Source of the DNA: Sipunculus nudus
Lineage: Eukaryota; Annelida; Sipuncula; Golfingiida; Sipunculidae
Direction of reading: 5' to 3'
Assembly: GCA_026874595.1 (NCBI GenBank)
Contig: CM049307.1
Location: 43,096,362 to 43,160,361, forward strand
Length of the DNA stretch: 64,000 nucleotides
Part shown: one piece after another, positions 1 through 64,000 of the stretch
How the letters are laid out: each line of letters begins with the position of its first letter
How positions within the stretch are numbered: the stretch's first letter is position 1
Made by a program: the position numbers and the translations under genes
The notes under the pieces: model-generated
Told to the model about the DNA's origin: nothing
Seen by the model: the letters and a program-made list of their open reading frames with translations, nothing else
Database searches by the model: none

Positions 1-1064
1 GCTGATCGGCACAGCTTTAGAAATTTATGTTAAACGTTGCATGTAGATAGGTCTGGTAACTCTCCTGATAAACACCAAATTAATTCACCATTACCCATAA
101 TTAAGAGTTATGTGATAAATAAGGCAGAGCATCATTTTTTTTTATTTCAGCATATATTACCCTTCCTGTCTTGTTTATAAGTAAGACGTCTTTATATCAA
201 CCATCATCAGGTTGAGGGAATAATGAGGAGTAGGGGAAGGGGGTGGTTGATTGTCTGTCTGTATGAGACTTATGGCCAGGGCAAGATCGGGATAATAATG
301 CTCCCCTTCTATTATTGCACTTGTGAAATAAAAATGACACATTTATGTATAGAATGTATATTATCATTAATCAATTAAAGGCGACTTAGTTTGACTTCAT
401 CCAGTTTGTATTGCAGTAGTGTTTTATGGAAGCAGTTTGAGAGGTTCTCAGACCCTTCAGGTACAGGTCTCCCCCACTCCTTCCTTTCTCTCTCTCTCTT
501 TTACTATCAGTGACATGACTGCCACTGAAAACACTCATATTCAAGCTGAAAATTCCACACAGCTTTCAAACAGTAAAATTTCACAACTTGATTTATAATT
601 ATTTACTCTGTACCTAAATACAAAATACATAACATACAAGATTCCTTGAAAAATCACAGCTGAAAAGGTACAATGTAACGCCTGATGAGTGAAATGTATG
701 GGACAAGATATCTAATGTAGGATGATAATGTGGGTAGGATTTCATAACTTAAGTTTACCTATTTTCACTAAATGATGATCTGCAAACGCTAACAATGATT
801 ATACTCTACACTGTGGTATGTTTTCTAATTTAAATCACAATATAAACAATGTTTTTTACTGTGTATTGGGACAGATAAATGCATAGCCCAACTTGATTCA
901 TACAGTGGCAATCAGGAAACTGTTAATCTATTGGAATGCTAGTTTTAATCGATCAAGTTTTCAATCAAATTGGTTTAACTAATGTTCTCTTGCTAACCAA
1001 TGGTGTTTTTCATAAGCACAAAGTGAACAGGTAGTGATTGGAAAATCACAGGAACATTAATATT
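1..1064. other. 3' flank and 3' UTR of GFER
   Basis: AT-rich, with no gene recognised. Minus-strand candidate polyadenylation hexamers (ATTAAA near 942 and AATAAA near 142) could end the GFER transcript; neither is decisive. A short CT-rich stretch is near 480-505. Confidence 0.4.
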
Positions 1065-4000
1065 TTAATCACAACTTCCATCTTTCCATCCATCCCTCCA
1101 CCTCTCATCCACTTTACTGCAGTCAAACTGAGTTTTTCCAATTTTACGGCTGACATCATTGTGCAGTCTGCAAAACCACTGCGATAAATTATGGCGAGAA
1201 CTTGTGTCTGGCTGGTTAGTTTTGAGTCTGAAAAGAAAAGATAAAATGTGACAGGGATCTATGTTAAAACTCAAATTATTGGATGGGTCAGTTTAACAAA
1301 GGAGAAAATACCTAACATTCCACTGCTGGGTAAACAACTGTAAAATGAATCCTATATCACTAGCAATTATTTAATTATTATCAATTTAATTATTGTATAT
1401 TAATTGACATTTTTACACAAAATTCTCCTTTCACATAATTATAAGCACCGCTTATTTCAACAGCATCTGTTGGGTTTTCAACCGGATGGCTGACACAGAG
1501 CAAGGACCAATCAGGGAGGAGTATCTTGCATATAATGCAGACAAACTAGAAGAACTAGAAGATTTAACTAAATGTAACAAAAAGATAACCTAGCATTTAA
1601 TTAGTGGTGTGCAAATTCAAATGATTGGTTAAAATCAAAGTTTGGTTGTTTTCTTCCATAGCTGATTACATTGATTGCATTTTTACATATTTGATTATTG
1701 ACAATTACGTATGCATATGCAAAGAAGTCATATTAACCATAAAAAATATTCTTAAACTAACAGAGATAAATGAAAGATAGGACACAAAGCAGCAAACAAC
1801 TGTAAAACTGAACTTCTTGCTGTGAAAAATGTAAAACCCAAGTCCCATATAAGCACGGATGAACACAGCAGACCGGAGAGTGCTGGATCCCTACATGGCT
1901 GCTCTACCAACCATCTTGGATGTCGCCAGCTCCCGGGACCATCATAGATGAACACGGCAGTTTCGAACTTCCCAAAACCGCTGTGTTGGCCTCCCTGAGC
2001 CCCAAGGACCTTCCAAGACATTCCAGGACCAACATGGACCATCAAGGCGGTACATGGTTCACACGCCAGATAGTGCCGGATGTGAATCATGTTGATCGGG
2101 CACCTATATGGGACTTTAGCTTAATCAAACTGGCTGTTACCATGCCTTTCACTAAGTTTCAGCCTGATATTGGATGTATACAGTAGACTGAATTATATTT
2201 AGATCAAGTAAATTTCTATGCATTGGAGTTTACAGTACACTAAAGGGTACATAAAATAATTAATCAATCAATTACCATTTATTGGTTGCTTTCTTCAACC
2301 ATCAAACTTGATTTTAAAACCAATTGTGACCACTACTATTCATATTTACTTACCTGTCCCTGAGATCTTCTGCACATACATCACATGGGTAAAACTTGGA
2401 GAATAAGCCTATAAATTGTTTCATTTCTTTTTGTTCTGAATCTGTAGGTTTGTCTGGATAATAAGCAGCCATTGTGTGTAAGAATGCCCACGTGTTCTTC
2501 CCTAGTTCCTCCCGGTCTGGTGGACATTCTGGCTCAGCAGCTCCCTGAAAATGAAAAAGAAATCTCCATAAGTAGTGAATTTCAGATATTTAAAAAACAG
2601 GTAGTAGGAGTTGCATGCAAAATTGGTCTTTGACATGTACAGATGTGCTATCTTTGAAATGTACACAAAAAACTGTAGTAAGGTACAACTATTGTACCTG
2701 GAATCCCAGAAATTCCTGGTACTTCTAAGTACTCCCCAGGAATTCCTGTTGCCCTGGGAAATATGCTTGTTTTCCAGGAAATTAATAACCCTGCTGAAGG
2801 ACTACTAGTCCTGAAGTTCATGCATGGACCTGGTATGGATTTAACATCCAGACACTATTTAACATGACCCTACAATCACAATCTCCTCCACTGAAAGAGT
2901 CTTGCCTGTATTTATCCAGGGGTTGGCTTTATATTAGCAAGGTTTCATGGTTGTGATCTCTTGGTAACAAATAGGCAAAATGATTAAGCAGCTTGCTCAG
3001 CATCACCGCATGTCATTGACTTAATAGTTCCTTTCATCACATTCAACAAAACTATTTGAAGTAAACTTTAATAAGTTAATAATGTGAGTTAAATCTGTGA
3101 TTATAATAACTGCTGTAGTGAAATCTAGCTGGGATCAACAGCTTTGTTTGTGCCATTTTGATCCAAGTTACGAAATGGATATATTTCCTAGAAAGCCACA
3201 AAGGTCTTCCTGTCAGCCCAGAGTCAATGTTGTTACATTTCATTTTGACTGACAGCTAACCAGCCGGCAACAAAGCTTGGTGTCTGGCTTGTCTTTCTGA
3301 GCCTGTGGTCTATGCACACATTAGCTGCCAGTCAAAAAAGAGATGTCACAGCATTAGTTCTGTGCACTCCTTGCTGGCCTGGTATCTGTTTTTCTGGCAA
3401 ACGGATACTTGGCTACAATAAAATAGTCTTAATGTCACAAGAGGTCAGTAGAGCTGGACCTCTTCAACCTCTTATTTAATAAAAATATTCTGGAATGTGT
3501 CTTTGGAGGGGTTGGTCTTTATACCAAGTGCTACCCAATTTTGACAGCTGTCAGTGCTCTGACCAACATGGGGCAACCAAGCACAAAGGACTTCTTGTCA
3601 AGCACTACCAATGAGCCTTTTAAAGTGGTCATCATTTGACCCGATCATTGCAATAACTTCATTAATCATTCATCTAATAAACCAATGCAACAGTTTTATT
3701 GTGCAGATCAGTATTTACAAAAACTATATATTTAATAATTTTTTATATTATCACACATTTCATTTATTATATAATATATACTGAATTTTATGATTAGGCA
3801 TTTCCTCATACAATTTATATATAAGCCCATCATATTATACATCTCTTATCATTAACTACATTCTGTAACAATAGGCATTGTGTTTCCTTTTATTTACAAA
3901 TAATATATGATATGGGATTGCTGGATATTATTAGTTGAATTGTTATATTCAAGAGTAGAAGTGACACATTTTTAAAATGTATAAATAAAATCTATTTCAG

Positions 4001-7000
4001 TTGTAAATTTCTTTTCACTGTAATAAAGGATCATTTATTGTTTTTATCACTGGATGTTGTTGATTATTTTGTAATAAAGATAAACAATACTTTTTTTTTT
4101 CTAAAATTTATTTATTATTTGTTACATTGATTAATTAATACATACATAGATCTATATACTGAACAGTATAAATATTGTTGAGATATTGTGTGTGAAAGAA
4201 AATCACTGGTTGTGCTTTGGTGGCCATAATGGAATTCCAACAGGTCTGTAATCCCAAACGTCTGGTACCGATCATCCCTGTGAATCTGAGAAAGACCAAG
4301 CATGTTGACGTTGTTGTTGAAATATCACACTTGAAAGAAAATGGAAGTGGCTAAACAGCCAACAGGGTGCTGCTGGCAGTCTAGCCCACAGGCTAAACTG
4401 CCAGCAAAAGAATGCATGCTCTATTTCAAGGTCTCAGTGTGATATTGAGCTAAACTAATTAATCAATATCAAACAGCCTGCTACAAGAAAGAGGCTAAGT
4501 TCACTGTTAGATATTGCTTGGTGAGATAAGGGACACATTGGTAATCCGCAACCGTCTAATCAATTTAATAACCTTGTGGTCAAGCGAATAATATGTGGCT
4601 TCACAACGTGTGAATGATCAGCTGTGAAATAAAGTGACATGATGCTTACAGCTTCATTCTTGCTGTGTTTATCTTATGAGCACACCGTGACATGAGCATG
4701 GACACACATTATGTTAACAACTGGGGATTGCATAATTCTGTGTTCCAGTCCCAGGAACAATGACAGTACAGGTGGCCTATGATTTTGCCCGGGGCGAGTG
4801 ATCAGTGTCCGCTGGAGATGGCGTATTGTGTCCTTATTTGTCAGGTTTATTTACTCTAAGAATGTAGGTTTGAGTTAAAATCTGCTGTCTGTTGGCCACA
4901 ATAGTGAGGTGTCCGCCTTATAGAAGTTCTGCTTATGCATAACATACAGGGAATTTTGAAGGGACTTAACCATCTTGTCGGTAATAGCCAGTTGCCCACC
5001 TTAGTGAGGCGTCCGTTAGAACAGTTTTCACTGTACTTATCACATTTAGACCAGCAAAATTTGGTAAGTCAGCACTACATTGTCAACTTTTTGTCAAAAT
5101 AATAATGGAAAGTATTGAGTATCACACTGAAACTCTGAAATAGAGCATGCATTCATGTACCAGCAATCTAGCCTGTGGGCTAGACTGCCGGCAAGTTGTT
5201 TTTTCCCTGCCAGCTTTTTTAGCCTGTGGACTAAACTGCTGGCACCCTGCCAGCTGTTTAGCCACTTCCAAAGTTAAATCACCATTTGTGGTGTGGTGGC
5301 CATATTGGATTTTCAACAGGTCTGTAAATCAATAATTCTGCAGCCCTCATTGCTAACAATAATCTCTGTAAATTTGAGATAGATGAAGCATGTTGTTGTA
5401 GGAATATTGCGCAAAAGAAAATCATCCATTGTGCTGTGGTGGCCATATTGGATTAATGACAGGTCTGTAATTCAATAGGTCTGAAGCCGCCCCCCCCCCC
5501 CCCCAGGTACCAATGCTCCTTGTGAATATGAAAAAGCTCAAGCATTTTGTTGTTGCTGAGTGCTGTGTTGTCAAGGTGAAGATTTGCTAAATTAAGAATG
5601 AACTCGCATGTCTTGGTATAGCTTATATAGAAGATAGATTTGCCTGCACTGTTAGACTGCTCAGATGAGTACAAGTTCAAGCATATCAGAGTCCGACATT
5701 ATCTGCTCAAAATCTACTCGCTCTCATTGCAGGATGGTTTGCAGATGTGAAAAACTCAACATTGCAGGACACAAGGTTAATTAGTGGCAGGTTTCACACC
5801 TACAACTGCTCAAATGAGTACAAGCCCAAGTGAAGGGTTTGCTGCATGTGTACAACTTGGGTAATTAGGCGTTGTCACACCTGCAGAAACCGATGATGCA
5901 TTCATAATTAGTCAGGACCATGAGTAATTACATGAGCCATAATCAGTTCTTCCTATTGAATAAATATCATTTTTATAATTCCAGATTTTCTAAATTACGG
6001 ATAAATGGGCATAATTTCGGTTCTCCACTTTAAATTAAGGATAAACGATCTTACCAATAAACAGTGTTCAGATGAACGGCACTCCACTGTACAACTATAG
6101 AACGCAGGCTTCAGCAAAACAAACATAGGATAAATCTGCTGCTTGCATCTCATGAAGAAACATTCACGCTTAAGCCCTAGGAAGTATAATTATGTGTGTC
6201 CAGTGCAAGTAATGTTTATTTAATGGGGCTTATCCCCCACTCAGTAGACCCCACCACCAATTGTGGTGATTTATCACACAAGACAAGCTGGCCCACTGGG
6301 GAGGCACTACTTCTTTGGCTCCCCTCACACAGAAGTGTCTCTGCTGACCTGGTCACCAGCTACCAGTGTTAGATAAATAAAGATGGCCTTAGCTAGCAGA
6401 TGTTTTTTGGGCTTTGAGCTCAGTTGCCTTGTACTTATATTTCTATAACAGGAAGTATTTACTGATGAAAGCATACAATTGACATAATGGTGTGAAGCAT
6501 GTAGTTGGCTGCAAAGATAACAGGGTCCAAGTTTTAGAACTGATGCATGTTTTTTTTTTCATAATACATGCATGTAAAATGTTGACGTGTGCCTATATTT
6601 TAATAATTGAAGTTTTCTTTTTTATTTTGATTTTACTCCCAGTTCCTACTGTTGTACTAGCTGTATAGCAAGCAAGTACCTAAGGCCACCCTGAAAAAAT
6701 ATGTTTGTTCTGGATAACCCTACCTACCTCCTTAAAAAGGCCCTACTTTAACAAATTAAGATGATTCTGAATTTCAAATGTTTTACTGTAGAGTTGAATC
6801 TAATCTCATTCTGAATATGCTTAAAAAATTCATAATGTTAACATTCAAAGTGAAAATTGATACAGATGTTTAAAGTTTATTCGGGAAATAACAGAGGTTA
6901 TTGTTATGTGTGTATGTCTGAAAGTTACTGTCCAAGTAAATCTGAGGTTATTCATGAATGCAGTGTGAAATCACAAGATCTAAATCTAAAACTGACTGTA

Positions 7001-9980
7001 AGGGGAAAAACTCCAGCTAAAATAAAAAGAAATTATTTTCCTAAGTACCTACCCATATTTTTTAATGCATGTTACCCCAAACACATATTATTCTTAAAGG
7101 CCAAACACTCACACCCCTGGTTTGCCTGGCAGAATCTACCCTGTATACTCTGTGAAGAAATCTGGTAATTAGCCACACCTCAATATTATCTAATCAAGTG
7201 ATCACCCTGCTGTGTCACTGGTGTCCAGTGCTCTCCTGCCTGAACTCTAGCACTGGACAGCAGGAAATCTGTGCATCCATAGCTAAGCCAGTTTCCAGTG
7301 CTTACAGTGCTTACACAGCTTAAGCTGGGATCTGAGGCAATTTTTGTGAGTTGGTTCAGACTTGCAAGGAATATTCTCTGTCTGTCAGAAAACTTTCACT
7401 AACGGTTGAACGCGGACATTTTATTATACTATTTATTATACAACCAACTGATTTTACATATTTTTAGCACCAGTGTGTGATGAATGAAATAATATATATT
7501 TAAATATATAAAATAAGTGATACAGCCATGTTAGTCTGTAGTTGAAGTGAAGGTAAAGATAAAGAGTAAGACCTTTTAGACAAACTAACTAGTTTATTAA
7601 CACACAAGCTTCTGAAGCACACACGCTTCTTTGTCAGGTGGTAATTCAACCAATATCTTTCTCCTTCTGACACACACAGACCCATACTTTCTCTCTCTCT
7701 GACTCACTCTCACTCTCTCTTTCTCAGGGACCTATACCAAAATTGTGCATACATACATTTCCAACATTGTAATCTCTTATCAACTATTACAGATACTATT
7801 GAAAATTACAATGTACTGAAACATGCAGATTTACTGTTTTGTATTTTTACTACTAAAACTGGTTGTCAGTCTAATCTTCTGGCAAATAATAAGTCCATGC
7901 GTTAAATTTTCCTGAAGTAACAACAGTAAGTCATTTTAACAAACCTATTTTCCACAGGTCTGTGTAATTTTAGAAATGTATCACTTTCAATTTATGATAC
8001 ATGTAAGAAAGTTAAACATTAATATTTAAATTTGAGTGTAACTGAAATGCTCAGTAATATAATGTATGCTAATATGTAATGCACACATTCAGAAGTTTGT
8101 AAAGATATCTGTATTCCTATCCTGCATGTGTACTATTAATCTATACAGAATACTTTCTGACCATCTGTTACAAATCTGTGTTAAAAAAAGGCATGAATTT
8201 AAGACACTGCATGCACTAAGGCAACTCATGGTCACATTCATGGCTTTCTTTTAACAAATCATGCCTAGACATTTAACATTTATTTCAGCCAAAACTGCTC
8301 TGATGAAGGTTCTTTTAAGGCCTATAGTTTGATCTAAGTTATGTATGCAGTGATTACTGTAACCTTTAGATGAATTTGCTTGAAAACAGCAAACGATCCC
8401 TGCATACAGTTCCTCCTGTCTTATTTTCCCATGTACAGATAAAGATGAACAAGATGATCTTATTTTTAGAAGTGTTTCAAATTTCATGAAACAGATATTT
8501 ATAGATTGTTCATATTTAATAAGAAATAACAGGCTAAAAATAGGCAATCAGATGTTAGTCAGTATTGTAATTGTATGCAGTTGAACAATAACAACATTGC
8601 TGCTTTTGAACATAGTAAATTAATGATTTTGAGGTACTTCTGAATTTTATACTGACTCACATGATGGACGGCTGTAAAATTAAAGTTTCCTGTTTATCTT
8701 AGCTCTGACTCTGCATAAATGTCTGTATGCAGGATTTTCTGTCCTATTGTAATTCTTTACTGCCTGTAGTTTAGCTTTTAAATGTTCACGTTGCATTTGG
8801 ATCCTTCTTTTAGCTTCTTCCCATTCCAAGTAATTCTGGACTTTTTGTTCTTTTGTGAGCTGTTTGTATTCCTCAATCAAATTAACAAACAGATTGGTTG
8901 ACTCCTTGAAACTCATTTTTTTTCTCGCACAGTTCTCCTCTTTTTTGTGTACAAAATAAAGTGTTGCATGTTTTGGGACACCCCTGCAAAGCTTCTTAGT
9001 ACCTGAGCCTCAAGATTATCACAAAAAAACATGATATCCTATATAAAGTCTTTCACGTTTGATTGCAGTTTTTTTTACAGTATGAGACATCATTTGTTAG
9101 CACTACTGACACTCATATATACATGTGAAGGCCTATGATGAGAACAAAATATGTGCAAATTTGCAAGATTATGATATACATATAAATAATTAAATCTAGG
9201 TGGCATTATTAAATTTTGTTTTAGAGAGAAGACTGAATTAACAGTTGAGTATTCTTGTATATTCGGTAGTATTAGTTTTAGGGGAGACTGCACCATTTAG
9301 TGTATTTTCATGTAAGTTATACTCTACTGTCATCATAACTCATGGATTTTTTTCACTAAAACTGAACATATTATAAGTTATATAAGCTATATGGAAGACA
9401 AGTCTTCTAAGATGTTTTTAACTACTTTATCAATTCTGTCCTAAGATCTTATATTCACAAGAGTCATCTCTGACAGGTCTATCTAAACACCGAAAAGTAC
9501 CAAAAAGTACCAAAAAGTTACCAAAAAGTAACTGAAAAGACTTTAAATGTTATTTTAATTAATGTTAACACTAAAAATAACCAAAAATTAGGTTCAGACT
9601 AGCTGTCAGTCAAGTAAGCAAATTGTGTGCTCTTTTTTACCCTGTATAGGGGATGATGAAAAATGACTAAAAAGCACCATAAAGTGACAAAATGTTATCA
9701 AATTTATACTTTTTGGTTATATTTAGTGTTTACATTAATTAAAAGGTGCTTTTAAAGTCTTTTCAGTTACTTTTTGGTAAATTTTCGGTATTTTTCTGTA
9801 CTTTTCTGTAACTTTTCAGTGTTTAGAAAGAAATGAAATGACTGGATGAAAATTGAAAAAAAATATTGCAATCACAAAGGGGGGTGGGGGGTTGACCTAT
9901 CAAGTAGGGTTACCCCTAACAGAAATATTTTATGGATGGCTTTACAAAGGATGACATTACAATAATAGGGGTAGATTATA

Positions 9981-10042
<62 letters not shown>

Positions 10043-11779
10043 ATGAGTGGGCAAAGTAAATTATAAATAGAAACAAATCAATTTGAATTTCATATTTAGT
10101 TTGAATAGGGTATTAGTCAGTCCATTGTCAAGTACCAGTAATGTTTGTTTCTAATGTACCCTCCTCCCATCTACCTAATTGATCAATGGCGTTGACTCTG
10201 CTCCCAATTTCATTTTCCATAATGCATTTATTTATCGACTCATAGAGTAACACATCACCACAGTCTCTTTGTTTACTGGTCAGTTTTTGTTTCACAAGTG
10301 GCGGGAAGCTGTATTATCATGGAGCTGATATCACTATATGCTCACTGACCCCCAAGTTAATTTTGCAGTCCTATAATTATTCAAATCTATGTGTTGAAGC
10401 ACATCTCCCTGTAATAGAAAATGTAAAAAATGTGTATTATAAAAAGGTATTTTGATATAAAACAAATTGAAACTTGGAGGAACTACATTCAGCAAGACTA
10501 ATCACTAGTCAGGTTTCCCCAAGCCAGCACATGTAGCCTTCCACCCAGCCCTCATACACTTGCCAGGGTGACAGGGGCCCAGCTAGTCAAGTTGATAGCT
10601 GGATGAATGGGTCCCATGGGGTGGTCAATAAGATAAGCTGTCTGGATAACGACCAACCATCCCTCTCAGACTGGAGAGGGTGGGTTGCCACAGCTATATC
10701 ACTGGATAGCGCATATGTGGCGGCATGTTATTTTAACCACTGATTTTTAACTGCCACTTACATTTTCCTCTATAACATAAATCTTAAACATCATTACGTC
10801 CATCCATATACACATAACCTGGATGAGACAGTGCGCAAGTGATCCTATATTCGCACCAAAGCTCGCGTTCTATAGTTGCTCCCAGAGTTTATTTCTTTTT
10901 TACTTTGGCAGAACTACAGAAACTGGGCTTCAGCCTACCACCAGTACCTTATGCACAACGGGTGTCGCATAATAAATTGTTTCCTGAAAAAGGCCGATAC
11001 ATATTATTTTCCTGAGAATTCCTGTATTTAATTTTGCTCATAACTGGAGTTTATTATATTAGAGGAGGAGGGGTCCCGGGAACCTGGGTTCCCCGTCTTA
11101 ACAGGGGGGTAGGGGCAGAGCCCCCACCTATAGCTTAATTTTCCTGTTCAAATAGTAAATGGTTTCCCATTTTCGCGATGGATGGCGCTTCATCGCAGAT
11201 ATAAATGAACAAAACTGGCTCCAGCAGGTATCTCGTCTTCACGGCTGATTTAGTAGCGTGTAGGGCTCCTAGTCTACAGGTCGTAGGTTTGATTCCCGAT
11301 TCAGGCGACTTCTGATGCTTAGTAGTTGTTTATGTTAGAAGAGTTGAGTGTAGGGACATCTACAGGGTAGGCGTTAAAATAGGGAATGCGAGGCGACAGT
11401 TTTATTTATATTTTCCTAAATAGAAGCTAAGCCCACGTTCTATAGTGGCTCCTTTACTTTCCACAATGCTGACTGAAATCTTAACACACTCCTATGGTTT
11501 ATGCATCTACAGACCTAGGTAGCTGTGAGCAGGTGGGGGGGGGGGGTTGACCTTCATAACGTTGCCAACGTCATCTCATCATATTATCGCTCATTACAAT
11601 ATTTTCTTGCAATTTTTAAATCTTTTCCACAATCCTACCTTATTATTTGTCGATTGATTATCACTTTTGTGCAGTCTAAACAGTTTATTAAAGTCTGTAC
11701 ATGCTCGACAGGGTTTTTGTCCCGGTCTGGCTCTGGGTGATGAAAAGTCGTGATCATCTTCTTCCATGGGCGCCGCCAT
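1065..11779 (-). CDS. GFER: FAD-linked sulfhydryl oxidase ALR (Erv1 family), 3 coding exons
   Basis: Coding exons are 11779-11639, 2544-2354 and 1227-1065 (stop TAA at 1065-1067). All junctions are GT-AG and the phases (0, then 2) join into 164 residues. The enzyme reoxidises the Mia40 import receptor in the mitochondrial intermembrane space and passes electrons to cytochrome c through FAD. Visible landmarks: an N-terminal CRAC shuttle disulfide (C24/C27), CPPDREELG at 54-62, the active-site CDVC (C101/C104) after LFSKFYP, the FAD-binding [10 protein letters not shown] (133-142), and the near-invariant tail [19 protein letters not shown]. Length and motif order match the long ALR form of animals. 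I chose the ATG at 11779 because the open frame upstream starts only at a TTG. Intron 1 is 9.1 kb and intron 2 is 1.1 kb; both are filled with repeats. It is divergently paired with the gene starting at 11997. Confidence 0.95.
1602..2335. mobile_element. hAT-like inverted-repeat element in GFER intron 2
   Basis: The left end TAGTGGTGTGCAAATT is matched by the reverse complement of the right end (TAGTGGTCACAATT), and homology continues for about 60 bp (GGTTAAAATCAA versus GGTTTTAAAATCAA). Starting with TAG-GGTGTGC is typical of hAT termini. No clean 8-bp duplication remains and no transposase is visible. The centre (about 1,790-2,120) is much richer in GC than its surroundings. Confidence 0.45.
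2545..4189. other. GFER intron 1, proximal part, no gene seen
   Basis: Mostly AT-rich, with short palindromic fragments around 2,690-2,790 built on CCAGGAATTCC-like motifs. A very AT-rich stretch runs from 3,700 to 4,100. I see no coding signal. Confidence 0.4.
4190..5500. repeat. Composite inverted and direct repeat in GFER intron 1
   Basis: The segment 4,340-4,447 (AAGTGGCTAAACAGCC through AGAATGCATGCTCTATTTC) recurs inverted at about 5,115-5,268. A second motif (TGGTGGCCAT..GG followed by CAACAGGTCTGTAAT) recurs in direct orientation near 4,218, 5,296 and 5,437. The arms enclose about 670 bp of unrelated DNA, so this looks like a foldback element inside a direct repeat. A poly-C run of about 17 bases starts near 5,488. 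Confidence 0.6.
8680..8983 (-). CDS. HMG-box-like open segment inside GFER intron 1
   Basis: A 78-codon open frame from the ATG at 8916 to the TAA at 8680 stays open upstream to a possible acceptor (TTTGCAG) ending at 8984, which would add about 22 residues. The translation is basic and helical. It reads like a loose HMG box: [13 protein letters not shown], then [21 protein letters not shown], then [10 protein letters not shown]. The Pro-Lys start, the aromatic pair and the EEYK-LT-EQK core fit the HMG-box pattern, but the usual second Trp is shifted. It lies on the GFER strand in its first intron. It may be a nested gene, a retrocopy fragment or an orphan exon; no partner exon was found. Confidence 0.3.
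9484..9825. mobile_element. Foldback (MITE-like) element
   Basis: The left arm TAAACACCGAAAAGTACC is mirrored by the right arm, which reads TAAACACTGAAAAGTTAC on the other strand. The arms stay similar for about 120 bp, including a shared AAGTAACTGAAAAGACTTTA. The centre is short and non-coding. The ends fit a TA-flanked family. Confidence 0.7.
9984..10039. repeat. (AT)n microsatellite, about 28 units
   Basis: Uninterrupted AT dinucleotides inside GFER intron 1. Confidence 0.95.
11240..11420 (+). mobile_element. tRNA-derived SINE-like sequence
   Basis: A good Pol III box B (GGTTTGATTCC) is at 11286-11296. It follows an anticodon-arm-like CCTAGTCTACAGG and a weak box A around 11251-11265. 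The downstream body shows no gene. It lies in GFER intron 1, 220 bp from exon 1. Confidence 0.5.
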
Positions 11780-11996
11780 ATTTGTAAACAAAGTACCGTA
11801 AAGACCCGTCTTGATTATAATTTCTGAATTAAATATTGTGTTTTAATTTCAAATACATTGTCACAGACATGAATAATGTTAATTATATAATAATCGGTTA
11901 ACATATACTTCGATTCTGTACTATAGTACTGCAGTACTATATGTATATATTTTTTCCTTGCGGTAGTGCCCTTGACCTTGACATTGACTTGGAAAC
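11780..11996. promoter_or_regulatory. Putative bidirectional promoter between GFER and the NDUFA3-like gene
   Basis: Only 217 bp separate the two divergent start codons, so both 5' ends must lie here. A perfect ERR/NR5A-type site (TGACCTTGA, the complement of TCAAGGTCA) is at 11973-11981, 16 bp before the plus-strand ATG. A forkhead-type TGTAAACA is at 11783-11790, just upstream of the minus-strand ATG. That ATG sits in ATATGGCGGCG, which resembles a YY1-type initiator context. No strong TATA box is placed for either direction. Use of these sites is inference. Confidence 0.6.
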
Positions 11997-14900
11997 ATGG
12001 CAGCAAGAGGAGCCAGTGAGTATCTGTGTGATGAATGCCAGCTACCTCACACATTTGACAGCACAAATCAAAGAACTGTTCCATAGCACAACAACTATCT
12101 CAATGGCATATTAACATTGCAGGGGTAACACATAACACCTACAGGGCTTGATACTACAAAATCATAGCCCTTTCCCTGGTCTTGGTCGGCATTTAATGCA
12201 AGAGAGGATCCTGCCAAATTACTCTTTTTTTCTTTTATTCTTAAGATAATGTTCGCCCTTTAATGACTGACTGGGAAGGAGGGAGATCGATTTATGAACA
12301 TTTATGCACTATATGAGGTGTGGGAAGGAGTTGGTTATGGCTGAAAAAAGTATTGGTGTCTAAATGTCTACGTGGTTAACGTGTAGTTATCTCTAGTTCA
12401 GATGTATGCCTTCTGCATCTGTGTCTCCATCTGGTAGCAAACTTGTAATATGAAAGAGAATCAATTATACATATAACATGCAATTGTGAAGCTCTTCACA
12501 GGGTCTCGAACTAGACCCAGTTGTGGCTCTGTTGTAAACACAAGAGCCACAGGTCCCTGCCTTCATTTTTCTGGTGGACAGGAGCGTATGCAGGTGAAGA
12601 CATTGTACCCACTTTGGGTACATTTAGTCTATGGTTAAGCCCCGGGTGATTGGCTGGTGATATTTTTCAGGCTAGCCGTGTGCACTGCTCATGTTACATC
12701 ATCACTACTGGCGCACCCAGCTGAAATGTGATACATGCGCCTGGCCAGCTGAAACAATCCAGTGTATTACCTTGGTAACAACTGTAGGCAGTGGTCATAT
12801 GTATCCAGTGGACTAGTTACCGGACACTCGCACCATGCCACCAGTGATGATGTAACACATGCATGTACACTGCTGCTCGAACCAACAACTGTGTGTTAAC
12901 AAGTCCTATGCGCTACCATCTGCGCCATGCGAGACTAGTTAGGAATGAGTGGTCAAGTGGGAATATTTAAATCTACTTTTGTGTGGAAGATCAGAGGTAC
13001 TAAATGATGTACAACGTCAGTGTTGGGACGATATGGGTGTTTGATATCATGATGAATATTCAAATTTTATCACGATATACCGTGATATCGCGATATTTTA
13101 ATTATATTTAATGGCATTAATAAGCCATCAATAATGATATTTTTAACAACCACCTTTAAAGTCTTGACTTTATACAAGGGGTTAAGTATTAATATCATTT
13201 ATACCTATTTTGCCAGTACTACAGAATGACTCATTAAATGATGTAAGTTGCATGAAGGTCCTGCAGGTGTGCAAGCTTGAGGCGCGCGAAGTCCTGCCCC
13301 CATCGTCGAATCACCCTAGTCAGAACTAAATGAGAATCCCGGCGAATTTTCGGAGAGCGTGTCATAAAAATCATGGCTAAATATACCATCCCAATTGTAT
13401 ATGGCAAAATATGCAACCCGTATGGAATGTTTAATTCAGTGGTGACACTTTTATGTTGACATTTTCGTTCCATGCAATAAAAGCATAAATATATGTATTT
13501 ATTGCTCTTTCATTATAATGTTATTTTCTCCTGGAATTCTCAAGCTTTTGTCCTCTCTGATTCATCCTGCTACTATCAGACATTTCCGACTAATCCCGAA
13601 GTCTGTTAGCACACGGTTCCACCCTTACGCGTGTATTCAAATACATCATAACATGTGGTTTATAAAAATAAATGTGATTCTTTGAAATAAATTTATTTTG
13701 AACTTCAAGGGCTTGCTTGTGAACCAAAATCGTGAACAAAAATTGAGATCATGATATCGCGATAATAGGAAAGTTGACGGTATGATAACCGTAGCTGTCA
13801 GATATCGTAATAATACCGTATACCGGTAACCGTCCCAACCCTATACAACGTGATGATTGTTAGTGCGTGTATAAGAATTGGTCGTAATTGGTAAAATGAG
13901 GAGAATTTTTTGTTATTAAAATGTTAAGCATATGCAATGTCCGAAGCACCCAGACATTGCAAAAGCTTAAATAAAATTAACCCTCAGCCGTTTGTTAACT
14001 GCCTGCCACTATAGCATACTCAGTCTGGCACTTAGCGTGGAAAAGGTAAAGTCACTGGTTTATTTGTAAACCCAAACCCATGAAATACACCAAATATTAG
14101 TAAGAGAGCAACGATCCAATTGTACATCAAATGCCTGGGGGGTACAAGACAACAGATGTGAATGATGTAGATGGTACATGCACATAAACCAAGTGGTGTA
14201 AAAAAGTACAGGGAGGAATCTTTACGGATATGAGCATTTAGAATCGTGGGAAGAAAGGTAAAATTGTACATTATTACAGAGTAAGAGATACATGAGACAG
14301 ATTTAGAATACAATTACCCTACAAAGGAGTAAGTTAATCTATTATTGGAACATTTATATTGATAGTCATGAATCATAGTATGACATTAACTACTAGTCTA
14401 AAGACCTAATACAGGTCCAGTTTTTCAGTAGTTGCCTGGTAATGTAACCCTTATCATGATACCAAAACAACTACCGTAAAAGTCGTTGCAGAAGTCGCGA
14501 CTTGTACTAGGAAATCGAATTCTAAAAACTAGAATTTTCTAGCAAAGTCGGGGTGCGACTTGTAATACGTACTTATCCCGTTTCTGTCAGCTTTCCCGGT
14601 ACATGGAACGACGTTAGTTGAGCGATAATCGGCAATACCTTTAATCAGTGCTTTGTGAAACGTCTTTCCCCAATAATTTACACTTTCAACCATCTCTTAT
14701 GCTTTATATTTTGTGAACTGACGAAATTTTCATTTTATTAACATTAAATGCAAATTTTAAATTTGCCCAGTTCAGGACCTACCCGTTCTGACAAGTCGTC
14801 ATTCAAGTGACACTTCCTAATCTGCGTTACTATTATATCATGAGTCAATTTGACGCATATGCCAGTCTGCCGCTCTTTGATGTACATTTTCTTTCCGTTT

Positions 14901-17900
14901 AACTATATGGGTATGCTTTCCATAATGAAAAACTCGCGGTTCCATATCCGTTTATGCATGTTAAGTTGCGTCACATTCAAGCTTGATCCACTACACATAC
15001 GTCGTGAATTCTTTTGCCTGCCCAGTTGATCGCTGAATACCAGCTGACCTTTGAAGCCGTGTAGCGGAAGTTCAAGCCCCGGGTCACCCGTGCAATGACC
15101 TTTACATCCCCATGTCAACTAAGCCTTCCGTGACTGATATCCACAATTATAAACTCTCATATTAAGAACCATTAGGTCACTGTCACCATCTCGTGGTTCT
15201 CAAGCGTTTTGGATAACAATGTTATAACGTTTCACGTGAGCTACAAATATACAATTTGCTTCGAGTGTTACCCGTGTCTCTTTCAGGACGATCGTATGCC
15301 CAACAATATGGCGGCAAGCATGCATTACGGTCAATCGTGCGTTGACGTATTCGTGATTTTTTAATGAAGACACATTAATCAATACAATGAAATAACAAAC
15401 ACCATTTAGTTATATGTTTTATTTACTTAAAATGCCACATACGCACCTAAATTCTACGGGAACCGGCACCGTTTGGTGTCATGACGGATCTGGTTCAACA
15501 CGGCTGAGTTTGCCATACATCCAAGCCACTTGAATATAATCACTGATAACGATGGGAATTGGGTTTTCCAGATATTATCAAAGAAAAATAAATCATTAGC
15601 CCCAGTAAATATAATATCTGTAAATTCAATTATGTTTATTTTACGTTAACTGACCGGTCAATAAAGCGTTCATTATCCCGCTGTTGACTGACATATATTT
15701 CAGTGATTTCAGTAATACCTCGCATGTGCCGCGCCTAGATGGTAAGTTGTAACACTAAATTGAAGGGTTACTAAATTCAGTTTTAGAGCCCATTTAAGAA
15801 ATTAGGTGAATAAATTCAAACTGATTTATTATTTCCATCTTTCAGTTGTCTTAAGTCAGTTCAAATCATGCCCAATTCGACGGATTGGGACTCGTCACGC
15901 GTACGCAAACTAATCATAGTCTAATGAATCCACCCTACGTTTGACGATCTTTAACAATTTAAAGAGTTGCTCGATTGTGATAGTATTTTGCCTCAGACTT
16001 TTAGTTTATTGATACAGTCATTAAACTTGATATTTGCATTCTAAAGTTACTTAACCTAGTAAGAAACGGCAACAATGACATCGTTTCACAGCACAAAATG
16101 TTATCCGACGCAGCTGACTTTGGCACTGTACAAATCTTACCTGACAATTGAACCCCGACTTTATATGTTAAGATTCTGTTGTTATTCCTTAAATATAAGC
16201 ATTGTATTAAAGCTGTCCAATTATTTTTACGTTTAAATGGTTTATCTAGTTTATAAACCACAAAAGTACTACGGGGACATTGGTTGTAGTCTTGCATCGT
16301 AAGGAATGATACTCAAATTCCAAAAGTATCAGGTGGTTGGGACGCCTCCGAAGTCTTGGTGCGACCTATGTTATGGACTTTTCCTGAAACTAAACTTGAA
16401 CGGCTATTCCCCAGGGGGATCCTTAAAGTCAGGGTGCGACTTGTAATAAGGATGCGACTTCTGCAACGACTTTTACGGTATTATGGATGGTATCATCAAT
16501 TCATGGGTAATGGGTTATTTTAGCTTTCACAAAAGTGGTGTGGGAAAATTCATAAAGATCTATCTTAGACGTTTTTATAATTTTCAGATGAGTGTTTTTA
16601 AGTGTTTTTCTTTGTAAAATAAAATATATATTATCAAATGGTGAAATCCAGAAACTTAAATAGCTTTGTTTTATCTGCAGATCAAGGAATATCGCTGATC
16701 AGACGGGCATGTCATGAGGCTCCAGACTTGGTGGCCTCAGTGTCCTTTGGAATCTTGGGTAAGTCAATTAAATTAGATGCCTTATAATAATGCGATGGTT
16801 TTGTCACAGTTCCTCTGGTTTTGCATTATTTTTAGTGGTCAGAATTGGTTTTTAAATTATATTCAATGATTGAAAGAAAACAAAAGACCAATGCTTGATC
16901 AGTCATTTATCTGCCTTCAGTATTACTGTGAAATTTGCTTTATTGGACTGTACCTAAAATATTGATCAAGTAAATTTGTTCTGATTTGTACATTATGCTG
17001 AAAGGTCAAGGAAATGACCCAGTTGTCGACACTTTTTCGCTGCACGAGGTTAAGTTTGAATGCTGTCGCATTACAGTCTTTCATATTTCTCTGACTGGAT
17101 GAGAATATTTGTATCTGCCAAAACAGTGTTTTGCGGATACTATGTTTTCAGTCGGACGCCGTTGCCGCTGCCACTTGGGTTTCTTGAGAACTCCTCCGTA
17201 ACCACTGGGCAGCATTTTTTAAAATTCAGAATTATGATCGGGTCACATGTGAACTGCTGCGCTCTCATTTTTGTTGACCTCTGACCTTTCTTTCCTGCCC
17301 AGCGTCCATTTATGTGTCTGTTTCCACACATAAACCCACATATCTCGGGAACCATTTGACCGATCAGGCTAAAAATTTTGCACAAATGTAGCCCTTGGAA
17401 AGCTTTATAACATACACTAACATGCACAGGGTCCATCTGTTCATCTGCCTTGGGATAAAATCACTCATATCTCGGCAGTGGTTTGACCTATCCACCTGAA
17501 ATTTTGCAGGTTTATACATCCTTGACAGCTTTCTTGATTTTATGACAGGTGGCGCCACCTACATTCATGTTAAAGCTGCAGACATCCAAGCTCATATTTC
17601 GGGAACCGTCAGACCGATTCGGCCAAAGTTTTACATGTGTATAGATCTCCCATAGCTCTTTATCATACGCAAAACTGGTGGTGCCACCTGCAACCATTTT
17701 TGCACAGGGTCCATCTGTTCATCTGCCTTGGGATAAAATCACTCACATCTCGGCAGTGGTTTGACTTATCCACCTGAAATTTTGCAGGTTAATACATCCT
17801 GGACAGCTTTCTAGATTTTGTGGTGGTTGCACAACCTACATACATATTTCGGCTGCAGACATCCATGCTAATATGCAACACACACCACTCTATTTCCCTT

Positions 17901-19740
17901 GCCACACAATCCATACCTCACTCACCTGTCCCACTCTGATTTCGGCGGATACACATGGTCGCTTGTCGACTACCCGTATTCTAGTTTATGGTTAATATGA
18001 ATATTTTTGTTTGCACATATACACAATAGTAATGATTCCTTATAATATATTTGGTTCGCTGATTGGTAAAAAAACAAATAGTGTACTTCACAATCAATTT
18101 GAAGTACATGTATGTATGTGATTGTCAAATGATTGCAAGAGAAACCGGAAGGTGGGACCTAATTATAATAATTTATGGGTTATAGCCAAATGGATATGGC
18201 AGACTTTACTTTAGATAAAATGTCATAGCTTTCCAGAATGTTCAAATGATAAGTAACTAACTGTTCTTGGTATCTAAATTAATAAGAACAGTGTAATAAT
18301 AAGGGATCCAGCGGGATGTATGAATTTGGTATATCTTAATGCAATTTTTTCGTTTCAGGTGTGTTCCTAACAGGGTATGCCCTAAACAAACACTCAAAAA
18401 ACAAGGAAAGAAGTAATATGTATCGCTACAATTATACAGGTAATTCTTATAATACAGTGAAACCTAGTTGTGTCGAACTCGCTTAAGTCAAATACCTCAG
18501 TTATGTCAAAGTTAAAGGCTCGATATTCTGGACCACTCTAGTTAAATTATAACCAAATAAAACCCGCTTGTGTCGAACTTTGGATGTGTCGAAGTTTTCT
18601 GAGGGTCCCTTCGACACAACCAGGTTCCACTGTATATACTTATGATATATACTTAAGTGTCACCCTCTGTAATGAATATTATTATCTTGCAACTTCATTG
18701 CGCAAGGGATATAGTACACCTCCTTTCATGCTTCCGTCTGTCTGTTTGGAATTAGCTTGTGGATCGATTTCAAGCCAAACTGTTTGACCAAAACCTTTCA
18801 TCTTGCACATTTGGCTCACCCACCCATAGATGAAGAACCTTTTTGATTTCAGGTCACAGGGTCAAAGGTCACAGCCACAGAACCCACTTCCTGAAAAAGC
18901 TTTTGGACCCATTTTAAGCCAAACCGTTTGAATAAAACTTTTCATCTTGCAAATATGGCTCAGCTACCCATGGATAAAGAACCCACCAATTTTGAGGTCA
19001 AAGGTCATGGCTACAGGGCCAACCTCTTGTAAAAGCGTGTGGACCAATTTAAAGCCAAACAGTTTAACCAAAACCGTTTTATCTTGCAAATATGGCTCAC
19101 CCATTCTATGGATGAAGAGCCCTACTCATTTTGAGGTGACAGTCAAAGGTCACAGTCACAGGGCCAATTTCTTGATAAGATTATGGACCAAGTTTAAGCC
19201 AAACCTTTTGACCAAAACGTTTTGATCTTGCTCATATGGCTCATCCACCCATGGATGAAGAACCCTATAAGTTTTCAGGTCACAGTATTAAAGGTCATGG
19301 CCACAGGGCTGACTTCTTGATAAAGCTTGTGGACCCATTTTAGGCCAAACCGTTTGACCAGCACCTGTCATCTCACTAATGTGGTGCATTCACCCATGGA
19401 TGAAGAACCCTATTTAGTTTTAGGTCACAGGACCAAAGGTCAAAGGGAGAGAGCTGTCCTCCTCATTTTACACTGTGTAATAGTACTAATACACCCATTC
19501 TAAATATGCCCCATGCGAGGGGAAGCTCTGCTTTGTGGTGCCCTTGTTATTATTATTACTTCTTGGTGATTTATCAAGATATGTGCAAGAGTTGTATATT
19601 CTCATTGACTTTAGTTCATTTATGCCGATTTTATGCATTTGTAGTCTACTAAGTCCAGATTATTTTTCTGTTTAGATTAGATATCTATGGGCAGATTTAC
19701 TAGATGGTAAGGGACTTCAGACCGTCCAAGCTATAAGAAG

Positions 19741-19816
<76 letters not shown>

Positions 19817-20030
19817 TGTACTTCATTCTAGAGGAAGTATTCTTTAAACTAATACACTTATAATTTATTTAAATTAATATTAATTTCTAGAATTAATGCA
19901 GTGAAAGTTACTAAATTCAAATATATTGAAAATTACTGATAGCTTACATGTCATTTTGATCTTATCCCATACAGTGATGAGAGCAGAAGATGTGGATGAC
20001 CCAAAGAAGCTGGGAACAATTTACAATTAG
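11997..20030 (+). CDS. Small single-span mitochondrial protein, NDUFA3-like complex I subunit, 4 coding exons
   Basis: I assembled this from splice sites: exons 11997-12015 (donor GTGAGT), 16681-16758 (donor GTAAGT), 18359-18439 (donor GTAATT) and 19975-20030 (stop TAG). All junctions are phase 1 and the sum is 234 nt, or 77 residues. The protein begins MAARGANQGIS, has one hydrophobic span at about residues 23-43 (LVASVSFGILGVFLTGY) after HEAP, and then a polar tail with YRYNYTVMRAEDVDD. Start, size, the acidic residue plus proline before the span, and a Tyr-Asn-Tyr/Asp-Asp tail recall NDUFA3 (B9), an accessory subunit in the membrane arm of respiratory complex I. The family call is by eye and could be wrong; another one-span mitochondrial microprotein is possible. 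The exon structure itself is well supported. AATAAA lies at 20221-20226. Confidence 0.72.
12640..12935 (-). mobile_element. tRNA-Asn-derived SINE or decayed tRNA
   Basis: On the minus strand, 12935-12871 reads like tRNA-Asn: GGCGCAGATGGTAGCGC (box A and D arm), then CTTGTTAAC at the anticodon loop (GTT), then GGTTCGAGCAG (box B). The acceptor stem does not pair, so it is not a functional tRNA. Downstream sequence to about 12,640 contains two copies of GATGATGTAAC and probably forms the SINE body. Confidence 0.5.
13018..13843. mobile_element. Non-autonomous hAT element with 8-bp target duplication
   Basis: The element starts CAGTGTTGGGACG and ends, on the other strand, TAGGGTTGGGACG. The 8-bp sequence tacaacgt directly abuts both ends (13010-13017 and 13844-13851). 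Subterminal arms share CGCGATAT/CATGATATC motifs. No transposase ORF is present in 826 bp. It lies in intron 1 of the NDUFA3-like gene. Confidence 0.85.
14474..16478. mobile_element. TA-flanked 2.0-kb inverted-repeat DNA transposon, non-autonomous
   Basis: Both ends carry the same 25-bp perfect inverted repeat beginning CCGTAAAAGTCGTTGCAG, flanked by TA on each side (14472-14473 and 16479-16480). A second motif, GTGCGACTTGTAATA, recurs inside each arm. No transposase reading frame survives. The TA duplication suggests the Tc1/mariner/pogo side of the DNA transposons, but the family is unassigned. Confidence 0.8.
17290..17890. repeat. Tandem repeat, about 277-bp unit, intron 2 of the NDUFA3-like gene
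   Basis: The block starting ACAGGGTCCATCTGTTCATC occurs at about 17,427 and again at about 17,704, with the same following text (CTCGGCAGTGGTTTGAC). A partial, more diverged unit precedes it. Sub-motifs such as TCTCGGGAACC recur within the unit. Confidence 0.8.
18455..18632. mobile_element. pogo-like MITE, 178 bp
   Basis: It starts CAGTGAAACCTAGTTGTGTC and ends, on the other strand, CAGTGGAACCTGGTTGTGTC. TA dinucleotides flank it at 18453-18454 and 18633-18634. CAGTG ends, a TA duplication and the GTGTCGAA motif fit pogo/Tigger-type MITEs. It sits 15 bp inside intron 3, next to the exon 3 donor. Confidence 0.8.
18765..19455. repeat. Minisatellite, about 145-bp unit, about 5 copies
   Basis: Successive units carry AAGCCAAAC.GTTTGACCAAAAC, then ATCTTGCAAATATGGCTCA, ATGGATGAAGAACC and a GGTCA-CAGG-TCAAAGGTCA block. 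Units have drifted by roughly 10-20 percent. The repeated AGGTCA halves resemble nuclear-receptor half-sites but are probably just repeat sequence. Confidence 0.85.
19745..19813. repeat. (TA)n microsatellite in intron 3 of the NDUFA3-like gene
   Basis: About 34 uninterrupted TA units. Confidence 0.95.
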
Positions 20031-20220
20031 TCTGGGGACACTACAGTGACAACTGAGACATCATGTTAGGACAATTTCAAGTGTAACAACCATGTGACCA
20101 AGCCAGAGTAGATTGTTTACTGTATTTAATGAGCTGGTAAACTAGTATGCTGAAAGCACTTACAGTGTTTGCATGGTTTGCTTGAAAATACATTTAAGTA
20201 AAGTCATTGTATAAAATTTT

Positions 20221-20226
20221 AATAAA
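20221..20226 (+). terminator. Polyadenylation signal of the NDUFA3-like gene
   Basis: A canonical AATAAA lies 190 bp after the stop codon, followed by T-rich and GT-containing sequence. This fits the 3' end of a short transcript. Confidence 0.55.
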
Positions 20227-20239
20227 AGTAAAACAAAGT

Positions 20240-21100
20240 TGACAGTCTTTTGTCTCTTTTATTGTAATATATAACAGCTGTGGAAACTTGGTTGGTGCTG
20301 CCGCGTAGTTCAGTATTGAACAGAATATTGTCCATGTATAATACTATAACATTAATACACTCTTTGCTGGACCACAAGTCCTTCCATTGGTTTACAATTA
20401 AATGCACGTTTGTCTTGAGAAGAAGGGGTGGTTGCATAACACAGGTCCCATTGTATATCTGTGATTTGCTTGTGCATTTTATGATAACATTGTGTGTGCT
20501 GAATCACTTCTCCCTCCACTGGTTTATGTCCATGATGGTAAATGTACAACATGAAAACACCACCCCTGAATCATACTCACTAGAGTACGGCCCTTTTGCA
20601 TGCGTGCTTAAAAGTTGCGCTGGTGCAAATAGTGTATCCCTTTTCCATGTACATGAGTGAGCCTTGTGGCAGTTAAGGACAGGAATGCAGTCTGCTTGAA
20701 GCCGCACCTTTTATTATGGCTGCAAATAAAACGCAAAAATTGCTAAGCTGCTTATCCACTAAAATGATTATATATATTTTTGTGTGTGTGCGTGTGTGTC
20801 TAATATCTGATTACCAACTGGGTAGTCAAATCTTCTCGTATATGACCCCCACCTGCATGCCAATACCACATTATACTGTGATATACGTTCCAGCAAATAG
20901 AACAAAAAATTTAAAATGCATGCATGAACACAATTAACTTTACATAACAGATGCATGCAAAGCATATAGCTCATGAGCCAGAGGGATCACTGGTACCAGT
21001 TTTTTTTAAAGATATATATATGTAGATAATAACAGGCCTAATACATCAGGTATAAAGCTTCCATGCTGCACCTATACTTTTCAAGTACGTGTGAAATTTA
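20240..21100. other. Intergenic, no gene seen
   Basis: Several short open frames overlap on both strands, but none has splice context or recognisable residues. A short TG-rich tract is near 20,780. Confidence 0.35.
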
Positions 21101-21720
21101 TATGTACAATGCAAGCACCAAACATAGTATATGCACCAATTACAGCAAAAAAATGATTGTAGGTGGCACCAGTCTTGTGTACAAGAAAGACATGAAAGAT
21201 GTATGGAAATGCAAATTTTTAGGCAATTACATCAAAACTACTCCTTTGCTAGTTGCACAGATGCATTAGCAATTGTAGGTTGTGCCACAAGTCTTGTATA
21301 CAACAAAACTATCTGAGGTGTCACCGTGTGTCGACATGTATAATTTTAGGCTGATATGTCAAATCTCTCCTGAGGAATTAGCAAGAGCAAAATTTATTTA
21401 AGATGGCCCCACCTGTCTTTACACACAACAAATCTATCTGAGATATATATATATGCCCAATTTCAGGCTGATATATCATATCCCTTCTGAAAATAAGCAG
21501 GGACATACACCGTGCAAAAATTGTTGTAAGTGGCGCCACCAGTCTTGTATATGATGAAGCTTTCCGATAAGTATAAATATGCACAATTTCAGGTTGATAT
21601 ATGAAATCCTTCCTGAGAAATAAGCAGGTACATTCACTGTGCAAATGTCATTCTAGGTGGTGATACGTATTATGTACAAGGAAGGTTTAAAGATGTAGGG
21701 ACAGGTCAAAATATCAGAGC
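21100..21720. repeat. Tandem repeat, about 120-bp unit, 4-5 copies
   Basis: Units share TAGGTGGC.CCACCAGTCTTGTAT, then TATGCACAATTTCAGG.TGATATAT and CTGAGAAATAAGCAGG. They are diverged but in register. The same repeat style appears at 40,530-41,580 and 58,747-59,170. Confidence 0.75.
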
Positions 21721-21949
21721 CAATACAACAACCTTCTTTTGAGTTAGGTGCACTTTATTTTTTTTGCAAAATATTTTTTTCAGAAGAATAATGCGGTCCT
21801 CAGTTTTTAATAGGCTTACTATTGGCCTCAAGACCAAATTCAGCATTGATTCTTTTACAATTGAAAGAACCCTAGACTTGGATAATTCTTGTGAAAAATT
21901 AAAGAATCAGCTTAACGGTTTCATCACAAAACAATTTTAAGCTGAAAGA

Positions 21950-22890
21950 GGCTAAAATGACGAGGTTTTGTCCGTAAATACAGGTCCATATGGGAGGCGC
22001 CGCAAAAACTACAATTTTTTCATATACGAGTCCTGAGACCAACATTTACACAAAACTTGGTGATGCTAGTTCCTGTTGTTTCTTATATCGTGATGTCAGT
22101 ATGCTTACTTGGCAAAATGACTAAGTTCAATTTCCTGTAGCTCGGCCAAAATTCATCAAACCCTAACCATTTGAACAAACTTGGGAGAGCTCGTCCCTGG
22201 GATCATTTTTGTAAAATATTGAACAATTTAGCTGAATGATTTTAGAGAAGAAGATTTTCAAAAGTTTTTATCGCCTTTTCCTTGTAAAAATGCAAGTTAA
22301 TGCAGGTGGCGCACAAAAAGCTCAATCCCACAACATTTGAAATGTGACAGATTTTGGATAAAATTTGGGGATGCCAACTCACGCTATTCCTGAGAAATTA
22401 TGGGTTAATGTACCGATAACTGATGACCCTCGTAAAAACAATTGTTGCACTTGGCGCCACCAATACCCCAATTTCAGATATGAGTCATGTAATCCAACAT
22501 TTGCATAAAATTTGGTGATGATAGCCCCAGCCGTTTCTGATATTGTAATTTTAGTATCCTTTTTGGCCAAAAGACTAAAGTTCCACTTTCTGTAACTCGA
22601 TCAAATTAAATTAACTGGAACCATTCGAACAAACTTGATGGAATTGTTTAAGAGATTATTTCTGTGAAGTATTGATCAATTTGGCTGGATAGTTTCGGAG
22701 AAGAAGATTTTGAAAGTTTTTCTTTATAGCTTTTTCCCTATAAAATCTAAGTAAATGCAGATAGCAAAAAAATAAGTAAAAAATAAAAAAAATAGCAAAA
22801 TCTGAAATACTTTTAGATGACTTTTTTTGCATGTTATGGGTTACCGGACGACGGCGGACGGACGACGCTGCGCCATCGCATAAGCTCACA
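21950..22890. repeat. Two diverged ~400-bp repeat units ending in a GACG-rich tail
   Basis: Both units contain AGAGAAGAAGATTTT, a TATTGA.CAATTT.GCTGA block, AATGCAG.T.GC and CTGTA.CTCG. The end (22,850-22,885) is GC-rich with repeated CGGACG and resembles the tail at 59,085-59,150. Confidence 0.65.
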
Positions 22891-23682
22891 GTTTCGCTTA
22901 AAATGCATAATAGCAGTGTGAAAGCGGTAGCAGTCTGTATTAAAATGTACTTGCACCAAAATTGTAATTTTGCGGCACATACTGTAACATATATATTTTA
23001 ACCATCTTATATGTTCCCTATTTTTTAATCAAATTTGGTTGCATATGATAGCTTACATTCATAGCTTTCATCTGATGTGTCATTTATAGATATAGCTTTA
23101 CCATTATCAAAGATATGAATACTTTTCCTCACTATATCCCCATGTAATTTGCATATTTGAGCTAACTTATATAAAACATATAGGACACAACCGATAAGAC
23201 CAGCTTTGAGATGATTTGCTTTTATGAAGTTATTTATGAAGTCAGAGATCTTTTAGTTGGAAAACTGGTCTTGTATCCAACTTAATATTTGCGGTTAGGG
23301 CGTGGTCGCAAAAAGGCGTTATTCTGCCCCCTATTATATCAGTGGACACTTATGCCATTGCCATCAAACTCTAGACAGAAACATTCACGCCTGAATATTT
23401 TCTTGTCGCATTCTCGCGCCCTAATCGAACTCTGATTGGTTAATTTTTCCAATAATTCCATGCTGCTGCTTTCCGGGCTTTCATTTTCCATACAGACTAA
23501 ACCCGGATGTCGCAGGCCAAGTGTCACATGAACACGTTCGCAAGCACGATTTCCCTGCTAGTTGTTTAAATGTATGTTTAATTCACGTCTGTGGTTATTA
23601 AAAGGACGGAGTGACAAGTAAAGACTTGAAGCAGTTTATTCTTATTTGTAAGATTTTTGTATTGGTGCCTATATAACATACG

Positions 23683-23946
23683 ATGCCGTTCAAACTAGGC
23701 CGCTTTTTCAGCACTTTTGGCCAAATTGGCTTACATGTACGAAATATCAAGAGCCGTACTTTCAGTCTGAGAGGGTTATGTTGTTCTACTGAAATATTTC
23801 CATGTGATATTTTTTTTGTTTGTTTTGCCATATCTACTGAATTACCATATAAAATCACAGGAGCCGTAAATGTTCTGTCTACAGTTTGGACGGGTTGCAG
23901 GGGAAAAAAATACAGATACTGCATTTTGCTTTGGTTTCAGGACTAA
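23683..23946 (+). CDS. Unidentified 87-codon ORF with a presequence-like N-terminus
   Basis: The first 35 residues (MPFKLGRFFSTFGQIGLHVR and on) are basic, Ser/Thr-rich and free of acidic residues, as in mitochondrial import presequences. The next part is hydrophobic and Cys-rich and I do not recognise it. Upstream DNA (23,340-23,560) is locally richer in CpG than its neighbours, which could be a promoter. No downstream exons were found, so this may be a first exon, a relic or chance. Confidence 0.22.
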   Translation: MPFKLGRFFSTFGQIGLHVRNIKSRTFSLRGLCCSTEIFPCDIFFVCFAISTELPYKITGAVNVLSTVWTGCRGKKYRYCILLWFQD

Positions 23947-24139
23947 GTGTGAAGCGGAGCTTAAAGTTTTTTATTTTGATTTACCTCTGTAATATAAGTA
24001 AATTTCGGACAGGGGATAGCTTTCTAAAAAATGACACTTACTGTGATGGAAGTTACCAGATGTTTGAACCGTTGGACAAACAGATGATTTTACATAACAT
24101 AAATAGATATCAGTTTGTACAGTATGCATATTAACTGGT

Positions 24140-25740
24140 CCTGTTCCAGCTTTTGTTTAAACCACTATCTAGTAAAGCAAATATTAAGATGCTAGTGATA
24201 ACTCAATTGTCATTCTAATGGTGATTACTTTTAAATGAAAGGGTATTTTGTTATATTTCTTGCAAGTGTAACTTTCATATGACTTTATTTGGCACCGTAG
24301 CCTTATTTGATTATGCACTGTAGCCTGGCTTGAAATTCGTATTATATATATTAGACTTATATTTGCTCATTGATAACAACAAATCAAAATGACGAAATGA
24401 TTTACACATTCCACTCGGTGGTACGTTCCAATCCATTTGACATGGATTAATAAAAGCAAAATAAAACTCATCAGAGTTGTTTTTCTGTCAGAAAGCGATT
24501 GTATATTTCCATGATTATGAACTAATGTTTATTACGTTGCTAGTTTCCTCATTAAACATAACATTAAATATAACTAAGAAAGTTTTGTTTGCAATGTGAA
24601 GGTTTGAAATGATCATGGGCCTATTTGTAAAAGAAGAAATGTAACAAACAATTTTTCTAGGAGGCTTTAGCACACAGCAAACATTCATTTGAATGTTGAA
24701 CTTTACAAAGTTTACCACGCTCAGCTGAACCTTTATTTGTCACAGTTATATATCGTATCTACTTAAGTGTTTAAGAGAACCTATCTATATATAAAAACTG
24801 AACATCCGAGGTCTAGTGATTACGAGCTGTGCCTTGCTATATATCACACTGATAATTGCAGTCTGTCATTCACAAAAGGAAACTAAAAAGTCTTGCGTTA
24901 TAACTTTTTGCATTGTCAATAATCTCAAATAATGATGAAATAATAGAGTAAAACTAAAACAGTTATATATGTTGGCTTTCAGAAATTAGGACCACCTATA
25001 ACTTACATACAAATACCTGTCTCATGATCAATGTTGCCATAAAAACATGGGGCTGATAGTTGCTGCCGTTCCCGTTGAATTCGGCAAATGACCTAACGTC
25101 ATGTCTATAGAAGAATTCTATATGGAATTGATAAAGAGTAATGCGGAAATGTTTCCTTTTTTTCTCAGGGGTGAGGGTATAAGAAAGGATAACGTTAGTT
25201 TCATACACCATTGATCAGAAATGATACGTAATGGAAAAAAATATGTTTCAAACTATTATGACGTTTTGCTGGATAAACATTTGGCATATAAAGTTTTATA
25301 TAGCTTTATTTATATATAAGTTTATAATCACTCTGTGGTCTGTGTCATTTAAATGAAAATAGTATATACGTCATCCGACATAAAAATCCATATTTTCATT
25401 TAATGCTACTTCTTTCATACTGTTTCCAGGCATTTTTATTACCTACACAGGTATACTTTTTCAGACATGGTGAAAATTTGTCACCAAAATGGTATCGGTG
25501 ATCCAAATTTTGGGGTCTGGCTGAAAATTAATATTGTCGGAACGCTTGAGGATGGGGTATCCCATGGGAGAGAACGTGAAACAATGTGAGGATACCGTAG
25601 AAATGTGAACATTTCCGCCCATATAAAATACTCAATTCAGCGTGGTTTTTCCTTCAACTATGCTGATTTGTGACATTTAATTAAATAACGTAAAGATAAA
25701 AGAACATTTGTGCGTACAGTTGAAAAAAAGTCTGATCAAT
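24140..25740. other. Intergenic, no gene seen
   Basis: AT-rich sequence on both strands with only short, isolated open frames. No repeats with clear ends were noticed. Confidence 0.35.
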
Positions 25741-25744
25741 GTTT

Positions 25745-26560
25745 AAAAAAGGTATTTTATTATAATTATATAATCGCTGTTGTGAACTGTCACATCCCAA
25801 AAGGAATAGACTTTCCAGGTTCTTTTGAACAGAGGAAGCTCACACATGCACTCAAAAAATGAGAAAGACGTGTGATACAAACAAATATCAAATTCAAAGT
25901 TACAGTTCTCTGGAGTGGCGTTCCACACATGAGATATGAAGGTCCTTAGAGTCCATGTGATTACACAAATTCACTGAATTCTGATAAATCCTGACACTCG
26001 TCGTGAGCACAAATCACAGAAAGTTAGTCTGGAAACACGGTTGCTTGTCACATGGTCTTCGCGCACGTGACTTAGGTATGCACTGTTTGAATCTAGGCCA
26101 GATAGGCTCACAGCCTTCTCTGTAACATCACTCAGACAATGACTGTCACGGCAGTATTATCTTGGATTAATCCAGCACTCTGTACCCAATTATGCAAATG
26201 CGCACGACAATATTCGGTACCATTCAGATAGATCAGCTAATCAATAGCCTTGATCTGTTTGCTTGGTTTCACCACGGCAGCAAGCGCATCGACTGTTAAC
26301 AAGTCCTTCGGTAATCATAACTCTCAAATCTGTTAGAGAGATGTATGTTGGTCGCCCGCAGACTCTGATGTTCTATACCACGGGAAAACCTCCCTCAGCT
26401 GACCAGACTATCTTTGACCTTCCTCTGGACCAATATATCGTCAGAATACACCATCTAGCGCGCTGATCTAGGAGATTGTGTCCTGTTTCTAGTGTCTCCG
26501 GCTTATATATGCCTGCTTATGCCAAACATACCGACCGCCTTCGGCCTATCGCCTCACAAT
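25745..26560 (-). other. Possible solo LTR or minus-strand promoter region
   Basis: Read on the minus strand, the block opens with TGTGAGGCGATAGGCC, has a strong TATATAAG about 55 bp in, and near its far end carries AATAAA (about 25,753). Its GC content is higher than that of both flanks. TATA plus poly(A) signal inside 0.8 kb suits an LTR, but no matching terminal duplication or internal polyprotein was found. A host promoter is the alternative. Confidence 0.3.
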
Positions 26561-26564
26561 AATT

Positions 26565-28140
26565 ATATTATGTGGCCTGTCATCAATTGCATGAATACTA
26601 AAGTGGACACGCATCCAGAGATGTGTTGCCTTTGAAGTCTACAGTAAACTACAGGAACCGTCTAGACTGAATCAATTCTCACTGAATTATAGCTGTACTA
26701 AAACAAACTTAAAAAAAACACGTTGGTTCTCCAAACCTAAGTTAATAGCTAACATAGATACATGATATTGCATATTGATGTTCAATAAATTATAGAAACA
26801 ATCCTCTGGTTATACTATCCTTACTTGAATGTGCAATAAAATAACTACGTCACAGTTCTCTTGTGATATGAACTTAAGTAAAATAACATACTTTATGGCT
26901 ATCCAGTGTGAATTGCAAAGCACAATTTAGTCTGACGGGTAATTATAATTTACAATTAAAATGTTAAGCGCGCTCGTCAAGAATAAGGGATATCATAAAC
27001 GCTGAATAATAATAATAATAAAAGTAAAATATGAAGTTGTTGAGGAAATATTTAAGGTTCTCAACCGTGTAACAGGCCCTGTTAGTTCCTGGGCCCTAAA
27101 ACCAGTCCTAGATAATTAAATTAGATTTATAAAATGATAAAATCCTCTGGAAATATTGAAAACTTCAAAGAATGTTTAAAATATTATATCTAATTGTTAA
27201 CATATATTATCCGGAAATTCTCCGTGAGTTTTCCAGCTCTCTTGGCTTTCTCTGATTGTTAGGTTGTGTCAACAACATACCGCGCAAGGAGGTGACTGCA
27301 CGAACAGAACTACATACATACCACACACCATGTAGGTGCCAACCTGAAAAAAAAACCCAGCATCGCCAGAGAATACGTCGAGCTAATACACGCGACCTAG
27401 CAGTGTGCTGAGCCTATGCGATATACTAGTATTTAATACTACTTAAATCCGACAAAATTTTGCACTGCATCTTTCTTTTGGTTTCTTGTTTCCAAAATTA
27501 TCGAAACATTCCATTTTTATCTCAATTCAATAGAACCCTCAAGATAAAATCTTCAATATTAGAATTTCAAATCCTCATGACTTCCGGGAATACTTGTATA
27601 GGACCGTGACTCTGTATGATCCATTGGAATGGAGGGAATCAATTTTTAAACCGAACATGAAGAAAAATTTAATTTTAAATAGACATTAATCCACAAATAT
27701 TTAATATTGCTGTTAAATTAAATATCGATAACTCTTTAAAAAAATAATGTCTGATCCAATTAAACCAAACATGACTAAGTTCAAAGAAAATACCAAGTTC
27801 TATAAGCTATGCTAAATTAGTCATTATGATAACTCATACTCCGTGGAATCAATACGATTTTCTTATATTCTGAAAACCTCATGTGTACAGAAAAATGTGA
27901 AAGATTATGGAGACCAATATTGAGGATGGAGCATATAAATTCGTAAAGACACGGACATCCCTATTCGTTTTTTTTTTCATTTACACCGATGGCTGTTCTA
28001 TTCGTCCCTCGTCCTTGAAATAGATTCGACCTCAACATTGACTGATTTTTTTTTCACAAGATCGAGTGACAGTAAAGCCTGAATAGACCTTCATATGCAT
28101 GTTTCAGTCCGCCCCTGAATAAAAGGAGGTCTTCCAAATG
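26565..28140. other. Intergenic, no gene seen
   Basis: AT-rich; includes a short (AAT)n run near 27,010. No coding or element boundaries recognised. Confidence 0.35.
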
Positions 28141-28369
28141 TGATAGATTTACGATTACCGTTGATTTTCTTTTTGAACATTATTTAAATCAATTGGTGCA
28201 CGTGTCAAATAATTTAAGATATTTTTAATTATTTGTCCGCCCTTCCCTCCAGGGAAGACATTTGTTTTCAGTGCTATCGCCTGTCGACTGTAGGAAATTT
28301 TGTGAACGCGATAATTTTTGAAGGGCTGCATATTTTCATACAAAATGTTAACACTCATTGTTCATCAAA

Positions 28370-28870
28370 GAAATCCTGTTTGAAACCCTGTGACCTTGAC
28401 CTTTATCTTTAAGGTAAAATCTGCCTAAATGTAAAATTTTTGTTAACCTCATAACTTTAGAAGTTTTTATCATTTTGTTCTCAAATTTATTTCACCAATT
28501 GTCCCTTCCCGGTGACCTTGACCAGAACCTTCAAGGTCAAATCGGCCGAAAAATAGTTATTGTCTTGTGAACGCAATAACTTTTAAAAGCTGCATATTTT
28601 CCTCAAAAATTTTGAACACTCATTGTTCTTACCAAAATCTCAGAGAAGTTCGAAATCCTGTGTCCTTGACCTTCATCTCCAAGGTCAAGATGTTAAAATG
28701 TAAAATGTTTGTGAACCCAATAATTTTTTAAGTATTTCACATTTTGTCCTCAATTTTGACACACCAGTTCTATCTGCCAAAATCTCATCGGAGTTCGAGA
28801 AGTGGTGACCTTGACCTGCTGAAATCTAGAATCATTGTTTTGAGATAGTGCATATTTTACCCCCAATGTT
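28370..28870. repeat. Tandem repeat, about 160-bp unit, 3-4 copies
   Basis: Each unit carries GTGACCTTGACC, then a CAAGGTCA block, ATGTAAAAT.TTTGT and CTCA.TTT..ACAC. The sequence upstream (28,240-28,370) is a more diverged partial unit. Confidence 0.75.
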
Positions 28871-29094
28871 TTGGGAGGAAGACATATATCTTGATTTTTC
28901 TTTTGCGCTGCAAAAACAAAGCCATTCTAGCTTTATACGTCTTTGATCGATATATTGCGCGACCCTCTCCAGCGGCAGTTGTATGTTATATCCATAAACC
29001 TGATTTTATGGATAACATTTCTCTCAATAGTGATTTGGTTAGTTATTCCTGAACCCGAATCGTAAAACGGAGTATAGTTTATTAATGGATATTG

Positions 29095-29530
29095 AATTGG
29101 ATAACATTTGAAATTTGAACTTAACGAAGGGAAAACTATTATGTAATGAAGAACAATTTCAATAACAAGAGGTGCCGGTTTTTTTATTCATTTATTCAAT
29201 AACTATGCATATGCCATTTAACCAAACGGCCTATATTACAAGTCTGCTATAAAAGTGCTCTGATTTTAAATTAAGTTTCATCCTTAGATCTATACATTCT
29301 GATATAAAGGCAGAGTTAAGAAAGGATGGAAGTAATATATATATTAATACTGAAGGGTGTGCTATAAAGGTAACAGTGAAAGCACTCCATGGTTTATAAC
29401 TGCAACCAACATAACTGTATAAGCCTTTATGCACTATCGTCGATAAGGTAAAGATACTCCTCTAGGCGTGCCAAGACATTTCGAATTCGGTGTTGTAATA
29501 TCGAGTCTATATTTATTGAGTGTGTATTCT
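29095..29530 (-). pseudogene. C-terminal stub of a cGAS-like copy with its 3' flank
   Basis: The segment 29,095-29,530 parallels 29,787-30,240, the 3' flank and last codons of the intact copy. It contains GCGTGCCAAGACATTTCG and ATCGAGTC.ATATT.TATTGAG in the same order. Only the last ~30 codons of coding homology remain (29,430-29,530). It is a tandem partial duplicate left of the intact gene. Confidence 0.6.
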
Positions 29531-30148
29531 AGTCCTTTATCCTATAGTAAATACAGACTGTGTCTGACAATAAAGGGACCTCACTCGTAACTAAGAATAC
29601 GTGATGCTGTGAAAAATACTGACATTCCCTTTTAACAAATGGTAAGAAATAATACGTTATATTTATATCAGACATAATAATGCCTACTGAACGTTTCCAT
29701 GTTAAAGCTCTTACAAAATGTAATTTTGCAAAAACATTGAACCTGAATTTTGGAACAAGGGACAATTTACTGACTGACAATGAGTATTTAATTTGATAAC
29801 ATTTGAAACTTAAATCATAAAGAAGGAAATGATTTGTACGAGTCTGTTATATAATTGCTGTCACTTCAAATCAAGTTTCATCTATTAAACTATACATTCA
29901 AATGTAAAGGCAGAATTCAGAAAGGATGGAAGGAATATACATATATGCAGAAAGGGACACCAAAAAGGTGACAGAAACAGTCAAAGCAACGATAAAATAC
30001 TAACATTATTGTATAAGGAGACATCGTGATCATATGGTGGCAGTTTATACGGTGGATTTAAAAAAATATAATCCTGAATAACAATTAAGATAATACTAAT
30101 AGAAGAAAAAGCCGTCTGTTCAATAAGCAATACAGCCGTCATCATCGA

Positions 30149-31711
30149 TTAGGTAACGTGACTCTTCTGAGCGTGCCAAGACATTTCGGTATTATGATAT
30201 CGAGTCCATATTGTATTGAGTGCGCATTCTAATCCTTTAGCAAGGACCTTCAATAAGTCTGTAAATGACACTACTCTACCTTGCAGAACTGGTCGGACTG
30301 CGGTGTGGAAAGTATCCACCTCACCGGGAGGGAAAAGTTTATTTTGTTGGGGAAATAGAAGAGAAGCTAAAGGGAGCGCTTCGCATGTGGCATCATAAAT
30401 ACATTTCTTCGCAATATCTTCGTTAGGTAGTCCCTCTTGATCTTTTCTGCAAGCTTTCGCAAGGGTTTTACATATTTTGTCTATGAAGACTCGGAGTACG
30501 AGGCAGGCGTTACTTTCCACAAAAGGCATGATCATGTCAGGTATGGTTGCTTTCAATCCCTTGGGAAGAAGATTCATCGCTGGTGATGGTCTCAGTGTTA
30601 GACTTTTTCTGAACTTCCTCAGAAAATTAACTTCTTCTCTCAGATGGCCTCTCTCTGTGTATTTCAGTAAGTTATTTTCAGGGATGAAGTACATTGGTAA
30701 GATCTCTTCTGAAAGACACTTCAGCAGATCATCAAGTAGGTTCAGCATACACTCACCAAGATTCCCCTTCCTCCACATGTCTGTCTTGTTCTCGCATGAC
30801 CAGAAAAGGACAGTCTTACTGTGATAGGTTGTCACTGCAAGTTCTCTTTTCCCTTTTATTTCCTTCAGAACGTCATAAATGATGAGCTTTATCAATGAAA
30901 AACATTTTCTCTGCAGTATCGACATGGCTGTTGTCAACTTCGCCTCTGCCAGGGAGAACGAAAGTCGCCAGTGTAGATCAGGATCGCCATCTGGTGGACT
31001 TTTTGGAACGACATGAAATCCTCCTTCTTTAATTTCAGACAGTGTCTTCTGATCCGGCCAACCCCTTTTTCTTCTGAAGAATAAATTCGCTGATTCTGGC
31101 CAACCCTCGGCTTCTGCCGCTGGAACGCAATCAAGACTCAGTGGAAAGAACTGAATCTGTAAAGGATTCACTAGCCCCTCGATTTCCTGTACATCTCGAT
31201 CTTGGGCAGCAAGAGTCAATATCACCTGATGAACAAGCAGGGAAACCTTCTTTTCTTTTCTTAATACGTGTCCGGGTAAAAGAAACTGAAGGTCCGTTCC
31301 TATATGATCCTTTGCTTTTTCTGGAGACAGAACTCTCTTTACTCCACCGTCTGGAAACTGTTTTTCTGTGACCCAAAGGGTGAACATACTGGACATAAAC
31401 CCTCCTTCGATAATAATATAACCAGGGTATCCTTCAGCTGGTTTCATAAGTTTTTCAGTATTGTACTTTGAGAAAACTGTCTTGACCTGTCGGAACAAAA
31501 GATCAATGTCAACCGACTCCATGCGATGACTACAGACGACGCTGCCATCTACGAAGCTTCCAGTTATAACCTGTGTTGTTCCGGCATCCTGTGGTTTCTG
31601 CAAGGCCTGGTTAAGCTCTAGAACTCCCGGTATTAGCTGGCCATAATTTTCATGATCAGGATACCACGAATCTAACCTTTCCTTCAGAGACGCAGAGTCA
31701 CAGGCTGCCAT
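30149..31711 (-). CDS. cGAS-like receptor / Mab-21 domain protein, intact
   Basis: 520 residues in one coding exon; the ATG at 31711 is the first in frame (upstream codons start only at a TTG and cross a likely acceptor near 31,720). Family hallmarks, numbered from this Met: G51-S52 of the nucleotidyltransferase loop in GSFVDGS; catalytic acids D68 and D70 in SVDIDLLF; a third Asp at 194 in SLDCVPA; WRLSFSLAE (248-256), the Mab-21 signature; TTYHSKTVLFWSCE (294-307); and YFIPENNLL (341-349). The cGAS zinc-thumb pattern H-x5-CC-x6-C is not seen. Enzymes of this group sense nucleic acid or other ligands and make cyclic dinucleotides for STING; the ligand here is unknown. A C-terminal extension of about 130 residues follows the Mab-21 region. 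A conserved non-coding 5' exon ends near 32,098. Confidence 0.85.
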   Translation of the reverse strand: MAACDSASLKERLDSWYPDHENYGQLIPGVLELNQALQKPQDAGTTQVITGSFVDGSVVCSHRMESVDIDLLFRQVKTVFSKYNTEKLMKPAEGYPGYIIIEGGFMSSMFTLWVTEKQFPDGGVKRVLSPEKAKDHIGTDLQFLLPGHVLRKEKKVSLLVHQVILTLAAQDRDVQEIEGLVNPLQIQFFPLSLDCVPAAEAEGWPESANLFFRRKRGWPDQKTLSEIKEGGFHVVPKSPPDGDPDLHWRLSFSLAEAKLTTAMSILQRKCFSLIKLIIYDVLKEIKGKRELAVTTYHSKTVLFWSCENKTDMWRKGNLGECMLNLLDDLLKCLSEEILPMYFIPENNLLKYTERGHLREEVNFLRKFRKSLTLRPSPAMNLLPKGLKATIPDMIMPFVESNACLVLRVFIDKICKTLAKACRKDQEGLPNEDIAKKCIYDATCEALPLASLLFPQQNKLFPPGEVDTFHTAVRPVLQGRVVSFTDLLKVLAKGLECALNTIWTRYHNTEMSWHAQKSHVT

Positions 31712-32097
31712 CCTCAGATCTACACCATAAAATAACAATTTATAGACGACGAATAGGTTTATATTAAATAGATGTATGATTGAAATAAGGTTATGATTAG
31801 AAATATAATATTTAGTGATAAGGGCTAGTTACATAACTATTTGTCCAATAGATGAAAATGGCTATAAATTTATGCAGGGTATATAGAATCCATGAACGTC
31901 TATGGATACTTATTAGTGGTGTCATCTTAGGTTCTTCATAGACTAATGTACATGCAGGCCATTAAGAAAATATAAACATCTAATGACACGTATTACAGGT
32001 ATAAACTAATGACCTACATGCAATAAAATTATTATATGATTTTGAAAGTATATCACATTTGAGCCGAAAAACGGCAGAGAAAATATTCTTTCCTTAC

Positions 32098-32300
32098 CTG
32101 CAAAGAATTCTTACAGGAAAGTAATGTTATGTGTAATGGGACGCCAACATTGACTCGTCGACTGCCTTGCCTATAAATGTGGCCTCCAAGCTAAAGTGTC
32201 CTTTGGGACTTTATGACTTCTGAACTTTGATATTTCTACGCGACACATACTTAAGATTTACACAACGAAGGATTGTTTTGAACACAACGTTTAACTTAAC
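32098..32300 (-). other. Putative non-coding 5' exon and promoter side of the intact cGAS-like gene
   Basis: Minus-strand TTTGCAG|GTAAGG gives a strong donor with the exon end at 32098. The same exon, donor and the following ~380 bp of intron recur at 39,949 upstream of the second copy. Conservation covers ACTTTGATATTTC and ATACTTA.GATTTACACAA upstream. The transcription start is not determined. Confidence 0.5.
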
Positions 32301-32899
32301 CAGTGTTACATTATAAATCGCTCTAAGCCTATAGCTTTATAGCAGGTAAATAACCGTGAGCCTCAGTTAATGGAGGATATGTTCCAAGGTGATCTGATTA
32401 GGCGATAAAAAATAAAAGCGTTTCTATAGCATGCGTGACGCATGCCGTTTATATTAATAGAAAAACCCACGGATACAACCACGGTCCATGAGTCCTTCAG
32501 ATTATAAAGAACCTTCTTGTCCCGATAACACGGCATTGTTTCAAGAGTTGGGACTTAGGAGTGTATCCTTAAATAAATAGTGTAATAAGTAAATAAAAGA
32601 TTCGTTAAACTTAAACCAGTGCCTGTTTTAGTACTGCATGAATAAATGAGTAGGCATTAAACTTGGCCGGATGTGTAACTACTTCGGGCCATTATTGCAG
32701 TCATATATAGCCAAGATAGGAACGTTTCTGTGTCTATATATATTTTCTGTGGAATGAGATTACATACCAGAGACGAGGAAGAATATCATTTGGAGACAGT
32801 CAAATTCAACCAAACGAATATGTCCATAGACATATAAACAACCTTGATCTGTTCATCTGAAGATTAGACCAACCAACTAAAACGAGCCAATATAAGGAA

Positions 32900-35130
32900 A
32901 AATCAAGTATGACATTAATACACAAAATACAACTATGGTTTATTTTAGGATGCCAGTCAATGTGTTCGTTCTGTTAAAGAAAAGGTGGCATTTTGAAAAA
33001 TCTACAACTACACTACAACAGTCATCGTCAGATTATGCTCCAAGCATTCATGATTTAGTTTAGAAAAAATAATCAATATATACTAAACAACTGACTGCAC
33101 ACCGGAAAGTGTGTCAGATTGTAATAAAGCAATATGATGAGTTTCTACAGTGACACACACACACAGGTCCAAATGGCAAAGTCCATTTAATATATGTTGA
33201 TAAGCAAAGAAAAAAAGCTTAAAAGCACTGATGTATGTATGTGTCCATTGCTTCAACCTGCAAATATATCCGCCTAAGTTGGGCTCATTAAATAAAGTTC
33301 AACAGCCCCTTGTTCCAAATATATTTTATAGAAAATCCATAATAACATGCAACAAACTGATGCAAACACATGATAACATTCTAACAGACGCATGAAATGT
33401 GGAGACGGCAAATCTGTTTATAACAAATACATGAATCTGTTAGCTCCAGTAAATATACTTAGGTTTATTCGTTTGGGTTTATTTTGTATATACTTATCAG
33501 ACAGGTCTTCAAATACAAATACTCCTTATATATAGTCATGAGTCATAGTCATAATCATTTCAATGATTAATTATATAAAGCCGTGAAACGCATTTTTTAG
33601 ATGATACGGTTAACTTTTGTTATCAACATTTTATCTGCTACAATAATTACAACTATTTGGAATTAATAATTAGAAAATAGTATCATTTGTGCTAGTGCCA
33701 GTGAGCACTTTTGTTATAATTGTGTCTCAATGACTGTTCTAGGAAAACCAAACATGCATGGATAGCCAAAGATATAGTTTTGGACAGTTTGGTCCCTGGC
33801 ACATATCAAATCCTTGTCTTTTGAAGCATGTGGGTCGATGCTTTTGTAAAAGCAATAGGCTAGTCAGCTAAAGGGTAGAATAACGTTTCAGGTAGTTTTA
33901 TCTGGGCCACAACGTGGCCAAAGTTAGACCTTATCTCACTATGGGCTACGTGTTAACTATAAAACCTGATTGTCTTACATTGCTAATATGAGTTTTAGAC
34001 CAGCTGCAGCTTGTTTCCCGGAATTTTGCATACACCCCAGACATCAAAATTACAAGTGTGCATATAAAAGAACGAGTACATTGCATAGTGTGGTAGAATC
34101 TTAACTAGATAAACTTATTTGCAAAGTCAAGTATTTATTATGTACACTGAATACGAGTAAATTGCCTTTCTGTATGAATACATCAAAGGACACTCAATAT
34201 TATGTATTCCAATAAATTTGAATAAGAATAATGAAAATGAATACCTCATGTGTGTTTCGTGCAAGGCATATTTTAATTTGTTGTTCATGTTTCTCTGTTC
34301 ATTAAGAATAATCAAAATATTTGAAATGAGCCTAGAATACGCAAATAGAATAATAAATCACTCGGGCCAAAAGCTGATGTATCTAAGAATGTTTATTATA
34401 TAAATCGGTTATGCAGCTGCATTTGAGTTTGGACCTATTCTTAGCAAATAATTCCAATGTTATAATGAACCCTTCCAATGAATTATTCAGGACAATAATA
34501 TTAATCCCCATAGTTAAGATTCATTAAGTAATGTTGATGTGAATACACATAAATTATTTAAAGTACCATAACTGTATGTGTATTTCTTATTACACGTCTT
34601 GATGATAACCGTTGTTTTCCGTTCTTGTAAAGCATTTACGTCTTCTGTTTTATATTGGAGATTACTAGGTGTAACAGTTAAATCCTAAATATTTTAAAGG
34701 TTATAAATTCTGGTTGTTTTGGAATTCAATGTACCGAACATTTCGTGATTGGAAACCACCAGTTCTGTCTTCGAATATTTACCTTCATACCAAAGATATT
34801 AACCCTACTAACTTTTACCATATTATTTGTAAGCACAGCCTCAACCCCAGTAGCTCGAGTTGGCTGCTTTACTCCATGGTATTTTTTTACGAAAGCCTTA
34901 AGGTGGATTACACAAGGCCAATCTTTGATTCAATCACCTCGTCAATATAAATTTATCGTATAAACAAAATCAAATGGCAATGCCAATTCACAAAAGAAGG
35001 TGCTGTTATCTGTATATAAACTTTTAACCTATTTATTAACCGTCACCGGATCTTCTCTTATTTAATTCTTTTGCGTATGCCACGGTTTCGTGCATTATGA
35101 CAGCGAGTCAATATGTCATTAATGGTGCAC
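32900..35130. repeat. Segmental duplication, left copy
   Basis: Collinear with 59,460-61,205. Shared anchors include CAACTATGGT followed by GGATGCCAGTC, GTGCTAGTGC.AGTGA, GAATACGAGTA-AAT and the block starting GGTGTAACAGTTA. Divergence is high, with many indels. It lies between the intact gene and the first decayed copy and has no gene of its own. Confidence 0.8.
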
Positions 35131-36150
35131 TCAAAATAATGTTGTTACAAGAATCTTTTACGGTATCTTCTAAGGACACATTTTTACCTTGTAGAAGAAG
35201 ATGGATATTCGGATTGGAAGATATCTTCTCCACTGTGGAAAAGTTCCTCCTGGTTAGAAAATGAAGGGATAACTTCAGATATTGCATCCTAAATACAATT
35301 CTTCGCCATCTTTTTGTTAAGCCTTGGTCTCCACTGGACGCATGAGTTTTTAGATCGTACGCTCCCTACAAATTTTGGGTACTGTGGAGGCCTTGGACGT
35401 CGCAAAATCGAGTCAGCCCATCTTGGTCCTTAATGCATGCCTTGGCTATGTATATCCCGATTTCACTGAATAATTTCCTTAGCACGCGACACTTATATTC
35501 TTAGTTTTTCCGGCCTAGGTATGGCAGTGATTATAAGAGGTGTTTCAAATCATGCGGCAAAAAGTCCAGTGGGGTTGAAGTATCAAGGGCTAGAATCTAC
35601 CTGAATAGCTTCGGAAGACCGACTTCCTCTCTCAAATTTTCCTTGTGCCCGTTTCTCAGCAGATTAATTTCATGGATGAAGTACATCTCTTCTGAAAGAC
35701 ACTTCAGCAGATCATCCAACAGGCTCAGCATACCCGGACTCCCCTCCTCCACATGCCTGTCTTGTTCTCGCATGAACAGAAAAGGATGGTCTAACTCTGG
35801 TAGGTAGCAACTGCCAACATTTAATTTTTTTCTTTTAAATTATTGAGTACCTCGCGAGCTCCGGCCAGCCTCCTGCTCCTGCAGCGGAACAGGGTTAAGG
35901 GCAGTGAAAGATACTTATTGTCTGAAGGTCAGCTAGAGTTACAGAAACTTTGAGAACTAATTGAGACACTTTTCCATCCTTGTACCCTGGTAACACAAAC
36001 GGTTCCTAATCGGTATACATATGATCCTTTGCTTTCTCTTGTGACAAAACGGTTCTGCTCACGCCCTTTGCCAAGTCGTTTTTCTTCCGGAGAAGGAACT
36101 TATTTGATATATACTGGTTTCCGGATACATCAGTTACAACATACCCTAAG
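35120..36150 (-). pseudogene. Decayed cGAS-like copy (first)
   Basis: Homology to the intact gene runs in order on the minus strand. 35,140-35,310 matches its C-terminal coding part. 35,640-35,820 matches the region around ATGAAGTACAT and CACTTCAGCAGATCATC. 35,850-36,150 matches the part before WRLSFS and the region with TCTGGAGACAGAAC. Frames are broken repeatedly, about 300 bp of unrelated sequence interrupts at 35,320-35,620, and the nucleotidyltransferase core is missing. The same interruption is present in the copy at 61,590, so it predates the block duplication. Confidence 0.75.
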
Positions 36151-36584
36151 GCAGTTTGCAAGCCATATAATACAAACAACCATCAGGAAAGGTCACCCAG
36201 ACGATAAAGCACATTATCAGGCCCCACGAAAACAACCTTAGGATCGTGAAGGAAACCGTGCACAATACAGCGTTGTCTCATCATTCAGGGACAAAGACCA
36301 TTTTCCGGGGTACCGTTGTAAGGAAAAGACAAATTGACTAACAGGAGAATTGGTCGACAGCTAGAATAAAGGTCTGGAAATGCTGATTTCGGTCGAATTA
36401 CTTGCGTTTCATGGAACCTGCAGCACATTCGAGAAAAAATGTACGAACAATCCAGGAAGTAAAATAGGACTTTTAACTAGAATATTTCATCATGACAAGA
36501 CAAAAGCCCCTTCCGGTGATAAATGTATTGAAGAGGCCCATAAACGCATTATTTTCTGTCAGTTCCCATCTACATTTTGCATGT

Positions 36585-36800
36585 TCATTTAGTATGAAAT
36601 GCGGGCTCATTGGTAAAGTGATGCCTATAACATATTGTGTTAAAACCAAACTCCATTGCCTTTGCAACCGTAAAACCCCTATGTAATCCGTTTTCCCTGA
36701 AGGGTTGGCACTTGAAAATATCCCCCTCTCCCGGTGGGGGAAAAAGAACCTTGTCTGGGAAATGGCAGGATAGCCTCTGGAAAGATATCACGACCAGAAT
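36585..36800 (-). pseudogene. C-terminal cGAS-like fragment
   Basis: The minus-strand frame reads LFPPPGEGDIF and later AKAMEFGFNTICYRHH. This matches LFPPGEVDTF and AKGLECALNTIWTRYH near the end of the intact protein, with similar spacing. No other part of the gene is recognisable around it. Confidence 0.55.
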
Positions 36801-37900
36801 CGTACACATCCAAAAATGGGTTTGACAAGTCAACTGTTATCGGTCAGCGGTAAGACTGATCCTGTGCGTATATTTCGTGAACAGAGTGCGTTGATTGATG
36901 TAGAAAGTTATCAGAGGTATCTCCCCTGAAGAATGACATTTCGATCGAAAAATAGTAAGGGCTGAAAGAAATTTAAACCCACGTGCAATATAATAGATTC
37001 CTCCATTGACAGGGTCTTCGTCGATGAAATATATGATTTGAGATAATATTCGGCTTCTAAATGGATCATTTCTTTTTGTCATATGATTTGCAGAACGCAC
37101 GTAATAAATAACGTGCACCACACCCGTGTGGTGTCAGCGATCGGCCTTTTCAAACGAAAGACGTATTCGCGGGTATACACAACATCAGCTATAAATTTTG
37201 TTTCTGAATACTAAAGAGTTGAAGATCTTTATTGAATTTGATCAAGGTAGATATAATGTATACAATGTATTTCCCCCTGCTTTAAGTAAAAGAGGGGAAA
37301 TTGATTTGCACAAGCCTGTAAATCTATGCCAGGTTTCCTTTTCCGGATAATAATCTTCAATTTTGCTACAATTTCTATTCCAAGGATTATCTTGGATATG
37401 ACGCTTTTAGTTGCCCTACCTTTGTTGAGAGACTATCTGCGAGCAAATATGATAATGGGCATCAAACTTTCGTTTCCTAATGTATCTAAACATATCTTTC
37501 AATCAAATTTGGTACAGTGCTTCCATTTACTAGGCTTTATTCCCATCTTGGCAAGGATTACTTTTGTGGGGAAAACTGTATTGATCGAATTTCTGTGAGC
37601 AAAAAAGATTTGTACATCAAACGTTCGTTTCCTAACATTAACTTAACATAAATCACGAGAATTCATTCAAATTACGTAAAATGACTGTTATTTAAAATAT
37701 CTTGGATGGAATTGCTTTTTACTGGCCCCAACTATTATGACTCTCTGCTGCCAAAAATTAAAATGATTTGTTTTCCACTTTGCACTGTAATGTACATAGA
37801 CAATCAAAGACATTAAAAGCACTGTCTCAAGATTGCAACCAATGTAAATAATATAATACTAACATTTTTGTATAGATAGACATTGTGAAAACCATCTGTT
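36800..37900. other. Intergenic between cGAS-like relics, no gene seen
   Basis: AT-rich, with short open frames only. From about 37,830 similarity to the 3' flank of the intact gene begins. Confidence 0.35.
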
Positions 37901-37924
37901 CAATACACACAAGATACCCGCTAT

Positions 37925-39467
37925 CGTCGATCAGGTAAAGCGACTTTTCAGCGTGTGCCAAGACATTACGGTCTTGTGATATCCAGTCCATATTGAATTG
38001 AGTGCGCATTCTATTGCTTTGGCAAGGACTTTCAGAAAGTCTGTAAATGACACATTCCTCCCTTGAAGAACACGTCGGACCACGGTGTGGAAAGTATCCA
38101 CTTCACCGGGAGGGAAAAGTTTTCCTTGTTCTTGAAATCGAAGAGAAGGGAAAGAGAGCGCTTCGCATGTGGCATCATAAACACATTTCTTCGCAATACC
38201 TTCGCAAGAGTTTTACATATTTTGTCTATGAAGACACGGAGCACTAGGCAGGCGTTTCTTTCCACAAAAGGCATGATCATGTCAGGTATGGTATCTTTCA
38301 GTCCCTCGGGGAGAAGATTCACTGCTGGGGAGGGTTCGAGCATTAGAGTTTGCCTGAAAGTTCTCAATAAATAAAATTCTTCTTTCAGATGGTCTTTCAC
38401 TGTGTATTTCAGTAAATTATTTTCAGAGATTAAGTACATCGGTAGGTTCAATTCTGAAAGACACTTCAGCAGATCATCCAGCAGGCTCAGAATACACTTA
38501 CCAAGATCTCCCATCATCCACATGTCCGTCTTGTTCTCGCATGACCAGAAAACCACCGTCTTACTGTGGCAGGTAGTCACTGCAAGTTCTCTTTTCTTTT
38601 TTAGTTCCTTCATAACGTCGTAAATGATGAGCTTCGTCAATGAAAAACATTTTCTCTGGAGATTCGACATGGCTGTTGTCAACTTCGCATCTGCCAGGGA
38701 GAACGAAAGTCGCCAGTGTAGATCAGGATCGCCATCTGGTGGACTTTTTGGAACGACATGAAATCCTCCTTCTTTAATTTCAGACAGTGTCTTCTGATCC
38801 GACCAACCTCTTTTTCTCCTGAAGAATAAATTCGCTGATTCTGGCCAACCCTCGGCTTCTGCCGCTGGAACGCAATCAAGACTAAGTGGAAAGAACTGAA
38901 TCTGTGATGGATTTACGAGCCCCTCGATTTCCTTTTCATCTCGATCCTGAGCAGCAAGAGTCAAAAACATCTGATGAACAAGCTGGGATACCTTTTGGTC
39001 TTTTCTTGATACATATATGGTAATAGAAATATAAGATCCGTTTCTATATCATCCTTTGCTTTCTCTGGAGACAAGACTCTCCTTATCATCCCGCCCGGAA
39101 ACCGTTTTTCTGTGATCCAAAGTTTGAACAAATCTGATATGAACTTGCTGCCGGTGACATCGATCATAACATAACCAGGGTATCTTTCCGCTGGTTTCAT
39201 GAAGGTTTCAGTATCGTATTTTGACAACACTGTCTTTATCTGTCGGAACAAAAGATCAATGTCAGCGGACGCCATACGGTGACTACAAACGATGCTACCA
39301 TCAACAAAGCTTCCCGTTATAACATGTGCTGTTTCGGCATTATGTGGTATCTGCAAGGCACGACTCAGTTCAAGAACTCCTGGTATAAGCTGGCCATAAT
39401 TTTCATAGGCAGGATACCATGACTGCAGCTTTTCTTTCAGAGACGCTGCTTCACAGGTTTCCATCAT
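37925..39467 (-). pseudogene. Second cGAS-like copy, full length but with two frame-shifting lesions
   Basis: Closely related to the intact copy over its whole length, with start MMETCEAASLKEKL at 39467 behind an acceptor TTTTCAG ending at 39485. GSFVDGS, ADIDLLF, the SLDCVPA Asp, WRLSFS and the HSKTV block are all retained. Lesion 1 is a 1-nt deletion near 39,015, after the residues FLLP, which ends the frame at 38961. Lesion 2 is a 37-nt deletion near 38,205 between GCGAAG-like repeats, which pushes the C-terminus out of frame (stop at 38032). The original frame can still be followed to a TGA near 37,940. Sequencing error could explain the first lesion but hardly the second. Confidence 0.8.
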
Positions 39468-39948
39468 CGGACAGTTGTTGAAACCTGAAAACAAATGGTG
39501 AAACATAAAAGCAAGTGGTATAAACTTTATCACCAGAGATGCAACGTCTTGCGTTGCAATTCTTATACCTACACCATAAAATAACAATTCATAGACAACG
39601 AATACGTTTTACCTTGAAAAGATTTATGACTGGGATAGGGTTATGATAAGAAATACAATAATAAGTGATAAGGACTAGTCACATAAATATTTGTCTGATG
39701 GAAGAAAACTGGTATAGATGTATGAGGATATACAGCAACTATAAACATCTACGGATACGCATTATTGGTTTCAACGTAGGGTCTTCCTGGACTTAATCTA
39801 TGTACATGCAGGCATGTAGGAAAATAAACATCTACAGATACGCGTTATAGGAGTCAACTTATGAACTATATACAATGAAATCATATAATGATTTTGAACT
39901 TATATGAAATATGCGCTGCATAAGGCACGGAAAACATTCTTTCCTTAC

Positions 39949-40200
39949 CTGCATAAAATTCTTACAGAAGAGTAGTGCATAACTGGACTACGACATTCCA
40001 TTGCCTTGACTATGAATGTTATCTCCAAGCTAAAGTGTCTTGAGGGAATTTATAACATCTGAACTTTAATCTTTCGACACGGCACATACTTTAGATTTAC
40101 ACAAAGGATTGTTTCATCACAACTTTTAACTTCAAGGTAACATTATAAATCAGTCTTAACCATAAACTGTAGTAGGCAAATAACTGTGAGATTCGTCAAT
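39949..40200 (-). other. Putative non-coding 5' exon of the second cGAS-like copy
   Basis: Minus-strand TATGCAG|GTAAGG gives the donor, with the exon end at 39949. It aligns with the 5' exon of the intact gene, as does the intron to about 39,590. This copy has an extra ~90 bp before the coding start and a better acceptor than its partner. Confidence 0.45.
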
Positions 40201-40529
40201 TGAAGGATCTGTCCAAGGTTCACCGATTAGGCGATGATTAATAAAAGCGTTGCTATGATGCCGTTCATGTTAATCACAACTCCCACAGATAACAGCTCGT
40301 AATCACTTAAACAAGTCCTCCAGATTATAAAGGCCATTGTTAGTGCCGAAGATATTGTTGTTACGATAACACGGCATTTTGTTAGCAAGTAAATAACATT
40401 AAATAAATGAGTAAATTAATTGTTATAATTTTAACACGTGGTTGTTTTATTACAGAATAGACAAGTAACCCATTGGTCATGACGTTCAGCCGACTGACAT
40501 GTTGACAATATGTCCTTGCACAGGCAACT

Positions 40530-41582
40530 TATTAAGATAATGTAAGTGGCATCATCGTTCATGCATATTAGCTTAAGTTCATCAAGAGCTAAAGCACACA
40601 AAATTTGATGACAATCCAACCAGCCTTTCCTGAGGAATTTGACAATTTGTGCGTATTTTCCTTTATTTTTGGAGTGCTCAAGCATACTCAAAAACTCTGA
40701 GAATATAGGTCACAGTGACCCAATTGCGGGTTTCTGGGGAGAATTTTTGAGGAAATCTAGTTCAGAATTTCGAGTTAGAAGATTCTGGGTTTAATGGTTA
40801 TGATCTGTGCCCTACTTTGGTATCACATTTTCAATTATGCTAGGATTCGCTTATAAGCCCAATAGGTAAGAGAATATTGGTAACGGAAAATTTCAGGTTT
40901 CCAAGGATATTTTTTACGGACCTCCCTTGATGTCAAGTTAGAAGATTCTATGACCAATGGTTATGATTTGTGCACTGTTAATGAACGACCGCATCTTTAA
41001 AGTTCTCAAAAATAGAGGGAAAATGTTAAAATTATAAAAATATGCAGGTGGAGTCACTAGTCTGCAGGAATTGACGAAACACTTCTTGATCAATATGCAT
41101 GCAAAGAATCATGGTGATCAATGCATTGGTTGTTCAGATACTGGACCTTTTGTATCCAACTTTTCTTCTTGTATTCTTCTAGGGGTTCTGAGCCCCATGG
41201 CTTGGAGAATATATGTAACAGAGACCTAATTTCAGGTGTCTAAAGAGAATTTTTGAGGAACTCTCAAGATGTCACGTTAGAAGATTCTAGGTGCAATGAT
41301 TATGATTTGTGCCCTTCTTTGGGATATTTACAAGCCCCATAGCTCAAGGACAATCGGAAACAGAGACATTAATATTACTACAGGTTTTCAAGGTGATTTC
41401 ACACAGACCTCCCTGGATGTCAAGTAAGAAGGGTTGTTATGAATTGTGCCCTGTTAATGGATGACCGCATCTGGGTAACAGAGACCTCATTTCAGCTTTC
41501 GATGGATATTCTTTTATGGACCTCCCGGGATGTCAAGTTAGAAGATTCCAGGTCCAATGGTTAACATTTGTGCCCTGTAAAC
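40530..41582. repeat. Degenerate tandem repeat array, left of the L1 insertion
   Basis: Units contain TTAGAAGATTCT.GGT..AATGGTTATGATTTGTGCCCT, then GACC.CATCTTT and AGAGACCTAATTTCAGGT. Period is about 200-400 bp with many indels. The same array resumes at 58,747 to the right of the L1, and a further unit starts at about 63,900. Confidence 0.75.
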
Positions 41583-41874
41583 AGACGATCACATCTTTTT
41601 TTTTTTCTCATATAATTATTTAATTACATTCAAAATTCAAACTTACAATCTATCTTATAGTTAACAATAGAAATATCAATCTATACTTTTTTTTTTTTTT
41701 TTTTTTATTACCAACAGAACAAAACTTACAATACTGTACAAACAATCAAACATACATGACATATGTTACATAACATCACTGTAAAATTTTACATTAACAT
41801 AATACATCAAATACACAAACATGTAACATATACAACAAAGCAGACATAGACATCCTTAATCTAGCAGTAAAAAT

Positions 41875-44800
41875 TCAATTTGTTTCCCCAATAATAATAT
41901 CTAATTTTCCCCATATAGTTTTATGTACAGCTAACTTTCCTTTGGTGATGGCTACTTCTTTTTCCACACAGTAATATTTTGTAATAAACTGTGTGGCATC
42001 TTTAATAGTTAATTGCTTCTTTTTACATCTTGTGGTGTATATATAATATTTCATTAAGAGAATAATTTTATCTAATAATTTATTTGTGCTATTATTCAGA
42101 ATTATATTCTTACTATCAAAATTTGTATTTATATTGAAATCCTTCAGCCATAATGCTAACTTTGTCCATATATCCTTTATGATTGTACAGTTAACAAACA
42201 GATGCAGTAAAGTTTCTTTGTCTCTCATACAAAACGTACAACTATCCTGATCTATAATTCCTGCCTTCAAAAGAAAAGGGTTTAGAGTTAAAATTCTATG
42301 CAAAATTTTAAATTGAAAATATCTTAATTTTGTAGATATTGTTATAAAACCTATATTCTTGAAAGCTTCAAGTATACTATTTTGGTTACATACTGCCAAG
42401 TCTTTTTGCCATTTCAAAATGCTTTTAACTGGAGATTTATATTTTTTCCTTATAACTTCGCTATAGACGGACTTAACAGGTTTAGCTTTTTTTAATAATT
42501 TATCAATGTTATTTTCGAGTTTAAAATTCACAATTATGATAACTTTGGCAAATCTTTAATTCTTTTTTCCATTTTACAGGGATCGCATGTATAATGCTAT
42601 TGTAGGGCATTTGGTGTATTTCAATATCATAAATCCTTTTTATTTCTTGAATTGAATAGAAGAAATATGCATTATTCACCATCTTAGTCAAATTGTGTAT
42701 ATATCGGATCCCTGAATCATACCACTTTTTATAAAATACGATTTTACCATTTATTTTGATATGTGAATTTATCCATAATGATTGATGAAGATATTCATTT
42801 GTTGTTTCTGGGATATAAAAGTTATATTTACACCATTTTTTTATTTATTTTTTTCCAGAATATGTTTAGTTTTCTGAGTATATGTATCTGATCTACATCA
42901 TCAAATTTAATATTACATGTGAATAAATATTTAGTTAAATTATTTAGGCTGTGATTAATTAATTGCCTCCATCCTTCTTTAATATTTGAATTTAGTAGTC
43001 TATAAATCCACATGATTTTTGTTGCCTGTATTTTTTACCAAATATCTGTCATATCCAATCCACCATTATCTTTAGAAGCTATAAGAGTTTCTCTTTTTAT
43101 TTTATCTATCTTACTATTCCATATAAAGTTATATAGAATAGTTTCAATTTCTTTTATTATGGAGGCGGGTGGATTTGGTAGAACAGAAAATTGATATTGT
43201 AATTGGGATACTAAATCGGATTTAATTACTGTAATTTTACCAATTGGTGTCAATTTTCGTTTTGACCATGTTTCCACTAATTTTTTTATTTTTCCTATTA
43301 AAGGTTTAAAGTTAAGTTCGCTAAGATTTTGGAGTGTACTGTTATTATTAATTCCTAAAAGTGTAATTGGTCCCTCTGTCCATTGTAACCCTAAATGTTT
43401 TATTTCTTTTTTTCCATATTCGTGATTACCCATAGGCATTACTGCGGTTTTTTCTATGTTAATTTTTAAACCACTAATTTTATGGAATCTCTTAAACTGT
43501 TCAATAGTCTCATGAATCACTGGCCCTCCTCCTTTAATAAATAGAGTCGTGTCGTCTGCATATTGAGATATTACATGTTTAGAATTTTCTACTTCTATAC
43601 CTTTAATATTTACATTATTTCTAATACTCGATGCTAAAATTTCTGCGCAGACTATAAATAAATAAGGAGACATAGGGCAACCTTGCCGTACTCCTCTGCT
43701 TATTGGGAAGAAACAAGAGCTCCACCCATTATTAATAACACAAGATGATATGTCAGTATAAAAATTTTAACCCACTTACAGAATATAGTTCCAAAATTAT
43801 AGTACTGGAGTGTTTTGTTTATAAAAGACCATTCTAATAAATCAAATGCTTTTTCAAAGTCGATTGTTATTAAATTAGCTTTAATTTTGTTTTTACTGCA
43901 ATAGTTATTTAAGTTATAAATTCTATTAAGACTTTCTCCTATATAACGATTTTTTAAAAATCCAGTTTGATCTGGATGGATTATTCTTTGAAGAACTGAT
44001 TGTAACCTTCTTGCCATACATTTAGTAAGTATTTTATAATCTGTATTAAGCAAAGAAATTGGTCTCCAGTTCTTCAAACTTAGTGGATCTTTTGATTTTT
44101 TTGGAATCAGTGTAATAATCCCTTGACGTTGAGAAATATTGAGCTTTTCTTTTAGGTATGAGTATTCAAAAGCACTGATTAAATATTGTTTGATATCTTC
44201 CCAGAAATATCTATAAAATTCAACTGTAAGACCATCTGTTCCAGGAGTTTTCCCATTTTTAAAAGATTTAAGACATTCTAAGATTTCGTTTTCAGATAAA
44301 TCGGCATCACAAAGGTTTTTTTCTTCTTCTGTTAGTATTTTGTGTGATTGTGTAAAGAATTCTGTATAAAAATTTTCATCTAAATTAAACTGTGTTGAAG
44401 TATACAAATTCTTATAAAATTTCTCTGTTTCTTTTAAAATCTCATGGTGGTCTGTTACATAATGATCATCAACTTTAAGTTTAGTAATAGTCTTTGTTAT
44501 ATAACCTCTTTTCCAGATTCAGAAAATATTTAGATGGTCTCTCGCCATCCTCAAACCATTTAGTTTTACACCTTAACATTGCTCCTTCTGTTTTTTCTTT
44601 TATAATATTTTCAATTTCTACTTTTTTCTGGTCTATTTCTACTGTTAAAGCATCATCTAGGCTCTCTGCATATTGTTCCTCTAATATTTTTAATTTGTTT
44701 TCTAGTTGTTGTAGTTTTGTTCTTTTTTGCTTGTTTAGTCTATGAGAATAATTAATGGATGCCCCTCTTATTTTACATTTAATAGTATCCCATAGCAAAG

Positions 44801-45638
44801 ATGGATGGGCACTTTTATTATATTCTTTAGTTTCTTTAATAGTTTCTTTAATAAGTTTTATATAATCTGAGTTATTCAACAGGTTACAATTAAATTTCCA
44901 GAAGCCTGGTCCTCTTTTATTTAATTTCATATCAATTGTTATTGTAGCAGCAGAGTGGTCAGTTTTAAAACCTGGTTGGACATCTGTTTTATGTACACGT
45001 TCGGAAAGACCTTTAGAAATAAGTATAAAATCTAATCGGCATAAAATAATTTTAGGGTTTAATCTTTTCCAGGTATATTGCGATACATTTGGGTGTTGTT
45101 TACGCCATATATCCACTAAGTCTAAGTTTTTTATCCATAGGTTCACCACTGTTTGAGCTTTTTTATGAGTTTAAGCCCTGCCTCCTTTTTTATCTTTAGT
45201 GATATTAAGAACTAAGTTGAAGTGACCTGCTAATATTCTATTGTCATTTGGTAGTAATTCTATTTTATCCATAATATTAATAAAAAAATCTGGGTTGTCA
45301 TTATTTGGTCCATAAATATTTACCATAGTAATTCTAGTTTCTTCCAATGTAATATCAAGTATTATGAAGTTACCTTCTTCACTAAGTATTATATCATGTA
45401 TTTCAAAGTTAACATTATTTTTGAATAAAATACAGACTCCTTTTGCATTATTTGTACCGTGGGAAAATATAATTTTACCACCCCATTCAGCACACCACAT
45501 ATTTTCTTCTTTTACTGTGCTGTGAGTTTCTTGTAGCATAATTACCTTAGCATTTTGTTTATGTAGCCAATGAAACAATTCCCTACGTTTTTTTGTATCC
45601 CCTAAACCTCTAGCATTAAGTGTGATTATGTCTATGAA
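41875..45638 (-). pseudogene. L1-type ORF2 (endonuclease-reverse transcriptase), several lesions
   Basis: Order: APE-type endonuclease (LNARGLGDTKKRREL, LQETHS, TDHSAATITID), reverse transcriptase (NWRPISLLNTDYKI, TIDFEKAFD, RQGCPMSPY, YADDTTLFI) and a C-terminal zinc finger (CTFCMRDKETLLHLFVNC). Lesions: an in-frame TAA at 45171-45173; a frameshift near 44,500; a frameshift near 43,755 just before the RQGC motif; and breaks between 43,035 and 42,531. The usual GDFN of the endonuclease reads GHFN, which would lose a catalytic Asp. An in-frame TAA at 45639 marks the current 5' limit. It is clearly inactive. Confidence 0.85.
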
Positions 45639-45899
45639 TTACGTATGGTTTATTTATTCTTTGTATATATAGCTGGTTATACAGAAACTGGGGGTTTAAA
45701 TGTAAATTTCTGCTTTTTACATACAACGTGTCACATAACATACATGAATTCACAATTAACACTGCAGCACCTCTTAAAACCATTGGCGCTGCCCTGAACT
45801 ACCCGCTATCAAGTGACAGAACAGCCATCTGGAGCTCTGTTTCAAAATCCAAACTTAAATCTAATAAAAATGGCAAAATGATTTCATTGGTATACTTCC

Positions 45900-48800
45900 A
45901 CTCACATCTATTATTTCTGATTTAAATATTTTTTTTCTATTTTAAGTAAAGCCATATTATTCCGGATAATACCAGTGTAGCCCAAAGGCATTTTTTTTTC
46001 TTTCTTTAACCATTTCTAATTATAATCATTACACATTATCCTAACTATTTGTTAACTGTTTCTGCAAATTTTAAGACTTATTTTATAAATAAAATAACTG
46101 ATCTTATTTACTATTTAGGTTTGGATTTCAAAAAGGTTTGGATTAATATGTTTACTATTTTGCGAAAAGGATAATAATATTGTTAATGATAAACAAAATC
46201 TATGAGTTACTTTTATCAATATGATAATTATTTGGGTTCTCAGATTTATTGTTTATAAAGTCAATTCCACATTGGTTCTAATTGTAGCTCTACAATTCTT
46301 TGTATACTCTATCCGAAATCTTTTACAAATTATAATTTAATTTTGTCTTTATACTGGTTGTATTCATAATATATAGTTGCTTATTATTCTTAAATGTTTA
46401 AATCAATTATGCCTAATTCATTTAATATCAAATATGCTTTGAATGTTAGTCAAATTTCCTCTTAGATGGTTCCTCAGACTTTCAATGGTATTTTATCTTC
46501 ACCCTATTTAGTATAAGTTCATCAAAATATAATCTTATCACATTAAAATACTATCAGTATGATCCTCATCTTTTATGGCAATCACGATATACTAGTAGAG
46601 AGATATACTAGTAGTTTTACTGTTGTATATAATATATATAGGTTTACTCCAGAGAATGTTAATATCTGTAGAACCAATTATCTGTGAAAAAAAAAGTATA
46701 TCCATAAATACATATCACAAGTATAAATTTTTCATCCAAGAAAGTAATTCACTTTCAATATATTATTAAAACTAAACCTATGTATACTACAAGGAGGGAC
46801 TATTATTATCCCCATTTACCTGTAATTGTGTCAACAGATGACACTAACATAAAATATATGGCATAGTATTGATTCTAATACTGAACTAATATACACCTCT
46901 TCCCTTAATGTATATTTTTTTTTTTTTAAAGATAAATCTGAAGTTCCTCTTGGTGCAAAAAAATATAACCACAGACTTACATAAAAATGTGTCTAATGTA
47001 TAGCAAATCCTAACAATCCTGATCTGGTAGTGCTCAAATACCTTAAAGTATCTAGATGCAAACATTTTTCATGAGTATCAATTAAATACAAGTGCCTGCT
47101 TGTTATGTCAACCCTTAACATTTTACCCTATAATGTATACAGTTCTATGGGCACAGATAGAAACACTGACTTACTATATCCAACATATCAATCAATATTG
47201 TGTTTATCAGCATACATGTATAAGGACTCCATTTTTTTTAAGTTAACTATCAATTTGACAGCATTTTATATTTATGGTCATGTATGTTCAACAACTAAAG
47301 TAACATATTTCAGTGTAACTCAAAAGCTATAATAAAAAGTTTAAAAACATATGCAAAATATGACCTAAACAGATGGAATATTCTAAACCTGGCTTTCCAA
47401 TAAAAACTCAAATACAGTTTAAGCTGTGCCCTTTGTACTACAGCTTTTAACATCAGTATAGTAGCTTTTTTTTTTTTTTTTTAAATGTTGAGGTGACAAT
47501 TAATTTATATAACAGCACAGACCTAATGACAGTTAATACCCTTTTAGCACAGGGGTCTGTATAAGTTGTGATCATAACATTTTCTGTCACTAACTCATGA
47601 TTATTTTAAATTTAATTCTTACTATACCTGTATTAGAAGTATACAAAATGTCCCACTTTGTGTCTCTTGATATAAACAATTCTAAGGGATCAGTAAAAAC
47701 TGGCCTGTAACATCGTGTTAATCAGTATTATGTGGATCAGCTTACCTGTATATAGATATCAACACATCACTTTTGGGGGAAAAAGCAGTTCAGCGGCCTA
47801 GGCAAGTATCATATTTCAGTGTACCTCAAAAGATATAATTAAAAACCTAAAACATATGCAAAGTCAGAAGTAAAAAAAAAACAGAATATTCTCAATATGC
47901 TTTTCTTTCAAATAAAAGCTCAAATTCTGTTTAGGTTGTACTCCTTTTACTACATCTTTTAGAATAGTAATGTTTAAATATGTTAATTTGACAAATTAAT
48001 TTATGTTTCATCATAGACCAAATGACAGCAAATACTCTTTTAGTATAATGGTCTGTCTATTGTCCAATTAAAGTTGTGATCATAACATATTCTGTCACTG
48101 CATCATAATTATTGTAAATTGAATTCAAACCACACCTGTATTAGAAGTATACAAAATGTCCCACTTTGTATACACTTGGTATAAACAATTATATGCACTC
48201 AATAGAGAACTGGTTGATTACAACATGTCAATGTGTATTATGTGGATCAGCATAAATGTCTATATCTACCAACACATCAGTTTTGTGGAAAAAAAATACT
48301 AAAAAAAGATAACCAACATCCATATGATAGCATTTTTATATGCATCTGTGTGTTTATCAAATACAACTTTAAAGAGAGCTAATGTACACCACATAATTTC
48401 AAAACAACTTCATAGTCTATTTAACAGCTTAATTAACATATTTCAGTGTATCTTGTAAGCTGCCCTAAAAGACCTAAACATGTGAGAAGAAAAATGTCAA
48501 TGGGTGAAAAAATGTCAATGTTGAGATGCGTCTCCTTCACTACATATTTCAGCATAAATAATGATATTTTTTAAATGCTGAAATAACCATGTTACAACGT
48601 AAACCAATTGATAGGTACTACCCTTTTAGTCAGTGCAAATTTTTTTTTTATTTTCACTGAATCATGTTTATTTATAAATTAACTCATACTCAACCTTAAT
48701 TGGAGGTGCATAAAATGTCCCATTTTTTTCCTCTTGGGACCACAAGTTGTTTTTCATATTATACTGTGTACCATTCTATGGATTTAGTAGAGAACTGATT

Positions 48801-49980
48801 GTAACATTTTGTTAATATTGTATAGATCAGCATACATGCACATATACATACATAAATACATATACGTACCCAGATAACAACATATCGGAAAAAAAAAAAA
48901 ACTGTTTGCCATATGAAACTCTAAGAAAAACCATCAGTAAATTCAACACATTTCAGTATATCCCAGTAGCTGTAGTAACACATGTGAAATGAAAAATAAA
49001 TAAATGAAATATTCTCAACCTGGCATTCTTGTTAATAAAAGAAGAAAAAATGTTCTGTTTAAGATGTGCTCCTTTAACTGCACATTTCAGCAGTAGTAGT
49101 AATTTTTTAAATATATTACAATAAAATTATTATTACTTGGACTAAATGATTGGCAATATCTCTTTAGTACAGAGGTCTATTCACTGCCAAAATTGTAAGT
49201 AGTATTGAAAATAATTTATATGTTCAGTATATTTAATAATATATAAGTTATTATTATAAAGTACCAGGAATGTTTTCTTTCAATGCATCATGCATGTTTA
49301 TAGCATGTTTAATTAATACCATATGTTTATTGGAAGTGGATAATGAAAACAAATGTGCAATACTTTATTCACCGAGCCTGAATGGTCATCTGTCTTTGTT
49401 AAACTTTTATAAAATAATACATACCAGAAACAGTATTGTTTAATTTTTGCAAATATACTTCACTATGGCTGCAACATCTGGAATCTATCTGACAGTTGTG
49501 TTTTTATACCCATTTAACAAATACTTCATAGAGTTTCACATTCATAGTCAGATCAATACAATAGTAATAGAAATAATAAACTCCATCATTCATCATCTTA
49601 TGCTCCTTGTGCACATAAATCTTGTATTATTCATGCATTACTGTGTTTTTAACAATTTCGCTTGAAAATGAGTCACCTGACACAATGATAAAGTTTTTCT
49701 TTTTAATAATATCCCAAATGTGTAAGTTAAGATGAATACTAATCTTATAATACAAAAAATTATGGTTACTACTCTTGTATTGACATCTATAAACGTTTTT
49801 CTATAAAATTTTCCGGATGTTTTCAATATTAAAGGGGGAAAAAAGAAACATTTTAAGAATTTTTCTTTTTTTTTTTTTTCTTTTCATCATTAAAAGGTAA
49901 TCTTGATATGGTGAAATCCACTCTAAAAGGTATGTCAATACAAACAGTTTATATCACCTAAACCCATCTGCTTTCAGTTC
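45900..49980. repeat. AT-rich DNA with long degenerate tandem units, between the two LINEs
   Basis: From about 46,950 to 49,320, units of roughly 500-600 bp repeat. Recurring markers are TACAAAATGTCCCACTTTG, CATATTTCAGTGTA.CTC, GACCTAATGACAG..AATA and GTGGATCAGCAT.. (47,300, 47,830, 48,440 and 48,950 series). Strong divergence and many A or T runs. 45,900-46,900 is AT-rich with no clear structure. No gene seen. Confidence 0.6.
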
Positions 49981-49984
49981 GCTA

Positions 49985-52900
49985 TATATGAATTGAATTG
50001 AATGAATTGAGTTTATTAGCTTCGCTATTCGTACAGTAATAGCATTTTGCTAATACATGACATCACAGGTAACAAATAAATAATACATGACACCACATGT
50101 AACAGATAAATAATACATGAAATCAAAAGTGACAACTGCATAATACATAGTATCACAGGTAACAGTAAATAATACATGACATAACAGGTAACAGTAAATA
50201 AATAAAACATGATATCACACATAATTTCCGGATATCATACAGGTGTAAACAGGTGTACAGATATACCGGGCAGATTAACACATGTTACACATTAGATATT
50301 CAGGTGCATGAAAACATAGAAGAAAATACAAGTGATGTTTTTTTAACAGAAAAAACATAGAACTATAAATATGTTTATCAGGTGTCTCGCATATTAATCA
50401 TGTTGGCATATGAAAGGTTAGATATCATTCTTAGTCTGTAAGAATCTATAAGTTGCCTCGTACAGTTATTGCAGATTTCAGAAAATTGCCAAGAACTTGA
50501 ATACTTTCATAATCGTCACTTCCCATTATAAAGTCAAACATTTCTAGGTCACTATATGTATATATATGAGGGAAAATCTCGGTAGTTATGTTTAACATAT
50601 CTCTTCTTGGCCCATTCAGTTTTGGACATCGCATCAAAAAATGAAGTTCGTTCTCTATTTCATTCGGACAGAAGTTGCAAATTCGATTTTGAATAGATAT
50701 TTTCTGTGGTCTGTGGTATCTGCCCGATTCTATTAATAGATTATGTGAGCTGGTTCTTAACCTTGCTATGTTTTTTCTTAAATGAAAGTCTGTGATAACA
50801 GTAAGATAGGGTTCTTGTTTAAATTCTTTTTTGTATCTTGAATATGTTCTAAGTTTAGAATCTGGGTTGTGTTTAATGCTGTTTAATTCTTGTAACCATC
50901 GCTTTTTAAAGTCCAATATGGATAGTTTTTTAACTAATTTATGGAGATTTTGGTTTGTGGAGTCTTGATTGTGCCATATTTCACTCATGTCTAAGTATTG
51001 GAGGGTTGATTTAATAAAATATAACCATTTTAAGCTATTATTTTGTGAAAGATTTATATTTGTCATGTAACAGTCATATAAGACTGAGTCATTTGGGAGA
51101 TTAATGATTCTTATCCAATTTTTAATGGATGCAGATAGAATATCGATACTGACAGGAAGTCTACCCAATTCCCCTCTTACTGCAAAATTACTTGTACGTC
51201 TGTGTACTCCTAAGATATGTTTACAAAACATAAGATCTAAAGATTCTGGAGAATATTTGTCTATTACAGATATGGGGTTACTACTAAAGTATTTATCAGT
51301 ATCAAAAGTATAAGGCCCCCAAATTTCACAAGCATAGGTGAGTATTGGTTTAATCATTTTGTCGTACAAATTACAAAATGTATTTATATTATTATTACAT
51401 CCATATATAGATTTACTAAGTTTAAATAGACTTTTCTTAGCATTTTCTTTTAATTCTTTAAGTGCCATGCTGAAATTTCCATTCGCACTTATAGTTATAC
51501 CAAGATATTTGTAGGAGTTGCATGTTTCCAGCTGATGACCAGCTAGATTAAAAGTTTGTTTTATTTTTCTGCCAGATTTGTTAAAAATGATAATCTTTGA
51601 TTTTTTACAGTTTATTTTTAGTTTCCAGTCATCACAATATTTGTCTAATTTAAGTAGACAAGACTGGAGGCCCTTTTCTGAGGTAGATATGAGAATGACA
51701 TCATCTGCATATAGCAGACAGTTAACCTCTTTTCTATTTAGTGTGGCTGGGTCACATGTTTTATCAAATAGTTTTGGCAGATCATTAATAAATATATTAA
51801 ATAAGGTGGGGCTTAGGACACATCCCTGTTTTACCCCAACAGTTGTTGAAATATTATTTGAAAGTCCATGAGAGAGTTTTAACTGGACACTTGTGCCAGT
51901 ATACATATCTTTTATAATGTTGAGAAAGGTATTGCCTATATTGTACTGAAGGCATTTATATAAAAGGGCCTCATGCCAAACCCTGTCGAAAGCTTTTTGA
52001 AAATCGATGAAGCATGTGTATAAGAATTTTCCTTTTCCTAAAAGTTTTGTATATTTGTCGACAAGTGTACGAAGTACTAGTAAATGGTCACTTGTCCGCG
52101 ATTTTGCTTTGAAACCTATTTGCCATTCACTTATAATTTTATGTTTTTCTAAATAGTTAATAAGTCGATTATTTAGAATGCTACAAAATGTTTTCGACAC
52201 ACAACTTGTGACCGTAATACCCCTATAATTGTTAGGATCTAACCTATTTCCTCCTTTATGGAGTAAAGAGACTACACCTTGTTTCCAGCTTGAAGGGAAC
52301 AGGCCTGAGAGAAATATTAGATTGAATAATTTACAAAGTGCTCGAGATATTAAGGCTTTACTACTTTTAAGCATTTCATTTAAAAATCCATCTTTACCAC
52401 CAGCCTTACCATTTTTTAATTTTAATATGGCATTTTCAACTTCCTGATTTGTAATTTGAAAATCAAGTTCACCAAAATTTGGGGTAACATTAGACAAAGC
52501 AGCTGAAATTTCATTTTCTAAATTAATATTACCTGCTGGTAAATTTTGACAAGACATAATTTTTGAAAAGTGTTTTAACCATTCTGAGTGTGGTATACAA
52601 TCAGTTGAGTTGTTTTTCGAGTTTGTAATGTTTTCAAGTTCCCGGACAAGTTCCCAATATTTCCTTGGGTCAGAGGAGTAGAGGTTATTCAGAGATAATA
52701 AAATTTTATTCTTGGCTTCTCTTTCATCTCTTTTCGCACATTTTTTAAAGAGTTTTCGAGTCTTGTAGTAATTTTGTTTAATATTATAATCCAATGGTCT
52801 TTTTGTTACTTGATTACATAGTTATTTTAGATTTTTATATAGTAATTTTGTGCAAGGAGTCAAATGTTTAGGAAGATGTTTTTTCTTGCTTCTTCTATGA

Positions 52901-54072
52901 AGCCTCGCTTTCACCTTTAAACTGATTTCAGCTGCCCTGTGGATAAGGGCATTGAATTCATGTACGGCACCATTAACCGAATTTTCATTGGTATCATAAT
53001 CTTTTGAGCAATAGTAATCAATGTCTTGTTTGATAGCTGACAATGCTAGATGAAAGGCTGGACCACTTAGTTCCTGCCATACAAACTGTTTTGTATGTTC
53101 TTGAATATGCGACTCACTCTCAAGCAGTCTTGTGAAAGGTAGTATTTCCATATTACAATCCAGTGTAAAATTTAACATACAGTGATCTGAAAATAATGAC
53201 AACTTATTCACAGTAAGAGATGAGATATAATAAAAAATATCGCTGTCTATAATCACATAATCTAAACAACTGGGTATCTTCCCATTGCTACTGTAGCAAG
53301 TAAAATTACCAATTGAGTCACCGAGCTTACGTCCATTAGATACACAGAGGTTTAGAAGAGATTTTCCATTGTTGTTTAATGGTTTACTATCAAGATTACT
53401 GCGTTTGATTTGCTGGTCAACACAATAATTGCTAGGGAGAGGCAAAAATTTAAAGGAGTCATTTTGGATAAAATCAGCATTTATATTAGTATGGGCATTC
53501 ATGTCTCCCATTATAATACATTTACCTCTTTGGCTAGTGAACTTGGTGATTTCAGTAGTAATAGAGGAAAATTGATCAATTTCACTCGAAAAAGTTGAGC
53601 CTTCTGGAGGAATATACACATTTGCTATATAAATATCATGATTCCAGCCAAATTTTGTACCATTCAATTTAATCCAAATAGTGTCAGGGCTGGTAGATGG
53701 AATATAAGTATAGTTTTTAGAAATAGATTTAGGTATGTAAACTGCTACACCTCCATGGTGTCTGGTAGCCTTTGGATTTTTTGGTCTGCATTTCTTTATA
53801 ACTTCATATCCTTGAATGTCCATATTATCATCTGGGCTTGCATGTGTCTCGGAGAGGCCTATTATATGATATTTTGATAATATATGAATAAAATCATTAT
53901 CAAGAAATTTATTTTCACTTATGCCAGACATTATACTTCTTAGAATAAACACATGTATATCCCTATTTAAACTAATCATGATTTGTCCTCCAGGATAACA
54001 AAATTCAAAAGTCGATACATTCAAAGAATAACTGAGTTTACAATTGCTGGTACACAAATAATGATGTTTCAT
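49985..54072 (-). mobile_element. Second LINE, EN-RT, nested near the L1; 5' limit unknown
   Basis: The minus-strand element ends at about 49,985 with an ATTCA/ATTCAATTC simple-repeat tail rather than poly(A). Its 3' UTR (50,020-50,220) holds about five copies of a 30-35-bp unit (AATACATGA.ATCACAGGTAACA). A 3' microsatellite tail is usual for CR1/Jockey-group and related LINEs. DNA from 54,073 to 54,847 may be its 5' UTR; a (CATA)n-rich stretch lies at 54,205-54,275. I found no target-site duplication. Confidence 0.75.
50446..54072 (-). pseudogene. EN-RT polyprotein of the second LINE, one nonsense codon
   Basis: 54072 to 50446 is one frame of 1,209 codons broken only by the TAA at 52822-52824. 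The nine codons between the two open parts are in frame, so nothing else is wrong. Endonuclease: GLSETHA, GDMNAHTN, SDHCMLNF. Reverse transcriptase: GKAGGKDGF, NNYRGITVTSC, CFIDFQKAFDRVWH, GVKQGCVLSPTLF, LLYADDVILIS, YKYLGITIS. The C-terminus has a CCHC-like knuckle (CNFCPNEIENELHFLMRCP). Motif style places it in the I/Jockey/CR1 part of LINE diversity; the clade is not fixed. It is far better preserved than the L1 around it, so it is probably younger. Confidence 0.85.
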
Positions 54073-55329
54073 AATCTGTAAAGTGAAATCTCATGTAAAA
54101 GTCTCATTCCCTTTGTCGCTTGCTGATCTGATCAATATATAACATTCAGGTGAAAAAGTAATATTATAGAATTAGCCAGGGGTACCATAATATTGCAATT
54201 CATACACACACATATACATATACATACATATGCATAAGCACACATACATACACATATATATACATATACATACATAAATTGTACCCGTGATAGTCACTGG
54301 TGTTTTATTTATATTACTATAAACTTTGCTCTAAATCACTGACCCAGAAAATAGTCTCGGGTTAGGCGAAATAATGAACCCCATAAATGTTATTGACATC
54401 TTGAAAACTTGGCCAAAAATCATAACATGTAGGAAAAAAAAAATAATAAAAAAAATTAAAAGGATATCAATATGTATCAATGACAATATCAGACAGACGT
54501 ACTTTCCATGATATACAGCAGTTAATTTCCCTTAAATTTGTAAATAATAAAAATAGAACGATCAACCAATATTTCAGGATATGATATTTAACTAAACTTT
54601 GAAATATAACACTACTACTGGTACTAATAATAATGTCTATGGTAGTAAAGTATAGTTTATTTCCCAATTTAAACAGTAAACGCTATAAGTTAACGGTGCT
54701 TTTTTAACAAAAAATGGAGTTGACAAAGGGAAATGACATGAAAACAGTTTTTACTGTAACATAATAGCACACTAGATTTATGTCATATTAAAAAGAACGT
54801 ATAATACAGACCAGAAAAAGGAACGTTTGCCTTCTCAGGTCACTCATGTTAAAATGGGCACTCGGTAAAACCCGGAATTTCCGAGGATATTCCGAGATCC
54901 CTCGGAATTAAAGTTTGAGCCATTTCCCTCGGCAGAGGATCCCTGACAGTAGAAAAAAGAACCCATACCTAAATAATGGCAATTATCTTCCCATATATTC
55001 AGGGTTCCGTTCGAATCTTCGATTTATTAAGGTACAGCGGACGATTTTTTTAACATCTTTTCGAACAGCCCTGCACGACTGCAATATTTCCTTATATTTT
55101 GGAAGCGTCTGCAGAATTCCCGGAGAATCAAGACCCACGGCGACCGGGCCCACTCAAAACCACACAAGTAAAAAACTGCAACTTTCTCCATTCCTGTTGA
55201 CAAATAAATTATTACCTGTTGCATTACATCCTTAATTCGTTTAATTCTTCTATATCGCATTATTTACATTATGATTTCATATATTAGGTCTATAGATAGT
55301 AGAGTATAATTGTGTAATAAATTGTACAA

Positions 55330-55381
<52 letters not shown>

Positions 55382-55424
55382 ATATTTAAAATCATGTATC
55401 AGTATTAAAAAATTATGTTAAACA

Positions 55425-55486
<62 letters not shown>

Positions 55487-55888
55487 TTGGCTGTATACCT
55501 AATCATATATTAGTTGATATATTTGTCACCCAGTGGTTATGTGTGTGTTAATTTATAACTTTATTATTTTATTTATGTATTTGTGTTATTTTTACTATTT
55601 CTCTGTTAGAACCAAAATCATATTTCATTGTGATGCACATGGCTGAATCATATAAATTTAACCTTGCAGCATAAGAAATTATAAGTAATAATGAATATGT
55701 AGAAAATGATCGACCACATGCAGGCAACCAGTCACTCGGATACTGAAAACAATTTAAGGAAACCCTACATGACACAGACGTCTAGGACACTTTAAAATTG
55801 CCTGTAAAGAATCAAAACACCGGGAAATGGGGATACAATTTAAGATTTACATAAGTTAGCAATGACAATAACATTCAGATTTTATTTA

Positions 55889-56413
55889 CAGGCACACAAC
55901 ACTGGGTTGCTGTAGTGAATGAGAAAAATGAAATACATATTTTAGATAGTGCCGCTACAGGGGCGCTTACAACCAGTCTTAGAATACAATCGTCTAGACT
56001 ATATGGGAAGCCACAGTTTACTGAAAGTAAAGATTCAAAAATCCAACAACAAAAAATAGGCAGTGTGGACTGCGGTTTATTTTCAATAGCAAGCATTGTG
56101 GAATATATGTTTACCAAGATATTACCTACAACCACACAATACAACCATAATAGACTAAGAATCAATTTAATAAACTGTTAAGAAAAAGGAGCCCATTTCA
56201 GCCCATTTCCAAAAAAATCACTTACGAAATGCATCCCAAAGCCAAAATTTAATGAAAATATTTTATTAGGCATTGCCTTTGAATGTGGACTTTCAGATGA
56301 ATATGACAATCAAATTCAGTGTGGTAAATGTTTTAACTGGTATCACCTCCGTTGTGTTAAATTAGACAGAGTACCAAAAAGCAGCCTTACGATGTGTGTA
56401 AACTGTAAGTAAG
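55889..56413 (+). pseudogene. Ulp1/C48 protease C-terminal part joined to a PHD-type zinc finger
   Basis: The frame opens after an acceptor-like TATTTACAG at about 55,889. It shows the C48 core: His in THWVAVVNE-type context (HWVAV), Asp in HILDS, and Gln plus nucleophile Cys in QQQKIGSVDCGLFSIA. After an in-frame TAA at 56179-56181 the same frame continues to a PHD-like finger: CGLSDEYDNQIQCGKCFNWYHLRCVKL and a final CVNC, stop TAA. C48 proteases of this type cleave ubiquitin-like modifiers, and Ulp1 domains are common cargo of Mutator-like and KDZ transposons. The N-terminal half of the protease is absent. Confidence 0.65.
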
Positions 56414-56439
56414 GTTTATAATGTACAAAGTATTCACTG

Positions 56440-56940
56440 ATTTTAACTGTTTGTTGCATTTGTAAATATTTCATACAGGTATAACGTGTAGTCCATATGA
56501 TCATTGCAATTTTCATTTGTAAATATTTCAAACATTTTCACTTGGTATATTATGTATTTGATGACTTTTTCACTGTTCATTATGTAAATATTTCATACAT
56601 CAGCACCTTGTATAACATGTACTTCAGGAACATTTCACTCATCATTTGTAAATATTCCATACATTGTCAGCTGGTGGAATATGTATTTCAAGATGATGAT
56701 TTTACTGTCAATTGTACTTAATGCATAAAATAAAACATGGTGGTACTTGTAATTCATCTTTTTACTTTCCATTTGTAAATAATTCATATCTTGACACCAG
56801 GTATAACATTTTTTTTCTTTTTCATAATACTTGGGTATTTTAAATTCAATATTTCATAATGGTATCAGGTGTATTTCATGAGGCTTAATTTACTCTCAAT
56901 TTGTACATGTTTCATTTGATTATTATGGTTCAGTTGTTAA
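56440..56940. repeat. Minisatellite, about 68-70-bp unit, about 6 copies, inside the transposon
   Basis: Units begin CATTTGTAAATATTTCATACA and continue with TATAACATGTA.TT or similar. Divergence increases to the right. Confidence 0.7.
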
Positions 56941-57698
56941 AAAATGATTTTTTCAAATGTGTTCCTTTGTTCATTGGACTAATAAAAATAGAATTTTAAT
57001 AATGCCAGTGGCAAATGACGACACAGATACTGCTGTACGTAGCCTCCCTGTCCAAATGTCATGCCATTTCCATTAATTGTAGAATCTCTCTCCATGCCCT
57101 GTCCCTTTCTTTAGTTGTGGCCTTCCACAATATTTCATGATCTTATAATCAGTAAGAGGAGTATATCTGATAAATCTACAATTCACTCTCCTTACTGGCC
57201 ATATCCCTTTTATCCAGGCCTGTCAGCTGTTTATACTCTCCAAGAATCCGCATGAAACCACCGGATTTAGGTATGATCCACCATAAACATGGCCGTCGTC
57301 CCGGGCCGATCAGATCTGGCTCGGAAAACCGTAGAATACGCCTTGAAAAGTCGACGATTAGAACGGAACCTTAAAGAAATGGGAAGTTAATTATTCATTT
57401 TATAGATATGGGTACTTTTTTTCCTACTGTCAGGAATCCTTTTCTGAGGAAAATGGCTCAAACTTTTATTCCAAGGAATCTCGGAATATCCTCGGAAATT
57501 CCGCGGAAATTCCGGGTTTTACCGTGTGCCGTTAAAATGTTTGTTTTGAGCGATGATCAGGGTAACCCACCAAGTCTCTGTTATCATAAGAGGAACAGAA
57601 GTGCTGCCCTCTTGTGGACACTTTAAAAAATAAAGTCTTGGAGCGAATACTTTGATCCCACATTCACAATAATGGTTCAGAGTTTGTCTTGTGGAAAC

Positions 57699-58655
57699 TT
57701 AACTTCCCGGGCGTTCGATCTGGACCTCTTTTCCATCAATTATCAATCGACCCCTCCAAAATCGGCATTTAAGATTGTTTCCGTGAGCTTTCTTCATTTG
57801 GGGGACGGCTTTCTTTTTTAATTTGTAATCGTCACTAGTCAAGTCTTCCACAAAGAAGACTCGACCCCTGCCGTCTTCATTGTCCTTTTCCCTTTGTGCT
57901 TTAAGTAGGCCGTTTCTTTGTGGCCGGCTGAACAGCCTGGCGATTATGTGTCGCTGGCCTTGGCCCTTTCTACCGGTACGGTGGGCATGTTCAATGGAGC
58001 CTATTATGGTGTCAAAAGGTTTGTCACCAAGCAGCCTTTGTTCTCTGATTACCTGGGCCACAACTTTCCGGCAATCTTCGCCCTTTTGCTCAGCTATACC
58101 AACCAGTCTGATGTTATATTGACGTCCATGTCTTTGTATATCTGTTAGTTTTTCTTTAACAACGCCAAGTTGGTCATCCTTCTCTTTGTTTTCACTTCTC
58201 AGTCTTTCAATCTCACGTTTCAAATTTGTGTTTTCTGTCTCTACCTTATCCATCCTACTCTTTAACTGCTGTACTGTGTTTTGTGTAAATTCAAGACTTT
58301 CCTTTGTTGACTCTAGTGTACCGTTTAACTCTGTATAATCAGTTTCTATCTTTTCTATATGTTTCCTCAGGCCCTGAATGTCACTCTGTACGGACTTTTT
58401 AAAAGACCCGATAGCCTCTGTTAATGTTTTTTCCAGCTCACCACATTTCTCGTCTATTGTCCTGGCTATATCTTCGCTTTCCATTGCCCCTGTCTGTTTA
58501 CTGACCGAACCGGTACGTGCTGGCGTGACACCTTTTGATTTTGATTTTGACTTTTCCTGTCCGTGTTCTAGATATTTTTCAATAGATAACTGACCTGTTT
58601 GTCCCTAATCACTTGTGCTTAATCCTTTTGACCTTGTTGTTGGGCCTTCTGCCAT
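57699..58655 (-). pseudogene. L1-type ORF1 (RNA-binding chaperone) with one premature stop
   Basis: The frame starts at an ATG at 58655 (MAEGPTRSKG) and is open to the TAA at 57699 except for one TAG at 58605-58607, codon 17. The longest clean part starts at the Met at 58484 (261 residues). It shows a heptad coiled coil (about residues 1-115 from there), then an RRM-like part with YNIRLVGI, then the L1 C-terminal domain with IGSIEHAHRTGR, HIIARLF and LKCRFWRGRLIIDGK. ORF1 proteins trimerise and coat the element RNA. The minus-strand position upstream of ORF2 fits a bicistronic L1. Confidence 0.8.
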
Positions 58656-58746
58656 TCCTATATGGTTCAAACAGATTTTTTTTAAGAGAGCTCCACACGT
58701 GCGTCCGCTTTTTCCGCCATCTTGACCGGAAGACGATCACATCTTT

Positions 58747-59170
58747 GCAGGTTTCAAAAATTGAGAATAAAATGTGTAAAAATTAAAAAATAAGTCCAGG
58801 TGGCACCACCAGTCTGCTTAAACTGATGAAACATTCCATGACCAATAGCCATGCAAGTAATCATGGTTATCAATGCATTAGTTGTTACGATACTTGAGCT
58901 TTTGTATCAAATTTTACATTATTCCGGGGGGGGGGGGTTATTTTTTTTTATCCCCAAAGCTCAAAGACTATTCGTAACAGAGACCTAATTCGAGTATTCC
59001 AAGGAGATTTTTACGGACCTATCTGGGTGTCAAGACAGAAGATTTCAGGTTCAGCGGTTACGATTTGTGCCCTTTTAACGGACAGACGACCGGATGGCCG
59101 GAAGACCGGGCGAACGAGGGACAAAGAGTGATTGCTCAAGCTCAGATGACTTACAGTCAGCTGAGCTAAT
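58747..59170. repeat. Degenerate tandem repeat array, right of the L1 insertion
   Basis: Collinear with a unit at 40,975-41,170: GGTGGCACCACCAGTCTGC matches GGTGGAGTCACTAGTCTGC, and ATCAATGCATT.GTTGTT recurs. The right part ends with CGGACAGACGACCGG-type sequence. Together with 40,530-41,582 it was one array before the L1 arrived. Confidence 0.75.
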
Positions 59171-59459
59171 AAACGATTATCTTAGATCCATCGCTCTCTG
59201 GCCGTTAAATGACGACCCCCTGTAGGCAGTTACTTGGCATATGTGGTAAATACTTAAGACCATTATGCTCTAAATACCTAAGATATAAAGGCGCCCGAGT
59301 CTATAGATATTTTCTGCTTGAACTCAATATTTTCCAGACATTTGTTAAGGTTTCAGTTGGAGAGAGACAACTACAATTTTATGAATATATCCATAAATAT
59401 ATAAACCAGACAGGAACGGGTGAGTTAATATAATAAGAAATGAATAATGATCATAACAG

Positions 59460-61205
59460 GTGAGGGGGTCCAAATGCAACTATGGTCTAAATGGGGATGC
59501 CAGTCGGTGTTTTCGTCCAGCAGTACGGATCTTTTAATGTAAAGCTAACATTTAGAAACACTTGTTATATGAAACAAAACATACAAGAACAGATGTCTGT
59601 ATGTGATCATTGATTCAACCCTAAAACGTATCTGAGGCTCACTTTATACAAAATCGATTGGAGCAGCCCAAAACCTTTTCTAAGCTCCATAGAAAATAAT
59701 GACTTGCAACAAACTCACGGCTATTCTAACAGATGCATAGATTGTCTAGACAGCAAATATGTTCATGTATGTGTACATGTATGTGTCTCCATATTTAAAT
59801 AAATTCACTAAGATTTTACAATTGTCTTCCAATACCAATAAAAATACTTCCAAATGTATCTGTGCATGCATTCTCTGATTTAAAATAATTTATTTCAGTA
59901 AGAAAGCATTATCTTTTTAAGATGATACTGTTGTTTTAATGAATATTAACTTATGTTATATTTGCCACAATATTTATCTAAAATTTTGATAACCAGTGTT
60001 ATTTGTGCTAGTGCGAGTGAACACCGATAAGTGAAGTACTGCTGTGGTTTCTATACATCTGTTGTGGATTGTTTTCGTTATAATTATGACTCACAGGCTG
60101 TTCTTGGAAACCAAACAGGTAAGGACAGCAATAGATGTTTTATTTTAACAGTTTGCTCATTAGCACATATCAAATCTTTACGTTTTAGGCATGTGGGGTG
60201 ATGTAGGGTAAAAGCAAGAGTTTAGTCAACTAAAGAGAAGAAGGAAATGTTTCAGATAGTTTAACCTGGACCACAAAGTGTCTCAGGTAACACCAAATTT
60301 TGCTATGGGCTAAGGAGCCATTGCAAGAGATTTGTGAACTTTAAAATTGATTGGTTGACGGCTCACATAGATTTTAGACAATTTTCAGCTTCAGTTTCCC
60401 AGATTTTTAATATATCACAGACTTAAAGATTAAACATATTCAGAACATTACTGAATGTGCTAGATGTTCACAATAGTACCAAACGTCAGGCGTTTCCTAT
60501 GTATACACAAATACGAGTACATAACCTTTCTCTATGAATGCGAATACGGACACACAATATTGTATTCTCAATACATTCAAATACGAATAATGAATACCAT
60601 ATCCCCATGTTTGTTTTGTGCAAAGCATGTTTTAATGTTATATCCATGTTACTTCTATATTTTCATTAAACCAACATATCACCAATGAGCCTAGACTACG
60701 TAATTAGTATAATAAATCATTCGGGCGAAAATTAAAGCTTATGTATCTTAGAATGCTTATTTTTTACATCGGTAATGCAGCTGCATTTTAGGACATGGAC
60801 CTATTCGTCAGTGCTTTCTGTTCTTGTAAAATGTGTGGGTCTTCTGTTTAATATTGGAGAAAACTGGGTGTACAGTTACTCCTAAATATTTGCAAGGTGG
60901 GAAATTCTGTTTTTTTTTTTGGAATTAAAGTGGTTCAGTGTTTGGAACCGCCGTGATTGGAAACCATGAGTTCTGTCCTTCGAGTAATTACCTTCATACC
61001 TAAGATAATAATTCTACAAGTGATGTATCTGTGGTTTGTTCTAACTACCGTGTCAATGAAATTTACCAAATGATCTGCAAATCAACCTGATTGATAGATT
61101 TTTTTATCTAAAAACCATACTTTGGTCATACCTTTTTTTCAAACCTAGTGCCTCGAATTGGCTGCTGTACACCAAAGCATTTTTCACAACAACCTAACTT
61201 TGGAT
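59460..61205. repeat. Segmental duplication, right copy
   Basis: Counterpart of 32,900-35,130, lying left of the second decayed cGAS-like copy just as the left copy lies left of the first. It contains extra short insertions (for example near 60,025-60,075). Confidence 0.8.
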
Positions 61206-61211
61206 TACACA

Positions 61212-61545
61212 CCGGCTCCAGTGGTTCAGAGGTAAATCACAGGACTCAAAGCAGGGAGGTCGTGAGTGTAAGTCTCAGCCGAGCAGCGGTGAGATTTCTC
61301 ACGGTCGGTCCCCACTCTTGGTGAGTCCTCTGCAGGCTTGACGGAAAGGCAGTTCCCCATGGATGTGTATCACTCACAAACGAGTGCGTCTTGGCGGGGG
61401 GGGGGGGGGGGGGGGGGTTATGACCCAGCAATGGGGATGATTACACATCCACGACCGAATGGTGCGGTAGACATCTGGACTTGGTGACTCAAGGATATTA
61501 AATACTATAAAGTAAGCGAGTGCAACTGCCCTGTCGAGTATACAC
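61212..61545 (+). mobile_element. tRNA-derived SINE
   Basis: The head CTCCAGTGGTTCAGAGG resembles box A (TGGTTCAGAGG), and GGTCGTGAGTGTAAGTCTC keeps the spacing and half of box B. A G run of about 22 bases (61,397-61,418) interrupts the body. The duplicated left segment lacks it at the matching position (after GGATTACAC, 34,915), so it arrived after the duplication. Confidence 0.6.
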
Positions 61546-61589
61546 TCTAAATAATGCTATAACCAGGATCTTTACGGTATCTTCACATG

Positions 61590-63420
61590 ACACATTTTCA
61601 TCTTGTAGATGATTTCGGTTGGAAGTTAACTTCTCCACTTGGTAAAAGTGCCTCCTGGTTAGAAAATAAAGGGATAACCTGCATCCTTAATACAATTCTT
61701 AGCCATTCTTTCTTTAAGCCTTGGTCCCGCCTGGACGCACGGATTTTGAGATCGTACGTCCCCTGTGTACTTTCGGTGCCGTGGAGGCCGTGTAGAGGTA
61801 GAGGAAAATCCTAGGTTAGCACCAGCCGTACGAGCACCTACGGCCTGTTTGCGTCCATATTTTGTGCCGAATCTTACTTCTTGTGCATGTCCTTTTTTGT
61901 GATATTTCGAGGGCTGAGAGAGGCTAGTCAGCTCATCTTAGTCTCTCATGCTAGAGATATCCCGATTTTTTAAAATAATATTCTTAGCAAGTGGCACCTT
62001 TCAATTAGTTTTCCATCTTATGTATTGCAGAGGTTAAAGGGACATAATCAGGAGCAATATTATGCCTATTTTTTCACACTTTCAATTCAGGTTTGCTTTA
62101 TACAAAAGTTTCCCAGCAAGACCATCCCGACACAGTCAAATTACCTCGCATGTGGCTGTTCAACGCCTTGTTATCGCTCTGCGTGTTTGTAAACACAGTC
62201 CACGTGTGTCTGTTTGCCATAACAAGGCTCCATGACCAGAGGTCCGATTGTGAGCCGCAACACACGAAGTTTCAGGCAGCGGGAACATGTAATACATTTT
62301 TGGGACCTAGACAGTCAGGGCATCTCATGATTGGCAGGTGTTCTGGCTCAGCAATGCTCAGAGTCCAACGCGCTTTGTTTATGTTGATACCTTTGATCGC
62401 GCCCGGTCCACTGTTTTTACAGGAATAAGCAAACGTTTTAAGGGCAATGTTTTGGCAGGTATAAATTTATTTTAAAGGGAAGAAGTTAATTTTCGTGTTA
62501 ATTCAACATGCTTGATTGGGCCCCTTTAAGGAATGTTTCTAATCATACGGCAAAAAGTCCAATAAGATTGATCAAGTGTTGGAGTCTGCCTGAATAACTT
62601 TAGAATACCTCTCTCAAATTTCCTTGTACATGTATCTCGGGAGAGTATTTTCATGGATGAAGTAAACCTCTTCTGGACGACACTTCAGCAGATCATCCAG
62701 CAGGCTCAGCATACACTCACCAAGATCTCCCCTTCTCCACATGTCTGCCTTTTTCTCGCATGACCATATAGGACGGTCTTGATGTGGTCGGTAATTACTG
62801 TCAAATTTTCGTTGTTTTCTTTCAATTTATTGAGAACATCGGGAGCATGCTGCTACTGCACAGGGACACAGTAAAGGGCCAATGAAAGGAACTTAATGTC
62901 TGAAGGGCTGATCATCTGATACGTCTTTTTTATCACCATTGCAGGCTTGGTCAGCTAGAATAACCATAAATTTGTGAAACAACTGAGACATTTTTCCATC
63001 CCTCCTTGTGATATAACCTGGTAATAGAAACGTTTCTTAACCATTATATATATGCCCTTTTGCTTTCTCTGGTGACATAATGGTTCTGCTCAGTCCTCTT
63101 CCCAAGCCGTTTTCCTTCCAGAGAATGGACTCATTTGATATACCCCGGACTCTGGTTACATCAGTCATGACGTACCCTACGACGCCTTTCCCTTTTTTCA
63201 TCATACGTTTAATCTAGATTTCTTTGAAAACTTCCTTGATCTGTTGAAACTGCAAATCAACGTCAACAGTCCTAATACTGCATATTACGATCGCGTCTGC
63301 AAAGCTTCCAGTTATGGTATGGGCTGTTACCGCACACTATGGTTTCGAAAAAGAGTAGGATTAAGCTCTAATACACGTATGAGAAACTGGTTTGCATTTT
63401 TCATTATGATCTTGATATTC
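61590..63420 (-). pseudogene. Decayed cGAS-like copy (second)
   Basis: Matches the intact gene in order. 61,600-61,730 is the C-terminus. 62,640-62,800 holds the CACTTCAGCAGATCATCC block. 62,830-63,200 is the middle. 63,215-63,420 is the nucleotidyltransferase core, with AAATCAACGTCAAC and GCAAAGCTTCCAGTTAT. Multiple frame breaks and a transposon at 62,038-62,525 make it dead. It keeps more of the 5' half than the copy at 35,120 and shares with it the extra block near 61,720-61,830. Confidence 0.75.
62038..62525. mobile_element. TTAA-flanked MITE in the decayed cGAS-like copy
   Basis: TTAA stands at 62034-62037 and 62526-62529. The ends AGGGACATAATCA and (other strand) AGGGGCCCAATCA are imperfect inverted repeats. 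The first decayed copy has an empty site at about 35,530. TTAA targeting fits piggyBac- or Kolobok-type families. No transposase; the 111-codon open frame inside has no recognisable residues. Confidence 0.7.
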
Positions 63421-63429
63421 CCGTAAGCC

Positions 63430-64000
63430 TACTCAAGCGAAAAACATGCTCCAGTTATCCGGGATTCACCGATATGTACAATAAAAAGGTAAAACAAAAA
63501 CAGACTACACGTCAAGCTGTCGATAAGGTTAATACTAATCGCTTATTGATCACTCGCCGATTACATTGTGTTCACTATAATTTGATACCAAATGTGATTT
63601 TTGAATAAATCTATACACCTTTACAAATCTTGTATGGCTTAGGAGATTTATTTTTAGAGTAATCTTTTTTTTTTATTATAATATTACCTCGTCGACAATT
63701 GGTTTTCTGACCGCAGTTGGGAAGCTATGTAAATAAATGTTGGAGGCTATAAACTGAGCTAAGAGAAATACAAATGACATCAAGGCCTAGATCAATCAGA
63801 CATTTATTAAAATATTAAAACTGAATGTCTTTTTGTGTCACGTGTTCTCTAAAAAAGACAGGTGTAGATAAAACAAGTGGCCCATAGGCCATCACGCGTA
63901 GCTAAATTTGACTGGGTGCTCATTTCTTTTATGCCCAGTTGTCACAGAATATAGGTCACCATGACCTACTTTCGATTTCCAAGGACATTTGCCTAGGACC
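63430..64000. other. Right edge: AT-rich flank and one repeat unit
   Basis: No gene seen at 63,430-63,860. From about 63,860 a unit of the array seen at 40,690 begins (AGAATATAGGTCAC.GTGACC) and is cut by the window end. Confidence 0.5.

Follow-up and report, generated by a model that had tools for sequence, protein, structure and literature searches.

A tandem cluster in which intact and broken copies of one gene lie side by side raises two questions, i.e., in which order the copies were gained and lost, and whether the surviving proteins are cGAS-like sensors, as the first-pass annotation had proposed. The window analysed here is a stretch of 64,000 nt from a single assembly of a 1.43-Gb genome.

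Layout of the Cluster

Six copies and fragments had been described on one strand of the window, and a tblastn search with the intact ORF, together with self-comparisons, recovered all of them on the minus strand: gene A, pseudogene B, relics C and D, and two stubs (Table 1). The matched regions are 30152-31711 for A, about 37934-39464 for B and about 35091-36146 for C. Strong collinearity among the copies was found in the self-comparison. The cluster does not end at position 63420, where it had been closed, since copies E, F, G and H continue past the right edge of the window within a further 56 kb. F and H are intact, G has one stop codon, and E is decayed; the tally for the cluster is three intact genes, five broken copies and two stubs.

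Table 1. Positions of the features in the window.
Feature	Positions	Strand	Description
Gene A	30149..31711	minus	single-exon intact ORF, 520 codons, no lesion
Pseudogene B	37931..39587	minus	1-nt deletion ~39020, 37-nt deletion ~38204, 96-nt 5' insertion
Relic C	35060..36148	minus	nonsense codon 36008-36006; 214-nt, 9-nt and 1-nt deletions common to D
Relic D	61543..63380	minus	lesions common to C, nonsense at 63039-63037
Stub 1	29050..29629	minus	last ~40 codons and 3' flank of A-type copy, tandem to the 3' end of A
Stub 2	36154..37779	minus	3' flank and last codons 36154-36807; 5' flank 36813-37779
5' flank of A	31720..32639		homologous to 5' flank of B
5' flank of B	39570..40458		homologous to 5' flank of A
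3' flank of relic C	32650..34914		homologous, in several pieces, to D flank
3' flank of relic D	59222..61211		homologous to 3' flank of C
Spacer between B and D halves of unit 2	40459..59221		18.8 kb, tandem repeats near both ends
Alike tract, codons 301-340 of A	30692..30811	minus	~120 nt, unusually similar across eight copies, relics included
A-B near-identical tract	30960..31160	minus	196/200; partner ~38705-38905

The copies are tandem paralogues of one clade with both intact and pseudogenised members. It should be noted that the tree took in only A, F, G and H from the cluster and used 17 of 20 rows (L010, L037 and L040 were omitted), while B, C, D and E were placed by DNA similarity. The sequences show that whole units, consisting of the gene and its flanks on one strand, are homologous to each other; retrocopying was rejected because the flanks are homologous between copies.

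Both stubs are weak at the protein level (tblastn: 29456-29629, E 0.009, for stub 1; 36588-36807, E 0.014, for stub 2), and chance similarity was ruled out by matches at the DNA level. Stub 1 matches the end of A with 79% identity over 105 nt (E 1e-17), and blastn pairs 29436-29572 with 30141-30273 (74%), 29237-29423 with 29837-30017 (72%), and 29050-29145 with 29738-29838 (68%). Stub 2 and its 3' flank match copy E (71% over 412 nt, E 5e-58). The earlier description of two C-terminal stubs is too narrow for stub 2, which has kept its 5' flank too. Its 3' and 5' flanks match the E, F, G and H units and meet at ~36808/36813; therefore, most of the intervening coding sequence appears to be deleted, and stub 2 appears to be an E-H-type unit without it.

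Duplication and Decay

Pseudogene B carries the two lesions previously ascribed to it, both of them deletions, and, additionally, an insertion at the 5' end. Loss of a splice acceptor at the 5' end of A, compared to B, was considered and dropped after a six-way alignment, in which A has AG at the putative acceptor position of F, G and H, and the extra sequence is that of B. The 5' flanks of A and B are 75% identical over 873 sites (K2P 0.30). The excess of amino-acid changes in B (46:19 versus 27:23, p = 0.08) is not significant.

Relics C and D have in common three deletions, two insertions and one nonsense codon. Relic C is without its N-terminal ~105 codons (junction at ~36150). The strong decay reported for D was confirmed, with a tblastn match at about 62632-63354; however, D is not simply truncated but interrupted, with ~490 nt unmatched to C followed by a homologue of the C-terminal part of C at 61543-62036. 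A+C is collinear with B+D, which, along with the lesions common to C and D, confirms the proposed duplication of a gene-plus-relic block; a relic adjoining a gene was copied together with it. Given the common lesions, death of the relic most likely preceded the copying of its block, although C-D conversion might, in theory, have transferred lesions once the block had been duplicated. One single block event is likely, while other histories are also allowed, because the distances are uneven: they are 0.22-0.45 for the C/D pieces, with K2P 0.26-0.45 in the three pieces of the 3' flank, and 0.50 for the short A/B 3' flank (83 sites). The spacer inside the second unit holds two LINE-type elements with ORFs at 41875-45578 and 50446-54072, both on the minus strand, containing RVT_1, zf-RVT and Exo_endo_phos domains.

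The losses are graded: G has a single stop codon, B has two frameshifting deletions, C, D and E are relics, and the last grade consists of deletion stubs. F, G and H form a younger set. It should be kept in mind that the lesions of B and G are known from one assembly. The locus may be read as an ordered record: the lesions common to C and D put the relic ahead of the copying of its block, the neutral distances of the two rounds of duplication are unequal, and one putative conversion tract could be located.

Probable Sequence Exchange between Copies

Two stretches suggest that the copies seem to exchange sequence, and conversion between neighbours would homogenise short stretches. The identity of the A-B tract (Table 1) was matched by none of 2000 shuffles, and we infer gene conversion in this case. 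The second stretch comprises codons 301-340. In window scans of A versus F, G and H, the signal was strongest with windows of 30-40 codons and fell off at 20 codons (126, 83 and 426 of 5000 shuffles, significance being without correction for the number of pairs). Within the F/G/H group, the best synonymous windows were each reached by at least 567 of 5000 shuffles, and conversion is not claimed there.

Selection at the DNA or codon level within the cluster, instead of gene conversion, is a possible but rather doubtful cause of the likeness at codons 301-340. Similarity there is star-like, as this explanation would have it, with 23 of 28 values at 0.80-0.92 (two 20-codon windows in 14 pairs, identity by window having been computed for 14 of the 28 copy pairs), and few informative sites are incongruent (2 of 5 for A/B/G/H, 0 of 4 for A/B/F/H, and 1 of 5 for A/B/F/G). 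Conversely, the stretch shows no rise in synonymous-codon identity to 16 distant paralogues, either for A (96/258 versus 324/901, p = 0.71) or for H (79/243 versus 337/901, p = 0.18), frame-breaking gaps are present inside it in relics C and D, and a search of positions 28500-64000 returned no Rfam matches at gathering thresholds.

In chicken antibody genes, pseudogenes act as a gene-conversion reservoir. By analogy, the dead copies of the cluster might not be inert but undergo gene conversion with living ones over the Mab-21_C core (codons 301-340), serving as a homogenising or reshuffling reservoir for one fixed part of an immune-type protein; we consider this improbable.

Domains, Active Site and Possible Function

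Gene A carries the domains Mab-21 (PF03281, E 1e-14) and Mab-21_C (PF20266, E 5e-19), so that the expected Mab-21 assignment of the 520-residue ORF stands; the scores for the pair are 68.7 and 55.3 bits versus a cut-off of 24.1, and in F and H both domains are above the curated cut-offs as well. The source genome contains at least 95 Mab-21_C matches, and proteins from 16 loci outside the cluster were examined. A first structure model, based on eight sequences, was unusable, its N-terminal half being too poor. The subsequent model has a cGAS-type fold over the nucleotidyltransferase core and the helical bundle, with the provision that its alignment included cGAS-like paralogues, without which the N-terminal half is unreliable (mean pLDDT 47.6). 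Assignment of these proteins to the Mab-21/cGAS fold is supported.

According to Li et al. 2023 (PMC9980059), the active site of cGLRs follows the pattern h[QT]GS-X8-20-[DE]h[DE]h, then X50-90 to a third h[DE]h, and known nucleic-acid-sensing cGLRs have pI >8.5. A, F and H contain the motif ITGS-X15-DIDL and fit the first part of the pattern, and G retains the catalytic residues apart from its stop. In a profile alignment, the third catalytic Asp (residue 194 of A) falls on its catalytic counterpart in MB21D2 and cGLR1; the spacing is X123 in A, X127 in F and X125 in H, outside the published range. The pI values are 7.87, 5.41 and 5.94, respectively (calculated by Biopython, with an algorithm that differs from the published one), below the value for nucleic-acid sensors. 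Using hhalign, we aligned the A/F/H profile to three canonical-looking cGLRs from the same genome over residues 190-354 only (probability 95.4, E 1.7e-8), beginning just before the third Asp, and to four longer Mab-21 paralogues over residues 203-358 only (E 5e-26). The N-terminal motif call consequently rests on the pattern and the fold model.

The dN/dS ratio is 0.19 for A-H and 0.34 for A-B, the ratio for a live and a dead copy mixing two regimes; each pair was compared over 454-503 of 504 codons, leaving out those with a gap or a stop. Purifying selection may keep A, F and H for a role in innate signalling, either as Mab-21 enzymes or as Mab-21 scaffolds, probably with a ligand other than nucleic acid.

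Two functional readings can be compared. The proteins might be scaffolds without nucleotide synthesis, by analogy with shrimp Mab21, which is reported to activate IKK-epsilon directly (PMC12928593); the near-neutral to acidic charge and the loss of catalytic residues from L018 and L020, the closest paralogues, fit this tentative possibility, whereas a protein with no use for catalysis would not be expected to retain its catalytic residues, as A, F and H do, and G apart from its stop. Somewhat less probable, and in our view unlikely, is that A, F and H are true cGAS-like receptors, with dsDNA or dsRNA as the ligand and a cyclic dinucleotide as the product that signals to STING. The motif with the third Asp, the predicted cGAS fold, the 14 matches to the STING ligand-binding domain in the source genome, and the reported expansion of cGLRs in bivalves would be consistent with such receptors, while the Asp spacing and the pI values speak against them, as do L002-L004, canonical-looking paralogues found elsewhere in the genome, with pI 8.9-9.5, and the absence of catalytic residues from L018 and L020 in the alignment. 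Charge alone is no marker of activity because L020 has pI 8.6. On this evidence from sequence, the fold part of the earlier claim holds, and the label "cGAS-like sensor" goes too far.

Interpretation of the Array

Taken together, the data make it very probable that a single divergent subfamily of Mab-21 (cGAS-fold nucleotidyltransferases) forms this tandem array, which has been shaped by birth-and-death evolution and interlocus gene conversion. Birth-and-death evolution, suggested at the outset, is backed by the lesions common to C and D and by the extension of the cluster beyond the window. We give almost no credence to the copies being haplotypes or assembly artefacts: a 10.85-kb tandem repeat of 99.87% identity on the same contig, outside the cluster, makes local assembly trouble possible, but the closest copies differ by dS 0.18-0.33, lesions differ between copies, and the surroundings are distinct at each copy.

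Comparison with Known Systems

Among the papers listed in a search of the literature, judged by titles and openings of abstracts and with few subscription papers, none dealt with conversion or with pseudogenes in a cGLR/Mab-21 cluster of bivalves. Birth-and-death multigene families and gene presence-absence variation in mussels (PMC7653742) offer a parallel, although the present data come from one assembly and not from a population; the terms Mab-21, Mab21 and cGAS are absent from the main text of that paper. By description, the cluster resembles shrimp LvMab21-1/2/3, a set of several invertebrate Mab21 proteins for which an immune role independent of catalysis has been reported (PMC12928593).

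MB21D2, an orphan whose ligand is not known (PMC9980059), is the best solved-structure match by sequence (2e-26) and the top Foldseek match (1.1e-13); it differs in that a tandem multi-copy cluster is present here and identity in the fold alignment is 18%. Residues 374-520 of A are outside the match to cGAS. With animal cGLRs (PMC9980059), the proteins have in common the Mab-21 nucleotidyltransferase and helical C-terminal domains, the TGS...DhD motif and the cGAS fold; unlike them, they have the third acidic residue at 123-127 instead of 50-90 and are near-neutral to acidic. Some bivalve genomes have >200 cGLRs, counted as proteins with putative active sites (PMC9980059). Our sequence comparison suggests that an expansion of Mab-21 genes does not have to mean more nucleic-acid sensors, given that the proteins of the cluster deviate from the published charge and spacing and that basic canonical-looking paralogues are found elsewhere in the genome. 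The array is ordinary gene-family turnover, a clean example with signs of short sequence exchange between copies.

Copies and extent of the cluster

The first-pass annotation had placed six family members on one strand of the window, and tblastn with the intact ORF of gene A recovered all of them on the minus strand: A, pseudogene B, relics C and D, and two C-terminal stubs. The ORF of A is uninterrupted, as claimed, and B carries both of the lesions assigned to it. B also has an insertion at its 5' end, which looks like an incomplete repeat of the start region, with ATT at the first start codon position. A search of the whole genome (1.43 Gb, 153 contigs; the window is C2:43,096,362-43,160,361) with A as query added copies E, F, G and H to the right; thus, the cluster comprises eight copies and two stubs in ~90 kb. 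Three of the copies, A, F and H, are intact, and the remaining five, B, C, D, E and G, are broken.

Positions of cluster members and neighbouring features (values above 64,000 lie to the right of the window)
Feature	Position	Strand	State
Tandem repeat	18754-19442		144-nt unit, 4.8 copies, 75% matches
Stub 1	29456-29629	-	tblastn with intact ORF
Gene A	30149-31711	-	520-codon ORF; both Mab-21 Pfam domains above cut-offs
Unit 1, A with 5' flank	30061-32639
Unit 1, C with flank	32650-36148
Stub 2	36588-36807	-	tblastn with intact ORF
Unit 2, B with 5' flank	37846-40458
Pseudogene B	37931-39458	-	1-nt deletion ~39020; 37-nt deletion ~38204; 96-nt insertion at start
Insertion in B	39472-39568		96 extra nt
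LINE-type element	41875-45578	-	split into several frames
LINE-type element	50446-54072	-	long ORFs: endonuclease 416 aa, reverse transcriptase 782 aa
Coiled-coil ORF	57699-58484	-	261 aa
Unit 2, D with flank	59222-63370
Copy E	70514-72020		many lesions
Copy F	81185-82798		intact, 537 aa
Copy G	98632-100209		single TAA, codon 76
Copy H	117745-119322		intact, 525 aa
Tandem duplication	125905-147604		10.85 kb, 99.87% identity

Duplication of a gene-plus-relic block

Self-comparison found A with C (unit 1) and B with D (unit 2) collinear, which, together with lesions common to C and D, bears out the proposed block duplication. The two parts are ~10 nt apart in unit 1 and separated in unit 2 by 18.8 kb of other DNA, which we read as an insertion and which contains LINE-type reverse transcriptase and endonuclease ORFs. 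The coiled-coil ORF, which we take to resemble a LINE ORF1 protein, had no Pfam match above curated cut-offs among the 25 listed. K2P distances are uneven but compatible with one block event: the 5' flanks of A and B give 0.30 (873 sites), a short A/B 3' flank gives 0.50 (83 sites), and five C/D pieces span 0.22-0.45.

In an eight-way alignment, C and D have in common 214-nt, 1-nt and 9-nt deletions, two 3-nt insertions, one of which coincides with an in-frame stop. Because A, B, F, G and H lack these lesions, the relic had most likely died already when its block was duplicated; alternatively, later conversion between C and D would have made the lesions common. The N-terminal part of C stops at the junction with the stub 2 unit, and stub 2 has E-H-type flanks on either side of the missing coding sequence.

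Probable exchange of sequence among copies

Across 1519 aligned sites, A and B have 85.5% identity, but within one 200-nt window they agree at 196 sites, a value matched by 0 of 2000 shuffles; the simplest explanation is conversion between A and B.

Codons 301-340 form a second stretch in which the copies of the array resemble each other. Two 20-codon windows were compared in 14 of the 28 possible pairs; of the resulting 28 identity values, 23 are 0.80-0.92, four, within F/G/H, are 0.95-0.98, and one is 0.75 (H-E). There, identity of the relics C and D to each of A, B, F, G and H is 0.82-0.88, compared to 0.53-0.60 outside (p <=6e-7 in 10 comparisons). In comparisons of E, the contrast is strong with A and B as partners and weak with F, G and H (0.82-0.85 versus 0.72-0.74, p 0.006-0.03). 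A and H use the same codon at 27/34 positions inside and 120/257 outside (p 4e-4); such use is not raised between A and 16 distant paralogues (96/258 versus 324/901). Only three sites dividing A/B from G/H lie in codons 296-348, with 331 outside. Scans allowing for choice of the window gave 21 (A-F), 30 (A-G), 36 (A-H) and 0 (B-H) of 5000 at 30 codons, the signal being weaker at 20 codons. A DNA search of the genome with 171 nt around the stretch as query matched eight places, every one in the present cluster. From these results, we read the similarity as probable conversion between copies. Incongruent sites are few, however (2/5, 0/4 and 1/5 in the three quartets compared), and C and D are only a little more identical to each other there than over the rest (p 0.09); both count against conversion, and the rival explanation is a DNA constraint specific to the cluster.

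Ages and selection

F, G and H are a younger set (flanks, K2P 0.13-0.26 in five pieces; coding dS 0.18-0.28), and the A/B and E-H groups have long been separate (dS 1.4-1.9, close to saturation). Pairwise dN/dS is 0.34 between A and B, 0.37-0.41 within the F/G/H set, and 0.18-0.19 when A is compared to F or H. Polarised by F, G and H, amino-acid to silent changes are 27:23 in A and 46:19 in B (p 0.08), so B leans toward relaxed constraint, short of significance. G shows no relaxation compared to H (41:25 versus 34:19, outgroup F, p 0.85), as a recently acquired stop would predict.

Genomic context

The locus is one of many Mab-21 arrays in the genome: there are at least 95 Mab-21_C matches, of which 75 group into 15 clusters with a minimum of two members (100-kb linkage), and 8 of the 95 contain a stop. 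The biggest array found, C3:64708382-65011536, has 16 matches in 0.3 Mb and several open frames >700 aa. The tandem duplication right of the window either arose very recently or is an artefact of the assembly. Fourteen STING ligand-binding-domain matches on C10 and C16, two with an internal stop, suggest several STING genes or fragments there.

The observations behind the earlier reading of a cGAS-like/Mab-21 birth-and-death array were confirmed and extended, and its interpretation was supported in part. The point of most interest is one domain segment apparently exchanged between living and dead copies. The turnover of the cluster is very legible, yet an event of an ordinary kind; expansion of cGAS-like receptors is already known in bivalves (PMC9980059).
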